From Trebouxia sp. TZW2008 (taxonomy: Eukaryota > Chlorophyta > Trebouxiophyceae > Trebouxiales > Trebouxiaceae), in the NCBI GenBank assembly GCA_002118135.1, contig BDIU01000214.1, positions 144,638 through 208,637 on the forward strand: a stretch of 64,000 nt of DNA, written 5' to 3'. The notes under the pieces are model-generated. The model saw nothing but the letters and a program-made list of their open reading frames with translations. It was not told the origin of the DNA and did not search any database. How positions within the stretch are numbered: position 1 is the first letter of the stretch; the number at the start of each line of letters is the position of its first letter. A program made the position numbers and the translations under genes. Shown here one piece after another: positions 1-64,000 of this stretch.

Positions 1-72
1 ACACATGTCGTGTCAAATCATGTGCATTGTGTTAGTTGTATCAGGCAGGCAGAGAGGCAGGCAGACAGCATG

Positions 73-113
73 ACTGACCGACTGACTGTCTGACTGACTG
101 ACTGACTGACTGA
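73..113. repeat. (ACTG)n microsatellite
   Basis: Tetranucleotide run of gact/actg units, slightly imperfect at its left end. It lies upstream of the Rieske oxygenase ex exons, probably inside an intron of that gene. Confidence 0.8.
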
Positions 114-559
114 GTCTTGCAGCATGTGATGTCATTGCCGTAGTGTGCATATTTGAGCCACTTTCATGCGGAGACTCTCTGCCATAATTACGCAGACAGG
201 CAGAGAGAGCCACCGCAGGAAAGCGTCTCTGACATGATCATTGCAACACTGACATGGCATGCTGCAATGCTTGTGCATCAGCTCCATGCGTCTCTGTCTG
301 CATCTGGACTGTCATGCAAGCAAGCATAAAACATCAAGCTCAGACCCTACTGGCATGCTCATGACGCCAGCGCTCCTGTCTAGCCTGTATCAAGCCTTGC
401 AAAGGCAAATTTTGCAACATGTCTGGAATGAAGGAATTGCAGCTGTCGCCATTACCCAAGCAGCAGCACAAATTGCGCATTGCCAGACGACTGTTGACCT
501 TAAACCCTGCCTGTGATCAACCAGACACTGCGCAGTACTCATTGACTGTCGGTCTCACA

Positions 560-1175
560 ATATGCCTATGGTTTGCTGGGACTGCACGCGCCACACAGAA
601 GAGCGCAACAGCAGCTATTGCATGCACCCTGCTGCATTGCCCATGCAAAGCTGGTCACACTGCACATTTGGAATGCCAGGGTTGTATCCGTCACCCACAG
701 GCGTGCAACTGTAAGTACTGCATGATAGCTGTCCAATTGGTGACTCAAGTGGGCTCAAGTGGGCCACTCAACTGATGTGGTTTGCTGGGACTGCAAGCGC
801 CACACAGAAATACGCAACAGCAGCCACTATCCACACCCAATGCATCACACCCTACAAGGCTGGTCACCCTGCACGTTTGGAATGAAAAGGTTGCAGCTGC
901 CACCCTGAGGCGTACAACAGTGGACTAGGCATACTGCCTGTCTAAATGGTGGTTCGTCATGAAACAGTGTTCCATTGTTGTTGTGTGCTAGAATTTGCAA
1001 ACGTCAAACCGAGGAGCAACAGCAGCTACTACTTGCCAACAAGCATGGACCAACAGCAGACACTGCGCATTACCAATTGACTGTTGACCTCAACTATGCC
1101 TGATGTTTGCTAGGACTGCAAGCGACACACAGAGGAGCGCAACAGCAGCTACTACATGCCAACAAGCATGGATGC
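560..1175 (+). repeat. Degenerate copies of the exon A splice acceptor region
   Basis: A unit containing 'tttgctgggactgcaagcg', then 'cacacagaagagcgcaacag', then 'cagctactac' occurs near 569-640, 776-840, 985-1050 and 1101-1172. The last copy is the real acceptor and start of exon A. The copy at 1011-1049 matches the real junction (1133-1172) almost base for base over about 39 positions, including the start of the coding sequence. This is an intron built partly of duplicated intron/exon boundary. Confidence 0.75.
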
Positions 1176-1974
1176 AGCTGTGGCAGCCTTCAGAACTTGG
1201 ATGAGCCAGACAGCTGGGCCCCTGCCTTTTGCTGTGCCAGACACAACTGAGACTTGGACCAGAAACGCCAGCAGGCACGAGCTACTGAACAGATACACCC
1301 AGCACACCCAGCACTGCAAAAACTGCTCCAAGGTGAGTAGAGTCATCACTGTACCTGCCATGTCTATCATGCCTCCGCTGTGCTGTGGTAAATTGCGTGA
1401 TGCATGTCACTCAGGGGTTGCCGCATGTCTGCATTGGGCAATGCTAGTGGCTGCTGTCTTAGCTCAGCTGCAGAACATGTTGCATCATCTCAAGGATACA
1501 AGATGTATCCTTGAGATGATTCGACGTGTTCTCCAGTTGTACCCAGAGTGCAGCCAGTGACTCTTCTCAAGGCAGACATGATGATGAAGTATGCAGCAGC
1601 CCACGAGACAGTTTAGTTTGCGCAACTGTGCTACTGAGTTGATTCCGTTTTGTTCATGCATTATGTAAGCGATCACAGCTGTGTGCGTATGTGCGCCCGC
1701 TCTCTTACAGTTTCTGTGCCAAGTCTCGCCTGGCAGTCCCAAGCCTGTTGTGTTGTGTCTGCAGGCGCTGCAGGTTTTCACATGGCTGCAAAGAGCTGCT
1801 TTGGGCTTGTTGGCCTTTGCTGCTGTAACCTATGCAGCTTCTGAAGGCGAAAGCCGTGCTGTAGCGCTGAGCAGCCTTATATCTGTTGCCCTGTCTGGCT
1901 TTGCAGCGTGGCGAATCCAGATCGAGCGTCGCAAGTTTCTGTTCATGGACTATGTACATGCTGAGAGATGAGCC
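1146..1974 (+). CDS. PAO/ACD1-like Rieske oxygenase, C-terminal two exons (partial)
   Basis: Only the 3' end of this gene lies in the window. Exon A runs from about 1146 (or 1149) to 1332 and exon B from 1765 to the stop near 1971; the join is phase 0 (TCCAAG|gtgag, tctgcag|GCG). Exon A reads YYMPTSMDAAV, then a variable stretch, then ELLNRYTQHTQHCKNCSK. The 'LLxRYxxHxxxCxxC' pattern is typical of the C-terminus of pheophorbide a oxygenase and related plastid Rieske/mononuclear-iron oxygenases. Exon B encodes two hydrophobic segments (LGLLAFAAVTYAA, ALSSLISVALSGFAAW) and ends FMDYVHAER, like the family's membrane tail. The Rieske and iron-binding domains must lie upstream of base 1. A plastid-membrane role in chlorophyll breakdown or a related oxygenation is inferred from family; the exact substrate cannot be told from this end. 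Confidence 0.7.
1484..1520. repeat. Perfect 15-bp inverted repeat
   Basis: Arms 1484-1498 and 1506-1520 are perfect reverse complements (atcatctcaaggata / tatccttgagatgat) around a 7-base loop. The hairpin lies in the last intron of the Rieske oxygenase gene. I see no target-site duplication that would make it a transposon end. Confidence 0.85.
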
Positions 1975-3022
1975 AGTCTGTCCGTGTTAGCTTTTGTCAA
2001 GTCCCTGAGATTTTTTGTTGAGGGGAGACCCTTACTTGCATGCAAGTTTGATGCCCAGATCCTTGCTCATCGGTAGTATAGTTGCATGGCATTCCTGCAG
2101 GGTTGGCGTACCTTCTGAGAGCGCTCCGGCTTTGAGGTTACTTGAGCTTAGTTATGTTCTTCGAATGCTGTTATTGCTGATTTTCGATTTGTACAGTACT
2201 GAAGATGAACGTTTAGCAGAATGCACCCTGTGAGATAGGGGTTTGTTTTAGCACAAGATTCTGATTGCTCAAGCATGTACCGACTGGCTTGCTCAGCCAG
2301 GGAAGTGTCTTCACAGGGAAGTGCAGAAGCTGAGTCATTTGAGGACTGATTTGGTGCTGCTGTTCTGGCTAGCTAGCCAGAATGTCCCAGACTGGTCAGT
2401 CATGATTTGATAATGAGCTGATGTTTCAATTGTCACTTGATCTTGTTAGCAGGAAGCTGATGTTGTTTAGTTTAGATTGTAGAAAGCAGCAGCTGCTGCT
2501 GCAGCTTTAAGTGTAGCTATAGCTCACGGCCTGCAATGCGTGAATTTGACCTTTGAAATTTTGGAGAAGTGTGCATGCAGAATGTGATTCAAGGCCAGCC
2601 TGCCAGGCTGTAAACATCCTGCTTGCTGATGCGGCATACATGACTCACAGCATAGCATTGCAGCTTCATGCAGGCTCACCTTAAGGTTCGAAAGCTCTGG
2701 AAGACTTACTGCAGTAAATGCTTCCAGAAGATCACTTTTCAGACAGCCAACACATGTGTTGCCATAGTTGCTTCGAAAGAAGCAACATGTTGCTGGTCTG
2801 TATGCATGACATATCTGCATCACAGGTGAGGCAGGGTGTGCAGCCTTCTTCTTCTGCTTGTTATGAAACGTTGCATTCAAAACATGCGGCGACACTTGAC
2901 GTCTACACGGCTTGGAAATTTGAGGTGATTTCGGGCTCGAGGAAATTCGTCGGTGTTAAGCAGGAGGAGCAGCTGTGTTGGGCGAGCCGTTTACCAAGTC
3001 AGCAAGGGCTTGCCTGGGAAAG
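1975..3022. other. Intergenic region, Rieske oxygenase to DHS
   Basis: About 1 kb between two plus-strand genes. It should hold the 3' UTR of the oxygenase and the promoter of deoxyhypusine synthase. Apart from a short CAG/CTG-rich palindromic patch near 2487-2507 I see no supported feature. The short ORFs here do not resemble known proteins. Confidence 0.6.
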
Positions 3023-6049
<3,027 letters not shown>

Positions 6050-6922
6050 GTTACTCACATCACATGTACAACAGCTAGCTGTCTGTGACTATGCAGTTGC
6101 ACGGTGAATGTAGAACTGGTTCGATGAATGCAGAAGGTAACTGTAAGCACCTTTCGGGTTAACAAACCTTTTGCGGCTTCATCACCATGATGTTTTACTC
6201 GTTCAATCGACTAGCCCTTGTAAGCAGTATCAAGCTGCTGCAAATTGTGAGCAATCAGCCCCAGCATTCTCTTGACATTTCAGCAACATGTTGGGGCAAA
6301 CCTCGGACCAGGTGCATGTAGTTGGCTGCCTACAAAGCACTCTTGATGTGTGTCACAGCAAAGCTTTGGCAAAATGCAAAGGGGCGTGAGTGCAATAGAG
6401 CAAGCTTGAAGACGTTGTTGTAGACGCTTTACAAAAGGTCCATCACAAAGAAAAGCCCCATCACAAAGAGAAGCCTTGAAAACTGTATATAGGCTGTTGA
6501 TTATCTGCAGCATCAGGGCAGAGATGTCACACACAGCTCACGCGCTTGCAAACTGGTCACTCAGTACTGCTGCCACTCATCCTCACACAATATCCAAGAT
6601 GCAAGAGTCAACATCTCTGCAATCACACGCTCCCAAAAGAGAGAGAACAGAAAATACCAACCAGCGCAACATAAATACAATCCACCACAACTTTGTGAAG
6701 GGGTAAGGACACACAAAGGTACAGCAAAGCAACAAAATGTAGCAGAATCAGAAAAGAGTAGGAGCAGGCCAAGCTCATGAACTGCTTGACATCTCTCCAA
6801 GGAGGGAACAAGTTCAAACAGTCCCACTATAGTCCCACTAGCAAAAGTTCTAGTACTAAGGTCAGCAAAATCTTCAGAAGCAAGTACAGAGTGACGCCCT
6901 CATCTCAACATCATCGTCAGAT
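6050..6922. other. Convergent 3' intergenic region
   Basis: About 870 bp between the stop codons of DHS (+) and the MYB gene (-). It is expected to hold both 3' UTRs. A short near-duplication of 'catcacaaagaaaagcccc' lies at 6440-6475. Nothing else is supported. Confidence 0.6.
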
Positions 6923-9647
6923 TCAACACAACTGGTGGGTACTGATGTTTGTGTACACAGACTGCAAACATGAGTCATCTGGAGCATCCGCCTCCATGAA
7001 AGCATCAGCTGCTTGCATGAGGGGGTCCACCAAATCTAGGTCAGCCCAGAACTCCTCCTCATCCAGCCCTGCATGATATTTTCAACATTGTCAGACAACA
7101 GGCAAATTGAATCGTGCTGTGCTCAGTTACCGTCGACAATTAAGACAGCCACATGCTCACGCAACAAAGCTGCACTCAGCAATACAGCAGCAACTAGACT
7201 ACACACAAGGGCCAAGAATCGCACGCATCTACTGTGCAATGTGAAATGGTCCCTGACCTGACGGTGCAGCAGATTGCAGACCTGATAAGCAGTACATGCA
7301 GCAAATGACACTGGGCCTCATGATCAACAGCCCACAACATGCAGCAACGAGGGGCCATGCAGCAACAGGGCAATACAACCAGGCAGTACACTCACCAACA
7401 GGCGAGTCCAGGTCAGCACCAGGTGTACAAAGGCTCTCTGGAAGCTGCGCTACTGGCTGGACTGACAGTGTAGACACGGCACTGGGAATGGACTGGAAAC
7501 TAGTGTTGGGCGATGCCAAAGGGGTTGCAGGGGCCATTGCTGCATTCAGCCCTGAGGCAAATGCAGCGTCCACTGGTGAAGGAGACACAGGTGGTAGAAA
7601 AGGCTGGGCTGGATTCAGAGACTGGCAGAAGCCAATAGCGCTGGGTACAGTGTCAGATGTTTTGATAACTTCAGCCAGAAAGGTGCCGTCCAACTGAGAA
7701 CATGGCTGCTGGTCCAAAACGGAGTTCTGTTCACGACGCGAGGCGGAAAAACGTGAAGGAAAATTGGTGGCTGCTGCAGCACGCTGCCATGGCCAAGCAC
7801 CGACTGCAGCTGTGGCGTTTGAGCTTTGCCTGCTGGGCAAAGGACTGTAAGTGCTGGACTGCTGTGGGTTCAGCAGCTTCTGAAGCTGCTGCTGCTGCAG
7901 AGCAACTGCAGCGCTTGACTGTGCATTGCCTGGTAGGCCTTGTGGCAAACCTTGTAACCGGCTGCCAGAGGCTGGCTGGCTGGCTATCTGCTGCAGCATG
8001 TCCATCACAGCAGCCCTGCAACCATGTGCAGGCAAACGTCAGCTGCCTGACTTCTGCAGACTGCGCATTCAGAAACGGGTGAGGAGAGTCTTTGAGCTGC
8101 GTTTGGGGTACGCTGCAGCTGTTGGGCAGGATTGAACTACTCTACAATGTGCAGGGAAGGTGCACTGCAGCAATACTGCAGTGAAGGTTGATGAAAACAT
8201 GAAGGAACAGGTGTATTGACCTACCTAGGCTGAACGGGGATCCCTTGCACTGGAGCGCTGAGGTGCTGCTCCTGCTTTACAGGTGAATTGCCTCCACTGC
8301 TGTTGCAGCACTGAAGGAGTTCCTGCAGTCAAAGGCAACCTCGTCAGCAAAACCCACTTGAACACTTTGTTTGAACAACCTGAATATCAAAGTGAAAGCC
8401 ACAAACAGACAAAATCAGGACAAACAAAACAACTTTGCAGCAGGGCGATAGACATCCACATGACCAGGAGTCTTTAGGAGTCTTGACAAGCCTTACCTGT
8501 GCGCATGAGATGATAGACTGAGTGGGTGGGCTGGTGAAGGATGTGCTTCTGGATGAGAAGCTGCCAAACCTCTGTTGCGGACAGCTCAGTGGCTGACAGT
8601 CAGCAAACTCATGACAGCCTGACCCTGCACCCATAAGCTGAGTGAGCCACAAGTCAAGGGCTTATGCAGCTAAAGATACACCTTGCTGCGTTCTATGCAA
8701 CAGTGCCCTGTGCATCGCGACAGCAACAGCAAAGCGCCTTCTGAGCATCAATCACGGTGTCTGAGGCCAGGGCTGACAATTGTTATAGGCCTGGAAAACC
8801 AGGAAAATGTAAACCCGCCAAGAGGCATCTGACATACCTTCAGCACAGTGCGCCGCAGACGTGACAGGTGGATGGTAGTCCACAGTGGACATGCTGCTGC
8901 TGCTGCCTGCCTGCCTGTGTGATGCACTGAGTTCCTGATCACTGTCAGCACTGCCATCCTGTCCCTCTGATGTCTGCTTGTCACTCCAGCGAGCTTTGCG
9001 CCTTGCTGGAGGTACAACTGCACCAAGACCTTTCTTCTCCAGCCGGATGAAGTGCTTCTGCGCATGGCTGCGAACCTGAAGGTAGTACAGAATTGATGAG
9101 CATGGAGTCATAGGCTGTCACCTATTAAAATTGCTCATGCCCTGATTGTGGGTGTAGAGATATATTTGCAGACTGTCTGACTACGCTATGCCTGCTCAGG
9201 GACTAAAGACTCCAATGCTATTGCTCTGCTGGCTGACACTGCTGTTGAATTTATCAGCACCTTGTGCAACCTTGCTGCAGCACTGTTCTGAAGCCTGACA
9301 TGGGCATGGGCTCTGTGTTGACTGCTATGCTTGTGAGACTGACACGCAAGCTTGCAGTGAACTGCAGCTGAACCAAGATCAGCAAGTATATGTACTGCTC
9401 TGTACCTGAGAAACGCTTCTGGTTCCGACGAAAGAGACGATCTCTTTCCAGTTGCGGCCGAACCTGTAGGGAAATGACGCGGTGATGACGAGGCGTTTGA
9501 GATCGCAAGCGACATCGCTTTGGTGCAGCTGATCACACACCTGTCTATCGCCTCCAAGAACTTTTCGTGCTCATCTTCGCTCCATCTCTCACGGGGCTTA
9601 GTGATTTTGTATGGCTTACGGGACTTGCCAGAACCGGCAGATCGCAT
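6923..9647 (-). CDS. CCA1/LHY/REVEILLE-type single-MYB transcription factor
   Basis: Nuclear DNA-binding protein of the SHAQKYF-class one-repeat MYB family, whose plant members drive circadian-clock and light-regulated genes. Exons on the minus strand: 9541-9647, 9406-9463, 8838-9075, 8497-8624, 8225-8322, 7396-8015, 6923-7068. All joins keep phase and give 464 aa. The MYB repeat is split over exons 1-3: KPYKITKPRERWSEDEHEKF, then RFGRNWKEIVSFVGTRSVSQ, then VRSHAQKHFIRLEKKG. The rest is low-complexity and rich in Ser, Gln and Ala (exons 4-6), which could serve for activation. It ends in an acidic, hydrophobic segment (LDEEEFWADLDLVDPL) resembling an activation domain. The start ATG at 9647 gives MRSAGSGKS; an in-frame ATG at 9695 is also possible. 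Binding to evening-element-like sites is inferred from family only. Its role in this alga is not shown by the sequence. Confidence 0.88.
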
Positions 9648-10537
9648 CACAAAGCTGATTTTGCAGTGACAGAAGCAGCGGCGAGGCCTCGACACGCGCT
9701 AGAAACTACACTTCCACAAAGGTCACTGACTGCAGGGCAGGACTGCTGAAGTACGATCTAGACTGCGGCTTCCGTTACTGCTCGCTACAAGTGTACATAT
9801 AAAGATCCGACTACTCAGATGTTCAGCACGCCATGATTGAAACGGTGTCGAAGACAGTCGACACAGCGGAGTTCAGACGCCGCGGAGTTCAGACGCCGAT
9901 GGCAACAACACACGGAGGCGAGCTGACCCAGCACGGCGCATACGGAGCTGCGCTGACCCAGCACGCCGTCCAATCTGAACTTGCAGTCGTAATTTGCAGC
10001 TTCTTCTTTAGGCAAGCAACTAGTGGCCTACAGCTCTCATGCCTGCTCATGCGGGAGCAGGCTGGAACATGGCAATGAAGGATCGAACGCATGTTCGCCT
10101 TTCAGGAAATTGACTCTGCTCAAACACCTGACTATCATAGTATAGAGTGTGACCTCGCTTTCTGCATGCAGCATGTGCTCTCCACATGATGAGTGGACAA
10201 TGCGATAGACTCTTTCACGAAAGTGTAGACATGTGCTGCATGCATAATCGTACATGTCGTGCAAGGACTGTGTGTCTTGTATGACTTCAAGAGCCCCCAA
10301 AGGAGTTCAGGCAGAGTCTCGCTTTAGAATTCACAGCATCCCCACAAGCACCATTTGCACGCTTACAGATGATGTCAATACCACGTTTCTCTAGCACACA
10401 GTCAACAACTGAGTCAAACGTACAGATATTGTCATAGTGTCACACAATTTGTTGCTCACCATGAAGGCTTTTGCGGGTCTGCTGTCGGCCGCTTTTGGAA
10501 CAGCATGCCCAGGCTATCTCTACTCACATCACAATGT
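9648..10537. promoter_or_regulatory. MYB promoter region with 16-bp tandem repeat
   Basis: About 890 bp between the MYB start (-) and the cpFtsY stop (-). It should hold the MYB promoter and 5' UTR and the cpFtsY 3' UTR. A perfect tandem pair of 'gcggagttcagacgcc' sits at 9866-9881 and 9882-9897, followed by two copies of 'gctgacccagcac' near 9921 and 9952. A regulatory role is inference. Confidence 0.45.
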
Positions 10538-13500
10538 TTAGCGTGCACTTTTGTTTGATTTTCCTTTTGCAGGGAACAGTGCTTCCACAAACCGTTCACC
10601 ATCAAATGGCTGCAAATCAGCCACTGTTTCCCCAACTCCCACAAATTTGATTGGCAGCCCTAGCTCATCCACTACACTCACAACTGCGCCGCCTCGTGCG
10701 GTACCATCCAGTTTTGTCAGAATTACGCCTGTCAGCTTGACAGTCTCGTTGAACTGTCGTGCCTGATTGAGCATGTTGAGACCTGCACAACATATTGCAA
10801 ATGAGTGGTGCTGATTTCCCAATCAATTGAAAATGCTGCAACTACAGTTTCAGTACCCTGGGCCCTGAGCGTTAGTCACAATTTTTGGGAACAGACTTGT
10901 TTGCAGACAGCTTCAGATCCGTTTGACTCATTTACTGAGGCATACAACTGTTTTGGAATTGCATTATAGGACATGATGCAACAGGCTTGTTGGCAGCGCA
11001 AATAGGACTGCAGCTGAGTGGATTTGATTTCTGATCCAACAGAAATGCTTCAACTGCACTTTCAGCACCCTTGACAACTACACCAAATGCTAGCCATGAT
11101 GTCAGAGGTGCAGAGTTGATGGCAGGGCGTACCTGTTGTACCATCCAAGACAAGCAGTGTCTCATGAGGCGCCTTTGCAAGCCGCTTGCTAAGAGCCCTT
11201 CTGCATTTGGCTAGCTCCTCCATCAGGCCAAAGTTTGTGTGCAACCGCCCACTTGTGTCACAGATGACCACCTCGTATCCTTCCTTTATTGCCTGCACAT
11301 ACCAGAAATTTGGCTGTTTCCCCTGCTAATGCTGTGAGCATGGGGATCCATATGCGGGCATCACGTGTGCAAGGTCTTTGAGCCCAACTAGTATGTGCTG
11401 GTTATCACTGGTCATTACATCATCAGTCAACTGTGTACAAGGACCTTTCCGCCCTTCATGTCCAATATGATTGGTTTAGGTAAGCGCATGGCCGCACTGG
11501 TTGGAGGCGTTTGATTGCTTCTACACGTACCTAGTTGGGCCTGCTGAGCCTGCCTAGCCCACGTTCCTGATGAAATGAATTATGCACTAGCAATCAATCA
11601 ATCATTGTTTAACTGTCTTAGGAACCCAGCAGGGGGTCATGAAGACAACGTCAGGAACAAGCACAGTTGAGCCAAAAAGGCTTTGAAGAAAAATTTGTCA
11701 GTTTGGGGCAATGTTGTGTTCATCTTGAAAGAAAAACAAAACCCCACCTTTGCCTTCCCTCATGGTAATTGACAAACTAAATTATATCATGTGTGCAAGC
11801 TGGTATGGCAAGGCATGTGAAGAGGGCGAAACAACAGCTGCATGCACGGCAGCTAGCCAGAGCTGCAATTTATGAGCACAACAGTGCTTTGGCACAGCAC
11901 GACATCCTCAACAGCAAGCTGTGTCAATGAACTTGCAATCTGCGGCAGGGCCTTGCTTGTATGCAAGTTTTGTGCTTACCCTGTCCACTGACTGATAGAG
12001 GACATTGTTTGGCCGTGCATTCTCTCCGTCAATCTTGTGTACATCTACCCCGCTGCGGTCTGCCCAAAGCTGCAGCTGCTCAGCAGCTGCTGCACGAAAT
12101 GTGTCTCCAGCAGCCAGCAACACCTGCATGCAGCTGTTTTGCTGACTTGATAGATTGTCAATTGCATGCAGCTGTTCCGTCGACTTGCTGGGTTGTGAAC
12201 TACATGCAACTGTTGGGTACTTGATAGGTTGTCGATTGTATGCAGCTATTGTAGTGACGGGATATTTTGTGACGAATGCACCTTTCAGACATGCACCCAG
12301 CTGAGCACACAACAAAGCACCTGAGCAACAATGTAACACCTGCATGCAGCTACTTTGTTGACTTGATCAATCGTGACCAAGGCATTGCAAGGACACTGTC
12401 CTCAGCTGAACACACAGCACAGCATGTGAGCAACACATCGGGCATTGATGAGCCGGCGTCAACATGCACACATGCTCCGACTGCGTGCAACGATGCTCAT
12501 GCTACATTGCTGACACAGACATCAAATGCAGGTGCCAGTCCTTGTCTGCAGAAGGATTGCAGATGCAAGCCTTGTAGCAATACCTGACACCTTGACATTT
12601 TCTGAACTGAACTGACTTGTGTGCAGAGCACGTGCAAGCATCATAGCAATGACAGAAACATTGACGCTCTCTAAGGACTTATGTGCAACGCAGGTGCAAG
12701 CATGATAGCAGTGACAGACACTTTGACTCTTGCTGAGTCAAAGTCATGTGCAAAGCGAGTGCAAGCATACTGGCAGTGACATGCACCTTGACATTCTCTG
12801 AGTCGAATTTGTGTGCTAGCTTGCCAATTGTGGTCGTTTTGCCTCCTCCATTGACTCCAACAATCAAAATCACACCAGGCGGCTCATCACCAAGATTGAG
12901 ATCTGAGCTGCCACCTCTCGCTTGCAACAGCTGCAAGATAGACTGCTTCAATGCGTCGCGTATCTGCTCCCCACTTTTGATCTTTCCTTGCTTAACTTGG
13001 TTGCGGATCTGGTCCACGACCTTCAGGGCTGTTTTTGGACCAAAGTCAGCTGACTGCAGCTTTGCACTGCTTGAGTGAGTGCAGATTCATGTGCGCGTCA
13101 GACTGTGCCTATGAGATAGAGAGCAGCAATGCCTGCTGGGCGAGCTGATTGGAGCTGCAATCCAGGCATACTTACTATCAAAGCTTCTTCTAGTTCTTCT
13201 AAGGTGTCGTCAGCATCTTCCAGTGACCAATACGCGAACAGCTCTTCCACAACCTGCATAACCATCTAGGTCAGGGTTTATGACAAGTCACTGTATAAAG
13301 CAAGCAGCATGACTGCAAGTGTGAAAAAAGCTGGAATATGCATCAAGTCAAGAAACACTTACACCAAGGCGCTCTCGTGTTTTTGAGGTCCCACTAAAGA
13401 TCCTGTCAAGATCGCCCTGTGCTTTTTCCTTGAGCACTCGGCCAAGCTTCTGTATGAGACCTGGGCTTGTAGCACACACCTGCATCGCACGGGCCACCAT

Positions 13501-13764
13501 TGCAAAGCGTATAGCCTAGCCAGTGCAGATCTGTATGTCCAAGTTTACCTGTTTTTGCAGCCTGTGACGGTGCAAATGCTGTGATCGCAATCTGTGTTGA
13601 GGAGGCAGGGAGCGGCTGAAACAGCTCAAGTTTGTGCTGGGAATGGGGACGGAATGAGTGCCAACCCCGCTAGCACAAGGCATGTCGTGCTCGCAATGCA
13701 CAGCAGAGGGTGACGGTACTATGCTACGTTCCCATGCTGCGGCACGGTCGCAACGCCGAGGCAA
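10538..13764 (-). CDS. Chloroplast SRP receptor GTPase cpFtsY
   Basis: Stromal and thylakoid GTPase that docks cpSRP54 and light-harvesting proteins at the Alb3 insertase. Exons: 13549-13764, 13363-13479, 13176-13253, 12787-13053, 11980-12123, 11133-11292, 10538-10782. All are in phase, giving 408 aa. Exon 1 encodes a Ser/Arg/His-rich leader that looks like a transit peptide. The helical N domain follows (SKTRERLG, LEDADDTLEELEEALI, SADFGPKTALK). The G domain shows GVNGGGKTTT (P-loop), AAGDTFRAAAAEQL (insertion-box region), CDTSGRLHTNF (G3), LTKLDGTARGG (G4) and FVGVGETVADLQPFD at the end. Length and order match plant cpFtsY, not the bacterial form with its acidic A domain. Intron 4 carries copies of the exon 4 end. 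Confidence 0.95.
12595..12830 (-). repeat. Copies of cpFtsY exon 4 end and donor inside intron 4
   Basis: On the plus strand four units of about 62-67 bp repeat the pattern 'cac(c)ttgacattctctgag' ... 'cttgtgtgc' ... 'gtgcaagcat' ... 'gcagtgac', starting near 12590, 12658, 12718 and 12784. The last unit runs across the real donor (12786/12787) into the coding sequence. The intron side therefore contains three worn copies of the exon/donor junction. A second array of about 40-bp units built on 'catgcagctgtt' lies at 12124-12250, by the acceptor. Confidence 0.75.
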
Positions 13765-14368
13765 TTCAGGCTAATGAAATCAACTGAAAGCGGCACTTGC
13801 TGCGCGAGGTTGCCGACGCTCTGCAATGCCAAGCTCTCTGCTCTGCTAAAGAAGATAGAACGGCACTACGATATCGACAAGCCTAGAAGTCTAAAGCGCT
13901 GTTGTCCATGCCAGGTGGCCCATGGGCTTGATATGAATCTACTCAGTTTGCAGATTGGACTCCAACGATTGTTACACTGAGAAGATCTGACTGCCGCTCC
14001 TGTTGACAGGATAGAGTCTTTGTCTTGCAAAGTTGCCAACGTTTGGTATGATCTGCTGACAACAGTCCTCACAGCATAACCAGAAAGAAAAGTCTAGGCG
14101 ACGCAACTGGCCATGGGCGTCATGCATTATGTATGCAGGCGTGGATAGCAGATCCACACGTTTTAGTACTCATCAAATTCATTGATCAAGCACAAACATT
14201 AGTACTGACTGAATCTGCAGTAGCGAGCAAAATTTTGGCTCACAAAGCACAGCTTGCCACATTGTGCTTCAGCTGTATACAGCCAAAGCTCATGTAGGCA
14301 GCGCCAGCTGAGCTTATGGCTACAGCTAACTGCAGCTTGACCTACTGCAACAAAAAGCCTTGTGTGAC
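13765..14368. other. Intergenic region, cpFtsY promoter and HAUS2 3' end
   Basis: About 600 bp. It should hold the cpFtsY promoter (gene reads left) and the 3' UTR of the augmin gene. I see no RNA gene or repeat here. Confidence 0.55.
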
Positions 14369-15475
14369 CTATGGGCTGGACACGCGCAAGCTGCAGGTAT
14401 TGCGTACATCTGCCAAGGCTCTACTCATATCTGCAAGAAAAGCACAGGACGTCTGCATGTGTCCGCTCTTGACAAGGCAGCTTGTGTAAGCTGCTAGCTC
14501 TTGCTGTTCCACAGCTTGGGAGCAGCATATACATACCGCTGTGATACGTAGTGAGCTCTGATGCTGTCTCTATCGAAGGCTCCAGCCATTTTGACCTGCA
14601 TGCCCCAACAAAAGCACGATGAGCAGCTCAAACACTACCTGAGCCCATTGTTATGTGCTTGTGTGTACCAAACAGCAAGATCTTGCGTATAGCTGAAGCT
14701 CACCAGCTGGCTGGATTTCCTTTGAACTTTAAGATCCAGTCAATGCTGGACAGGCTGTCTTGCAACGCGTCTGGCTGCAAGCCTGCCTGCTGGAGCAAGG
14801 TTATCAGAGCTGCCTGTCCCTGGGTCTCAACAACAAGTGCATTCTCTTGGCAAGGCTGCTGCAGCCTTCTGATGATGGCAGCCTGCAAGTGGGTGAGAAA
14901 AGATAGGCTGTGCCAGGTAAAACGCTGAGAGGTCACATCATAGCATTTGTTTTGCTAGTATTCAATGCACCTTTTGCTGCATGACGCGCATCAGGTCATC
15001 AGAGGCCTTAGTCAGCAGAAGTGCCTGCAGACAACGATCAAGGCGCTCAAGATTGCAAGCTAAGCAGCGTTTTCAGCAGTGATCACAAGGCACTGATCAC
15101 CCAGCTACTGTCCCGAAATGGGTCACCTTGGCGTCCATTTTGGCTCCACCTGCGACGCATGAAACATGCTCTTCTGCTGCAGCCTGCTCTGCTGATGCCT
15201 GCCGTACACGCTTGTGTTATAAGCCAGAAAGTCAACTGCACGCTACTGTGAATGCTTGCGAATACCTGCTGACACGCCTGCCTCTCTGTGCTGTCTGCGT
15301 ACGTCACAACCGCTGCCGCAAACCGTTGCACGTCGTTGGTGTCTTGAACGGCCTCCCGACCCAGGCCCAGCGCTTCACTGGTGTTGAGTACAAGCAACAA
15401 GCCCTTGGCAGTCTGGCTCGCCGCTGGGAGGGTGGAGAAGCCGGCATTCCAAGGATTGCTGTCGACGTGAAGCAT
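14369..15475 (-). CDS. HAUS augmin-like complex subunit 2 (AUG2)
   Basis: Subunit of the eight-protein augmin complex, which brings gamma-tubulin rings to existing microtubules for branching nucleation in the spindle. Exons: 15266-15475, 15127-15198, 14971-15024, 14704-14882, 14537-14595, 14369-14430. All in phase, 211 aa (human HAUS2 is about 235 aa). It begins MLHVDSNPWNAGF, comparable with the NPW near the start of animal HAUS2. The core KAAIIRRLQQPCQENALVVE corresponds to RLLKPMCQENLPIE of human HAUS2 and RLQQPYSLDCIPVE of Arabidopsis AUG2. The C-terminal stretch (IDWILKFKGNPASWSKWL ... LADVRNTCSLRV) follows plant AUG2 in order. The protein is mostly predicted helix and coiled coil. The match is by eye over a divergent family, but two independent blocks agree. 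Confidence 0.8.
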
Positions 15476-16112
15476 AATGGTGGCACAGGACGTAAGGTGT
15501 GGTGGTCTGACTTAGACCGCCTGACAACGCCCTGCGCTCAAGGTACCAGCACTGCCTTGCCATGCTATTTGCTTCATGAGTCATACGCACAGTCCATTGA
15601 GAGGTTGCAACTTTGTCATCAAGGCACACCAGACGCCTGCCTCATAAAAGATTATGTTCGTTGGCAGCAAAGCGATTTACCAGCACTAGCTGATATGAAA
15701 CAAACCATGTGTTCTAGATCTGATCCGCCATGCTTCCTGCTGCAGACTGTGCCGTTTGCAACGGTCGTTTGTGGACAGCTGTTTGCAGCATATGTGCTGT
15801 ACAGCACAGAAGTGACACCAATTAATATTGGCTGCAGCAGTACTCGTTGAAACATCTCTGACCTTCTTGCCACATATGTGCATACATGTAACAATGGTCA
15901 CCATCATCATTACACTCTCTAACACACCTGTGGTATGCAGTATGCATACACATGCATGCAGGCCATTGTATGCCAAGTAGCTCTTATACTCCAGTACAAT
16001 CCAACTGGGAAAAATGTCATACACAGACACTCGGGTATACAGTACCCAAGCGCCAGAAATAGCAGTTGACTGGCGCAGCAATTGCTAAGACAGAAAACAT
16101 GCTGCACTATCG
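15476..16112. other. Intergenic region, HAUS2 promoter and YaaA 3' end
   Basis: About 640 bp between two minus-strand genes. A long plus-strand ORF crosses it but has no family resemblance and is antisense to HAUS2 exons. No other feature seen. Confidence 0.55.
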
Positions 16113-17448
16113 TCAAGTTCGCTTCCGCCGTTTTGGCTTGACAGGAACTTCTTGCTCAGGAAGGGTTTGCTCTGACCTTGCATCCGGATCTTTATGCTTG
16201 GGGTCTGTCTGCTTGCCAGATTGTCTGGGTTTGTTGCTTCTGATGAAGACAAAGTCACATTCAGAGGATTGTTGTTGGTCATAGCTCCATTCATCATGCA
16301 GGCCTGTGACATCAAAACAGACCCGCCTCCATTGAGGCCGCAACTGTTGCACAAATGCATCTGCTATCAGCTTAACAGTCCAACAATGCGCACCTGTAAA
16401 TGCCTGAAGCTGCTGAGGCTCGCACACTTGCTTCTGGACGATGAAGCGGACCATGCCACCTCTGTTGCACAAATCCATCTCAGTTGCAAGTGATTGCATG
16501 ACTGTCCAAGGCAGTGCCTCTAGCACAACTTGCCATAATGCCAGGTCAATACCAAGTTACCAAGTTGCTGCGAAGCAAAAGCTCACCTTGCAGCCTTAGC
16601 GTGCACAGCAGGCCCAGGAAAGCACATGGTGTAGACAGGACAGTCTAGCTTGGCAGTGTTTACTGCTTTGAAGTACTCCTGTTCAGGACACATGTAATCA
16701 GCAGTACCAGCAGGCTTTCATCTTTCACATTGTCCAGCTGGTACAGCCTGGTACACTTGCCTGTGAAGCACAATTGATGATGAATTGCGAGTCCTTTGGA
16801 GCCTCTCTGACTTGCCTGAACTGTGTCTCAGCAAGTGGGCCAACAGGATTTAGGAAATAGTCCACCCAATGAAGAGACTTGAGGATGCAGGGCATACTTG
16901 TTCTTTTACTTGCCTGTTGAGGGATTCAGTCAGCGTGTCACCCCAGAAGGCGTACAAACTGCTGCCCTTGCTTGTTGTCAGCTTGTTGCTCATTTCCAGT
17001 CTGTAAGGCTTGATGAGGTCAAGAGGTTTCAGAAGGCCATACAGAGCATCTATGACGCGTATATGCTGCTGAGCAAACTTCAGCTGATTCTCAGTCAGTG
17101 AAGCTGCGTCTAATGCCTTGTAGGCAGGCCCATCAAATGCAAATGCTGCAGCCTTCTTGTCTGCTTCGGTCCAGGACTTGTATCGTGTGTGGTTCAAGCT
17201 GCGTTGTTGTCAGGACTTTAGCCGAATCAGCTTGTGTGCATTTTGCTTTCCTGCTCTGTTCAGGCACAACCTTGCCTGGCAAGCGTGGCACTGACGCCAA
17301 GAACCTTTTGAAGTGATGCCTGGGTGCAGGCCTGCAGGACGTTCAGCAGCTCTTCTGTTTGACTGCTATAATCTGGCAGGCTGGTGTTGTAGCTAGTTCC
17401 TGACGCTGTTTCATTGATAGTCTTTGCTGGACTCAATAATACCAACAT
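16113..17448 (-). CDS. yaaA-like: YaaA / UPF0246 family protein
   Basis: Homologue of E. coli YaaA, which lowers free iron and oxidative damage under peroxide stress and has been reported to bind DNA. Exons: 17276-17448, 16914-17198, 16761-16815, 16587-16678, 16394-16461, 16113-16303. In phase, 287 aa (E. coli 258). Landmarks: MLVLLSPAKTINETAS at the start, FAQQHIRVIDALYGLLKPLD, IKPYRLEMSNKL, LYAFWGDTLTESLN, INCASQ|EYFKAV, and GGMVRFIVQKQ near the end. It ends in a basic tail (PVKPKRRKRT), which could be a nuclear-localisation signal. Introns 1, 2 and 3 need GC donors (AG|GCAAGG, AG|GCAAGT, AG|GCAAGT), since no GT site keeps the conserved frame. The start is shared with a promoter facing the TFIIB-like gene. 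An iron or peroxide role in algae is inference. Confidence 0.9.
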
Positions 17449-17780
17449 GCTTCAGCAAGCACGCTATCGAAAAGATACCGATTCCAGTGACCTCATTCAC
17501 GCACAGACACGAACTTGGACATGCAGCTGGGCTCAGTGTAGATGTACTTATCAATTTTGTCGAGCAGTTTCATCAGCAGGAAGGTCGATACATGTATCAA
17601 GTGTTCGGGGATTCTGGAACATTTGCTACCAGATTCAGCACGACTGTGCAACAGGAATTGGCACATTTGACATCGCCTGCTCAGTGTTGCCGCAAGGTCT
17701 GGCTTACGGCACCTGCGCACATGCCTGTCGTCTCTGGCACGATGACAGCAATGCGATAATGCGCTCCCCCTTGCACCGTC
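17449..17780. promoter_or_regulatory. Bidirectional promoter, YaaA / TFIIB-like
   Basis: 332 bp separate two divergent start codons, so both promoters and 5' UTRs must lie here. I do not see a clear TATA box or other motif. Confidence 0.5.
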
Positions 17781-19763
17781 ATGGAGGAAGTTTGCGAAAG
17801 GTGTGCAGGGGTTGTTGGCAGTGAAGGCGCCTGTCTGGACTGTGGCTTTCAGGGAGAGGACAGAGAGTTTGTCTGGAATCCAACCTTTGCCGAGGATGGC
17901 CAGATCTGCGGGCAGGCTGTGGGTGAAAATGGCAACAACATAGGTAAAAAGCAGTGGAGCAAGCTCACCTTGCCTGAGCTCTCTCACGTCATCAGACCTT
18001 GAGCGTATCTTCATGTCCCTTGTGCTGACCTGCAGGCAACAATGGCAAGAATGCAAGTTACAAAGGCCTTGCCAAGCAGGCAACAGAAGACAACTACAAC
18101 GTCAGTATACCAATTCAATTACTGCATCTTGCTTTGATGATTCAGAAGAGCATCTGCACAGTCACATGCATCGTCAAATGTATGTACCTGACTGCAGGCA
18201 AGAGCAGAAGGAACATTCAAGCATATATGCACACAGCTGGACATCCCGAAGGACGTTAGGGAGGATGGCAAGGCCTATATGAACGAAGTTCGTCCAGACT
18301 TGTCTGGCCCAGGAAGGATGTCACACAACAAGCTTGCTTCAGCTTGCCTATATGTGGCTATCAGGAACCACAAACTTGCAATATCACTGGAAGAGCTGTC
18401 CAAAAAAGCGCTTTTGACACGACCTGAGCTTGGGGCAGCGTACAATAAGGTGCTTGGCATATTGCATACAATGCAGCCAGAAGAGGCATTGATATTTCCA
18501 ACAGAGTATCTCAACTTCATAAGGCGGCATGCCTCAATGTTGGAGCCCCTAACAAAAAGCAAGAAGCAGGTAATTTTGTTATTCTGGTGTGATTGGGGTT
18601 GAGACTCCATCCTGACTTGCAAATGGAACTGCTCTACTGACACACAGCTGTGATTATGCAGGGAGCAGTTGAGTCCACTTTTATGGAGCTGATGCATTGG
18701 GTGGAGTACTCAGACAGAGTCCAGCATGCAGCGTCAACTCCTGTGCTGGCTGCAGCTGTTTTCACAATTGCACTTCAGGCTCATCAGGTGTGTGTGCAAT
18801 CTGTGTCCATGCATATTTGTTGCCCTGCTGCTGAGCTGCCTCCTTGCGATGACAGTGACTCCCTTCTTGTAACAACTGCTTTGGTCACCAAGAACAATGT
18901 CCCTACACCCAATTGTCCCAATTGTCCCTACTGAAAGGTGCCATTGCATTAAAAATGCAGTGGTTGATTCCCAATTGCAATGTCCTTACATTGAGAATGT
19001 CCTCAAGTGTCCTGACAAGAAGTCACTGTTGTAGGCGCACTGCTGAGGCTATTGTTGCGCACAGGTCAAGGTAAAGAGGGCAGTCATCCTGGCAGTCTTT
19101 GAACTCAGCAGCCAAGCTTCTGTTCCCAGAAGGATTGCAGAGATCAAAGCAATGCTGACAGACACTGCTCGCTTGCTCCCTTGGCTGTCCAAGGTTGATC
19201 CCAAGCACATCGTGCAGCATGTGAGCACCATAGTGAAGGTACCCATGCAGACAAAGCAGTTCAGTCCTAGTCCTTCCCCAGTGGTCGCTCAGAACAGCAG
19301 ACAAACCACACAGAGCAGCAAACCGTCAAGAAAGCGGCGCTTGGCAGCTTGCCAAAATGACGCTGAAGTTGGCTCTGGCGTCTCAAGTGATTTGAGCACA
19401 GCATCTCACATGTCAAAGCGCAGCAAAACAGCTACTAGGGCAGCGGATGATGAGTGTTCTGACGAAGCTGTCGGTAGCTCGAGTCATCCTGGTGCGTTGA
19501 GTCAGATGCACAAGCGCAGCAAGATAGCTACTGAGGCTGTCGATGATGAGTCTTTTTATGATGCTGACAACGGCTCAAGTGACCCAAGCCCACCATCTCG
19601 ATTGCACAAGCGCAGCAAAACAGCTACTGAGGCAACTGAGGATGAGTCATTTGATGACGCCATTGCTGATGATGAGCTGGAGCAGTACATCCACCGCACT
19701 GATGAGGTGGCTCGCCTGTTGCTGTGGGAAGCGCATCAGGAAGCAATGTACAGCTGCAAGTAA
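17781..19763 (+). CDS. TFIIB-related transcription factor (BRF/PTF2-like)
   Basis: General-transcription-factor-like protein expected to bridge TBP and RNA polymerase. Exons: 17781-17943, 18036-18100, 18198-18569, 18662-18787, 19065-19763. In phase, 474 aa. The N-terminus is a zinc ribbon (CERCAG ... CLDCGF). Exon 3 carries a first cyclin fold (MSHNKLASACLYVAIRNH). Exons 4-5 carry a second helical repeat. The C-terminal exon is hydrophilic, with three copies of about 38 residues containing KRSKxAT ... DDES, each a possible NLS plus acidic patch. It ends DDELEQYIHRTDEVARLLLW, which resembles the TBP-binding homology block of Brf proteins. Divergence from TFIIB proper and the Brf-like tail favour a Pol III or plant-specific TFIIB paralogue. 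Which polymerase it serves is not shown. Confidence 0.7.
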
Positions 19764-20690
19764 TGCATGTCAAGAAATAGCAGCCCTCTCAGAGTACAGA
19801 AGTGCTGCCTTCTATGATGCAAGTGCCGAGCTTTTGCGTGTACCATCTCCTCTCCCTAGATTCATGTCCATCACTGCTGTAGATAGCTTCTTGAGTGCAC
19901 CATGATATGCATCTGCAGGCACAAAGCCAAGTATCTGCAAAGGCTTGCATTATCTTGCAACCCCACCCTTTATGTAGATAGGCATTCAGTTTGTTATGTA
20001 GATAGGCAAGTTTTGTATACTCTTGTACCTCTATGTGTGTTGCCCCGAGGCATGCGACCGAGCTAGTAGCCGCGCAAAATGCTTGAGTAATGAGTGTTTA
20101 TCTACAGGTTGTGTTGTTCTAGATTGTATCATGCTTCCTGACCCTCTGCATGGACCTGACTCAAAAAGAATTGTTGCAGCCTTCAACGTCTGGTTTTCAG
20201 CTGCTGATTAGATGTAACCACAAGTAAGCTTTCATTGATTTTCAGGGCAGTCCTGCCCTTCTTGTTCATACTTGCTCTGCAGATATTTTTGAATTCAACC
20301 TCACCAACAATCAAACGCTTGTCGCCTGCTGCGACTGGTGAGCCTGAGTGACTGTGCTTTGCACGGAGTTGGGTTTGAATGGTGCATGCAAGAAGCATGC
20401 TGAAGCAGGTGCCTACGGCTGGGCATGTCAAATCGTACTTTGGCACAGGACTTACACATTTGAATAAGAAGCACTGACATTACAGTACAACACACTGACC
20501 TATAGCACCAATCCAGAATATCTGCATCCCTATGATACAATATGAACTGCGCTGTCTTCATACGAAGCACAAAGGCGCGGAAGATTCAGCTGATGACCCA
20601 AATCAAGAGGCCAATTCTGCACAGATGCAAAGGAGCAGGACTGTTCAGCTGGGAAACCAAGATATGCATAATGTGAGAATGGCCCAAAGC
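19764..20690. other. Convergent 3' intergenic region
   Basis: About 930 bp between the TFIIB-like stop (+) and the SNF7 stop (-). Expected to hold two 3' UTRs. A direct repeat of 'ttatgtagataggca' occurs near 19970 and 19995. No gene seen. Confidence 0.55.
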
Positions 20691-22549
20691 TTATGCAGCC
20701 ATTTCTGCCTCCAAGGCCTCCAATTCCAGCTCCTCTGGTGACTTTTGCTTTGGCCTGGCAGCAGGGCGAGCAGCTTGGGCAGGGACGGCAGGCAGTCTGT
20801 CTGCAGCGGCTGCAGCAGGCTGGGCCCTTGCAGGCACACGGGTAGCTGGCACAGGGGCAGGCTCCAGCAACTGGCTGTCCAGGTCCTCTGCCTCCAACTC
20901 CTGCAGCATTCTTGCAGCTGACAAATGCAAGCACTTGTGCACGTGAGGTGATGTTGCTGATGCTTGCCAGATGCTGCTGTTGATGCTGCTTGGTGTCAAG
21001 CGTGACGCTTACAGCTCACAGATGCAATTGTGTGAGGAGCTGCTGCTGATGCTTGTCAGATGCTGTCGTTGAGGCAACTTGACGTCATGCGTTGAGCTGG
21101 AAATTTCAGAGTTCAAGAGTGTGTAGCAGCAGCAGCAGCACAGATACAGTCTGATCTGTTCTGCATGAGTAAGGCACTGAAGACAAACACCACATGGCAG
21201 GAAGGCGTGAACAGCGCATGCAACAATGCAGCATGGACAATTTGCTTGACTGTACCGCAAGCTCTGCAGCCAGCTCATCCTCATCCAGATCTGCTGCAGT
21301 GCCAATGGGCTGTGACAGAACATCATTCATTTGTTGCATCTGATCCTGAGCCTCGCTGATCTCATCCATGGTCTTGTCCACATCATCAATGTTTAGCTCC
21401 TGCAAGCACATTGCCAGCAACTCAGACAAATACCTTGTTGCACGCTTGCAGCTTGCGTTGTATGCCACAGTTTTGTGCCTGTCTGAGCACAGGTGACGCA
21501 ACAGACAGAGCATCCCAAAGCAGTAAATCGACAAGTACATTTCAAGTGTATTGTGCAGAGATTTGATTGAACTGAGGCTGAACTTGGATGAGTACATACT
21601 AGCGTTAGACAGGTTTGATAAAGGCAGCCCACTGCTTCTGTATGCGCACAAGACTGCAAAACCTCACTAGCAAGCATGTAGATGATGAGTAATGATGATG
21701 CCAGATCCAGCAAGTACAGCATCAGATTGTTTTCATTTCTTGCCTGCATGGTCGCCTTGTTGGCTCTAACACCCTGCTGTAGGGCCAGGACTGTCTCTGC
21801 AGTAGTCCGCTGGTTCTCAAGCATCATCTGCTGCTCATTGACACGAGAAATGCTGTTGTCAATCTGCTCAATCTGCTTCTCATATGCCTTCTTGCGCTTG
21901 AGTGACATAAGCGCAGCTGCATCAGACACACTTTGGGTCAGGAGCCAAGCCAGCTTGATGTTGGTTTGCATGCTAGATGGAATGCACTTGTGAAAACACA
22001 TGCAAACATTCAGCATGATATGGCTTCATGTTTTCTGCCCACAGCATCCATCTGCTCTCCGCCCCAGCGTGGTGCGACTGCAGCAGTCAAATTGCTGCAG
22101 CAAGCTGCTTGACTGTTGTTTACAACAAGGAACGACAGCATCAATGCGTAGTATCACTCACCCCTTTGGTTCTTAGCTCGCTGGTACTCCTTTGTCTTCT
22201 CTAACGCCTCGTTGACCTTTTTCTCTAGCAGATTGCGGCGCTTGTTGAGCAGCTCCTCTGTCTGTTGCAATTGTAAACACTCTTAGGTGACGTATTTAGA
22301 GGAGTCTTAGCTTGCAAGAGATCATGTAAACAAACATTTGTGGTATACAGTTGTCTGCCTCTGATGTCACAGGGCAGAACAGAGAAATAGCTGAGATACC
22401 TCTCCCAGCTTCTGAATGGCATCTACAGTCTTCTGGGTAGAGGATGCTGTGACTTGACGTGAACCTGAGTGGGAGTGACCCCCGCCACCGCCACCACCAC
22501 CACCTCCTCCACCTCCACCCCCACCTTGACCGAAAAGCTTCTTGAACAT
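20691..22549 (-). CDS. SNF7/CHMP4 (VPS32), ESCRT-III core subunit
   Basis: Polymerises on membranes to drive multivesicular-body budding, abscission and membrane repair. Exons: 22400-22549, 22162-22261, 21744-21916, 21256-21399, 20691-20900. In phase, 258 aa. The N-terminus MFKKLFG is the amphipathic membrane-insertion helix. It is followed by an unusual run of 16 glycines and HSHSGSR before the coiled core (TVDAIQKLGE ... KRKKAYEKQIEQID). The conserved block LNIDDVDKTMDEI and DEDELAAEL follow. An Ala/Pro-rich linker leads to a C-terminal acidic helix (SPEELELEALEAEMAA), the position of the MIM1 motif that binds VPS4. Intron 3 uses a GC donor (ATGCAG|GCAAGA). The polyglycine is encoded by a GGT/GGC/GGA repeat likely to vary in length. 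Confidence 0.93.
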
Positions 22550-23794
22550 CGCTGAAGAGGCCCGATGCAAGCCAAGACGACTTTCTGAGCTGGCTGCAGC
22601 ACACACACGCAATTTTGAGAATCAAAAGCTGAACGACAGGGTCTTGAGCCAGTCCTATTGGGTGCAAAGTGCAATCTGGCAACAAGCGCATGCTTGTTGT
22701 TGGCCAGCACCGCTGTCTGCTGGTCGCTACGAAATATGAACGACCGATGCAACTCCCCGATAGCATGGAACACGCAAAGTGCGAAAGAGCTGCACTTTGG
22801 GCAGCTTGCACCGATCTTGCCTGTGAAGGGGCTCTGATGCCTTGCAGCGACTGAGCACCTGCTGAACCTGTTTCAGCTACTCTGCACCCTTTAGATGTTC
22901 AGCTTTGATGCAAACGAAAGATACAGATTAGCAGCGCCGGTGCTCTACTCAGCACAGCCGTGCGCAAGAGTGCTGTTGCCCAGATCACTGTAGCTGAACA
23001 AGGCAGTTTCTCATACGGCGTTGAACAGCCGTCACAGTAACAACCGTTCTAGCTGCTGGTGTTCACTCATTTTGTCCCACGATCAAAGACATGCATATGG
23101 CAGCATGGGTGACCTGACAGCGCACAATGTAGCGGACTTGTCTTTCATGATCAATGTGGAGATCAGCAATGATTGGAAGATGTCATTCTCCTGTGACCCA
23201 AAAATTACAAAGCTTCCAATCATGACTTGCTGCATGACAATGTCATACTGTTCCCAAGATGATTACAGCAAAGTGTCTGCACATTGACCGTTCAACTGGA
23301 CAAAGCATGGTGCAGTCTATTTCTTTGAGTTTGCAGCATGCGCAATCATCAAAGTCAACAAAGCTCATATCGACTGGTTTCGCATGTGGATGAGGTTTCA
23401 TGACTCTGTCCTGAATGCAATCAGCCTGATGCTAGTATGAGACTGTGCTCAAGTGCACTTGCTCGATTGAAGCAAATTGTCTGCTTATGCATGCCGTTTG
23501 CCCCAACATGCTGCGCATGCTTTGTGTTGCAGCAGCTGCACTGTCAGGCCGGCATGACTAAGTTGTCACAGTCAAGGTGCTGGTCAAGGCAAAGCGACAC
23601 CAAAGTTTGATCGATCGGAGCAAGCTCCCTATAGCGTCGTCTGGTGTCAAACTTTCTCGCACGCTGTCTTCTTGTTTGCTGCTTTCTAGGCAAAGCTCGC
23701 TCGAGGTCGCCCCACACCATTTAGGTTCAGCTGCTGAAGCTCTCTGTTGAAGCAGACGTTGCGCGAGCGAGTGAGCGGCGGCCTTGTTGCAAGA
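22550..23794. promoter_or_regulatory. Divergent intergenic region, SNF7 / BUD23
   Basis: About 1.25 kb between two divergent start codons. It should contain both promoters. The short ORFs here (for example 23021-23287) show no family resemblance. No repeat seen. Confidence 0.5.
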
Positions 23795-25538
23795 ATGGGC
23801 AAAAGCGAACGGCCAGAACATACAGCACCCCCAGACATCTTCTACAACGCGGAGGAGGCCCGCAAGTACACAACAAACAGTCGGATTATGCAAATTCAGG
23901 TTGAACGGCACTCGAATCACAGCATTGTACACAGCGTACAGCTGCTTTGCCAACGCTGCGCACTTTGATGCGGCGTCTTTCGCGATGACGATGGGCATCG
24001 ACTCTGTTTTGCAGGAGACTTTGACTGAACGAGCTCTAGAGCTGTTAGCTCTCCCTCAAGATGATGTGCCAAAGCTACTGTTGGATTTGGGATGTGGATC
24101 AGGCCTCAGTGGCGAGAGCCTCAGCAAGCAGGGACACACGTGGGTGGTGCGCATCAGCTGCAGATAACATGCTACATTGCATTGTCATGGCGTTTCAAAC
24201 TTCAGACTTGACGCTGCAGCTCAGCGCACACGTGAAGTTGCATACATCTCACCTGCATTTCCAGTGCTCGGATGCAATGGACACAACTTTGTTCTTTTGC
24301 TCAACAAGACACCCTGCACTTTGCATGTTTGATGTGTGGGCATGTCAGTATGCGCTGCAGCAAAAAGTTATTCTGCTGCAGGGGCTAGACATTAGTCCAG
24401 ACATGCTAGATGTAGCTCAAGAAAGGGAGGTTGAGGGAGATTTGTGTGTGCATGACCTGGGACATGGCTTGCCATTGAGACCTGGCACCTTTGATGGAGC
24501 AATCAGCATATCAGCAGTGCAGTGGTTGTGCAATGCGGTAAGCCTGTGGCAAGCTATGCACAGCCTTTGGTAGATCAGCAGTGCTCAACATCAGCCAGCA
24601 CAAGGAGGCCCTGACTGAAGAGGCTGAATCATTCCTGCAAGCAGGCACAGACAACATGAGCTGAATTGCTGCTGTCAGCTAATGTCATATTTGCAAGCAT
24701 TGTCAAGCTAGCAATGCTGAATTAGGCCTTACGATTGCAGGATCAAACTGGTCATGAGCCACGCAAGAGAATGCGGCGGCTGTTTGAAACTTTGTATGCT
24801 TGTCTTGTTCGAGGAGGGCGAGCTGTTCTGCAGATATATCCAGAAAATGCGCAACAGGTAAGACTGCTGTTCAGCTAGACAGGTTTGACATTCAGCAAGC
24901 GGTCTGTAGCGGCTGGTTGTATCATGGGCTGTGCAGTTAGCTTGCTTACATCAGCCACCATTTTGTTACACTGTCACACTCGACTTCGACGTGTATACGT
25001 ACTGCATGTATAGGCAGAAATGCTGACAAGCACAGCCATGAAGGCTGGTTTTTCTGGTGGGCTTGTTGTTGATTTCCCCAACAGCACCAGGGCCAAAAAG
25101 TATTTCTTGGTGCTCATGGTTGGGTCTTCCAGCTACCAACCACAAGCCAAGGGTATGAATGGTGAATCTTCTGATGAAGAGCAGGAAGTACAAGTTGCAG
25201 GCAGGCAGCGCAGCAACAAGAGGCGCAAAACAGCAAATGACGCTATTCAGGTGAGGCTTTCCACTGCAATTCTGATATTTGTCCAGCAGCTGCTGCATAT
25301 CTGATGAACCACAGTACAGCTTTGGTTCCAGACTTCATTTTTGCAAGGGCTGGTGAAGCTTCCAACCAACATGTCATGTTCATGCAATTGCTGTTGTTTG
25401 CAGGGCTCACATAGACACCCAGAAGCCAAAGGCAAAGATTGGGTGTACAAGAAGAAAAACCAGATGCGCAAAAAAGGATATACAAATGTTCCGTCAGACA
25501 GTAAATACACAGGCAGAAAGCGAAAAGATCACTGGTAG
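23795..25538 (+). CDS. BUD23: 18S rRNA (guanine-N7)-methyltransferase BUD23
   Basis: SAM-dependent enzyme that methylates one guanine N7 of 18S rRNA during small-subunit maturation, working with TRMT112. Exons: 23795-23899, 24015-24146, 24382-24537, 24741-24857, 25014-25250, 25404-25538. All phase 0, 293 aa (human 281). Landmarks: [20 protein letters not shown] at the N-terminus, [14 protein letters not shown] (SAM motif I), [12 protein letters not shown] (motif II), [48 protein letters not shown]. The C-terminus is the basic family tail ([17 protein letters not shown] ... TGRKRKDHW) used for nucleolar targeting. Domain order and length agree with eukaryotic BUD23 throughout. Confidence 0.96.
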
Positions 25539-25695
25539 CCTGCGTGATTTACTTCGTTCACTCTCAGACCTGAGCTCAGGTTACATCCACATGAACAGCA
25601 GCTGCAGTTTGTTGGAGTCACAAGAAATGACATTGATCACTGTCCACTGATTCAGTTAGCAAAATTCATTCAGCAGGGATGCCCCAGCAAGACGC

Positions 25696-27675
25696 CTAGA
25701 AGGCTGTAGACTTGAAGTGTTGGTCGTCATGAGTCGTGTACAGATGACCCTCATTTGCTAGATGGTCAATGGCCTGCTTGATTGCTGGTATTGAGTATTT
25801 GCCATTCAACTGAGCTATCACCTGCACATACACTCACATGTGTAGGCCTGTATGTACCTCATGTAGGCGAGCCTTCTGTTCAAGCTTTCGTTATCACAGC
25901 ATATGCAACTCATTTCCGCTGCTCGGTTCCTGTTGGTATGTGCACATTGCAAGCATGGCTATTGACAAATTGTCATGCATCTCACCTCCTCTGTGCCTAT
26001 GCCGCTCTCCCTTGCCTGAGCATCAGGATGGTTGTAAATTAGCCAGCAGTCCCTCTGCACAGGCTCCATGCCATCTGTGATACCATTGCCAGCAGATGCG
26101 GCATTGGCAGGAACAGCAGTGTTGTCTGCCCCATTCATTCTGCTGCCCCCTTGTACCTGTAGGCCGTAGGCATGGCAATCAGAAGCTATGTCCTCAATGC
26201 CCAGCACAGCTTAAACAACTTCAAACCAGTCGAGCTTTCACCACATGAAGTCAATTTGCTTGTGCAACATGCAATTGTCTGAGCAAGGCAGCATGCAGAG
26301 TCAATGCTGCTGCACAAAAGTGTGTGGCAGGCGTCTGCTAAGCCTTGCCATATAAAATAGCAACTGCAACGCAGTCCATGAGATTTGCAACAATGTTGGC
26401 AGGTTGCAGTAGTGCTCACAACAATCAAGACTGTATTGTACACAGCCCCTACATTGAAATTCCTCACAAGAGCATCATGTGAGGGTGGACTGTGTACAAG
26501 GCAGAACTTGTGATGCGATTTGCAGACACAATTGTGGGATGACTTACCATGCCATTTGATTGTGACTGTCCTCGTGTCAAGTGCACATGCTGGAAGACAC
26601 ACTGCAGAAAATGGAATGAGACCTGCAATGCCCAGAAGGTAATCAAAGATTAGCATGTGAAGAGGGACCTGCTTTGTACAAAGCAGCCAATGAGATGATA
26701 AAGCTTGTCTTGCCTCATTGAAGTCAAGGATGACTTTGAGACTGAACACAACCATGCTCTTCTTGTTTTCAAAGCTTCTCAAATGTCCATGGACTCGCAC
26801 ATAAACACCCACTCTCCACTCAGCTCGCTTTTGGGCCATCTGCAGCCAGAAACGCTTTCAAATTGCTGTATGCAGAACACTACATATAGCATCATGCAAG
26901 TCATTGCAGTAAGCTGAACATGCCTGGTATCACAGGACTGCACACAGAAGCCAGAGCACTTGATGCTACAATCTGGCAACAATGGCATGCTAAAGACCAG
27001 CATGCATGCCAATGAATTGTTCACCTGATCTTGATCATCATCTGTGCTGGTCCAGTAAGACAGCTCAATTTTGCCTGTGCCATCATCTATCATAAAAGAC
27101 AAATGTGTTGGTGCTTCATGTGCTGAGATGATTTTCCCAACAAGAGTTATCTGCAGCAGAATTCCCTGAGAGCACTGCAATTTATACGTTCTTCGCAATG
27201 CGTCGACCACAGCATTGCACTCACATTGTGCAGCTCTTCGCCGTCCACTCTATACTGATCATCAGAGGCATTCAGAGTGCCCTGCAGCGAGCACATGTCA
27301 ACTATGCAGCGACTTTAGCAACATGCTTGGTGTTTGCAGGCAAAGTTGGGCACACGCCTCGTAGATCTGCTTAATAGTCAGCGATCTCAAGGTCTGTACG
27401 CTTCCTCTGGCCTTCTACGGGCATCAGAACATAAGGGTCAGTAACGAAACGGATCACTCAGAGAGATCACGGGCAGTATTAAAGCTCACGCACCGCTTGT
27501 GCAGGGGAGGCTCCAGCATCAGCTGCATTTGCCGGACTGCAAGGCGACAAACAAGTCAATAAATCTCGCTCAGCACGAGCGGATGTAGGCAAGCGGGTCT
27601 GACGACGAGGTCTCACCTGGGCATGAACCCGCCTCCGGCAAACTGACTAGCGCCTGCATCGTACCCTCCATACAT
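25696..27675 (-). CDS. RPA2: Replication protein A 32-kDa subunit
   Basis: Middle subunit of the nuclear ssDNA-binding RPA heterotrimer in replication and repair. Exons: 27617-27675, 27494-27536, 27358-27414, 27225-27281, 27025-27150, 26714-26839, 26548-26622, 25986-26156, 25696-25821. In phase, 279 aa. It starts [19 protein letters not shown], the Gly/Ser-rich phospho-region. The OB fold follows ([66 protein letters not shown]). After a linker comes the C-terminal winged helix ([27 protein letters not shown]). Intron 6 has a GC donor (GAG|GCAAGA), and intron 3 probably does too (GAG|GCGTGT). The frame stays open upstream to 27969, so a longer N-terminus cannot be excluded, but the MYGGYD start fits the family. 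Confidence 0.93.
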
Positions 27676-28019
27676 ATTGACGATCACACGAGACGGAGAT
27701 GCGGACGATGTCAGCGCTAGCTGAGCCCGATAGTGCTCAATGCGGTCCGTGCACAGTGCTATGCATGCTGCGCCTTGCTTGGTTTCGTTTGCTAGGGTTC
27801 CAGACCCGGGCAGGCCTGCAGGGTAAGGCCCCTGCACCAATTGCCTCTTAATTGCAGCATCCTCAACTTGAAGTAGTGGGAATGCTGGATTAAATGGATA
27901 TTTCCAGGCGCAGCAGCTGTCGGTGTCACTTTGTTTTGCCATGGCGACGATCACAAGAGCCTCAAGCAAGCTATTCGAGAGCTACTGATGGCTGGCTAGC
28001 AAAGTCTTGCAAGTTCAGT

Positions 28020-28095
28020 TTAGGTGTGATCATGAGTGGTGTGATCATGAGTGGTGTGATCATAATTGGTGCCATCATGAGTGGTGCAACATTTA
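28020..28095. repeat. Minisatellite, about 16-bp unit
   Basis: Four to five units of 'ggtgtgatcatgagt', the last ones diverged (cataattggtgccatcatgagtggtgc in part). No gene function seen. Confidence 0.8.
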
Positions 28096-28481
28096 GTCTC
28101 ATGCCCAAGTGACCTTTGAGTCCCACAGTCAAATGTTTTCAGATTTATGCATACAGGGTATAGTTCATGGCTTGAAATTGCATGCCTGTGATTGCAGTAT
28201 CATTGCTGTCTGCACTTGTGTTGTCGCACCATATCAGTTTCAAGATTGTTGTGACCCCGCAGAACACTATGCCACCGGACCACAGCTGCTATGGCCAGCA
28301 CACACCATACGCAGACTGATCAGCTGAGTGTCAGCAGAGACCAGCACACGCATCCCTCACACAACATGATCAATCAGGCCCAAATTGACTTGTGATGCTT
28401 GACAAACACTAGATGCTGCAGCTCCATCGCTGACATCTGGTCATGAGTGCCCTCAGTCTCCTCATAGACATGCTTGGCAGA

Positions 28482-28570
28482 AATAATAATAATAATAATA
28501 ATAAACATGAGAAGGACATGTTCCAGCATATACTGCTAGGTGTGTGTGGCACAAGTCTTATCTGGCAGAA
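28482..28570 (-). mobile_element. SINE-like dispersed repeat, copy A
   Basis: Minus-strand copy. It reads acttgtgccacacacacc, tagcagtatatgctggaaca, then an (ATT)n tail, which is (AAT)n on the plus strand at 28482-28504. The same core with an AT-rich 3' tail recurs at four other places on the plus strand. Terminal microsatellite tails are typical of SINEs and other non-LTR retroelements. Confidence 0.6.
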
Positions 28571-28663
28571 GCATGTAGGTTTTCTGCTGCTTGCCTTTGC
28601 AGCAGACCGGCCCAATTGCACATGGACACCTGACAAAGCTCTTGACTGATCAAGGTCAGCTGC

Positions 28664-29946
28664 TCATGACTTTTGTGTTGGCACCTCGTCATATGGGATA
28701 AGGTCTTTGCCCTGCTGAAACTGGAAGATCATTTCAGGCCGCCTCTTCAATGTGTCAATGACATCAAGGTCTGGTCCCATGATTTCCTTGGCATGTTGGA
28801 TTGTTTTCTTGAAAGACTCCACATGTAAAATCCCAGGGTTGTCTTCGACTAGCCTGCAATATTGACAGCCATCGCAATGTGTGAATTGAGTCAGACACCT
28901 AGCAAGGCTGTATCTTACTGCGTTGCTTACAGCTTGAGTGATTCTGGCAGCTTCAAATCATCAAGCAGGCGTTAGAGATCGCAAGCGTATTTGTCCATGT
29001 TGATATTGCCAGCAACAACAACAGCTACTACAGCATGTGACTTAAGTCAGACACCTAATCCTTCACAACTCTGCAGAGACAAACACTGCTTATTGTTTGC
29101 GCTTGTCATATCTGCTTCTTTGTCTTCATCCATTGTTGTGAATGAGTAGACAGACCTCAAATGAGCGATGCGCCAGCGTTCCATGAGGCATGGCAAACCT
29201 ACTTGTCGACGTCGACATTGGGCAATATGGCTCGTAGCTCATCAGCTGCAGCAGCAACCTTCTTGATGTCTGCCTTCAGTAGGAGTGACAGATCGTTGGA
29301 GACCATACGGGAAGTGTCAGCCCCAGGGAATATTCCCTTGAGAGCCACAAGCTTCTGTGTCAGCTGTGCAGGATCTGCTGCTAGCTGTGCTAAAGCGCTT
29401 GGACCCATGATAGCCATTTTCACAGGTAGCAAATTTGGCAGCAATTGTTGCAGCATTTCGAGCTTCTCAGTCAATTCCTCCTCTGAGACTCCCAAATTCT
29501 CTGCCGTCACACGCTACACAGCCACACCTGTTGTGGGCCAAGCATGTATTGGTGAGATGCATGCGCAATCTGGTTGGAGCAGATTGAGTTGTGGGGATGC
29601 CAGACACCTTGAGGAGCCGGTGCTTGATGTCGTCATTCCATTCCAAATTGCGCTCAGCAGTTTGCCAGGAGATGCCCCACGGCGGTGTTCTGCCATCTGT
29701 GCCGTGTGACTCGGACATTTCGCTGCTCTGCGTTGAGAACGCTTCTTCTATAGTTGCCTTACGACGGCCATCTGAGCCGATATACTCTTGGGGCCGTGTG
29801 CTTGGGTTTGACCGCTCGCAGAAGCATCGGACATCGCGTCGCAAGGCCCGGACCTTGCTGCAAGGACGCAGCCAGTAACTGTTGTCCAGCGTCAGTGTTT
29901 GTGCATGGATCAAACTGTGAGTAGCGTTCAGCATAGCTGCAGGCAT
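28664..29946 (-). CDS. Predicted plastid-targeted helical-repeat protein, unknown function, possibly interrupted
   Basis: Clear exons: 29608-29946 (113 codons from MPAAMLNATHS, a transit-like leader), 29203-29513 and 28664-28853, with an exon ending at 28931 between the last two. Exon 2 reads GVSEEELTEKLEMLQQLLPN ... KMAIMGPSALAQLA ... LKGIFPGADTSRMVSND ... LRAILPNVDVD. The last exon reads LVEDNPGILHVESFKKTI ... LKRRPEMIFQFQQGKDLIPY. The repeating 'LP(N/G)xDxxxLvxxxPxLL' rhythm recalls mTERF-type or similar alpha-helical repeats, but I do not recognise the family. The third coding stretch (INMDKYACDL ... RLLDDLKLPESLKL) has an in-frame TAA between its halves, and no acceptor joins exon 2 to it in phase. 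Either the model misses an exon, the assembly has an error, or the gene is broken. Confidence 0.55.
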
Positions 29947-30232
29947 TGTGAACAACGAAGCATTCGAACTAACTAGCAGCAGTCTCGGGAGAGAGGAGAA
30001 GAAAGAGCAGAGTGCTGGCGGAAGTCCCGACAACCTGCAGCATTGCAACTGACCTATCGAGGAATATGAAGTGAGGTTTGACCATCACAGTGCAACTCGA
30101 TTTTGAGCCTGCATGCAAAGCAGAAGCAAAATTTGATTGCATGTGGAGATGCTCCTAGCGCATGTGCTGAAGGTAGTGTGCACACGTGCATCGACCGGGT
30201 GCACAACATCCGTGCAGGGACGCACTTGACAT

Positions 30233-32364
30233 TCACCCATTGTCATGCTTACTTTGCAACTCGTGATAACATTGCTGTAGCTTGATCATAAACTGCTTTA
30301 TCTCATGTTTGCTGGTGCCCAGAGCAGCTGCAACTGTCAGATAGTCAGCAGGGTACGCATCATAATGCATGCCGAAATTGACAAACTTGGTTCCTGCAAC
30401 CGTTTGATCTGAGCCTTTGGCTACAACTCTGGTGCCTGATACACACCGCCTAAACAGCATTGAGCCAAGAAAACTCACATGCTTGCCACTTGATGCAGGA
30501 CCCTCAGCAGCGCTTGTCAGCTTCTGCAAGTTTGTGAGAGACACTGCCAGAGAGATTGAATTGCCTGGCGTCTCAAGCACTCGCTCTTGCAGCTGACTAG
30601 CAGTGGCTTTCAGTTCTTGCTGAGTGAAGGCATACAGCTCCTCCCTTTCTTGCAACACTCCCAGCCAGCCTGACTGACCCCAATGGAGCAGAGTAATCAG
30701 CAAATCCAGCAGCGGTGATATGCATGCTCTGCCAGGGTATGTTCTGTTGACAGCCTCTACTAGGGAGGAGTCATTAGGGCCAGCTGCAACAACTGCACCA
30801 CCCACAGGCACCATGAAATTCTTGTCAGTGCTCTGCACCACTGCATCCACACGACCTTTGCGCCAGGCTGATGTTACAAGCTTGCACAAGTCTGCTGACT
30901 GCACTCCGTAAGCATTGTTGATCACATGGCCAATGCCAGTGCTGCTACACAGCTTGGCGACTCCCACAATGTCATCAGCACCTCTTGGCGCAAAGCAGCT
31001 TGTTGTTGTCAGTACACAGACAATGTTGTCTGCGCCAAGCGTGTCCACTTGCGCCTGGATCCGGTCTAAGTTGGTGCAGAGCTGATCGCCAATCAGCACA
31101 TTCTCAATGACAACAGCCTGAAGACCAGCTGCAACAACAGCTTTGAAGCAGGTCTTCTGGTCAATGCGGGGCCACAGCACATATCTGGCTGTTGGAGGTC
31201 GGGCTGCCTTCAAGGCAAGCAGGGTGATGGTGATGGCCATGCCTGTGGCAACTGGCAGCACTGTGACTGCGCTCACATCCAGCATGCCTGCTAGCTGCAG
31301 TGCATGTCTTGCCAGCATGCTGGTCAACTTGACCAGCAATGATGATCCGGCTGCCTGCACACAGGTTGACTGTCACTGCTTGTGATGCCATTGCAATTTA
31401 GCAATCATGTGTGTTGCGTGAGCGATGACGGTCCTGCTGCCTGCACACATGTTGAGTGTCTCTGCTTGCAGTACCGTTGCCATCTAGCAGTCATGCATTG
31501 AGTGCCAGCAATGATGACCTTGCCGCCTGCACATATGTTGACTGTCTCTGCCTTCAATACCTTTGCAACCTAGCAGTCACGCCTTGTGTGCCGGCAACAT
31601 TGCATTGTATATGCAGTACATTTGTGCTTGCCATGCTGGCACAACTGCAGCAGGTATGTTTGTATATGCATACTCTCAGCACTTGTGTGCTGTTGCATGT
31701 GTAATACACCACAGGCAAAGGAGCTTGCTTTGCAAACATAGTAATTTCATAATATGAGGTCATTTGATGCAATGCATCATTCTCATGGCAAGGCCAATCA
31801 TATCAGAAGCGATCACTGCATGCTGACTGCAGTGGTACTTCTGATAAGACGACTTGCTGTAAAGATAAATTTGCTGAAGCGAGTGCGGTCGTGATGCTGA
31901 AGAAACAGTGTGTCCAGGCTGAGGCATGAGTCACCTTTGGTTGCTCAGCTGCTACATCTCCTGATCTGCCCATGCCATGAGCAAGCCTGTAATGGCGCTT
32001 TGCCACCAAGCTGCTTGCTACCCTGGCCTCTCGCTCTCCAACCCCAACGTTGTCAAGGAAGTTGTTGCTATCCATGGAAGCTGCATCCTGTGTACAGAAC
32101 AGTGTTAACTGCAGCAAAGCTGAGAACAGCGATGTACAAGCACAGCCATGAGGGAAAGCTTGGGAAGAGGTGTACATGCTGCTTTGATACGCTTACCTGC
32201 AGTAGCATTTCAATTGTTGCATCGTCCCAGCCATCCATGGGCATTTTGCGCTGTGATAGGAGGCTCTTGACCAGGTTGAGACGTGCACCCAGCGCCTGCT
32301 GCCCTTGCTGGACATAGGTTGCAGACACAAGCCCACTTGCAAGGGCACAGTTGCCTGGATTCAT
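30233..32364 (-). CDS. SEPSECS: O-phosphoseryl-tRNA(Sec) selenium transferase (SepSecS)
   Basis: PLP enzyme that converts phosphoseryl-tRNA(Sec) to selenocysteinyl-tRNA(Sec), the last step of selenocysteine synthesis in eukaryotes and archaea. Exons: 32197-32364, 31935-32087, 30233-31354, all phase 0, 480 aa (human 501). Landmarks: [120 protein letters not shown] (PLP lysine at about residue 285; human Lys284), [18 protein letters not shown], and SLGSMLF-like [17 protein letters not shown]. All active-site motifs are intact. The gene implies that this organism makes selenoproteins. It is divergent from the Sec20 gene (428 bp between starts). Confidence 0.97.
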
Positions 32365-32792
32365 TGTGTCTCGGCTTTTGGTCCTAGTTCATGTCAATCG
32401 TTGGGCTATGCTCAGACACGCTGCTGTCGTGGACCTGCTGAACGCAAGCCGGCATGCATACAACTGCGATCACTGTGGCGTTGAGTACACGTTTGTGTCT
32501 ACATCTGTATTGGAGTACGGGTGTAGCATATTCGCGCAGCGGCTAAGGAAACACCTTGCTAGCATCTGCAGCAGCGCGTCAATGTCAGTCATGTGCAAAG
32601 ACTTCGCAGTAAGGCTTTTTGAGGAGTCAAGTCCTCTTTTGACCAGAAACATGCATTGACTTGCGCCATCGCCATCACCATCGCCAGCCTTTGCGACCAG
32701 TTCAGTGCAAGCCACGAACCTGAAAATGTTGTGCCGGGGTGTATGTTGACACACTATGTAATCGCTCCCGTCACAACGAGCGCAGATCGCAC
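32365..32792. promoter_or_regulatory. Bidirectional promoter, SepSecS / Sec20
   Basis: 428 bp between divergent ATGs. Both promoters must be here. No motif could be assigned with confidence. Confidence 0.5.
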
Positions 32793-35700
32793 ATGGCAGA
32801 CCCACAGCAGAGCGCTCTGGAGGCAAGGCTGGTTGAGCTCAACGCGTCAGCGATCTTCAACATCCAGACACTTCCGACCTTGCAAGACGGCAAGCTCAAG
32901 GATGCCGACACAGCTCTTGAGAGGGAGTTCGCCAGCATGCGTGCAGTCATGCGTGAGCTTCAGTTTCTTGCTGAGGATCAGGAGTAAGTCTGCTGGCCTT
33001 GCCTCTGGCTTGCACACATTCTGGAACATAAGCAGACCCAAAGTTGCAATGCATGCATGTGACTGTAGGGAAGAAGACGAGATGTCTGTGCAAGACAGAT
33101 TGCAGCGCTACCAGCAGCAGTACCAGGACATTCAGGCCAGTTATAGCCAGGCTAAGCTGCAGAAGAGGGTAGATCCCCGAGAAGAGAACAGGAGATTGTT
33201 GCTGTCAGGAGCAGATCCTTCCAAACGGCAACAGGAGCTACAGGTATTGTGCATTGTCAGTGATGATTACAGCAAATTGCCTGCAAAGATGCATTACACA
33301 CCAGCTGCATCATGGCATGTGAGACACTTCTCAAACAACATCAGCTGCACTCAGCCTCACTCCAATCACCAGCTGAGGCATACAATCGCTTGCAATTGAT
33401 GCCACAGGATACCAACAAACAGCATTTGCTGCAATTCAGAATGAAGCAGAACTGGGTGATGCATCTCACCAGCTGTGTCATTGCACATGCTGTGCACCTC
33501 AAATAGCATTGCTGCAATACAGACTGAAGCAGAAGTGGGCGGTGCATTACTTCTGAAACAGCGTCTGCTGCAATGCAGACAGAAGCAGAGCTGGTAGGGG
33601 CAGCGCAGAGTGTCACGGGCAGTTTGCAGCGCTCCAGGCAGGTCATGCTGGAACAGATTGACAACACACAAAGCATCCTGGCGTCCATGGACGCATCCCA
33701 CGAGCAGCTTTCAAAGGTCACCAAGGAGTATCAAGGGCAGTCAGATGTGTTTGGCACCTCAAAGCGGCTGCTTCGTACTCTGAAGAGGCACAGCTCCTGG
33801 GACAAGCTGGTGCTTTATGGTGGCGCTGCGATGTTCCTGCTGGTGTGCTTGTATGTCATCCAGAAGCGCAGTCTCTACTTTGTGCCAACATTTGTCAAGA
33901 CTGGTCTAGGCAAGCTTGTGCCAACATGGTCACGTTCCTCTGCCAAGGACATTGACCATCTGACACACCCCATCAAGGGTAAGCAGCAAACTGATCCTGT
34001 GCATACATTCTGATGGAACATTTGGTCTGCTTGTACATCATTCAGAAGAGCAGTCTGTGCTTTCTCCCCACTTTTGTCAAGACTGGACTAGGCAAGCTCG
34101 TAACAGCAAGATCATGCTCCTCTGCCAAGGACATAGATCACCTGACACGTCCCATCAAAGGTAAGCAGCTCACCGAGTTGTATTCGCAGAATCATTGTGA
34201 TGGAGTTGTTGCTGCATAGCCGCGGTGTCTGCCATGTGATCAGCACAGCTACTACTCAGCGCGGTCTCAACATGTCAAAGATGCTCAGCACAAAGTTTGC
34301 TTCCATAGTTCAGACTGTCATGACTGTGCTGCAATGTACTCCAATGCTTTGCTGGAAAGCAAACCTGTGGAGCAGCCTGGGGTTTTGCTAAGAATAACAA
34401 TGGTAATGACAACAATTAGAGCCTGTCATGACTGACAACTTCAGGTCTGCTTGCTGTTCGACATGAAATTGGAGCAGCACAAACAGTGTAAACACCATTG
34501 CAGAACTATGTTTGATGGTCCAGAGGGCCACGAACAGATGTTTCCAGACGCAAGCCTGCTCGTGAGCCCAGCTGTGATACAACAAGATCAGACAGACTTG
34601 AGCAGACTTGCCTGTTGACCAGCCTTCTTGTGATGCAGCAATAGGGGATGATCCAGGCACAGACGGCCTTCACCAAAAGCCGTCCCAGGAAACTTTTTCA
34701 TGTAATGCTTAATAAACTTTCAAACATTTTCATGCAATGCTTGCCTTGCCTAGTGATAAGCCTTCTTGTGATGCTTGCCAATTGACAAGCCTTGTTGTGA
34801 TGCAGCAAGAGCAGATGATCCCGGCACAGATGGCCTGCGCCAGAAGCCTTCCCAAGAAACTCTGACAAACGCTCAACAAGCACAGCAGCTACTTGAAAGG
34901 CATACCAAGCAGCAGAAGCCTGCAGAACCACCTGACAAGCAGACAAGGCCCCCACCTGCAACAGTGAGTCTTGTACAACCACCTGGCTGTGACACTGTCA
35001 ATGTGGACTTGTGCGAATCAACAGCCACCTATTTTGGGTACTGCAAGCCAGCCAAGCCAGACCGCAGTGTCATGTTCAATTCTCAATGTGTGCTTGCCTG
35101 ATATGCTGTGTCTTCAGACAGCAAGACAGTGAACAGCCTTGTATTGGGCATTGCTTGCCATTGCCTGGGCAACATGTGCAACAAAATGGCAACCAAACAA
35201 GCCTCATTGATGAACTGAGCATGCACATGCAGGCTGCCTCTGGCAATCAAGCATCAGCTGCTGGCAAGGCCGTCGACCAAGTCACAGAGCGTCCCATCCA
35301 GCAGCAGCCCAAAGACAGCACCAAACACAATGCAGCCAGCAAAGAAGCAGAACCTGACAGGAGGTTTGTGACTGACCAGCAGATGAGGGACTCAGGCCAT
35401 GCAGAGGCGTTTGCCAAGATCCTGCAAGACATCCCGGAGTCGATCAAAGCTGGCGGCCCTCAGGGTCCAGATTATACTGGAGCGCTCAACACCAAGTCTG
35501 ATGGTGCGTTTGCCAAAAGTGCTGACACAGGCTTTCAAGCAGTGAATCACCATATGCCCTCACCATCATGATATTTGCAATGTGTCATATCACAATGCGC
35601 AAGTGATTGAAAGAGCGGATCCCAGAAATGCATTGCAAATTGTGCAACATGTCGTACACTGGCACCAGCGCATCAGACAGAATACACAAGTTTTTCAGAG

Positions 35701-37390
35701 TACCCAATACTGAATGGGACAGTATGTTGTGAGCAGGAGACATCAGCTCTGAAGAGGGAGTTCAGCAAGCTGTGGCAGCTGCTGTGGAGCATGCACAGGA
35801 GCAGCAGCAGCATCAAGCGCTGAGCTTGGACGCAGGCCAGGCCTACCCCCAAAACACTGCACAGGTGAGGCATGCATTGCTCTTGCATATTCCCACCAAT
35901 TGCAGATCTTGCAGAGCATGCTGCAGCAATCTGCTATCACTCTGTCACCTAAAGGTGTGAGTTGAAATGGCATCCATGCGTCGCTCTGCTATGTGAAGAT
36001 GGGGCTTCACTGCTTGGCTTGCGTGCTCACAGACCAGCACATGGAATTCTGTACCTGACATCCCAGAAAAGAGCACAAGGGCTTTCAGACCTGACATGAC
36101 AATTGACACCACTTTTTGCCTGATTTGAGATGCATGCAGCACAGTCTTGTTTTTGCGCCGTGTCAAGCCAAGGGATGCTAAGTGGTTGCAAAGCACAAAT
36201 TTACAGTGTTGTCTAGAGTGGCTTGTGCTCACTTGCCAGGATCACGCCAGCTGTCGTGACCTTGCATAACGAGCAACTTGGAATGCTTAGATGAATTCAT
36301 CGAATTGTTGCTGCCAGGAATTTTCTTTGAGCACTCTGGCCGGCTTGCATGCAGATAGGTGTGATTGATGCCGCATTGCCTCAGTTATGTTGTATATGTC
36401 TACTGTGGCTGCTGCAAGCCACAGTGGAGCGAGCTTTCTGTTGTAATTCTGACTGGCATGCAGGTGGGTCTGGGTGATGCGGCACTGCCCCAGCATGCTG
36501 CTCTGCTGAGAGACAGCAATGCAACTGCACCCAGCCATGGGGACCCTTCAGCTGACCTTGCAGAGACAGGCACTCAGACAGATGCGGTAACCTCACAGAC
36601 AGGCACTCAGACAGACGCTGACACTGCTCAAACAGGCACTCAGACAGGGTCATTGAAAGGAGAAGTACCCGACAGCTTGTCCAGCAGTGATGACAGACAC
36701 AGTTTGCAAGACAGTGTCAGCGATGCCATCTCAGGACTGCTGGACACTGCAAGCAGCCTGGACAGATTGCAGTCTGATGACAGCAACAAGGGTGAGGTGA
36801 ATGTGGAGCAACCGCTGCAAGCTGAGCGTCAACAGACAGAACCCATTGCACCTGGCAGCAGCAATGCTATAGACAGTGATGAGCCTGCTGTGAGTCAGTC
36901 AGGTGTAAATATCAGTGATGGCCAAACTGACTTGCAAACAGCAGACCACAGGACAGCCGGTAGCTCAGACGCAGACACAGTGTTTCAGACAGAAGCTCAG
37001 GATGTGGGCTCAGCAGCTCAAGGTGAGCAGGCTCACTCAGTGCCTCAAGAAGCGGCATGGGACAGCAGCCATAGTGATGCAGGCACACAGTATCAGACAG
37101 ACTCACAGGATCTGTCCGCAGTGTCTGACTTTGCACCCAGGCAGTCCGTTGCTCAACAGTCAGGGGCTGCAAGTGATGATGAAGCAGATTCGCAAGAAGG
37201 TGTTGCCAAACGCCCTGTCACGCAGCAACAGATGGACGAGACAGGCTATGGAGATGCCTTCGCTGCCATCTTAGCAAGCATTCCTGACCATGTAAGGGAT
37301 AAGTCTGTGGAGCAACAGACTGATGAGCCTCAGGAGGACAGTAAAAAGGATGTTGACAGTCAAGACTTGCTTGAACATTCAGAGCTCTAG
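32793..37390 (+). CDS. SEC20-like: Sec20/BNIP1-family SNARE with giant C-terminal extension
   Basis: Qb-type SNARE of Golgi-to-ER retrograde fusion. Exons: 32793-32983, 33069-33243, 33579-33978, 34806-34963, 35122-35503, 35737-35864, 36464-37390. All in phase, 786 aa; usual Sec20 proteins have 230-380. Residues 1-122 are helical (QDRLQRYQQQYQDIQASYSQ). The SNARE motif and anchor lie in exon 3 (QRSRQVMLEQIDNTQSILAS ... KVTKEYQGQ ... LVLYGGAAMFLLVCLYVI, about residues 199-217). Everything after should be lumenal: about 570 residues rich in Gln, Asp, Ser and Thr, with three TGTQTD repeats and two copies of a 26-residue motif (VTDQQMRDSGHAEAFAKI near 391, VTQQQMDETGYGDAFAAI near 730). Reading into intron 3 gives an early stop at 34013, hence a short 262-aa form. 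Three junction duplications lie in its introns. Confidence 0.8.
33427..33615 (+). repeat. Triplicated acceptor and exon start, Sec20 intron 2
   Basis: 'tgctgcaattcag' + 'aatgaagcagaactggg' (AG at 33439), 'tgctgcaatacag' + 'actgaagcagaagtggg' (AG at 33522) and 'tgctgcaatgcag' + 'acagaagcagagctggt' (AG at 33578, the real acceptor). Each copy includes polypyrimidine-side sequence, AG and about 20 bases of coding sequence. Confidence 0.85.
33836..34170 (+). repeat. Duplicated exon 3 end with donor, Sec20
   Basis: The stretch 33840-33990 (second half of the membrane anchor through the donor IKG|gtaagcag) is repeated at about 34018-34175, including a second IKG|gtaagcag. The copy still reads as protein (LVCLYIIQK ... 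TGLGKLV ... SSAKDIDHLTRPIKG), but its link to the first copy contains a stop. Divergence is moderate (roughly one base in eight by eye). Confidence 0.85.
34618..34865 (+). repeat. Duplicated acceptor and exon 4 start, Sec20
   Basis: 'ccttcttgtgatgcag' + 'caataggggatgatcc' + 'aggcacagacggcctt' at 34620-34692 repeats the real junction 'ccttgttgtgatgcag' + 'caagagcagatgatcc' + 'cggcacagatggcctg' at 34788-34861. If the upstream acceptor were used, the frame would stay open for only about 25 codons. Confidence 0.85.
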
Positions 37391-37901
37391 TCCATGCACG
37401 CAATTCACAAGGATCTTCTCCTTTAGCTTGGCATCCAGCGTATGACAACGTTTGCGAGTCGTAACCGACAAGGACATGCTGACAAATTGTCCGTATGACA
37501 GCTCTTTGCAGCATGTAGTCTAAGTTGAAATGACCATACAACTCCCTGTGCATGGTAAAGGCAGAGCATTTGTGCAATTTGCTAAAGCATCCATTGCAAT
37601 TGAATGGTGATGATGTGAAGTATGAGTCATGCACTTCTTGATCAACAGTGCTGACGTCTCAGGCTTACACTTGCACTCATCCAACCTGGCTATGTGTCCC
37701 TAACAGATCATTGAATGCGCTTACTCGTCATCACTACTCAGAAACGTCTTGCCAACTGGTACACCCGTGCATGCCAAAGCTCACTGTATGCAAATGTCTG
37801 GCAGTACTCGTCCAAGTTTCAAGTTGCCCAGAAAATAAGTCTGCCGAACCTGAGTTTCGGCCAAACGCCCATGTGTGAAGCTCCAGATGCTCTAAATTTG
37901 T

Positions 37902-39311
37902 TCATGTCTGCAAGCACTGCCAACCGCAATCAAAAATTGACCCCAGAAATGTGCCAACACCTAGATGCAGCTTGCCAAGGCTGCTTGGCAGAAGAGGAAT
38001 GGCAAAACGCACGGAATTCGGAGGGTCCACATTGGAAGATCGCAGAGCCAGCGTGTGCAACTGCTGGCAATTGCGGAATGCGTCGCCTGCTTCAGGTTCA
38101 AACAAGTGTTTGCCAAAAAAGAAAAATCATTGCAGCACTGATGGCAATGTCAGAAGAGCGCTGGCTCCCCCAAGAAAGTCACCTCTATTATCATCAGCTT
38201 TAATAAAAAGGTAAGTCAAGCATGTTGAGTGCTGCAAATCTACCACGTGGGCTACACACTGGTCAAGCGTAAGCCTTCTCAGAGCCAAGCCGGTGTTGTA
38301 CAACATCCACAACGCCAAAGAGACCTCAAGCACCTGCAATGCTTTGCACTGCTGCAACAGAGAGCTCACTTCTGCGGTCTGTCTACGACGCCTACCGTCC
38401 TCAAGGAACAAGAAGAGGTGCAACTCAACCAAAACGCTGCTCACCTCTGCCTCAAGCATACGCGTCAGGGCAGCTTGTATTTCCAGGGACTTTGTGAAGG
38501 CTTTCTCATTATCCCCAAGGTAGAGACTAATGCTTTTGGCAGTAGTCTCTGGCACTGGCCAATGAGCCTTGAGTTGCTGTAGGTTGTGGACATCAAGCTG
38601 AGTTGAGCCATCAAACAAAGTGCAACTCATGATGTCAAGCACTTGCAAGGCTGGCCATGCAGTGAAACATGTCATAGCGTTGTAAGCTGGCCCATCATAA
38701 ATGTACCATAGGGTCTCATGAAGGTCAAGACATGTGAGGTTTGTCAACGATGTGATGTCCATGGCATCTGCTGTAAGAGAACAGAATTGCAACTTGAGCC
38801 TGCTCAGTCTTGTCAAAGCGCCAAGCTGCAGTTGGACATCGCAACTTATCATCGTCAGGTCAGCCAGGCCTTTCAAATTGCGCTGAAGGACGTCCGGCAG
38901 AAAGATTGTACCAGGCTCATCGTGTTCGTCTGCGTTGATCGTAAGGTCCTTCACAGATGTTGGACATTGCTTGTGAAGGCTGTCCAAATCAGCATGAAGG
39001 GTCAGATGCAGCGTCTGCAGCTGTGAAAGGTGCGCAAGGCTGGGAAAGTATCTTTGACCATAATACACCACCTTGAGCTTTGTCACAGCAGCTCTTTGCT
39101 GTGCTGCGCAGTGCTGTAGCACGCTGTTGGAAAAGGCTGTGCTGTCTGAAGTGTCAACAGATAGGCATCTTGCAGGTATCTTGTCCGCCCAGGATCTTCT
39201 GCCCTGGAGAGCTGCTTCACTGCTGAGATCGAGTCCAAAATCTTGATGTGTCAAAGCCAGGAGACCTAATGAGCGTCTCGACCCAAGGAAGGCAGCCCAT
39301 GATGGATGCAA
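37902..39311 (-). pseudogene. Leucine-rich-repeat ORF interrupted by one in-frame TGA
   Basis: A single minus-strand frame runs from about 39340 to a TGA at 38127-38129, then continues in the same frame without another stop to a TGA at 37902. About 395 plus 75 codons are open. The protein has irregular LRR spacing: LSQLQTLHLTLHADLDSL, LTRLSRLKLQFCSL, LTNLTCLDLHETL, LQVLDIMSCTLF, CKALQVLEVSLAL, LALRRLTLDQC, and after the TGA QLHTLALRSSN and SLGKLHLG, so the repeat pattern crosses the stop. No ATG is well placed at the 5' end, so an F-box-like N-terminus may be missing. Options are a recent nonsense mutation in a multicopy LRR family, a sequencing error, stop readthrough, or selenocysteine. No known function can be given. 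Confidence 0.55.
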
Positions 39312-39491
39312 GCTCCTTTCACTGGAAAGAACTTGTGCAGCTCGTCAACTTCTTTAGAGATGCGACAGTGGTTATGGGAGGTGTCTAGCCATGCTTTCAA
39401 CAGCAAGAAACAAAGTTTTCTATTTTAAATTTGCATACATCACTCTGGATGCATGCAAGACAAAAGCATTCTGAAGCAAGAAAGAAAGCGA

Positions 39492-42400
39492 TCAAACGAA
39501 CACAGCAACAATGTGCAACACAATGATGTATATCATTGCTGCTGCTCTAGCAAGGGGTCTCTGATCCATGCCTACAAATACCCGATCCAACTGATGAGCA
39601 CCCTTCACAATGAGTCTGTTGTTGAAGGGCATTGGGGCACCCCTGACTAGCCCTGCCAAGGGCTGAAAGCCCCCAGCCCCACCCCCTGTTAGCACGGCTG
39701 CTTCAATGTCAAACTCGTTATCCTCATCTTTCTTGTTGGTGATGAGGTGGGGAGGAGAGGTCTGCCTCTTGGCACGGGCCTGCAACAGCAAAGTAAAGAT
39801 CAGTCCAGGAATTTGAGGGCAGCCATGCCCCGCATGTCTTTGAAAGGAGGCATGTATGAGCTGTGTTTGCCTCTTGGCACAAGCCCGCAAAAGCAAAGCA
39901 CAGATCAGTGCAAGAAAGTACGGTCTGCAGTGAACTTCATGCATTGGTGCTGAGGTGTTGCTGTCGATGACTGATGCAGTCAAAGCAGAGTGCAAAGTAT
40001 TTTGCATCCTGAGCAAATGACATCTGAATCTGCAATGTGAATGTCGTGAGAGTTTGCTGAAGATGTAGCAGGAGTGCATAACATGTGTTTTCAAAACAAA
40101 CTTCTTGTCCTCAATGCTCAACAGACCGCAAGAAGTAATGCTGGACCTGTGTAGCGCTTGAAATACATGCTTGACACACACAAACAAGCATAAAGAGAGT
40201 ATCTCTCATAAGGTTTTGATAGTGCCAATCTGCTGGTTGAAGAGCTGCTCAAGCTGTGTGATGCACTTGTTCCATATGCTTGGGATACAAACATGAGACA
40301 GAACTGAAAGATGTGTTGTGACTGCGTCCACACACTGATATTGATATCACATGAACAGAATGACCTTCATGTCATGTCATCATACCTGCTGCTGGAACAG
40401 CTGCTCCAGCTGTGTGGCGCGGTTACGCTGGGTCTCCATCTCAGCCCTCAGGGCCTGGGCCTCCCCCCTGGTCTGCACCAGGCTCAGCTCTAACCCTGCC
40501 ACCTGCTGCTGGGCCTCCCTCAGTCTCACACCACCTCCATCACTGGTGCTGCGATCCGCTGACATCACCTGAGGTGCTGCCGGTGCTGCCGGTGCTGCCT
40601 CTGCACAGCAAAGAGTGTCGTCAGTATTGAAATGCTTGCTAGTATGATGCTGCTGGGTCTTCAACCTCTGCCCCTCTTGCATCACTGGTGCTGCAATCTG
40701 CTGCTATGACCTGAGGTACTGGCCCTGCACAGCCAAGAGAACAAGCGCCGTTGAGGTGTTCTCTAGTCAAACACCATCATGCTGCTGGGTCTCCCGCAGC
40801 CTCACACGCCCTCCATTGCTGGTGCTGCAGTCCGCTGACATGACCTGAGGTGCTGCGGGGGCTGCCGCTGCACAGCCCAGAGCATGACGATCACCTCATT
40901 GGAAGGATCAGCATGGTTATAACATCGTCATGTTTGACAGGATCTTTTCTTTCCACTATCATCACTGCCGTCATCATTTAGGCACAGCATCATCAACATA
41001 GTTGCTTGAATGCTTGCTAGTGAGGCTGAATGACCCTGCTGAGCAGAAACAGACGTGAGGCAGTGTGCCCAACCACCCAGGTCCTGTCAGCACATTGCAG
41101 CACTGATGACAACAGATCGTTGAAGCTGTGGTCTGCTGACATGACCTAGGGAGCTGCAGCTAAACCCTAAACCCTCTGCAGAACCAGGAGGCATCATCAG
41201 CATCATTGTGTTCATCATCACGTAATGTGTGAGTCATGACTTGTTGCTCTGCTCTCAGATTCTTGAGCCTGAGTGCTGAATGTGTGTTTCACTCTAAGGC
41301 TGCCTGGAAACAACAAACTGCCACTAGCCTCAGTGACAACAGAAGCAGTGCACTGTCTTCAGGTCATGTCAGTGGACCCTGGCACCGACGATGACAAAAG
41401 CATTCAAGCCTGTCTGCTGACATGACCTTTCGAGGTGCAGGGACTGCCTTTGCATTCCCAGGAGCGGTACTGAACAAAGTAGACGTCAAAGATCTGAGCA
41501 GCTGTGCAGAAGCCTGCTGTTGAACAGAATCATAAACTTGTCTTGCAGACGGGGCTGAATCAACATTTGTTGCCAAGAGTGTTGCAAAAGCCTTGAGCAG
41601 AAGTGCAAGCTTTTGCAACACTCTATAAGTGTAAGTGATAATGTGCGTAGGTGGCAGAGAAGTCACCTCTGTGAGTGGATACGGTCTGGGCTTGCTCCAG
41701 CTGGGCAGTCAAGTCCTGCAGGCGCCCCTTCAGCTCCCCATATCCAGCCTGCAACTCAACACCGGCATTATGCATTATGAATTACCATCAATGTGATACG
41801 CCTGCGTGTACCTGGCATCAATGCCAAACGCATGCATGCTGCACTGCCTATGCTGCATGCTTTGTGGCCTCCTGCCTTCAGGTTGACCATGTTGTTTGCT
41901 ACAGACTCAGCTCAGAACAGGTTGGTGGCACCCAGATGCTGTGAGATCTGTGCTTTTGACATATTATTGCTCAGACTGGCAGACCTTAGTAGCTGGCAGA
42001 TCAACATACAGATGACTTGGACAAGAGCTGATGCAATAAGCATGAGGTTGACATACACAACAGCTGATACATGAACAACATGACTGCCAGATGTAGACCC
42101 TGATGCGACAAGCCTGTACTTGTCTACAACGTGAACCGATGCGACAATCACACAGCAGCTGAGTGGCTGGAACTGCAGCTGACCTGAATGCATCATGCCG
42201 CTGCAGGTCAGCATGCACTTGAGTTGATGCAGCAGGTTTCCCGCTGCCTGAAACAAGAGCTGATGCTACAATTGCAAAGCAGCTGAAGGGTCAGATATAG
42301 CAGCTGTTCACCTGAAGCGAGGAGTTCTGCTGCTGCAGGTCAGCATAGGCATTACGCCACTCCTCAATGTCATCGCCACTGCTGCCAGCAGTCTCTCGCA

Positions 42401-45400
42401 GCTGCTGAAGCTCCGCCTCAGCGGTGGCATGCTGCTGCTGCAGGTCAGCATAGGCAGCCTGCCACTGCTCAATGGTGCTGCCACTGCTGGCGGCCTGCTC
42501 TCGCAGCTCAGCCAACTCGCTCTCAGCCTCACTGGCTCGCGACTCAGCCTCTGAGGCCTGCAGGTCAGACAGATCAGGTCACAAATTGAACAACCAACAA
42601 TTGTGTCTCTCTACCTGTCATGGTTGCACTGAGACCATTTGCAGTTCAGGTTTCAACTCAACGCAAGCTAGCAATACTCAAATGCATGCAGACGTCACTG
42701 CGGACGCCTGATCACTTCCTTAGGCAGTGTGAGCACAGGTCAGAGCCTTGGTCAATTGCACCACACCAGACACATTCATTGCTTTGACATGTAGAAACGC
42801 CACTGGTGATGCCTAATGATGTGTTCATTCTGTCAGCCTGTGTGTCCAGATCCTTTATCTCTACCTACAATCCAACTGCAGTCTGCGCATGATCAGAAGC
42901 CCACCTGAGAGCGGGCCTGAGCCAGGTCTTGAGAGGCGACATCAGCAGCCTGGGTGGCCTGAGCGAGGCGCCATTCTATATGCGAGTCTACAATCCCAAC
43001 ACTAATCCAACTGTAGTCAGTAGTTCACCTGGGCGCGGGCCTGAGCCAAGTCTTTAGAGGCAGCATCAGCAACCTGGGTAGCCTGTGTAAGGCGTGCCTG
43101 TAGGGCCTTCACCTGCACCTGCAGGGCCTTGCCCTGCTGGGCAGCGCCCTGCCCCTCCTGTACCTGCCGCTGCAGCTCCTGCACCTGCCCTTGTAACTGC
43201 TGCTGCCTCTGCTCCTGCAGCTGCTGTTGCCTCTGCTCAGCTGACTGAAGCTGCTGCTCCAACTGCTGCTGCCTGTGGTTAGCTGACTCAAGCTGCTGCT
43301 GCAACTCCTGGTGGGTTTGCTCGGCTGCTTGACTTGAGCTGGAGGTGATTTGCAGCTCAGACTCAAGGCTGCTGATCTGCAGTAAGCAGTGCTGTGCATC
43401 AGGACTTATTCCAATGCAGCAGTGACAGCTGATCAGATCGACACAGCATCAGAGGCTGAACAGGTGTTTGGTGTTCACAGCTGTGACAGCTAGAGACACA
43501 ACAGTCAAGGCGTGCAACGAAAGCAGGTGGAAACGCTGAGCCTTCAAGGGCTTGGAGATGAATGCGGAAATATTTGCAGCTGTGGTGCAACATGAAGGGC
43601 GTGCAAGGGCAAGTAAGCAGAGACATATGCTACAGCGACTTCTGCTTGTGTCAACTGCTCTGGTTCCCAAAAATTTGTTCTGACATTGAATTGGCCTTAC
43701 TCAGATGTGCCACTGCAGTCGGAATGCTTTGTCCGTACAGCAAAAATGTCCTTACATCAAGCGTCCTTACAAGAGAAGTTACTGTATAGGGGCATGGGGT
43801 TATGGGGTTTTACCTGCTGTTGCAGCGTCTCTTTGTCCTGGATGAGGCCTTCCATCTGAGGGATAAGATCCTCAAGCTCCCGCATATACTGCTGCTTCTC
43901 CTGTGCACACACAAACAAGTGCTCAGCTTCATGACGTAAGGCATGTAATACTGTGCATACACATCTTTGCAACTGTGTGCCCATAGGACACAGCAGGGAG
44001 AGCCATTGTGAGTTGACTCAGTAATGTGATGTTGAACTGGTCCAGGCAGAGTCTGCCAAAGTGCCTATGCATCCTGCAGCGTAGCGAGAGTTGATAGCAG
44101 CGCTTTTGCATCTTGCAGTGCATGAACAGATTGGTGACAATAAATGATAGTAGTCCTAACAGCTGAATCTGCAGTTCTTGGGATTGAAAAACCAGTTCAG
44201 TGATGCTGAAGGTTTGCAAATTGATGACAAAGCGGGCAACACAATTTGTGCAAAGCCTCTCTTTCACCAGAGTCATCTGTATTCCAGCAATGCAGGGTTT
44301 TGCATGCACATGTACTATCCTACAGCATCGCATTAAATATTGCAAGCTGCTGATGATTGGAACAAGAACCAGCATGCTCACCTGCTCAACGGCCTGAAGC
44401 TTCTGGGCAGTTTCCTCCTGTTGCTGCTGCAGCTGCTGAGCCTGCTGCAGAGCTTCCACCAACTGCCCCTGCAACTCCTGATCACCCTGCAGAGACAATG
44501 CAAACGTGATGTACTCTAAGAAGCATGCGTGACAAAGACACCCTTCAGCAGAAGGCTGAGACTTGAGGTGCCAGGCTTGATTGATATACACAACAAGATT
44601 CACAGTGTTGGACATGTGCAGTAGACTTCTGCTTGCAGTTCAGCAACGATGCTGATGATTGTATGAATGATATGCCCAGGATTACACCTTCTGCACTGCT
44701 TTCATGAGATCATTGTGATGAGATCATCATGCCAGCAACATGAAATCAGCATGTGATCAGTGTCATGAGATGATCATGGGATCATCATCATTGAATCACC
44801 ATCATCATGAGGTACCTGAGAGGCAGCCAACTCCTCCTTCAGGGCATCCTCCCGCTGCCCTGCCTCCTGAAGAGCATACCCATACTCTTCTTCCAGCTTC
44901 ATCCTAGCCTCATCATTCTCTGCAACCTCAGCTTCCAGCTCACTCACACGCTGTGCATGCTGTGCCAGCTCAGCGCGCTGAGTTTGAACTGTCTCCTCAT
45001 GCTGCGCTGCCTCAGCACGCTGCTGCTGTTCAAACCCAGCCACCTGGTGTTTCAAGCTATCCACCTCCTGTGTGGAAGCTGCCTGTGCCGAGGAGAAGCT
45101 ACTCTGAAGCTGCTGATAGGCAGCTTCTGCTGACTGCTGTGCCTGCTGTGAGGTGGACAGATCAGCTGTGGCATCAGCTAACTGATCTTGCAGCTCGTCA
45201 ATGCGTGATTTGTAATCCGCTACCTGACTGTAGCCCTGCTCTTGGCTAGACTCAAGGTCTGCCTGTAACTGATCATTTGAGGCCTTCAACTTGGCTTGCT
45301 GGATTTGCAGCTGGTCAAGCTCCTGCCGAGTTGTTCCAAGCTCACTGGACAGCCGCTCCACAGTGCTCTCATGACGTGTCACCTGAGACACAGCAGCATT

Positions 45401-48400
45401 ACATGTGCGACACGACCATTTCAGCTAAGAAATTCATGTGGCCTTACAATGCGCACAACATATTACATTCAAACAACAGTTGTGCAGACACACTTCCCTG
45501 TATAAGCTCAACACCCTCAGACACATGTGACACAAGCCTGCAGTAACTGCTTTTTGCGGTCAGCATCTCCTATACAGGTCACATCACTTGTCACAGACAG
45601 AGCACACTTGTTTGATGGAGTCCTGTACGTGTTGCCATGCATGCTGAAGCTTGATAATGGCAATATCCTCAGACTGACCTGATCAGACAGCTGTTGAATT
45701 CGCTGCACATCTGCAGGAAGGCTTGCAACAGACTTGCTGTTGGCCTGTTCTAGGTCGGCAGCCATGTGGTCGTGCTGCTGCTGCAGCTGGGTCAACGACT
45801 CCTGAGACTGCGCCAACTGCTCCTCTAGGCTGTGAGCAGACTCCAAAGCTGACTGTGCCGCTGCCTGAACCACAGCAACACCAAAGTCAGAAAAAAGGAA
45901 AAGTCTGCGGCATGACAACAGGAGCCTGTGCCAAGTCAGCAGCCAAGCTATTGTGTTGCTGCTGAAGCTGGGCCAAGGAGTCCTTGGACTGCGGCAACTG
46001 CTCCTCTAGGCTGTGAGCAGACTCCAAAGCTGACTGTGCTGCTGCCTGCACTCCAACAACACCAAAGTCAGAGGAAAACGCAAAGTCTGCTGCATGATAG
46101 CAGAAGATTTTTCTAAGGCAGTAGCCAAGCTATTGTGTAGCTGCTGAAGCTGGGTCAAGGAGTCCTTGCGTCAACTGCTCCTCTAGGCTGTGAGCAGACT
46201 ATAAAGTGGACTGCGCTGCTGCCTGCACTCCAGTCTACCAATATCTCAGCTACAGCTCAACTGCTTTGCAGCTTTCACACTGTTCATGTTGTCAAAGCAC
46301 ACTTTCCACACAGCAAGTTTTCTTGTCCAGGCTGGCAGGCTGTGCGGTCAAGATGACCCCAGAGTGCTATGGAGTGCTTATATTGCCACATGTTCCAGCT
46401 GATAGAGCACACCATATGGCCACACACACCTAGCAGTATATGCTGGAATGTGTAAAGATTATTATCATTAGAACCATACGGCCACAACCAAGTGAACAAT
46501 GATGAACAAAGATGAACAAAGGTGTCAGCGTGCAACAAAAGCTTTTATTGAGTCAACAACTGGGGGTGTGGCAAAATGGGTTTGGGCCCAAGGATCTAGT
46601 GAGCCTTGGTCAGGACAGTCAGCTAGAATGTGCTGCAAAATGCATCTGGCAAAGACCGCAGACTTCTTTTGGGTGTATACACGACACATCATTTTGTGCT
46701 CCCGCTATAGTGTCACAGCGTTTTGGAGTATCTGTTAAGGCTGGCATGCTATGCAATGGAGAGCATTGCCACACCTCCAACAGCAACATATGTCTTCAAG
46801 AAGCAAAACATGTTCACATAAAACATGCAAAGCTACTGATCCACAACATGTGTCCACAATGAGCTTCCACTCAAGACAACCATCTGCAACACAAACTTAG
46901 CCAAGGCAAAAAGCATGTGTGTCGCGCAATGGGTTTGAACCCAAGTCTCTAGTGAGCCTTGTTCAGGACAATCAGCTAGAAACGTGCTGCAAATGCATCT
47001 GGCAACGACAGCATCCTGTAACTTGGTGATCATATGTTGTGTACTCCTGTGATCTGCCTCTTGCTGTATTATTATGGTACCCATGACTACCTAGGCCAGC
47101 ATGCTATGCAGTTGACAACGTAATCAGAGTTGCACCAGCAACACTGTTGCCACATGTCAAAGCTACTGACACACAACATACGTCCACAAAAAGCAAAACC
47201 TTCTCACTTGAGAGTTTGATCAGCGAAGCTACTGATACACAACAGGTCTCTACAATAAGCTAAAGGCTTTCATGCAAGACAACCCTCTGCAACAAAAAAG
47301 CTTTGCTGAGGCAAAAAGCAGATGTGTCGCGCAATGGGTTTGAACCCGAGTCTCCAGTGAGCCTTGTTCAGGTCAATCAGCTAGAAACGTGCTGCAAATG
47401 CATCTGGCGACGACAGCAACCTGTTACTTGGTGAACATATACTGAGAAACTCTGTAATCTACCTGTTTTGGACGACTATATCATCCATCACTACACTGCT
47501 GTGCCAGTCAAAAAACTTTGCATACATGCTGTGGTGTACGTGTCTGCACACTGTTGCAAGTGCACTACATGGAACTAACATTGCAGCAGATTTGCCATTC
47601 CAAGATGTTTGCAGTCCATGCAAGGCCTCGCAAACAGCCCGGACTGCTTGGATAATTATATTGATCACTCAGAGACGTCTTAGCAATGACTTGTCAGGGA
47701 GAATGTTCTATTGTCTCAGACATACATGCCATGTTTGTCATCTTGCTATTGCCTCGCACACTTGAGCTTGCTTCCTCTGTGCTTCAGCATCTACCCTAGC
47801 CTCTCCACCTTCCTGTGACTTTTCTGTTGTCTTCTATGCCATTGCCTACCCAAGCTAGACACCACAGGTCACGCAGACCCTGCTAGTCAGACCATCACTG
47901 CTCAATGATTTACATCGGACTTGAACTGACACATCATAAGACACTGAATCCTAAATTATTTTTCTGTCATCATGTTTGTCTGCCTACCTGAGCTTGGTCC
48001 CTCTGTGCTTCAGCGTCTTCCCTAGCCTCTACCCCTTCCTGCAGCTCCTGCCCTAGCCGCCGCTGTGACTCAACCATCTGACTCAGCTGCCTCTCAGCCT
48101 GCTGCCCTTGCTCTTCTTGCTTCTTCAATGCAGCCTCGGCCTCTGCCAATCTGTCCTTAAGATCACGCTCAGCTTGCTTGGAGCTTTGAAGCTGAGCTTG
48201 CAGCTGCTGCAGCTCATCAGCGTCTGAGGCCTGCGCAGACAGATGGGACAAGTGACATTGCCACTCAACAGCAAGTGATTTTGCAATCCAGAGGGGTATG
48301 CTGAGCTGCACCTGTCAGGTGCCAGACAAGACACAAAGAAGAATGGCTATTCCCCTGTTAACCAGAAATGGCCTGCGCACTGGCATGAGCAACAGATCCC

Positions 48401-49204
48401 AAGCTATTGGTTTCTGCCTAGCTTGTGCCCATTGAGATTTGCATCCCTGACCTGTGCTGCAGAAGTGGCCAGAACAAGCAAGGTTGATAAGTATGCCTTT
48501 CATAAGCATTACAAGCAGTTTGCCATGCCACAGCATGAGATCAACACAGACCAGACCACTAAGATGCACTCAGTCTCCTGTAAGCAAGCTGCCCTGACAT
48601 TCAAGTGCCAGGACTTTGCCGCTCTAATTTTTCAGTCGTTCAATAATTCATTTGTTCAGGTAATGCCAGAGTGCAGAATATTCTGTAAGCAGAGATTTCA
48701 GTGCTGATACCTTGGCAAGAGCCTCATCCAGCTGCTCCTTGAGCTGAGCGTTTTGAATGTCAGCGCGCTCAGCACGCCCCACCAGGCTGGTGTTCTCCTC
48801 CTCCAGATTGCTGTTCTCATCAAACAGCTCATCCACCTGTACTCACACCATCTCATTGGTATGCCTGGTACAATGCGTACACATTTCACTTACTTTTCAA
48901 ATGCCTGGGCAAGATGGCATTGTTTAACGCTTGGTACAGCCAGCTAGCAAGGTTGCCCAATATAGCGTAGTCTCAAGTCACAAATCTCATATCACAAACA
49001 ACCAGACACCATTGTCCAACATGAGGTGTGCCATCAACTTCCTGGGGATGATTCTGCCATGTCATTTGAAAGCACATGCAGACTTGGTTGCATTGCGATT
49101 TGTAACGCAACACGCTGTATGCTTTCGCCCTCTCTCCTATTTTGTTTGAGGCATTATTTCTCTTCTTTTCTCGTGCAATTCTCAAGAGCATCACTGTGGG
49201 GTAC

Positions 49205-49245
<41 letters not shown>

Positions 49246-51628
49246 AGATAGATAGATATTACAGTCCGGGGTAGGGAGATAGATGTGACTCATGGGACTT
49301 CCTGGCTTGAAAGCACAGGTGAATGTGTCTGGTACTGACGAGGGCTTTCAGCTGCGGAATGCAAAGCTCCAACTGACCTTTGATTCATGACCACTGACTA
49401 TCTGCATCACTGACCTGAGCTTGTGGCTGGGCCATGCGCTGCTGCAATTTGGCCTTGCTTTGTTTCATGACAATGCACTGACAGCACCATTGACCTGGGC
49501 TTGCAGCTGTGCCATGCGTTGCTGCAACTTATGCTTTCTCTCTGTTTCATTGCAAAGCACTGACTGCATCACTGACCTGGGCTTGCAGCTGTGCCATGCG
49601 CTGCTCCAGGTCTGCTGTCTGCTGCTGAGTTGCAGCCTGCAGGTCCAGCACTGCTTGCTGCTGCTGGCTACCCAAGGCCGCCTTGGCCTGCTCCAAAGCC
49701 CCCTTCAGCTCCTCAGCACGCCTAGCGTGCTCCTCAGCATGCCTAGCATGCTCCTTGAGCTGCTTGCTGACCTGGCTCTTATGCTCTGCATCGGCTTGCT
49801 GAGCGGTTTGCAGGCTGGCCTCGGTCTCCTCAACCTGATGTGCACAGCCATGTCAGGGGCAGTAGCAGCAGGAGGCATTGCAATGAGTCATGATACAGAA
49901 TGCAACAGCAGATGCACCGGTCTCTCACTTTGCCCAGAAGGCTTTCTGTAGTCATGGCAATGTCAGAGTTGGACTTATTGCACCTGCAAGCTGCATTCTG
50001 TTCTGGTATTTGCAGTTTTCTTAGGGTCCTAGCATGTCATGAAGATCTGAGGTGAGATGACTATTCCACAAGGCTCAAAAGGACAATTTTGAGTGGCGAC
50101 GCCACAGATCTACTGGTTGGTGATACGTCCTCTGTATCGGCATTGATTAGAGTCAGATGCAAGCCTGATGAATGCAGGAGTTGTAAGAGCATGAATCAGG
50201 GTTGATGCAGGTGGTCCTGTGTTTTGCAACTGACAATACGGCTTTGCTCAAAGATAGGCATATCAAGCTTGCTGTCACGTTCAACATGTCAGAGTTGGCT
50301 TGCTACTTGATCCTTGCAAAGTACTCTTAGCATCTCAATCTCCATTTGATTGAAACAACTCAGCTGTACCTGAACCAGTATGCAGAGGCCCTACCTGACG
50401 CTGAGACTCTGTCAGCTGAGCCTGCAGCTCCTCCTCACGGGCTGCAGCAGCATCCTGAGCCCGCTCCAGGCTGTTTGTCAGCTCCTGCACCTGCACCGCG
50501 CACCAGCAATCAAGCTTTTGCACATTGCAGAAACACTGACTCTGTCGTTCACAGGAGTTCATCATGTTTGTTGCAGGCCAAGTTCTTGACTGCAGTCTTG
50601 AGCTGCAGCATGATCCTGAGCTCAGTCCAAACTGTTTGTCAGCTCTTGTACCTGCGCCACTCAGCAGCAATCAAGCTGGCGCCTGTTTCGCAACCACATG
50701 ACCATGCCAAGAGTTGCATTGGTGTGATGATGCAGGCTCTGTTCTTGAAGGCAGACTGCAACTGCATTCTGAGCCTGCTCCAGAGTATTCGTCAGCTCCT
50801 GCACCCGCACCACATCAAGCAAATTCATAAGCAAGCTCTTGCTGATGGCAAGGGCCAGGCAAAACCGTTTCATGCACAATGGCAATGCAAACAATCTGCC
50901 TTGCCCTGCAAATGGTCTACAGAAAAGTCAGCACTGCTCCCAGCAGGTCAAGTGATAACAACACTCAAGATATTGCACAAGTTCAACTCATGCTGCCTCA
51001 TGGTGCCTGCCACGAGGGATATGGGCATCCAGTTGCCTTTCCAAAAACATGACATTTGATGTAAGGACATGCTTGTTGCAAAGACAACGCAATTGGGAAC
51101 CAATCACCGCAATTTTACTCCAGTCTTACTTCCGCAGGCACTGTAATCAAGGGATAGGACTTGTGCCACACACACCTAGCAGTATATGCTGGAACATGCA
51201 ATGATCACTAAGATTATTTAGTATCATTGTAAACAAGCGCGACCATTGCAACAAGTACTGCTGTACCTGTTGCTGCACCTCTGCATGGTCAGCTCTCAGC
51301 TGGTCTTCCTGGCTCTGTGCGGAATCCTGCACGCTCTCCAGCTCACCAGTCAAAGCTTGCACCTGCAATGGACCACAGACTGATGAGGATGCTGTGCACA
51401 CACCAAGTGTACAAGTTAGCCCCTGGTATCTGATGCAAGTCAATGAAGTGCAGTTCTCAAAGCCAGCCTCCATGCGAGAAGAACGCCTGTGTGGTCAGCA
51501 CCCACAGTTAGCAAATGATATCGCCGTGAGATGCAAATCAGGCCATGTCACAGCCTATGCTGACGCAGACCATCTGCTTTTCCTGAGCCTCTGAGATGAC
51601 AGACAAGCCATGCAAAGTGACACAGACA

Positions 51629-51661
<33 letters not shown>

Positions 51662-53821
51662 ATACAAAGAGACACAGCGTTGCACACAGACCCCAACAAA
51701 CAAGACCCCTGTGCATTCCATAAAACAGCAGAAAGCAGTACCTGTGCCCTCAGCCTCTTGGTGGCAGCTTGCATGTCTGCCTCCTGCCTGTCCCTGTCAG
51801 CAGCGGCCTCTTGGGCCTCCCCCAACTGGGCTGTCAAGCTGGCCACTTCAGTCTCCAACTGCTGCTGAGTGGTGGTCAGCTCTGTGATGTACTCCTCATT
51901 GATCTCTGCTGCTTCACGTAGGGAGGCAGTCATCTGAGCGTCTTTGGCTGCCAGCTGCTCGTCTTTGGCTGCTAGCTGCTCATCCTTCTGAACTAGCTCA
52001 TCCTCTTTTGCTGCAACCTGCAGGTTTCAAATCTTTGAGACACAGGCTTTGTTTACATGATGTACTGTTCGTTCATCTCTGCTGCTTCACATAAGGAGGC
52101 AGTCATCTGAGCGTCTTTGGCTGCCAGCTGCTCGTCTTTGGCTGCTAGCTGCTCATCCTTCTGAACTAGCTCATCCTCTTTTGCTGCAACCTGCAGGTTT
52201 CAACATCATTGAGACACAGGCTTTGTTTACATGATGTACTGTTCATTCAACTCTGCTGCGTCACAAAAGGAGGCAGTCATCTGAACGTCTTTGGCTGCCA
52301 GCTGCTCATCTTTGGCCGCCAGCATGTCAACTTTCTCAGCTACCTCATCCTCTTTTGCTGCATTCACCTTGGGATGCTGTCTTGGCTTGCAGGCTGACGG
52401 CATCATAGGGGCTATCAAAATAGGGAAAAACGCTGTGGCAAGTTCTGCTGTAACGTATGAGGACGGCGGACAAGACTGCCCCCATTGTGCAGCCAGGCAG
52501 GGCACTCAGTGCATTCAAGACATCGGGCCCAAGAGGCACACACAGAAGTATAGCAAATGCTGTACATGAACACAAATTAAGTAAATGCAATTGCCCACAA
52601 CTGCTGCATGCAAAGTCAGTGACTGCTGAGCGGCATTGAGCGGCATTGCCGGCAATGCAAACGCAGCGTGAGTGCACGTGCGCTGCTAATCAGCTCTGCA
52701 CTGCATACCTGATTCTGAAGGTCCATCAGCTGCTCAGCCTGGTACTCCAGCTGCCCCTGCACTTGCTCTACTTGATCCTGAGCCTGCTGCAACCTATCTT
52801 TCAACACCTGCTGCTCTGAGGTTGCACTGGGACTGCTGTCCACTGCAGTGGCCGGCCCTTGGGGCTCTGCACCTTTCTGCTTTCCCTCCTGCTGCTCAGG
52901 CTGCACAGGTGCTGCTGCTGACGCTGCAGGTGACTGTGCAGCTGATTTTGCAGCTGGCTGCGCAGTTGGCTTTGCAGCTGGCTGAGCAGGTGCTGATGCT
53001 GCTGACTGAGCAGGTGCTGATGCTGCTGACTGAGCAGGTGCTTTTGCATCTGACTGTGCAGAAGATGCCTTTGCAGCTAGCTGGGCATGTGCTTTTGCAA
53101 TTGGCAGTGCATGCGTCTGCTCAGGTGCTCGTGAAGCAGGTTGAGCAGCTGATTGGGCGGTGTCAGCCTTTGAGTGCGCAGCTGGTTGTTTAAGGGCTGG
53201 TGCAGCTGCCTGCGTCGCTGCCTGGTGCTCACTAGGTGATGAGCTGTTTGACCTAAACAACCTGGTCTTGGCTGTCTTGCCACTGGGTACTTGACTAGAC
53301 TGTGATGCAGCAGATATGTTCTGTTTGGCTGCATGAGGTGACTCTGGGCTGCTGGAAGGCTGCCGATTGTGGCTGGTCCCTGGCCTGCCTCCTGAGGACG
53401 ACACTGGAGAGGATGGACCTTTTGGTGCAGCCTCCTGCTTTGCTTTCGCTGCTGCCCTCGCTTCCTTCTTGGCTTTCTTCGCTTTTGCAGCATCTTGCAT
53501 GGCACGAATGTCAGCAAAGCTCTTGCCTTTGAACTTATTCAGGGTGGCAGAGAAATCGTGCTTGGGTCTCTTGTCCTCGGTGTACTGGGCCTGTGGCACT
53601 GGCAGGCCAGATGCCTTTGCTGCTGCTATGGCCTCCCTTTCCTGCCGTTGATGCAGACTGAACATCGCCTGCAGAAGTTGCAAGCGATTACAACACAAGG
53701 TGCGTCAAACACTCAGTGCCGAGCATCTCATGTCTGTAGCGCTTACATCAGCCCTGCCAACAGCAACCAAGTCGATGCCATTGGAAAAGCGTTTGGACGC
53801 TCTGGGTTCTGCGCCCTCCAT
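39492..53821 (-). CDS. Golgin-84-like coiled-coil protein with C-terminal membrane anchor
   Basis: Long tethering-type protein, 18 exons, 1,449 aa. Exons: 53747-53821, 52709-53668, 51742-52017, 51267-51362, 50395-50490, 49577-49834, 48711-48836, 47988-48230, 45679-45864, 44816-45382, 44382-44486, 43814-43900, 43029-43376, 42312-42557, 41667-41748, 41427-41554, 40386-40568, 39492-39779. All joins keep frame, and 16 of 17 introns are phase 0. The N-terminal 300 residues are Ala/Pro/Ser-rich with KGKSFADIRAMQDAAKAKK. Exons 2-17 are heptad-rich coiled coil (QLQADLESSQEQ, ADLEQRMAQLQAQ, many Gln runs). The last exon ends RPLARAAAMIYIIVLHIVAV, a single hydrophobic tail like golgin-84/GC1 (RRYPxARxxxxxYxxxLHLW). 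Golgi membrane tethering is inferred from this architecture. Coiled coils align poorly, so the family name is less sure than the gene structure. Confidence 0.72.
39779..39905 (-). repeat. Copy of last-exon acceptor in golgin intron 17
   Basis: On the minus strand the real junction 'tttgctgttgcag' + 'gcccgtgccaagaggcag' (39779) is repeated about 110 bp upstream as 'tttgcttttgcgg' + 'gcttgtgccaagaggcaa' (39840-39900). The AG of the copy has decayed. Confidence 0.75.
40386..41430 (-). repeat. AG|GT-containing tandem copies spanning golgin intron 16
   Basis: The minus-strand motif 'AG|GTCATGTCAGCAGAC' or a near variant occurs at about 41427 (the real donor of exon 16), 41150, 40843, 40712 and 40568 (the real acceptor, CAG|GTGATGTCAGCGGAT). 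Each copy is preceded by a Pro/Ala-coding 'GCACCTC' stretch. Donor and acceptor of this intron are thus members of one tandem family. A copy of the exon 17 end (cagcttgagcagctc) also lies at 40222-40262. Confidence 0.75.
42902..43097 (-). repeat. Duplicated exon 13 end with donor, golgin
   Basis: The plus-strand stretch 43027-43095 (cacctgggcgcgggcctgag ... agcctgtgtaaggcg) is repeated at 42903-42970 (cacctgagagcgggcctgag ... ggcctgagcgaggcg). It includes the donor and the coding end QVADAASKDLAQARAQ. The offset is about 124 bp. Confidence 0.8.
45785..46235 (-). repeat. Three copies of exon 9 start with acceptor, golgin
   Basis: The exon 9 start (45864) is repeated at about 45963-46075 and 46140-46240, spaced about 180 bp. 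Shared plus-strand strings are 'aactgctcctctaggctgtg' and 'agctgactgtgctgctgcct'. All copies keep sequence from both sides of the acceptor. Confidence 0.8.
46405..46472 (+). mobile_element. SINE-like dispersed repeat, copy B
   Basis: Reads ggccacacacacctagcagt, atatgctggaatgtgtaaag, then attattatcatta. Same core and tail as copy A, here in golgin intron 8 next to the tandem units. Confidence 0.6.
46510..47430. repeat. About 350-405-bp tandem units in golgin intron 8
   Basis: Three diverged units share 'gggtttgaaccc' or 'gggtttgggccc' (46578, 46931, 47336), 'agtgagccttg(t/g)tcagg', 'tcagctagaa' and 'gtgctgcaaatgcatctgg'. Units 2 and 3 also share 'aggcaaaaagca' and 'gtgtcgcgcaatg'. The gggtttgaacccgagtctcc string looks like a tRNA T-arm, but no full tRNA fold is present. 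Confidence 0.75.
49204..49258. repeat. (AATC)n-(GATA)n microsatellite
   Basis: Nine or so tandem 'aatc' units followed by three 'gata' units, in golgin intron 6. Confidence 0.9.
49425..49620 (-). repeat. Three copies of exon 6 end with donor, golgin
   Basis: The plus-strand string 'gacctgggcttgcagctgtg' + 'ccatgcgctgctcc' marks the real donor and exon end (49577). Copies lie at about 49494 (ccatgcgttgctgc) and 49412 (gacctgagcttgtggctggg), spaced about 82 bp. Confidence 0.8.
50395..50815 (-). repeat. Three copies of exon 5 start with acceptor, golgin
   Basis: Minus-strand copies begin near 50810, 50660 and 50490 (the real exon), each with 'gcag' and then a VQELTN(S/T)L-coding stretch. The two upstream copies soon meet stops or lose frame. 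Spacing is about 150-170 bp. Confidence 0.8.
51151..51225 (+). mobile_element. SINE-like dispersed repeat, copy C
   Basis: Reads ggacttgtgccacacacacc, tagcagtatatgctggaaca, then agattatttagtat. Lies in golgin intron 4. Confidence 0.6.
51631..51661. repeat. (GGCA)n microsatellite
   Basis: Seven tandem cagg/ggca units in golgin intron 3. Confidence 0.9.
51905..52372 (-). repeat. Three copies of exon 3 start with acceptor, one perfect, golgin
   Basis: Exon 3 begins at 52017. The block 51922-52030, which crosses the acceptor, recurs at about 52095-52203 with no difference that I can find over about 109 bases, and again at 52268-52372 with many changes. The middle copy encodes the same KEDELVQKDEQLAAKDEQLA stretch and ends in a possible donor (atcat|gtaaac). 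Confidence 0.88.
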
Positions 53822-54246
53822 GTTGTTGCTGCCTAGACCTCAACTATTCGGCATGACGTCAGGGCTTGTAGACGGAACTTAACAGCTTGCCACGTTCAAT
53901 CCAATCGCAGCAGCAGTTTACGTATACAAATGCGTGCCCACTGACGCAAAAGCCTGGTCTGAGTCAACTGGGCGACCCTGAAGCTTTGCAAATTCCCTGC
54001 AGACCTGCACAGCTGCATAGTCTGACCGATTCGTCCGTGCGTCACTAGCGTAACGCTCGACATTGGACAAAACAAACGCTGAGCCTTGCCATAGGGCCCA
54101 AATACCAGACACAGGCAAGGCTCTGGTCTGCATATCAGCGCTGAAAATGGACCCTTGGAACTTGGTAGGCGGCGGTCTTCATGTGATAGCTCTCGTTGCG
54201 TTCCCTGTCATAAGTAGCCAGTGATCTGAACTTGATCTGTTGTCCT
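53822..54246. promoter_or_regulatory. Bidirectional promoter, golgin / DnaJ-CS gene
   Basis: 425 bp between divergent start codons. It must hold both promoters. A minus-strand ORF (53918-54133) crosses it without family resemblance. Confidence 0.5.
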
Positions 54247-57200
54247 ATGGTGTTGTCACGACTTGCGCAGGTGAACGACCTGAATGGACACGCCTTGTAT
54301 GACATGCTGCAAGTCAATCCGAAAGCCAATCTGGCTGATCTGAAAAGGGTACAAGCTTGTTGTCTTTAGCTTGCTTGCCTCCTGTCCTTTGTAGAGTCCT
54401 CTGATGATGACAGCAGCTTAGCTGTGCAGGCCTACAGATTGCTTGCCAAAAAGCATCATCCAGACAGAGGAGGCAGCGCCGCTGACTTTGCTCGTGTTCA
54501 GCAAGCTTTTGAGGTGTTGTCAGACCCTCGTCAGCGCGAAGTATATGACACTTGGGCCAAGCAGCTGCAGTTCCGATATGTACGCGGCGTTGCAGCTCAG
54601 GTCAGTACTGTAGCAGCTTCTGCTTAATACCAATGTGAGCTACCTTTCAAAGGGGCTGACAAAGCTGCCAGCGCTTCATAAGGCATGAGCCATGGGGTCA
54701 GCCCTGATTTAGCACATGCGTGCAGACAACAGGAGGGGAGGATGTGCTCCTTGATGAATTTGAGGAGCTGGGGCTGCACTGTGATCCAAAAACACAGCTA
54801 GTTGTCACCTGCGAGGTCTGCAGGCGGCCAGCTACCAAAGAATGCTGGACATGCGGAATGAAAATCTGCGAGTTTTGCACCTTGAAACGCCACTGGAAGG
54901 TCTGCTCAGCGTGCCATGTGCAGTACACACCTAGAGATGCAAACAACAAATGCTCCCTGCAAGCTGCTCTGCCCTGTTGATGATTGAATGGCAGGCACCG
55001 ATGCCACTATTGACGCATGTTTCAAAGGTTGAACATCAGACGTCCATACAAAGCCGCTCAGAACAAGCCTGCCTGGCGAGACAGGACTTGGGCCACACTC
55101 ATCTAGCACTTGTGCTGGAATGTGTAACGGTTATTATTTCTATTATTGTTATTGGCGCATGCGTTGCCAGAACACAAACTTTTCAGTTCTGGCACAAGAG
55201 GCAATGCTCAGTGCAAGCCAAGTGAACGCTTGGACTGCCAGCGCAAATCATTGTCTGCTGTGCAGGGAACTTTCCCTCTGCACTGGCCCCTGGTCAACTC
55301 TGACCACATGCGCATCAAGCTTGCAAAGCGAGAGCTAGAGAAGAAGAGAATAGAAGATGACCAGAGGTGTGCCTCCTCTGGTCTGCCATGCATTGAGCCC
55401 AAGCAACCAGTCCAATTGCACATAAGTTGAGCTCAAGTCCTAAGTAGTCCAGCAAAGGACCCAAATAGCCCTAGCTGGCCCATTGCATGCATTCATGCAT
55501 CATCAGTGGCCACAGCACTGCTGCCATCTGTTCTGCCTTGCAGGCCTGATTGCATCCCGCTTGTGCTGTTGACAAGGTGCTGCCGTGTTTGAACAAGATC
55601 ATCAAGTTTCAACAATGGCATCATGACTATAACACACCTGCCAGCTGCTCTGTGAAAGCAATCGCTACCATGCACACACCTGACATCAGCCCAGCTTGCT
55701 TGTGACCCTCATGAGTCCCAAGGAACAGTGGCATCCTGGCAGGATGTATATGTACACTCTTTGAGTGCAAAGTCAGCATGATGCAATGCAGGCTGAGGTT
55801 GGAAGACCCAAACTTCAGAACAGAGACTCAGCTGCAGACCATCCGCTCATTCAGGGATGCTGCCTATCGCATGTCACAACACAAGGACAAACTGGTGAAG
55901 CCCTGCAGTGGTTGCCTCCTTGTCTGCCAGCATTTGAACAACATCAAAAGACCCAGCAGCATATTGCAGCCCTTTGTAGCATGAGCTCACAGCCTGTATA
56001 CGACGCAATAGGATGCACACTCAGTTGTGCACACCAGTCTTTGGTGCCACGAAGCATAGTGTCTCTAGCATGTCTAAAGCAACAAACTATGCTATACAGC
56101 ACATGGCATTCAGTGCACACTAGCTTTGCTGCGCTTTATGGCATCCAGTGTAGTCAATGCTTGAAACACATTTGCTACAGCGCATGGGTGCCAGTGCCAC
56201 TCTGCTGTGTTTGTCTGAGTATTGAGTAGAGCCTATTATATATTATTCGTCAATAAAGGTTAGTCATGAGTGTGCAATCATCAGCATTCAAGTATAAAAA
56301 GGCGCATGTGTTTGGCTTGGCTGAACAAGATTACTATATCATTCTGCAAAAGCCCGCTCACTGTCGTGTGCTGAATGATCAGGTGACATACAGCTTGGAG
56401 CTAGCCCAGTTCTACATGTGGGCGCAGACGCAGCAATACATCTTCATAGCGATACACATCCCAACAGGTAATACATAACAGCTGTGAGTATGTTACTGGC
56501 TCAATAAGTTGCAAATGAGTGAACCAGTTCATATGACACCCATACAGCTTCATGGCAGTGGGGCTTTTTTAAGAACCGATACGCGCCAGCTTTGGTATTG
56601 TAGCCTAGCTTGACAAATCGTTCATTTTGCACCTGTTCACCTTGCTTTTTCATACAAGAGGTTTTGATCCTGCACCACACTGACTGCCTTGAGTTGCTGC
56701 TGATCTCCACCTGACACATGCTGCTGATTATCATGTTCTGCTGCACCTTGTCTATCACATAGCAGGAATGGCAGATGATATTTTCTTGCAGGGTATGAGG
56801 ACAAGGAGCTTCACCTAGACTGCAATCACAGCAGCTTGCTGCTGCAACCCTTCAACTCTCCGCCAGTCGTTGACCGCCTCTTTGGCTACCCCATCGACTG
56901 TCAGCAGCCTATAGAGACCTTCAAGTAAGTATTGCATTCAGACTCAAACACACAAAACATGGGTGCTTCAGGATCTGTGTCTTGCATGCCTGCCTAGCTG
57001 CTGTTGCCTCATTTATCTGTTTGTTGACATCTATAAGATTTACATCCGAAATAATTGCAAATTGTACTTTGTTGTAAAGGGCCATCTAGTGTATGGGAAA
57101 GGATCTATTTCTTGCCAACCCATTCAGGTCAGGATGCTGCTATGGCAATTGTGCAGAGCAGCTTGTTTTCCATTATAGTGCAGTGTCTCCCTTGAGAAAC

Positions 57201-59150
57201 TTGCATAGCCTGAGTCACATGCAGCTTGGCTTTCTGCACAAACGTACGACCGCACAATATTGCTATGCATGATGAGCATCAATCCAAGCAGAAACAGATG
57301 GCAAAATTGACAATCCTGTGTATGCAGGACCCAGGACAAGACTTTGCTGGTGATGTGTATTCACAAGGCCAAATTCGGTGAAAAGTAGTTGCATTTGTTT
57401 CACGGAGATCCTGATGGCGCCAGATGCATGCAACCTCTCTATAATCTCACTGGTCAGCCATTCAATCAGCAAACATTCAAAGCAGCAATATGCTTGGAGC
57501 AATGTACTCAGCACACCTTTCCAATCATGTCTATGCACATATGCTAAGCCCTCTATGGAGTGCAAAGTCCTGATTCAATCCGCCGATTTGCCCATTTGCT
57601 CTGCTGGCATACTTTTGCAGGCGATTGTCGTAGCAGGTACAGCACTCACATCAATGCGGGAGCTCAGATTTGTTGACTTGTTGGTGACCTGGAAGCACAT
57701 CCCCAAAATTGCACTCACGAGCAAGCTTTGGGGCATCGCCAAGATCACATATCATAGCAACACCCAAGCATTCATGCCGCGAGTAAACTGTTGGTCCCAT
57801 GATGCAGCTGAATGCACTTCAGATGAGCACAGATCTTTGTTGAGGACACTTCTCTGACACAGCCAATGCAGCAGTCGAGCGACAGTAGCAGCAGCCATGC
57901 AGCCTTGACAGCAGTGCAGCTTTGTGATGCTGCAAAAGGCAGGCGCAAAACAAATGACCTCAGCATTTGATTGCTTGCAGAGTCAGCAGATGATGTGCTG
58001 CTTGAGATGCAAGTGCCATTTTGGATAGACACAGATGATGTGCACATCAACATTGGAGAGCAGCAGTTGCAGGTGTCTGTGCGGAATACGCTGTGCTTTT
58101 GCCGCACTTACCGGAGCAGCAGGCAGGTGCAGCAGAGTTTGCATTCTGGCATGTGACTTGGGCCAAATTTGTTGAGTTGCCCGTGGTTTTCAATGATGTC
58201 CAGACCTGTATTGTTCCCTTTTCAGCCTTTATAGCATCAGTCTCTTGCTCAACAAAGATGGCTGAGACTGTATTGCAGTTCATCCATGACAGGAAATCAG
58301 AGCTGCACGCAGCATTGTGAGCGGTTCTGATTGCAGCTGACATCACAAGCCATTGTGTCAGCTTGTTTACTCGGTTCATGATCTGGAGGGAGACTCCCAG
58401 AACTACACTGACGAGCAAGCTTTGGGAAACACTGAGATCACATATCGTAGCAGAATTCAAGCATTTGTGCTGCGAGTAAACTGTGGGTTCGATTGTTGGT
58501 GTCAGCTTGTTGTATGATGCATGTGCAGTGAGAACAACAGCAAGAAGATTGCTGTGGACATTGAGGAAAGTATGTGGACGCTTGATCAGGACTTGGATGG
58601 CACCACTGATGCCTTTCACACCTTGATAATAAGCCTCGCCAGGCCAGCAGTCACAGCAGATGAGCGCAACTGGAAACAAGGTGAGTTTCTTATCAGGCAG
58701 CTCTCATGAGCGTGGCGCTCAAGCAGGCCAGATTATGATGCTGATTGTATGCTTGATTTGTCCTTAAAGCTGTGTGAAGTTTGCCAGACAATTGCATAGT
58801 CAAGCACAGTGTCCAGCAGACATCTGAAGCAGGAAGCAGTCATTGGCTGCTTAAAGAGACATCACATAAGCTTACTGCTGCTTGCAGGCAAACGTCAAGA
58901 CAACACATCACAACAAAGGGCAGGCAGCATGCACCTGAAAGGCTATCGATTCTTTGCTGATGATGAAGACAATTACGGCTTGGAGGACATCTTGCAGGCC
59001 AATATGCTGCTAAAGACAGGCAGTGCATACATGCCCGCAAAGCCATGGCAACATGGTGTTGCCAACAAGACTGTCAACAGATCAGACATGCTCAACAAGG
59101 ATGCCAGGAGACATCTGGCGCAAATGTCTGCCTCTGCATCAGAGCTCTGA
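54247..59150 (+). CDS. DnaJ-domain protein with Cys-rich middle and CS-like C-terminus
   Basis: Probable Hsp40-type co-chaperone. Exons: 54247-54348, 54430-54600, 54726-54899, 55266-55366, 55777-55894, 56293-56467, 56792-56924, 57328-57377, 57981-58122, 58529-58680, 58888-59150. All in phase, 526 aa. The J domain is N-terminal ([34 protein letters not shown] with intact [17 protein letters not shown]). Next is a Cys/His cluster ([20 protein letters not shown] ... FCTLKRHWK), a likely zinc site. A charged middle follows ([14 protein letters not shown]). The C-terminal part ([20 protein letters not shown] ... [13 protein letters not shown]) looks like a CS/p23-NudC fold. The acceptors of exons 5 and 6 are the least certain. 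Intron 9 needs a GC donor (AG|GCAGGT). CS plus J domains suggest an Hsp70/Hsp90 link, which is inference. Confidence 0.75.
55058..55155 (+). mobile_element. SINE-like dispersed repeat, copy D
   Basis: Longest copy: acaagcctgcctggcgagac, aggacttgggccacactcat, ctagcacttgtgctggaatg, tgtaacggttattatttcta, then ttattgttatt. Lies in intron 3 of the DnaJ-CS gene. Confidence 0.6.
57655..58500 (+). repeat. Block shared by two introns of the DnaJ-CS gene
   Basis: About 57665-57800 (intron 8) and 58365-58495 (intron 9) share 'acgagcaagctttggg', 'gatcacatatc(a/g)tagca' and 'gcgagtaaactgt(t/g)gg' in the same order and spacing. The exon between them is not duplicated. Confidence 0.7.
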
Positions 59151-59561
59151 GGGAATAGCTGCACATGCAAGCTGACATAGTAATGCTTGTTACATCGCCG
59201 GTTGTTATTTACAATTCTGTTGATAGGACAACAAGCAAGCAAAAATTAAAGTTGTCTGCAACAAAATGGGTTGAACTGAGCAAGCAAGGGTGTGAACCTT
59301 GTCTATACGTGTGTTGCATGTCATGCTTGACGCATTGCTGCATGCATGCAGTAGATGTAACAAACGGCATGCAAGACTTGGAAACCAAAGGCCTAGAGCA
59401 TATATCCAAGAATTGCTACTCTCAGCGTTGACCAGCTATCCTAACTAGTGTACAAGAGTATCAAAGAAGGCAGACAAACAGGCTGAGCACTTCAGCTTTG
59501 TTTCTCAGTCGTTTCAGTTTGCAAGCGGCACAAGTGGCTCTGATTGTAAAGGGCGAAGTGA
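59151..59561. other. Convergent 3' intergenic region
   Basis: About 410 bp between the stops of the DnaJ-CS gene (+) and SF3B5 (-). Two 3' UTRs are expected. No other feature seen. Confidence 0.55.
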
Positions 59562-59834
59562 CTATTCTATCTCTTCAGGTCTTGCTGGGGTCAAGCCGCA
59601 GGGTAACAGCATTTTCTGCATCAGGTCATACTTTTTTCGGCCTACTGACTCGTTCTCTGCTATAGCGAAGTATGAGACCAGGGAATGATGTCCGATGTAC
59701 GACGCGTAACTGTCCCTGTGCACGTTCACCGCCCACTCGAATCTGCCAAGATCAGCGTGCCCGGTCCCGACGTACTTTGCTTGCAGATGCTCTAGCTGGC
59801 TGTTGATGTTGAAGCGATCCTGCAAGGTTGCCAT
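59562..59834 (-). CDS. SF3B5: Splicing factor 3B subunit 5 (SF3b10)
   Basis: Smallest subunit of SF3b, the U2 snRNP subcomplex that clamps the branch-point duplex. A single exon encodes 90 aa (human 86). Reads MATLQDRFNINSQLEHLQAK, YVGTGHADLGRFEWAVNVHR, DSYASYIGHHSLVSYFAIAE, NESVGRKKYDLMQKMLLPCG, then PARPEEIE. All are in family order: SQLEHLQ, YxGTGHAD, W..N.HRDSY.SY.GH, YFAIAENES, LMxKMLxPCG. It is the only clearly intronless gene in the window. The frame is open upstream, but this ATG matches the family start. Confidence 0.97.
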   Translation of the reverse strand: MATLQDRFNINSQLEHLQAKYVGTGHADLGRFEWAVNVHRDSYASYIGHHSLVSYFAIAENESVGRKKYDLMQKMLLPCGLTPARPEEIE

Positions 59835-60180
59835 GCCCGCAATGTCGCTGCAAATAGCGTCAAGCGCCTTGCATGCGGAGGCACAAGAGTAACCGCTTTG
59901 TACACGGTGCGCGACGAGATACGGTGTCCGTTTCAAGCTGCATGCCAATCCTGAGCCTTTCCACATGCTTTGAACCACGTACGAAATGTTAACGCAGATG
60001 ACTTGATTGCAGTCCAGATGCGGAATTGCAAGACCCAGAAACAATAACAAGACACCTCTGTGTTTGGTATATATGACCAGGGACAATGTTATGCTTCATG
60101 AGCAAAAGCATAACGCGCAGCTCAAAGCTGCTGCAGTCAAGCTTGCTTGTCAGCAAGCGATGTATGCAACGTTTACAAGG
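59835..60180. other. Intergenic region, SF3B5 promoter and SAR1 3' end
   Basis: 346 bp between two minus-strand genes. It should hold the SF3B5 promoter and the SAR1 3' UTR. No motif assigned. Confidence 0.5.
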
Positions 60181-61541
60181 CTACTTGATGTATTGTGATA
60201 GCCAACGGAAGCCTTCGCCATAGCCCATCCTGCGAACCTGCATGTGCAGCAGGGACAGCATTTGATTCTGTGCCATTGTGGTATGCTGCAGAACTTCATG
60301 AGCTTTGTGATTTGGCACAGACAGCTCACCACACTGCACATAAATATCTCAATGGGTCGCATGCTGGAGTCCTTCAGCTCAACTTTGCCCTTGCCGCTTG
60401 TGTAGTTTTGTAGTCCCAGCGCAAGACGAAGCTCGTCTTCAGGGGCAGCCTGCAAAAACAGCATCAGCTGTCATAACATGTTCTGATTTCGTGTCCATCC
60501 ATCTAAGACATGACATGCATGTGCATCGACCAAAGTAAGAGCTGATGCACAATCAAGAGTGTGACAAGCAAGGTCTTTGATGCCAGACAGGCTGAAGTTG
60601 CCATAAGAAGTGTGAGAAGTTCTGAGCTGTGTCAACTAATGCTGCGCCAAAAAGAAGCAATGAAAATAATGAGATTTTGACCTGTGGGACATCAATTTTG
60701 TTGCCCAAGATGAGGAATGGCACGCTTGCCAGGCCATCATCAGACAGTAGGCTGTCCAGCTCCTTTTTGGACTCAAAGAAGCGTTCACGGTCTATCGCAT
60801 CAACTAGGAACACAATTGCATCCACCTACGTGATTGCCACATTTGTAAGTGCAGGAGGAGAAGCAAGCGCTTCACGCTGCGCTGCACAAGTAAACAAGCA
60901 TTGCCAATGACTTCAGGCCCTTAGCTGTACCTTGGCATAATAGTCTTTCCAGACACGCCTTGCTATTTCATGGCCACCCAAATCAAAGGCTTTGAAGTTG
61001 ATGCCTGCTAACTGTAACTCCTGCATTTCCAAATGTACCTCTTTGAACGATACAATCAACAACTTGCAAAAGTAACACATTGTGCAAAGCTTTGCCAGCA
61101 ATGCTTCATCACTACTCCTCAGCTTGAAGAAAACCCGCAGCAATTACCTCGGATGTGGGATACTGTGTAGGCTGATGCTGTGCAAGTCGCTCATCTTTCA
61201 GCATATGCATCAAGGTGGTTTTGCCTGCATTGTCCAAACCCTGCACTCCAAGCAGAGTGAAGTTGTACAGTATGCTGCGGCAGTAGACGACTGTCATTTT
61301 GGACAGCCCTTAGAAGGATAATGCAATACCAGTCGCACGGTACCGCGTACGCTCACCAGAAAGAGGATTTTGGCATTTTTATTGTACAGCCCCAGTGAGT
61401 TCAGGATCCCATAAAACCTGCAGGTTGCGCACACGCCGAGCCAAGTCAGCACTGCAACAGATTGAGCGCTTGCCTTTTAGTCATAACGCGTGAGAAACGT
61501 ATCAACGAAACGACATTGGCTCACCAGTTTACAAAGAACAT
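60181..61541 (-). CDS. SAR1: SAR1 small GTPase (COPII coat)
   Basis: ER-membrane GTPase that recruits Sec23/24 to start COPII vesicles. Exons: 61525-61541 (17 bases of coding), 61357-61417, 61148-61240, 60931-61020, 60682-60825, 60330-60449, 60181-60237. In phase, 193 aa, exactly the usual SAR1 length. The N-terminal helix [19 protein letters not shown] replaces the myristoylated helix of ARF. GTP sites: GLDNAGKTT (G1), the switch I threonine in [23 protein letters not shown] (switch II with His as in SAR1), [10 protein letters not shown] (G4) and the C-terminal [16 protein letters not shown] tiny first coding exon is common for this family. All functional motifs are intact. Confidence 0.97.
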
Positions 61542-61945
61542 GGCTGTGTTGTCTGCCTCAAGGGTAAACTACTAAGTCAGCAAACAGCGCTTGCACTTTC
61601 TTTGTGTCTCGTCGGTGGTGATCTGGGCAGACAAGCCCTCTGCCAAACTTCCGGTGTCAGATCAATTGCACACGCAAGAAGCTGAACAACGATCACCACC
61701 GCAGAGGGCACTCGCGGTGAGACCGTGCATGCCTCGGCAACTGCCCTGAAGAAGAGGATTAGCGAAACTTCTGTGCTATGACTAATGGCATTCAGCAAGG
61801 TGCTACAGACAGCGCCATGCTTGTCTGATGAACTCTGCTTTCCCTTCATTGAGGGCAGCGCGTCAGCAATGTGACTTTGCATGCATGCCAGCTAGCCTTT
61901 TGCTGAATATCAGGCAAACATAAACGCGTCGAAACAATCTAGACC
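61542..61945. promoter_or_regulatory. Bidirectional promoter, SAR1 / tRNA-binding-domain protein
   Basis: 404 bp between divergent ATGs, expected to hold both promoters. No element identified with confidence. Confidence 0.5.
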
Positions 61946-63415
61946 ATGCAAGCTCACAGCCCGATCAACCTTGCCGACTTTCAGAGGATTAGGTTCATCG
62001 CAGCAAAGGTCGCCAGCGTGAAAGTCAACAAGACTGCCAGAGTTCCCGCATATTTATGTTCCCTCGACGTTGGTGCTCCTCTTCTTGAGGTGCTGTATCT
62101 CATACTCTAACCAGCTGCAAGCGACATGACCGGCAAGACGCTGCTGCAAACAACCGCTTCCTGTGGCACAGGTGCACATGCTTCTAGTATCCCTAGTCTG
62201 TCTAGATCCTACATGTGTCTGCAGTCACAGCATGGCAGTCACAGATGTCACTGCACAAGCTTGCAGTTTGTCACACTGTAACAGCCAGCAGCAAGTGAGA
62301 ATGTAGCTTGAACTCGTGCATTGCAACTGCAGGAGCACCAGAAGCTACACGGCAAAGCATCTTATTTCAGTTCTGCACAGCTCACAAAGCAGCACACCAG
62401 GGATCAAGTAGAGGGTCAAACTGTTCTGGTTGTGGCAAACTTTCCCAGAAAGCAGATTGGCCCACGGATGTCTGACTGTCTGATGACTGGGGTGCAGAAG
62501 GACTGTCAAGATGTTGAAGCTCGCAGGGACAGTACTGTGCTAGTAGCATGCTCTCATGCTGTTGAGCCAGGAACTTTGATTACACTGAATGGTAAGCAAT
62601 GAAACGAGTCACTCCTCATTGCATATACAGCAAAGTCAGCTGACTCAATTAATAATCCCTGAAAGCTTCCAATCACACATGTTGAGCCAGAATCTCTGAT
62701 CACACTACATGCTAAGCAATGCAACGGACTACTCCTCACTGCCATATCCAGCAAAGTCTGCTGAGTCACTATGCCCCATGGCGTCCTCAAGATCCATATC
62801 ACACTTAAGTGTGATGAATGTATAAGTGCTGCAGGATGTAGTGTAAAGGTGTCATTGCATCAAGCCAAGTCAGATGATGCTGCATGCCAGTCCTTTTGCA
62901 TCAACCTGTGCAATTTTCCAGCACTTGTTGCAAGTATCTGGCCAACAAGACAAGCCTGCCTTGGGAGACAAGACCTTTGCCACATACACCCAGCAGTATG
63001 TGCTAGAAAGTGTGATTGAGATCATTACTATATGTTTGCGTGTGCAGGTGTGTCTAGCCAGCTGCAAGAAAACTCCAGAGATTTGTTGTGGGATCAGTTC
63101 ACTGCTGCACAGGTGCAGGTTGGGAGAGTAAAGCATGCTGAAGCAAGCGATACTGAAACTGACCCACGTTCTGGTGACTTGTGTACATATGATCTGCAAA
63201 TAGACTTTGGAAGTAGCACTGGAACACAAAAGGCAGTTGCTGTCTTGAGTAGCAAGGTGTTTGAGACATTGCAGGCTTTGTTGGACAGGCAAGTGCTTGC
63301 TGTGATCAATTTATCAGATGATTTGAGTACTGTCACAGTTTCAGTGTTGTCTGTGGCTGGCAAAGCTGTGCTACAGCCAGCAAAGCAAGTAGACAATGGC
63401 TACATTTTGGCTTAG
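61946..63415 (+). CDS. Protein with two CsaA-like tRNA-binding (EMAPII/OB-fold) domains
   Basis: Exons: 61946-62089, 62333-62591, 63048-63415, in phase, 256 aa. The first domain covers exons 1-2: INLADFQRIRFIAAKVASVK, YLCSLDVG, SSAQLTKQHTRDQVEGQTVL, VVANFPRKQIGPRMSDCLMT. This matches CsaA and the C-terminal OB fold of MetRS/Arc1p (SAQIT ... GkqVvaVvNfpPrqIGpfmSe). The second, in exon 3, is more worn: AQVQVGRVKHAEA, YDLQIDFGSSTGTQKAVAVL and DRQVLAVINL keep the strand pattern but lack the IGPxxSE loop. A tRNA-binding or aminoacylation-cofactor role is inferred from the domain. Two such domains in tandem without a synthetase is uncommon. The intron 1 donor (GAG|gtgctg) is weak. Intron 2 holds a copy of the exon 2 end. 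Confidence 0.82.
62558..62768 (+). repeat. Duplicated exon 2 end with donor, tRNA-binding-domain gene
   Basis: 'gttgagccaggaactttgat' + 'tacactgaatggtaagcaat' (62561-62600, real donor) recurs as 'gttgagccagaatctctgat' + 'cacactacatgctaagcaat' at 62680-62719. About 45 bp of intron downstream is also copied (cactcctcattgcatatacagc / tactcctcactgccatatccagc in part). The copied donor has lost its G. Confidence 0.88.
62949..63035 (+). mobile_element. SINE-like dispersed repeat, copy E
   Basis: Reads acaagcctgccttgggagac, aagacctttgccacatacac, ccagcagtatgtgctagaaa, gtgtgattgagatcattact. The first 20 bases match the start of copy D. Lies in intron 2, just before the acceptor of exon 3. Confidence 0.6.
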
Positions 63416-64000
63416 TTGCATCTCAGCTTGTAAAATGCAGGTCATGTTGCAACAATGTCCAGAATCATGCGGCATTTGCGCAGGATTGTGTCATAGTTGC
63501 CCTCACGCCCGTTAGGGTTCGCATATGTCACGATGTTTGTGCAAAGCCTCATGCAAGACATGCACGTGGTGACATTGCCTGCATGGCTTGCAATGTACGT
63601 ACACTGCTGCATCTCATCCGTACAAGTGCAACGCATGCAGAAGCAGCAGCAACAGCTGTTGCAAGGAATAGGAAGAGCTGCAATCATGGCATGCAGAGAT
63701 GCACAACGTGCTGACACCACTAATTTAGAAATGCGCATGTCATGGAGAGCAGCATGATGTAAGATTGAGATGTCATCTACAATCTGCCAATAATGTATAG
63801 TGGTGTCAGATTGGTGCCTGTCTTCTGCGAATGAGGTCTACTCAGTAGTGTTGTTCAGTGCACTGTTCAACAAGCAATTGCAACGTAGGCATCAAGGGAT
63901 CCCCTTGAGCGACACTAGATTGAGTGCTGTACAATGCCATTAGGGGAGAAAACGGGAGAGACCCCACCCTGCCAACGTAAGGCGAAACACGGGAGAGACC
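63416..64000. other. 3' flank, with a weak Cys-rich minus-strand ORF
   Basis: After the stop at 63415 there is no recognised gene. A minus-strand ORF (63442-63738) encodes 98 aa with 13 or so cysteines (NSCCCCFCMRCTC, CMSCMRLCTN) and ends YDTILRKCRMILDIVAT. It could be the end of a neighbour gene running in from the right, but has no family match I know. At the extreme right, 'cgggagagacc' occurs twice (63953 and 63989). Confidence 0.3.

Follow-up and report, generated by a model that had tools for sequence, protein, structure and literature searches.

The window (the whole stretch of DNA analysed, 64,000 nt) contains a Rieske/PaO-like gene, genes for cpFtsY, SepSecS, Sec20 and a golgin, and a tRNA-binding-like gene. 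Comparison of the window with itself yields 47 direct repeat pairs, 43 of which are spaced by less than 800 bp; Rfam and tRNA scans across the window returned nothing. Copies of an intron's own exon/intron junction are present in 11 of the 73 testable introns, spread over these six genes (Table 1). The testable set consists of 66 introns from the gene model (≥120 bp), five transcript-supported Sec20 introns (≥120 bp) and two introns of end genes that the model missed. Each junction was represented by a 120-bp segment (80 bp of exon and 40 bp of intron) and scored against the remainder of its own intron, with junctions from other loci or genes as controls. The 11 introns outscore all 281 control junction segments from other loci, the weakest being Sec20 intron 6 and the golgin intron at 40868–41666. 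Donor-side and acceptor-side copies occur together in four of the 11.

Table 1. Junction copies and a related array in the window, by position
Feature	Span	Strand	Copies and state of the copied splice site
Rieske/PaO-like gene	561–1172	+	Three copies (561–625, 780–829, 979–1049) of acceptor junction 1122/1123 and the following exon start
cpFtsY intron	12124–12786	-	Donor-side copies 12682–12742, 12620–12675, 12564–12605; acceptor-side copy 12335–12367, ATGCAG intact
SepSecS intron	31333–31597	-	Tandem acceptor array, period 86; copies 31421–31468, 31505–31551, GTGCAG in both
Sec20 intron 2 (33244–33578)	33417–33578	+	Acceptor copy 33417–33455, AG retained; intron ends set by P0101
Sec20 intron 3 (33979–34805), donor side	33841–34169	+	Copy 34023–34169 of exon end and donor 33841–33987, 82% identical
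Sec20 intron 3, acceptor side	34607–34861	+	Copy 34607–34694 of acceptor and exon start 34774–34861, 84% identical
Sec20 intron 6	36344–36463	+	Weak acceptor copy 36344–36384, GCATGCAG intact; score 37, control maximum 29
Golgin intron	39780–40385	-	Acceptor copy 39865–39916, AG lost (TTGCGG); donor exon-edge copy 40230–40260; gene model only
Golgin intron	40868–41666	-	Weak acceptor copy 41412–41454, AG lost; score 36, control maximum 31; gene model only
Golgin intron 46046–47987 and edges	45743–47987	-	Donor copy 47736–47815 (GT retained); acceptor copy 46148–46232 (AG retained); gene model only
Golgin intron 50491–50756	50441–50813	-	Donor copy 50569–50660 (GT lost); acceptor copy 50602–50677 (AG retained); gene model only
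Golgin contiguous array	51885–52362	-	Period 173–174, 2.8 copies, identity 92% (best in window), partly coding in the model
tRNA-binding-like gene	62560–62768	+	Copy 62680–62768 of donor region (real GT from 62592); CT in place of GT

The exon joins at these loci were placed in several ways. For cpFtsY and SepSecS, the joined residues (KV/LLAAGDTF and QPK/AAGSSLL) are contiguous in the solved structures of FtsY (2og2) and SepSecS (3hl2), respectively. The joined exons of the Rieske/PaO-like gene match the PaO family (PF08417, E = 5.6e-9), with the exon start judged by eye; AG is retained in one of its three copies. In Sec20 intron 3 the copied donor keeps GTAAG and scores 7.1, against 5.0 for the real donor, and the copied acceptor keeps TGATGCAG and scores 8.0, against 7.9. 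The golgin introns rest on the gene model, a transcript search for this gene having given no scoring match. Intron 46046–47987 of the golgin also contains intron–intron pairs (e.g. 46784–47062 with 47174–47467), and the acceptor-side copy of the contiguous array (52286–52362) does not include the junction. The tRNA-binding-like gene is named from a tRNA_bind match (E = 0.1) that lies below the Pfam cut-off.

We extended the analysis to a sample of 23 sequences totalling 277 kb, or 0.4% of the genome. Among introns of at least 150 bp, 53 of 313 contain a copy of their own junction at a cut-off score of ≥34, and 19 of the 23 sequences are represented; junctions of other genes gave 0/313. At a threshold of 42 bits there are 199 local direct pairs, or 0.72 per kb, and they occur in 20 of the 23 sequences. 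Shuffled sequence gave no pairs at ≥40 bits, ruling out a chance origin. Because blastn culls near-diagonal hits, the pair search is blind to spacings below about 50 bp, and short periods were found with TRF instead. A sequence-only reading of the window had proposed that introns carry copies of their own junctions, on donor and acceptor sides and on both strands, as a genome-wide style of intron growth. The window bears out the copies, on both sides and both strands, and in the sample they are widespread; SepSecS, absent from that reading's gene list, joins as a sixth gene. The reading had also described copies of all ages beginning with perfect ones; none is perfect, the best identity being 92.1% in the window and 95.3% in the sample.

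The copied material is exon, junction and intron alike, and the copies lie in direct orientation. The spacing is 60–700 bp in 193 of the 199 pairs, and the density of direct pairs peaks at 100–200 bp and is about 200-fold lower beyond 1 kb. Inverted pairs are absent within 1.5 kb, and four occur at 1.5–2 kb (34 bits). Divergence between copies is about 5–36% and includes indels, unlike misassembled repeats, and for two genes independent transcripts agree exactly with the exons. An assembly artefact is therefore very improbable, even though the copies are known from one assembly and collapse could cause the observed lack of near-identical pairs.

A less likely but serious alternative is that the copies arose as ordinary head-to-tail tandem duplications that later decayed and suffered deletions. 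The spacers would then be portions of the repeated unit that have eroded or been deleted. If aligned length is required to be about equal to spacing, as in simple tandem duplication, 38 of the 199 pairs are contiguous and a further 73 are spaced but linked through an intermediate copy; the SepSecS and golgin arrays are truly tandem. The other 88 pairs are spaced and unlinked. The earlier description of the copies as tandem holds as such for the 38 contiguous pairs. The flanks also argue against eroded units. Among 46 spaced pairs that are ≥80% identical, the two flanks have similarity scores of 12.4 and 12.1, close to the background of 11.5. For 24 junction pairs (two of them contiguous), the intron-side flank score is 12.0, where continuing homology would give 29.6 and random sequence 11.4. 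The spaced copies end sharply. GCAG or CTGC is found in 24% of copy-end windows and 12.5% of windows inside copies, which suggests microhomology at the ends, but this could be an alignment-end effect.

The use of the copied splice sites could be followed in two genes, Sec20 and a TBC gene, which were picked for having repeats and are the only genes checked against spliced transcripts. The transcript-derived protein P0101 maps exactly onto Sec20 over 749/749 residues, and P0001 maps exactly onto the TBC gene over all 757 residues tried (from residue 68). Eight of the 13 introns in these genes hold copies of their own flanks, none of which is spliced in, and the 600 bp on the exon side of each of the 26 junctions are free of copies. 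Both genes are spliced at the outermost donor and acceptor, even where a copy scores equally well or better. Our own gene finder called skipped copies as exons in both.

The copies decay neutrally. Across 48 readings of coding copies we counted 188 synonymous and 316 nonsynonymous changes, 20 stop codons and 41 frameshift gaps. Decoy GT is retained in 31/55 cases, compared with 57.8% for control GT (P = 0.89), and decoy AG in 39/50, compared with 67.9% (P = 0.17); neither selective disarming nor selective retention of decoy sites is indicated, as the differences from control are not significant. These results bear on the idea that selection maintains the copies, either as working alternative (mutually exclusive) exons or as regulatory decoys. 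Some decoys do score as high as real sites (Sec20 intron 3, cpFtsY, SepSecS), as expected from the earlier proposal that the copies supply decoy splice sites, and the copy at L011 4839–4916 differs from its exon by five synonymous changes only. The overall codon pattern is nonetheless neutral, with stops and frameshifts, decoy dinucleotides are lost at control rates, and both the transcripts of the two genes and the solved homologues contain one copy only. Selected function is accordingly improbable, and the suggestion that the copies supply alternative exons did not hold for the two genes with transcripts.

Whether junctions are special sites of copying, as the sequence-only reading implied, was addressed by the comparison it had proposed, using 188 pairs and random placement restricted to genes. 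When ≥15 bp is required on each side of the splice site, 83 pairs straddle a junction, about what random placement within genes gives (81.4 ± 6.0); when ≥30 bp is required, 47 do, compared with 57.2 ± 4.4. Targeting of junctions is not supported. At a 5-bp margin there is an excess (116 compared with 98.2 ± 5.6), also for acceptors alone (92 compared with 70.3 ± 5.8). A null not restricted to genes gave 74 acceptors compared with 56.7 ± 5.8. Detectable copies are found for 43/328 junction windows and 22/328 intron-only windows (P = 0.009), a twofold surplus that might simply reflect a slower loss of similarity in the exon half.

The 5-bp excess is one of several observations that would fit aimed copying, in which a process coupled to transcription or splicing copies exon pieces that end just beyond the splice motif, perhaps from a pre-mRNA template. 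The intronic overhang is only 5–13 nt beyond the splice site in 16/42 cases, compared with 8% in simulations (≤13 nt), while the exonic overhang is as simulated (7% and 7%). Copies cover 1.5% of intergenic DNA and 10.5% of introns, although both are expected to be neutral, and their orientation is direct. Both the overhang and the intergenic scarcity count against the explanation we prefer. On the other side, straddling shows no enrichment at margins of 15 bp and above, 43 of the 199 pairs are intron–intron, the junctions come largely from our own gene model, and the common words GCAG and CTGC can end alignments by chance. Coverage is highest in introns shorter than 80 bp, another point against the preferred explanation, which suggests that the model predicts spurious short introns within repeats. 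We therefore regard as doubtful a transcription- or splicing-coupled copying of exon edges and splice motif into the adjacent intron, together with an outermost-site splicing rule that prevails over equally strong decoys. If true, introns of this lineage would lengthen by capturing their own junctions again and again.

We favor, at a probability of roughly two in three, short-range copying within genes that lengthens introns and leaves neutral decoys, probably originating in break repair or template switching. Stretches of about 40–150 bp (exon, exon with splice site, or intron) would be copied within the gene in direct orientation, usually 60–700 bp away. A copy inserted into the intron would not alter the protein as long as it falls on the correct side of the real splice junction, since splicing continues to use the outermost donor and acceptor; of 43 second copies that are wholly intronic, 42 are on the intron side. 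The intron would thereby lengthen, and copy and decoy site alike would from then on decay as neutral DNA. Break repair or replication-fork template switching appears a better source than simple unequal exchange, and net intron growth may be the general outcome. Identity reaches 95% in just one of the 199 pairs, a rarity that is odd for a steady process and counts against short-range copying of this kind.

In plants, break repair yields tandem duplications and filler DNA, and the Trebouxia copies resemble such filler in being short direct copies of neighboring sequence; they differ in their density, measured in this alga alone, and in often capturing splice sites. Internal gene duplication, reportedly frequent according to Gao and Lynch (2009), is similar as a frequent local duplication within genes, but in this alga many copies comprise only part of an exon or a junction and decay neutrally in introns. 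In the potato RdRp case (PMC4974935), an existing intron–exon boundary was copied. It shares with the present copies that exon and splice-site sequence is duplicated beside introns and that splicing can preserve the protein; here existing introns lengthen and many copies are spaced. Intron creation by AGGT duplication does not account for the pairs, as a donor-to-acceptor junction alignment occurs in only one of 199. Introners (PMC9860276) likewise add sequence to introns of many genes. Of four introns searched against the genome with common words skipped, those of Sec20 and cpFtsY match their own locus only; those of golgin and SepSecS additionally carry short dispersed elements, none of which extends across the intron. 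The earlier description of the copies as local is supported, and with pair density also dropping with distance, introners were rejected. Mutually exclusive tandem exons (PMC9741552) share adjacent exon copies carrying splice sites, but the Trebouxia copies are often partial, neutral and skipped in the two checked genes, and the 48 readings and single-copy transcripts led us to reject this class. Titles and abstract openings in the literature, where subscription papers were mostly out of reach, contain no description of such junction copying in Trebouxia or other algae, nor do the available parts of PMC12712428, PMC8226300 and PMC6652019.

The copying described here is one route by which introns lengthen without transposons. 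It also carries a warning for gene prediction, since skipped copies can be called as exons. Because the density is high, the genome offers a natural experiment in which a single gene presents at least two similar splice sites separated by a few hundred bases, with the outer one used in both genes checked. Splice-site choice, tolerance of decoys and the birth of new exons may therefore be tested genome-wide from public RNA reads.

Of the 73 window introns tested, 11, spread over six genes, carried copies of their own junctions when each junction window (80 exon and 40 intron bases) was scored against the rest of its intron. The sample comprises the window, which occupies positions 144638–208637 of its contig, and another 22 stretches totalling 213 kb on 17 contigs, the window's own among them, giving 23 sequences and 277,457 bases from a source genome of 68.5 Mb in 527 contigs. 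Among its 313 introns with a length of 150 bp or more, 53 carry a copy at a score of at least 34 and 38 at a score of at least 46, compared with 0 of 313 at either score for control junctions from other genes, bearing out the sequence-only reading on this point. Donor and acceptor copies co-occur in 12 introns, where independence predicts 32 × 33/313 = 3.4.

At 42 bits or more, the sample of this one genome contains 199 local direct repeat pairs; inverted pairs within 1.5 kb and pairs in shuffled sequence both number zero. Spacings of 60–700 bp account for 193 of the 199 pairs and density is maximal at 100–200 bp, in a search blind to spacings under about 50 bp. Pairs account for 12.8% of exonic, 10.5% of intronic and 3.3% of unassigned bases, the last dropping to 1.5% without two genes missed at the window ends, and copies are scarce in intergenic DNA. 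The idea that repeat units straddle splice sites more often than random placement would give held, against a gene-restricted null, at a 5-bp margin only (116 pairs; null 98.2 ± 5.6); straddling matched the null at 10–15 bp and fell below it at 30 bp (47 pairs; null 57.2 ± 4.4). Most hits on junctions follow from the shortness of exons and introns and the large number of duplications. The excess at the 5-bp margin is separate from these general hits: the intronic reach is 13 nt or less in 16 of 42 single-junction copies, compared with 8% when breakpoints are simulated at random and exons decay more slowly (P about 1e-7, which is too small because the pairs are partly non-independent).

The tandem arrangement originally described applies to the 38 pairs that are contiguous; a further 73 are spaced but linked via an intermediate copy, and the remaining 88 are spaced and unlinked (median gap 78, median length about 78 bp). 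Similarity in the flanks of spaced copies is near background. Spaced copies with such flanks are not expected from simple tandem duplication followed by neutral decay; they would be from templated insertion nearby, or from a duplication that is rearranged at once. Pair identity peaks at 75–85% and one pair of 199 reaches 95%, a dearth of young pairs that may reflect an old burst, assembly collapse of young copies or something else. The 48 coding-copy readings contain 188 synonymous and 316 nonsynonymous substitutions, 20 stops and 41 frameshift gaps, a pattern that, on a rough estimate, agrees with constraint in one line and neutral evolution in the other. The GT and AG of the copies are retained at control rates. 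Junction images within predicted exons keep AG in 36/38 and GT in 32/44 cases, values not safely interpretable because the gene model counts copies as exons.

Gene models came from a purpose-written gene finder trained on the sample itself, which predicted 469 introns (median 245 bp) with consensus CAG/GT at donors and TGCAG/G at acceptors. It recovered cpFtsY and SepSecS with exon joins that solved homologues show as uninterrupted sequence; it missed the two genes truncated at the ends of the window, and these were handled manually. The gene finder labels copies as exons and its short introns within repeats are probably false, and model-dependent counts bear both errors. A modelled cpFtsY insert, skipped in alignment to solved FtsY, is probably a false exon. 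One model fusing a SAR1-like gene with a downstream small-protein-like reading frame likely represents two genes. TGCAG or CTGCA words occur at ~10 per kb over the 23 sequences, roughly five times the equal-base expectation, alongside the acceptor consensus TGCAG/G. The nearest named homologues of the L016 TBC protein and of Sec20 are from Trebouxia (80% and 54%, respectively). Genome size and GC content are also in keeping with this genus, strain A48 having 69.1 Mb and 49.7% GC (PMC12712428).

Features located in the window
Feature	Position	Remark
Modelled cpFtsY insert	11445-11549	residues about 412-445
Second dispersed element, roughly 50-125 bp	about 31736-31895	inside SepSecS intron
Sec20 intron 3	33979-34805	by P0101 map
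Short dispersed element, about 50-80 bp	46418-46470, 51165-51216, 55063-55143, 62950-63031	four window copies
Fused gene model	59562-61541	

Two dispersed elements were also observed. The shorter has at least 40 matches on other contigs (40 of 156 candidates scored), on both strands and at 88–96% identity among the matches listed, and gave no match in an Rfam scan of the window. The element in the SepSecS intron has at least 39 other matches at 73–90% identity (40 of 66 candidates scored).

Splicing past the copies is seen in two transcript-derived proteins. P0101 (749 aa) maps exactly onto Sec20 and derives from a 2,545-base contig of 'lgn', presumably assembled from public reads; the contig is shorter than the 4.6-kb gene and therefore represents a spliced transcript. 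In Sec20 intron 3, the donor copy is skipped though it scores 7.1 against 5.0 for the real donor, and the acceptor copy is skipped at equal strength (8.0 versus 7.9). Copies are likewise skipped in a TBC gene by P0001 (2,772-base contig), including a 95% copy of the next exon's start within intron 5. Flank copies occur in 8 of the 13 introns of the two genes, the copied AG being gone in two of these (TBC introns 3 and 4); some TBC donor-side matches score no higher than controls. None of the 26 junctions has an exon-side copy within 600 bp, and the sites used are therefore the outermost. Decoy sites are present as proposed, and their use is not seen in one transcript each for Sec20 and the TBC gene, evidence compatible with minor isoforms.

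Repeat coverage rises from 5% in introns of 300–400 bp (n = 69) to 16% in those over 1 kb (n = 8), and is greatest, at 29%, in introns under 80 bp (n = 48). Because this last value is put down to gene-model error, growth by copying is directly shown only in transcript-supported and homology-supported introns. In the literature covered, the nearest counterpart is the gain of introns through tandem duplication (PMC4974935), with one Drosophila case (PMC2809761); short direct repeats at intron borders are also close (PMC11782384). In contrast to intron gain by tandem duplication, the copies here are often spaced and lengthen introns already present.
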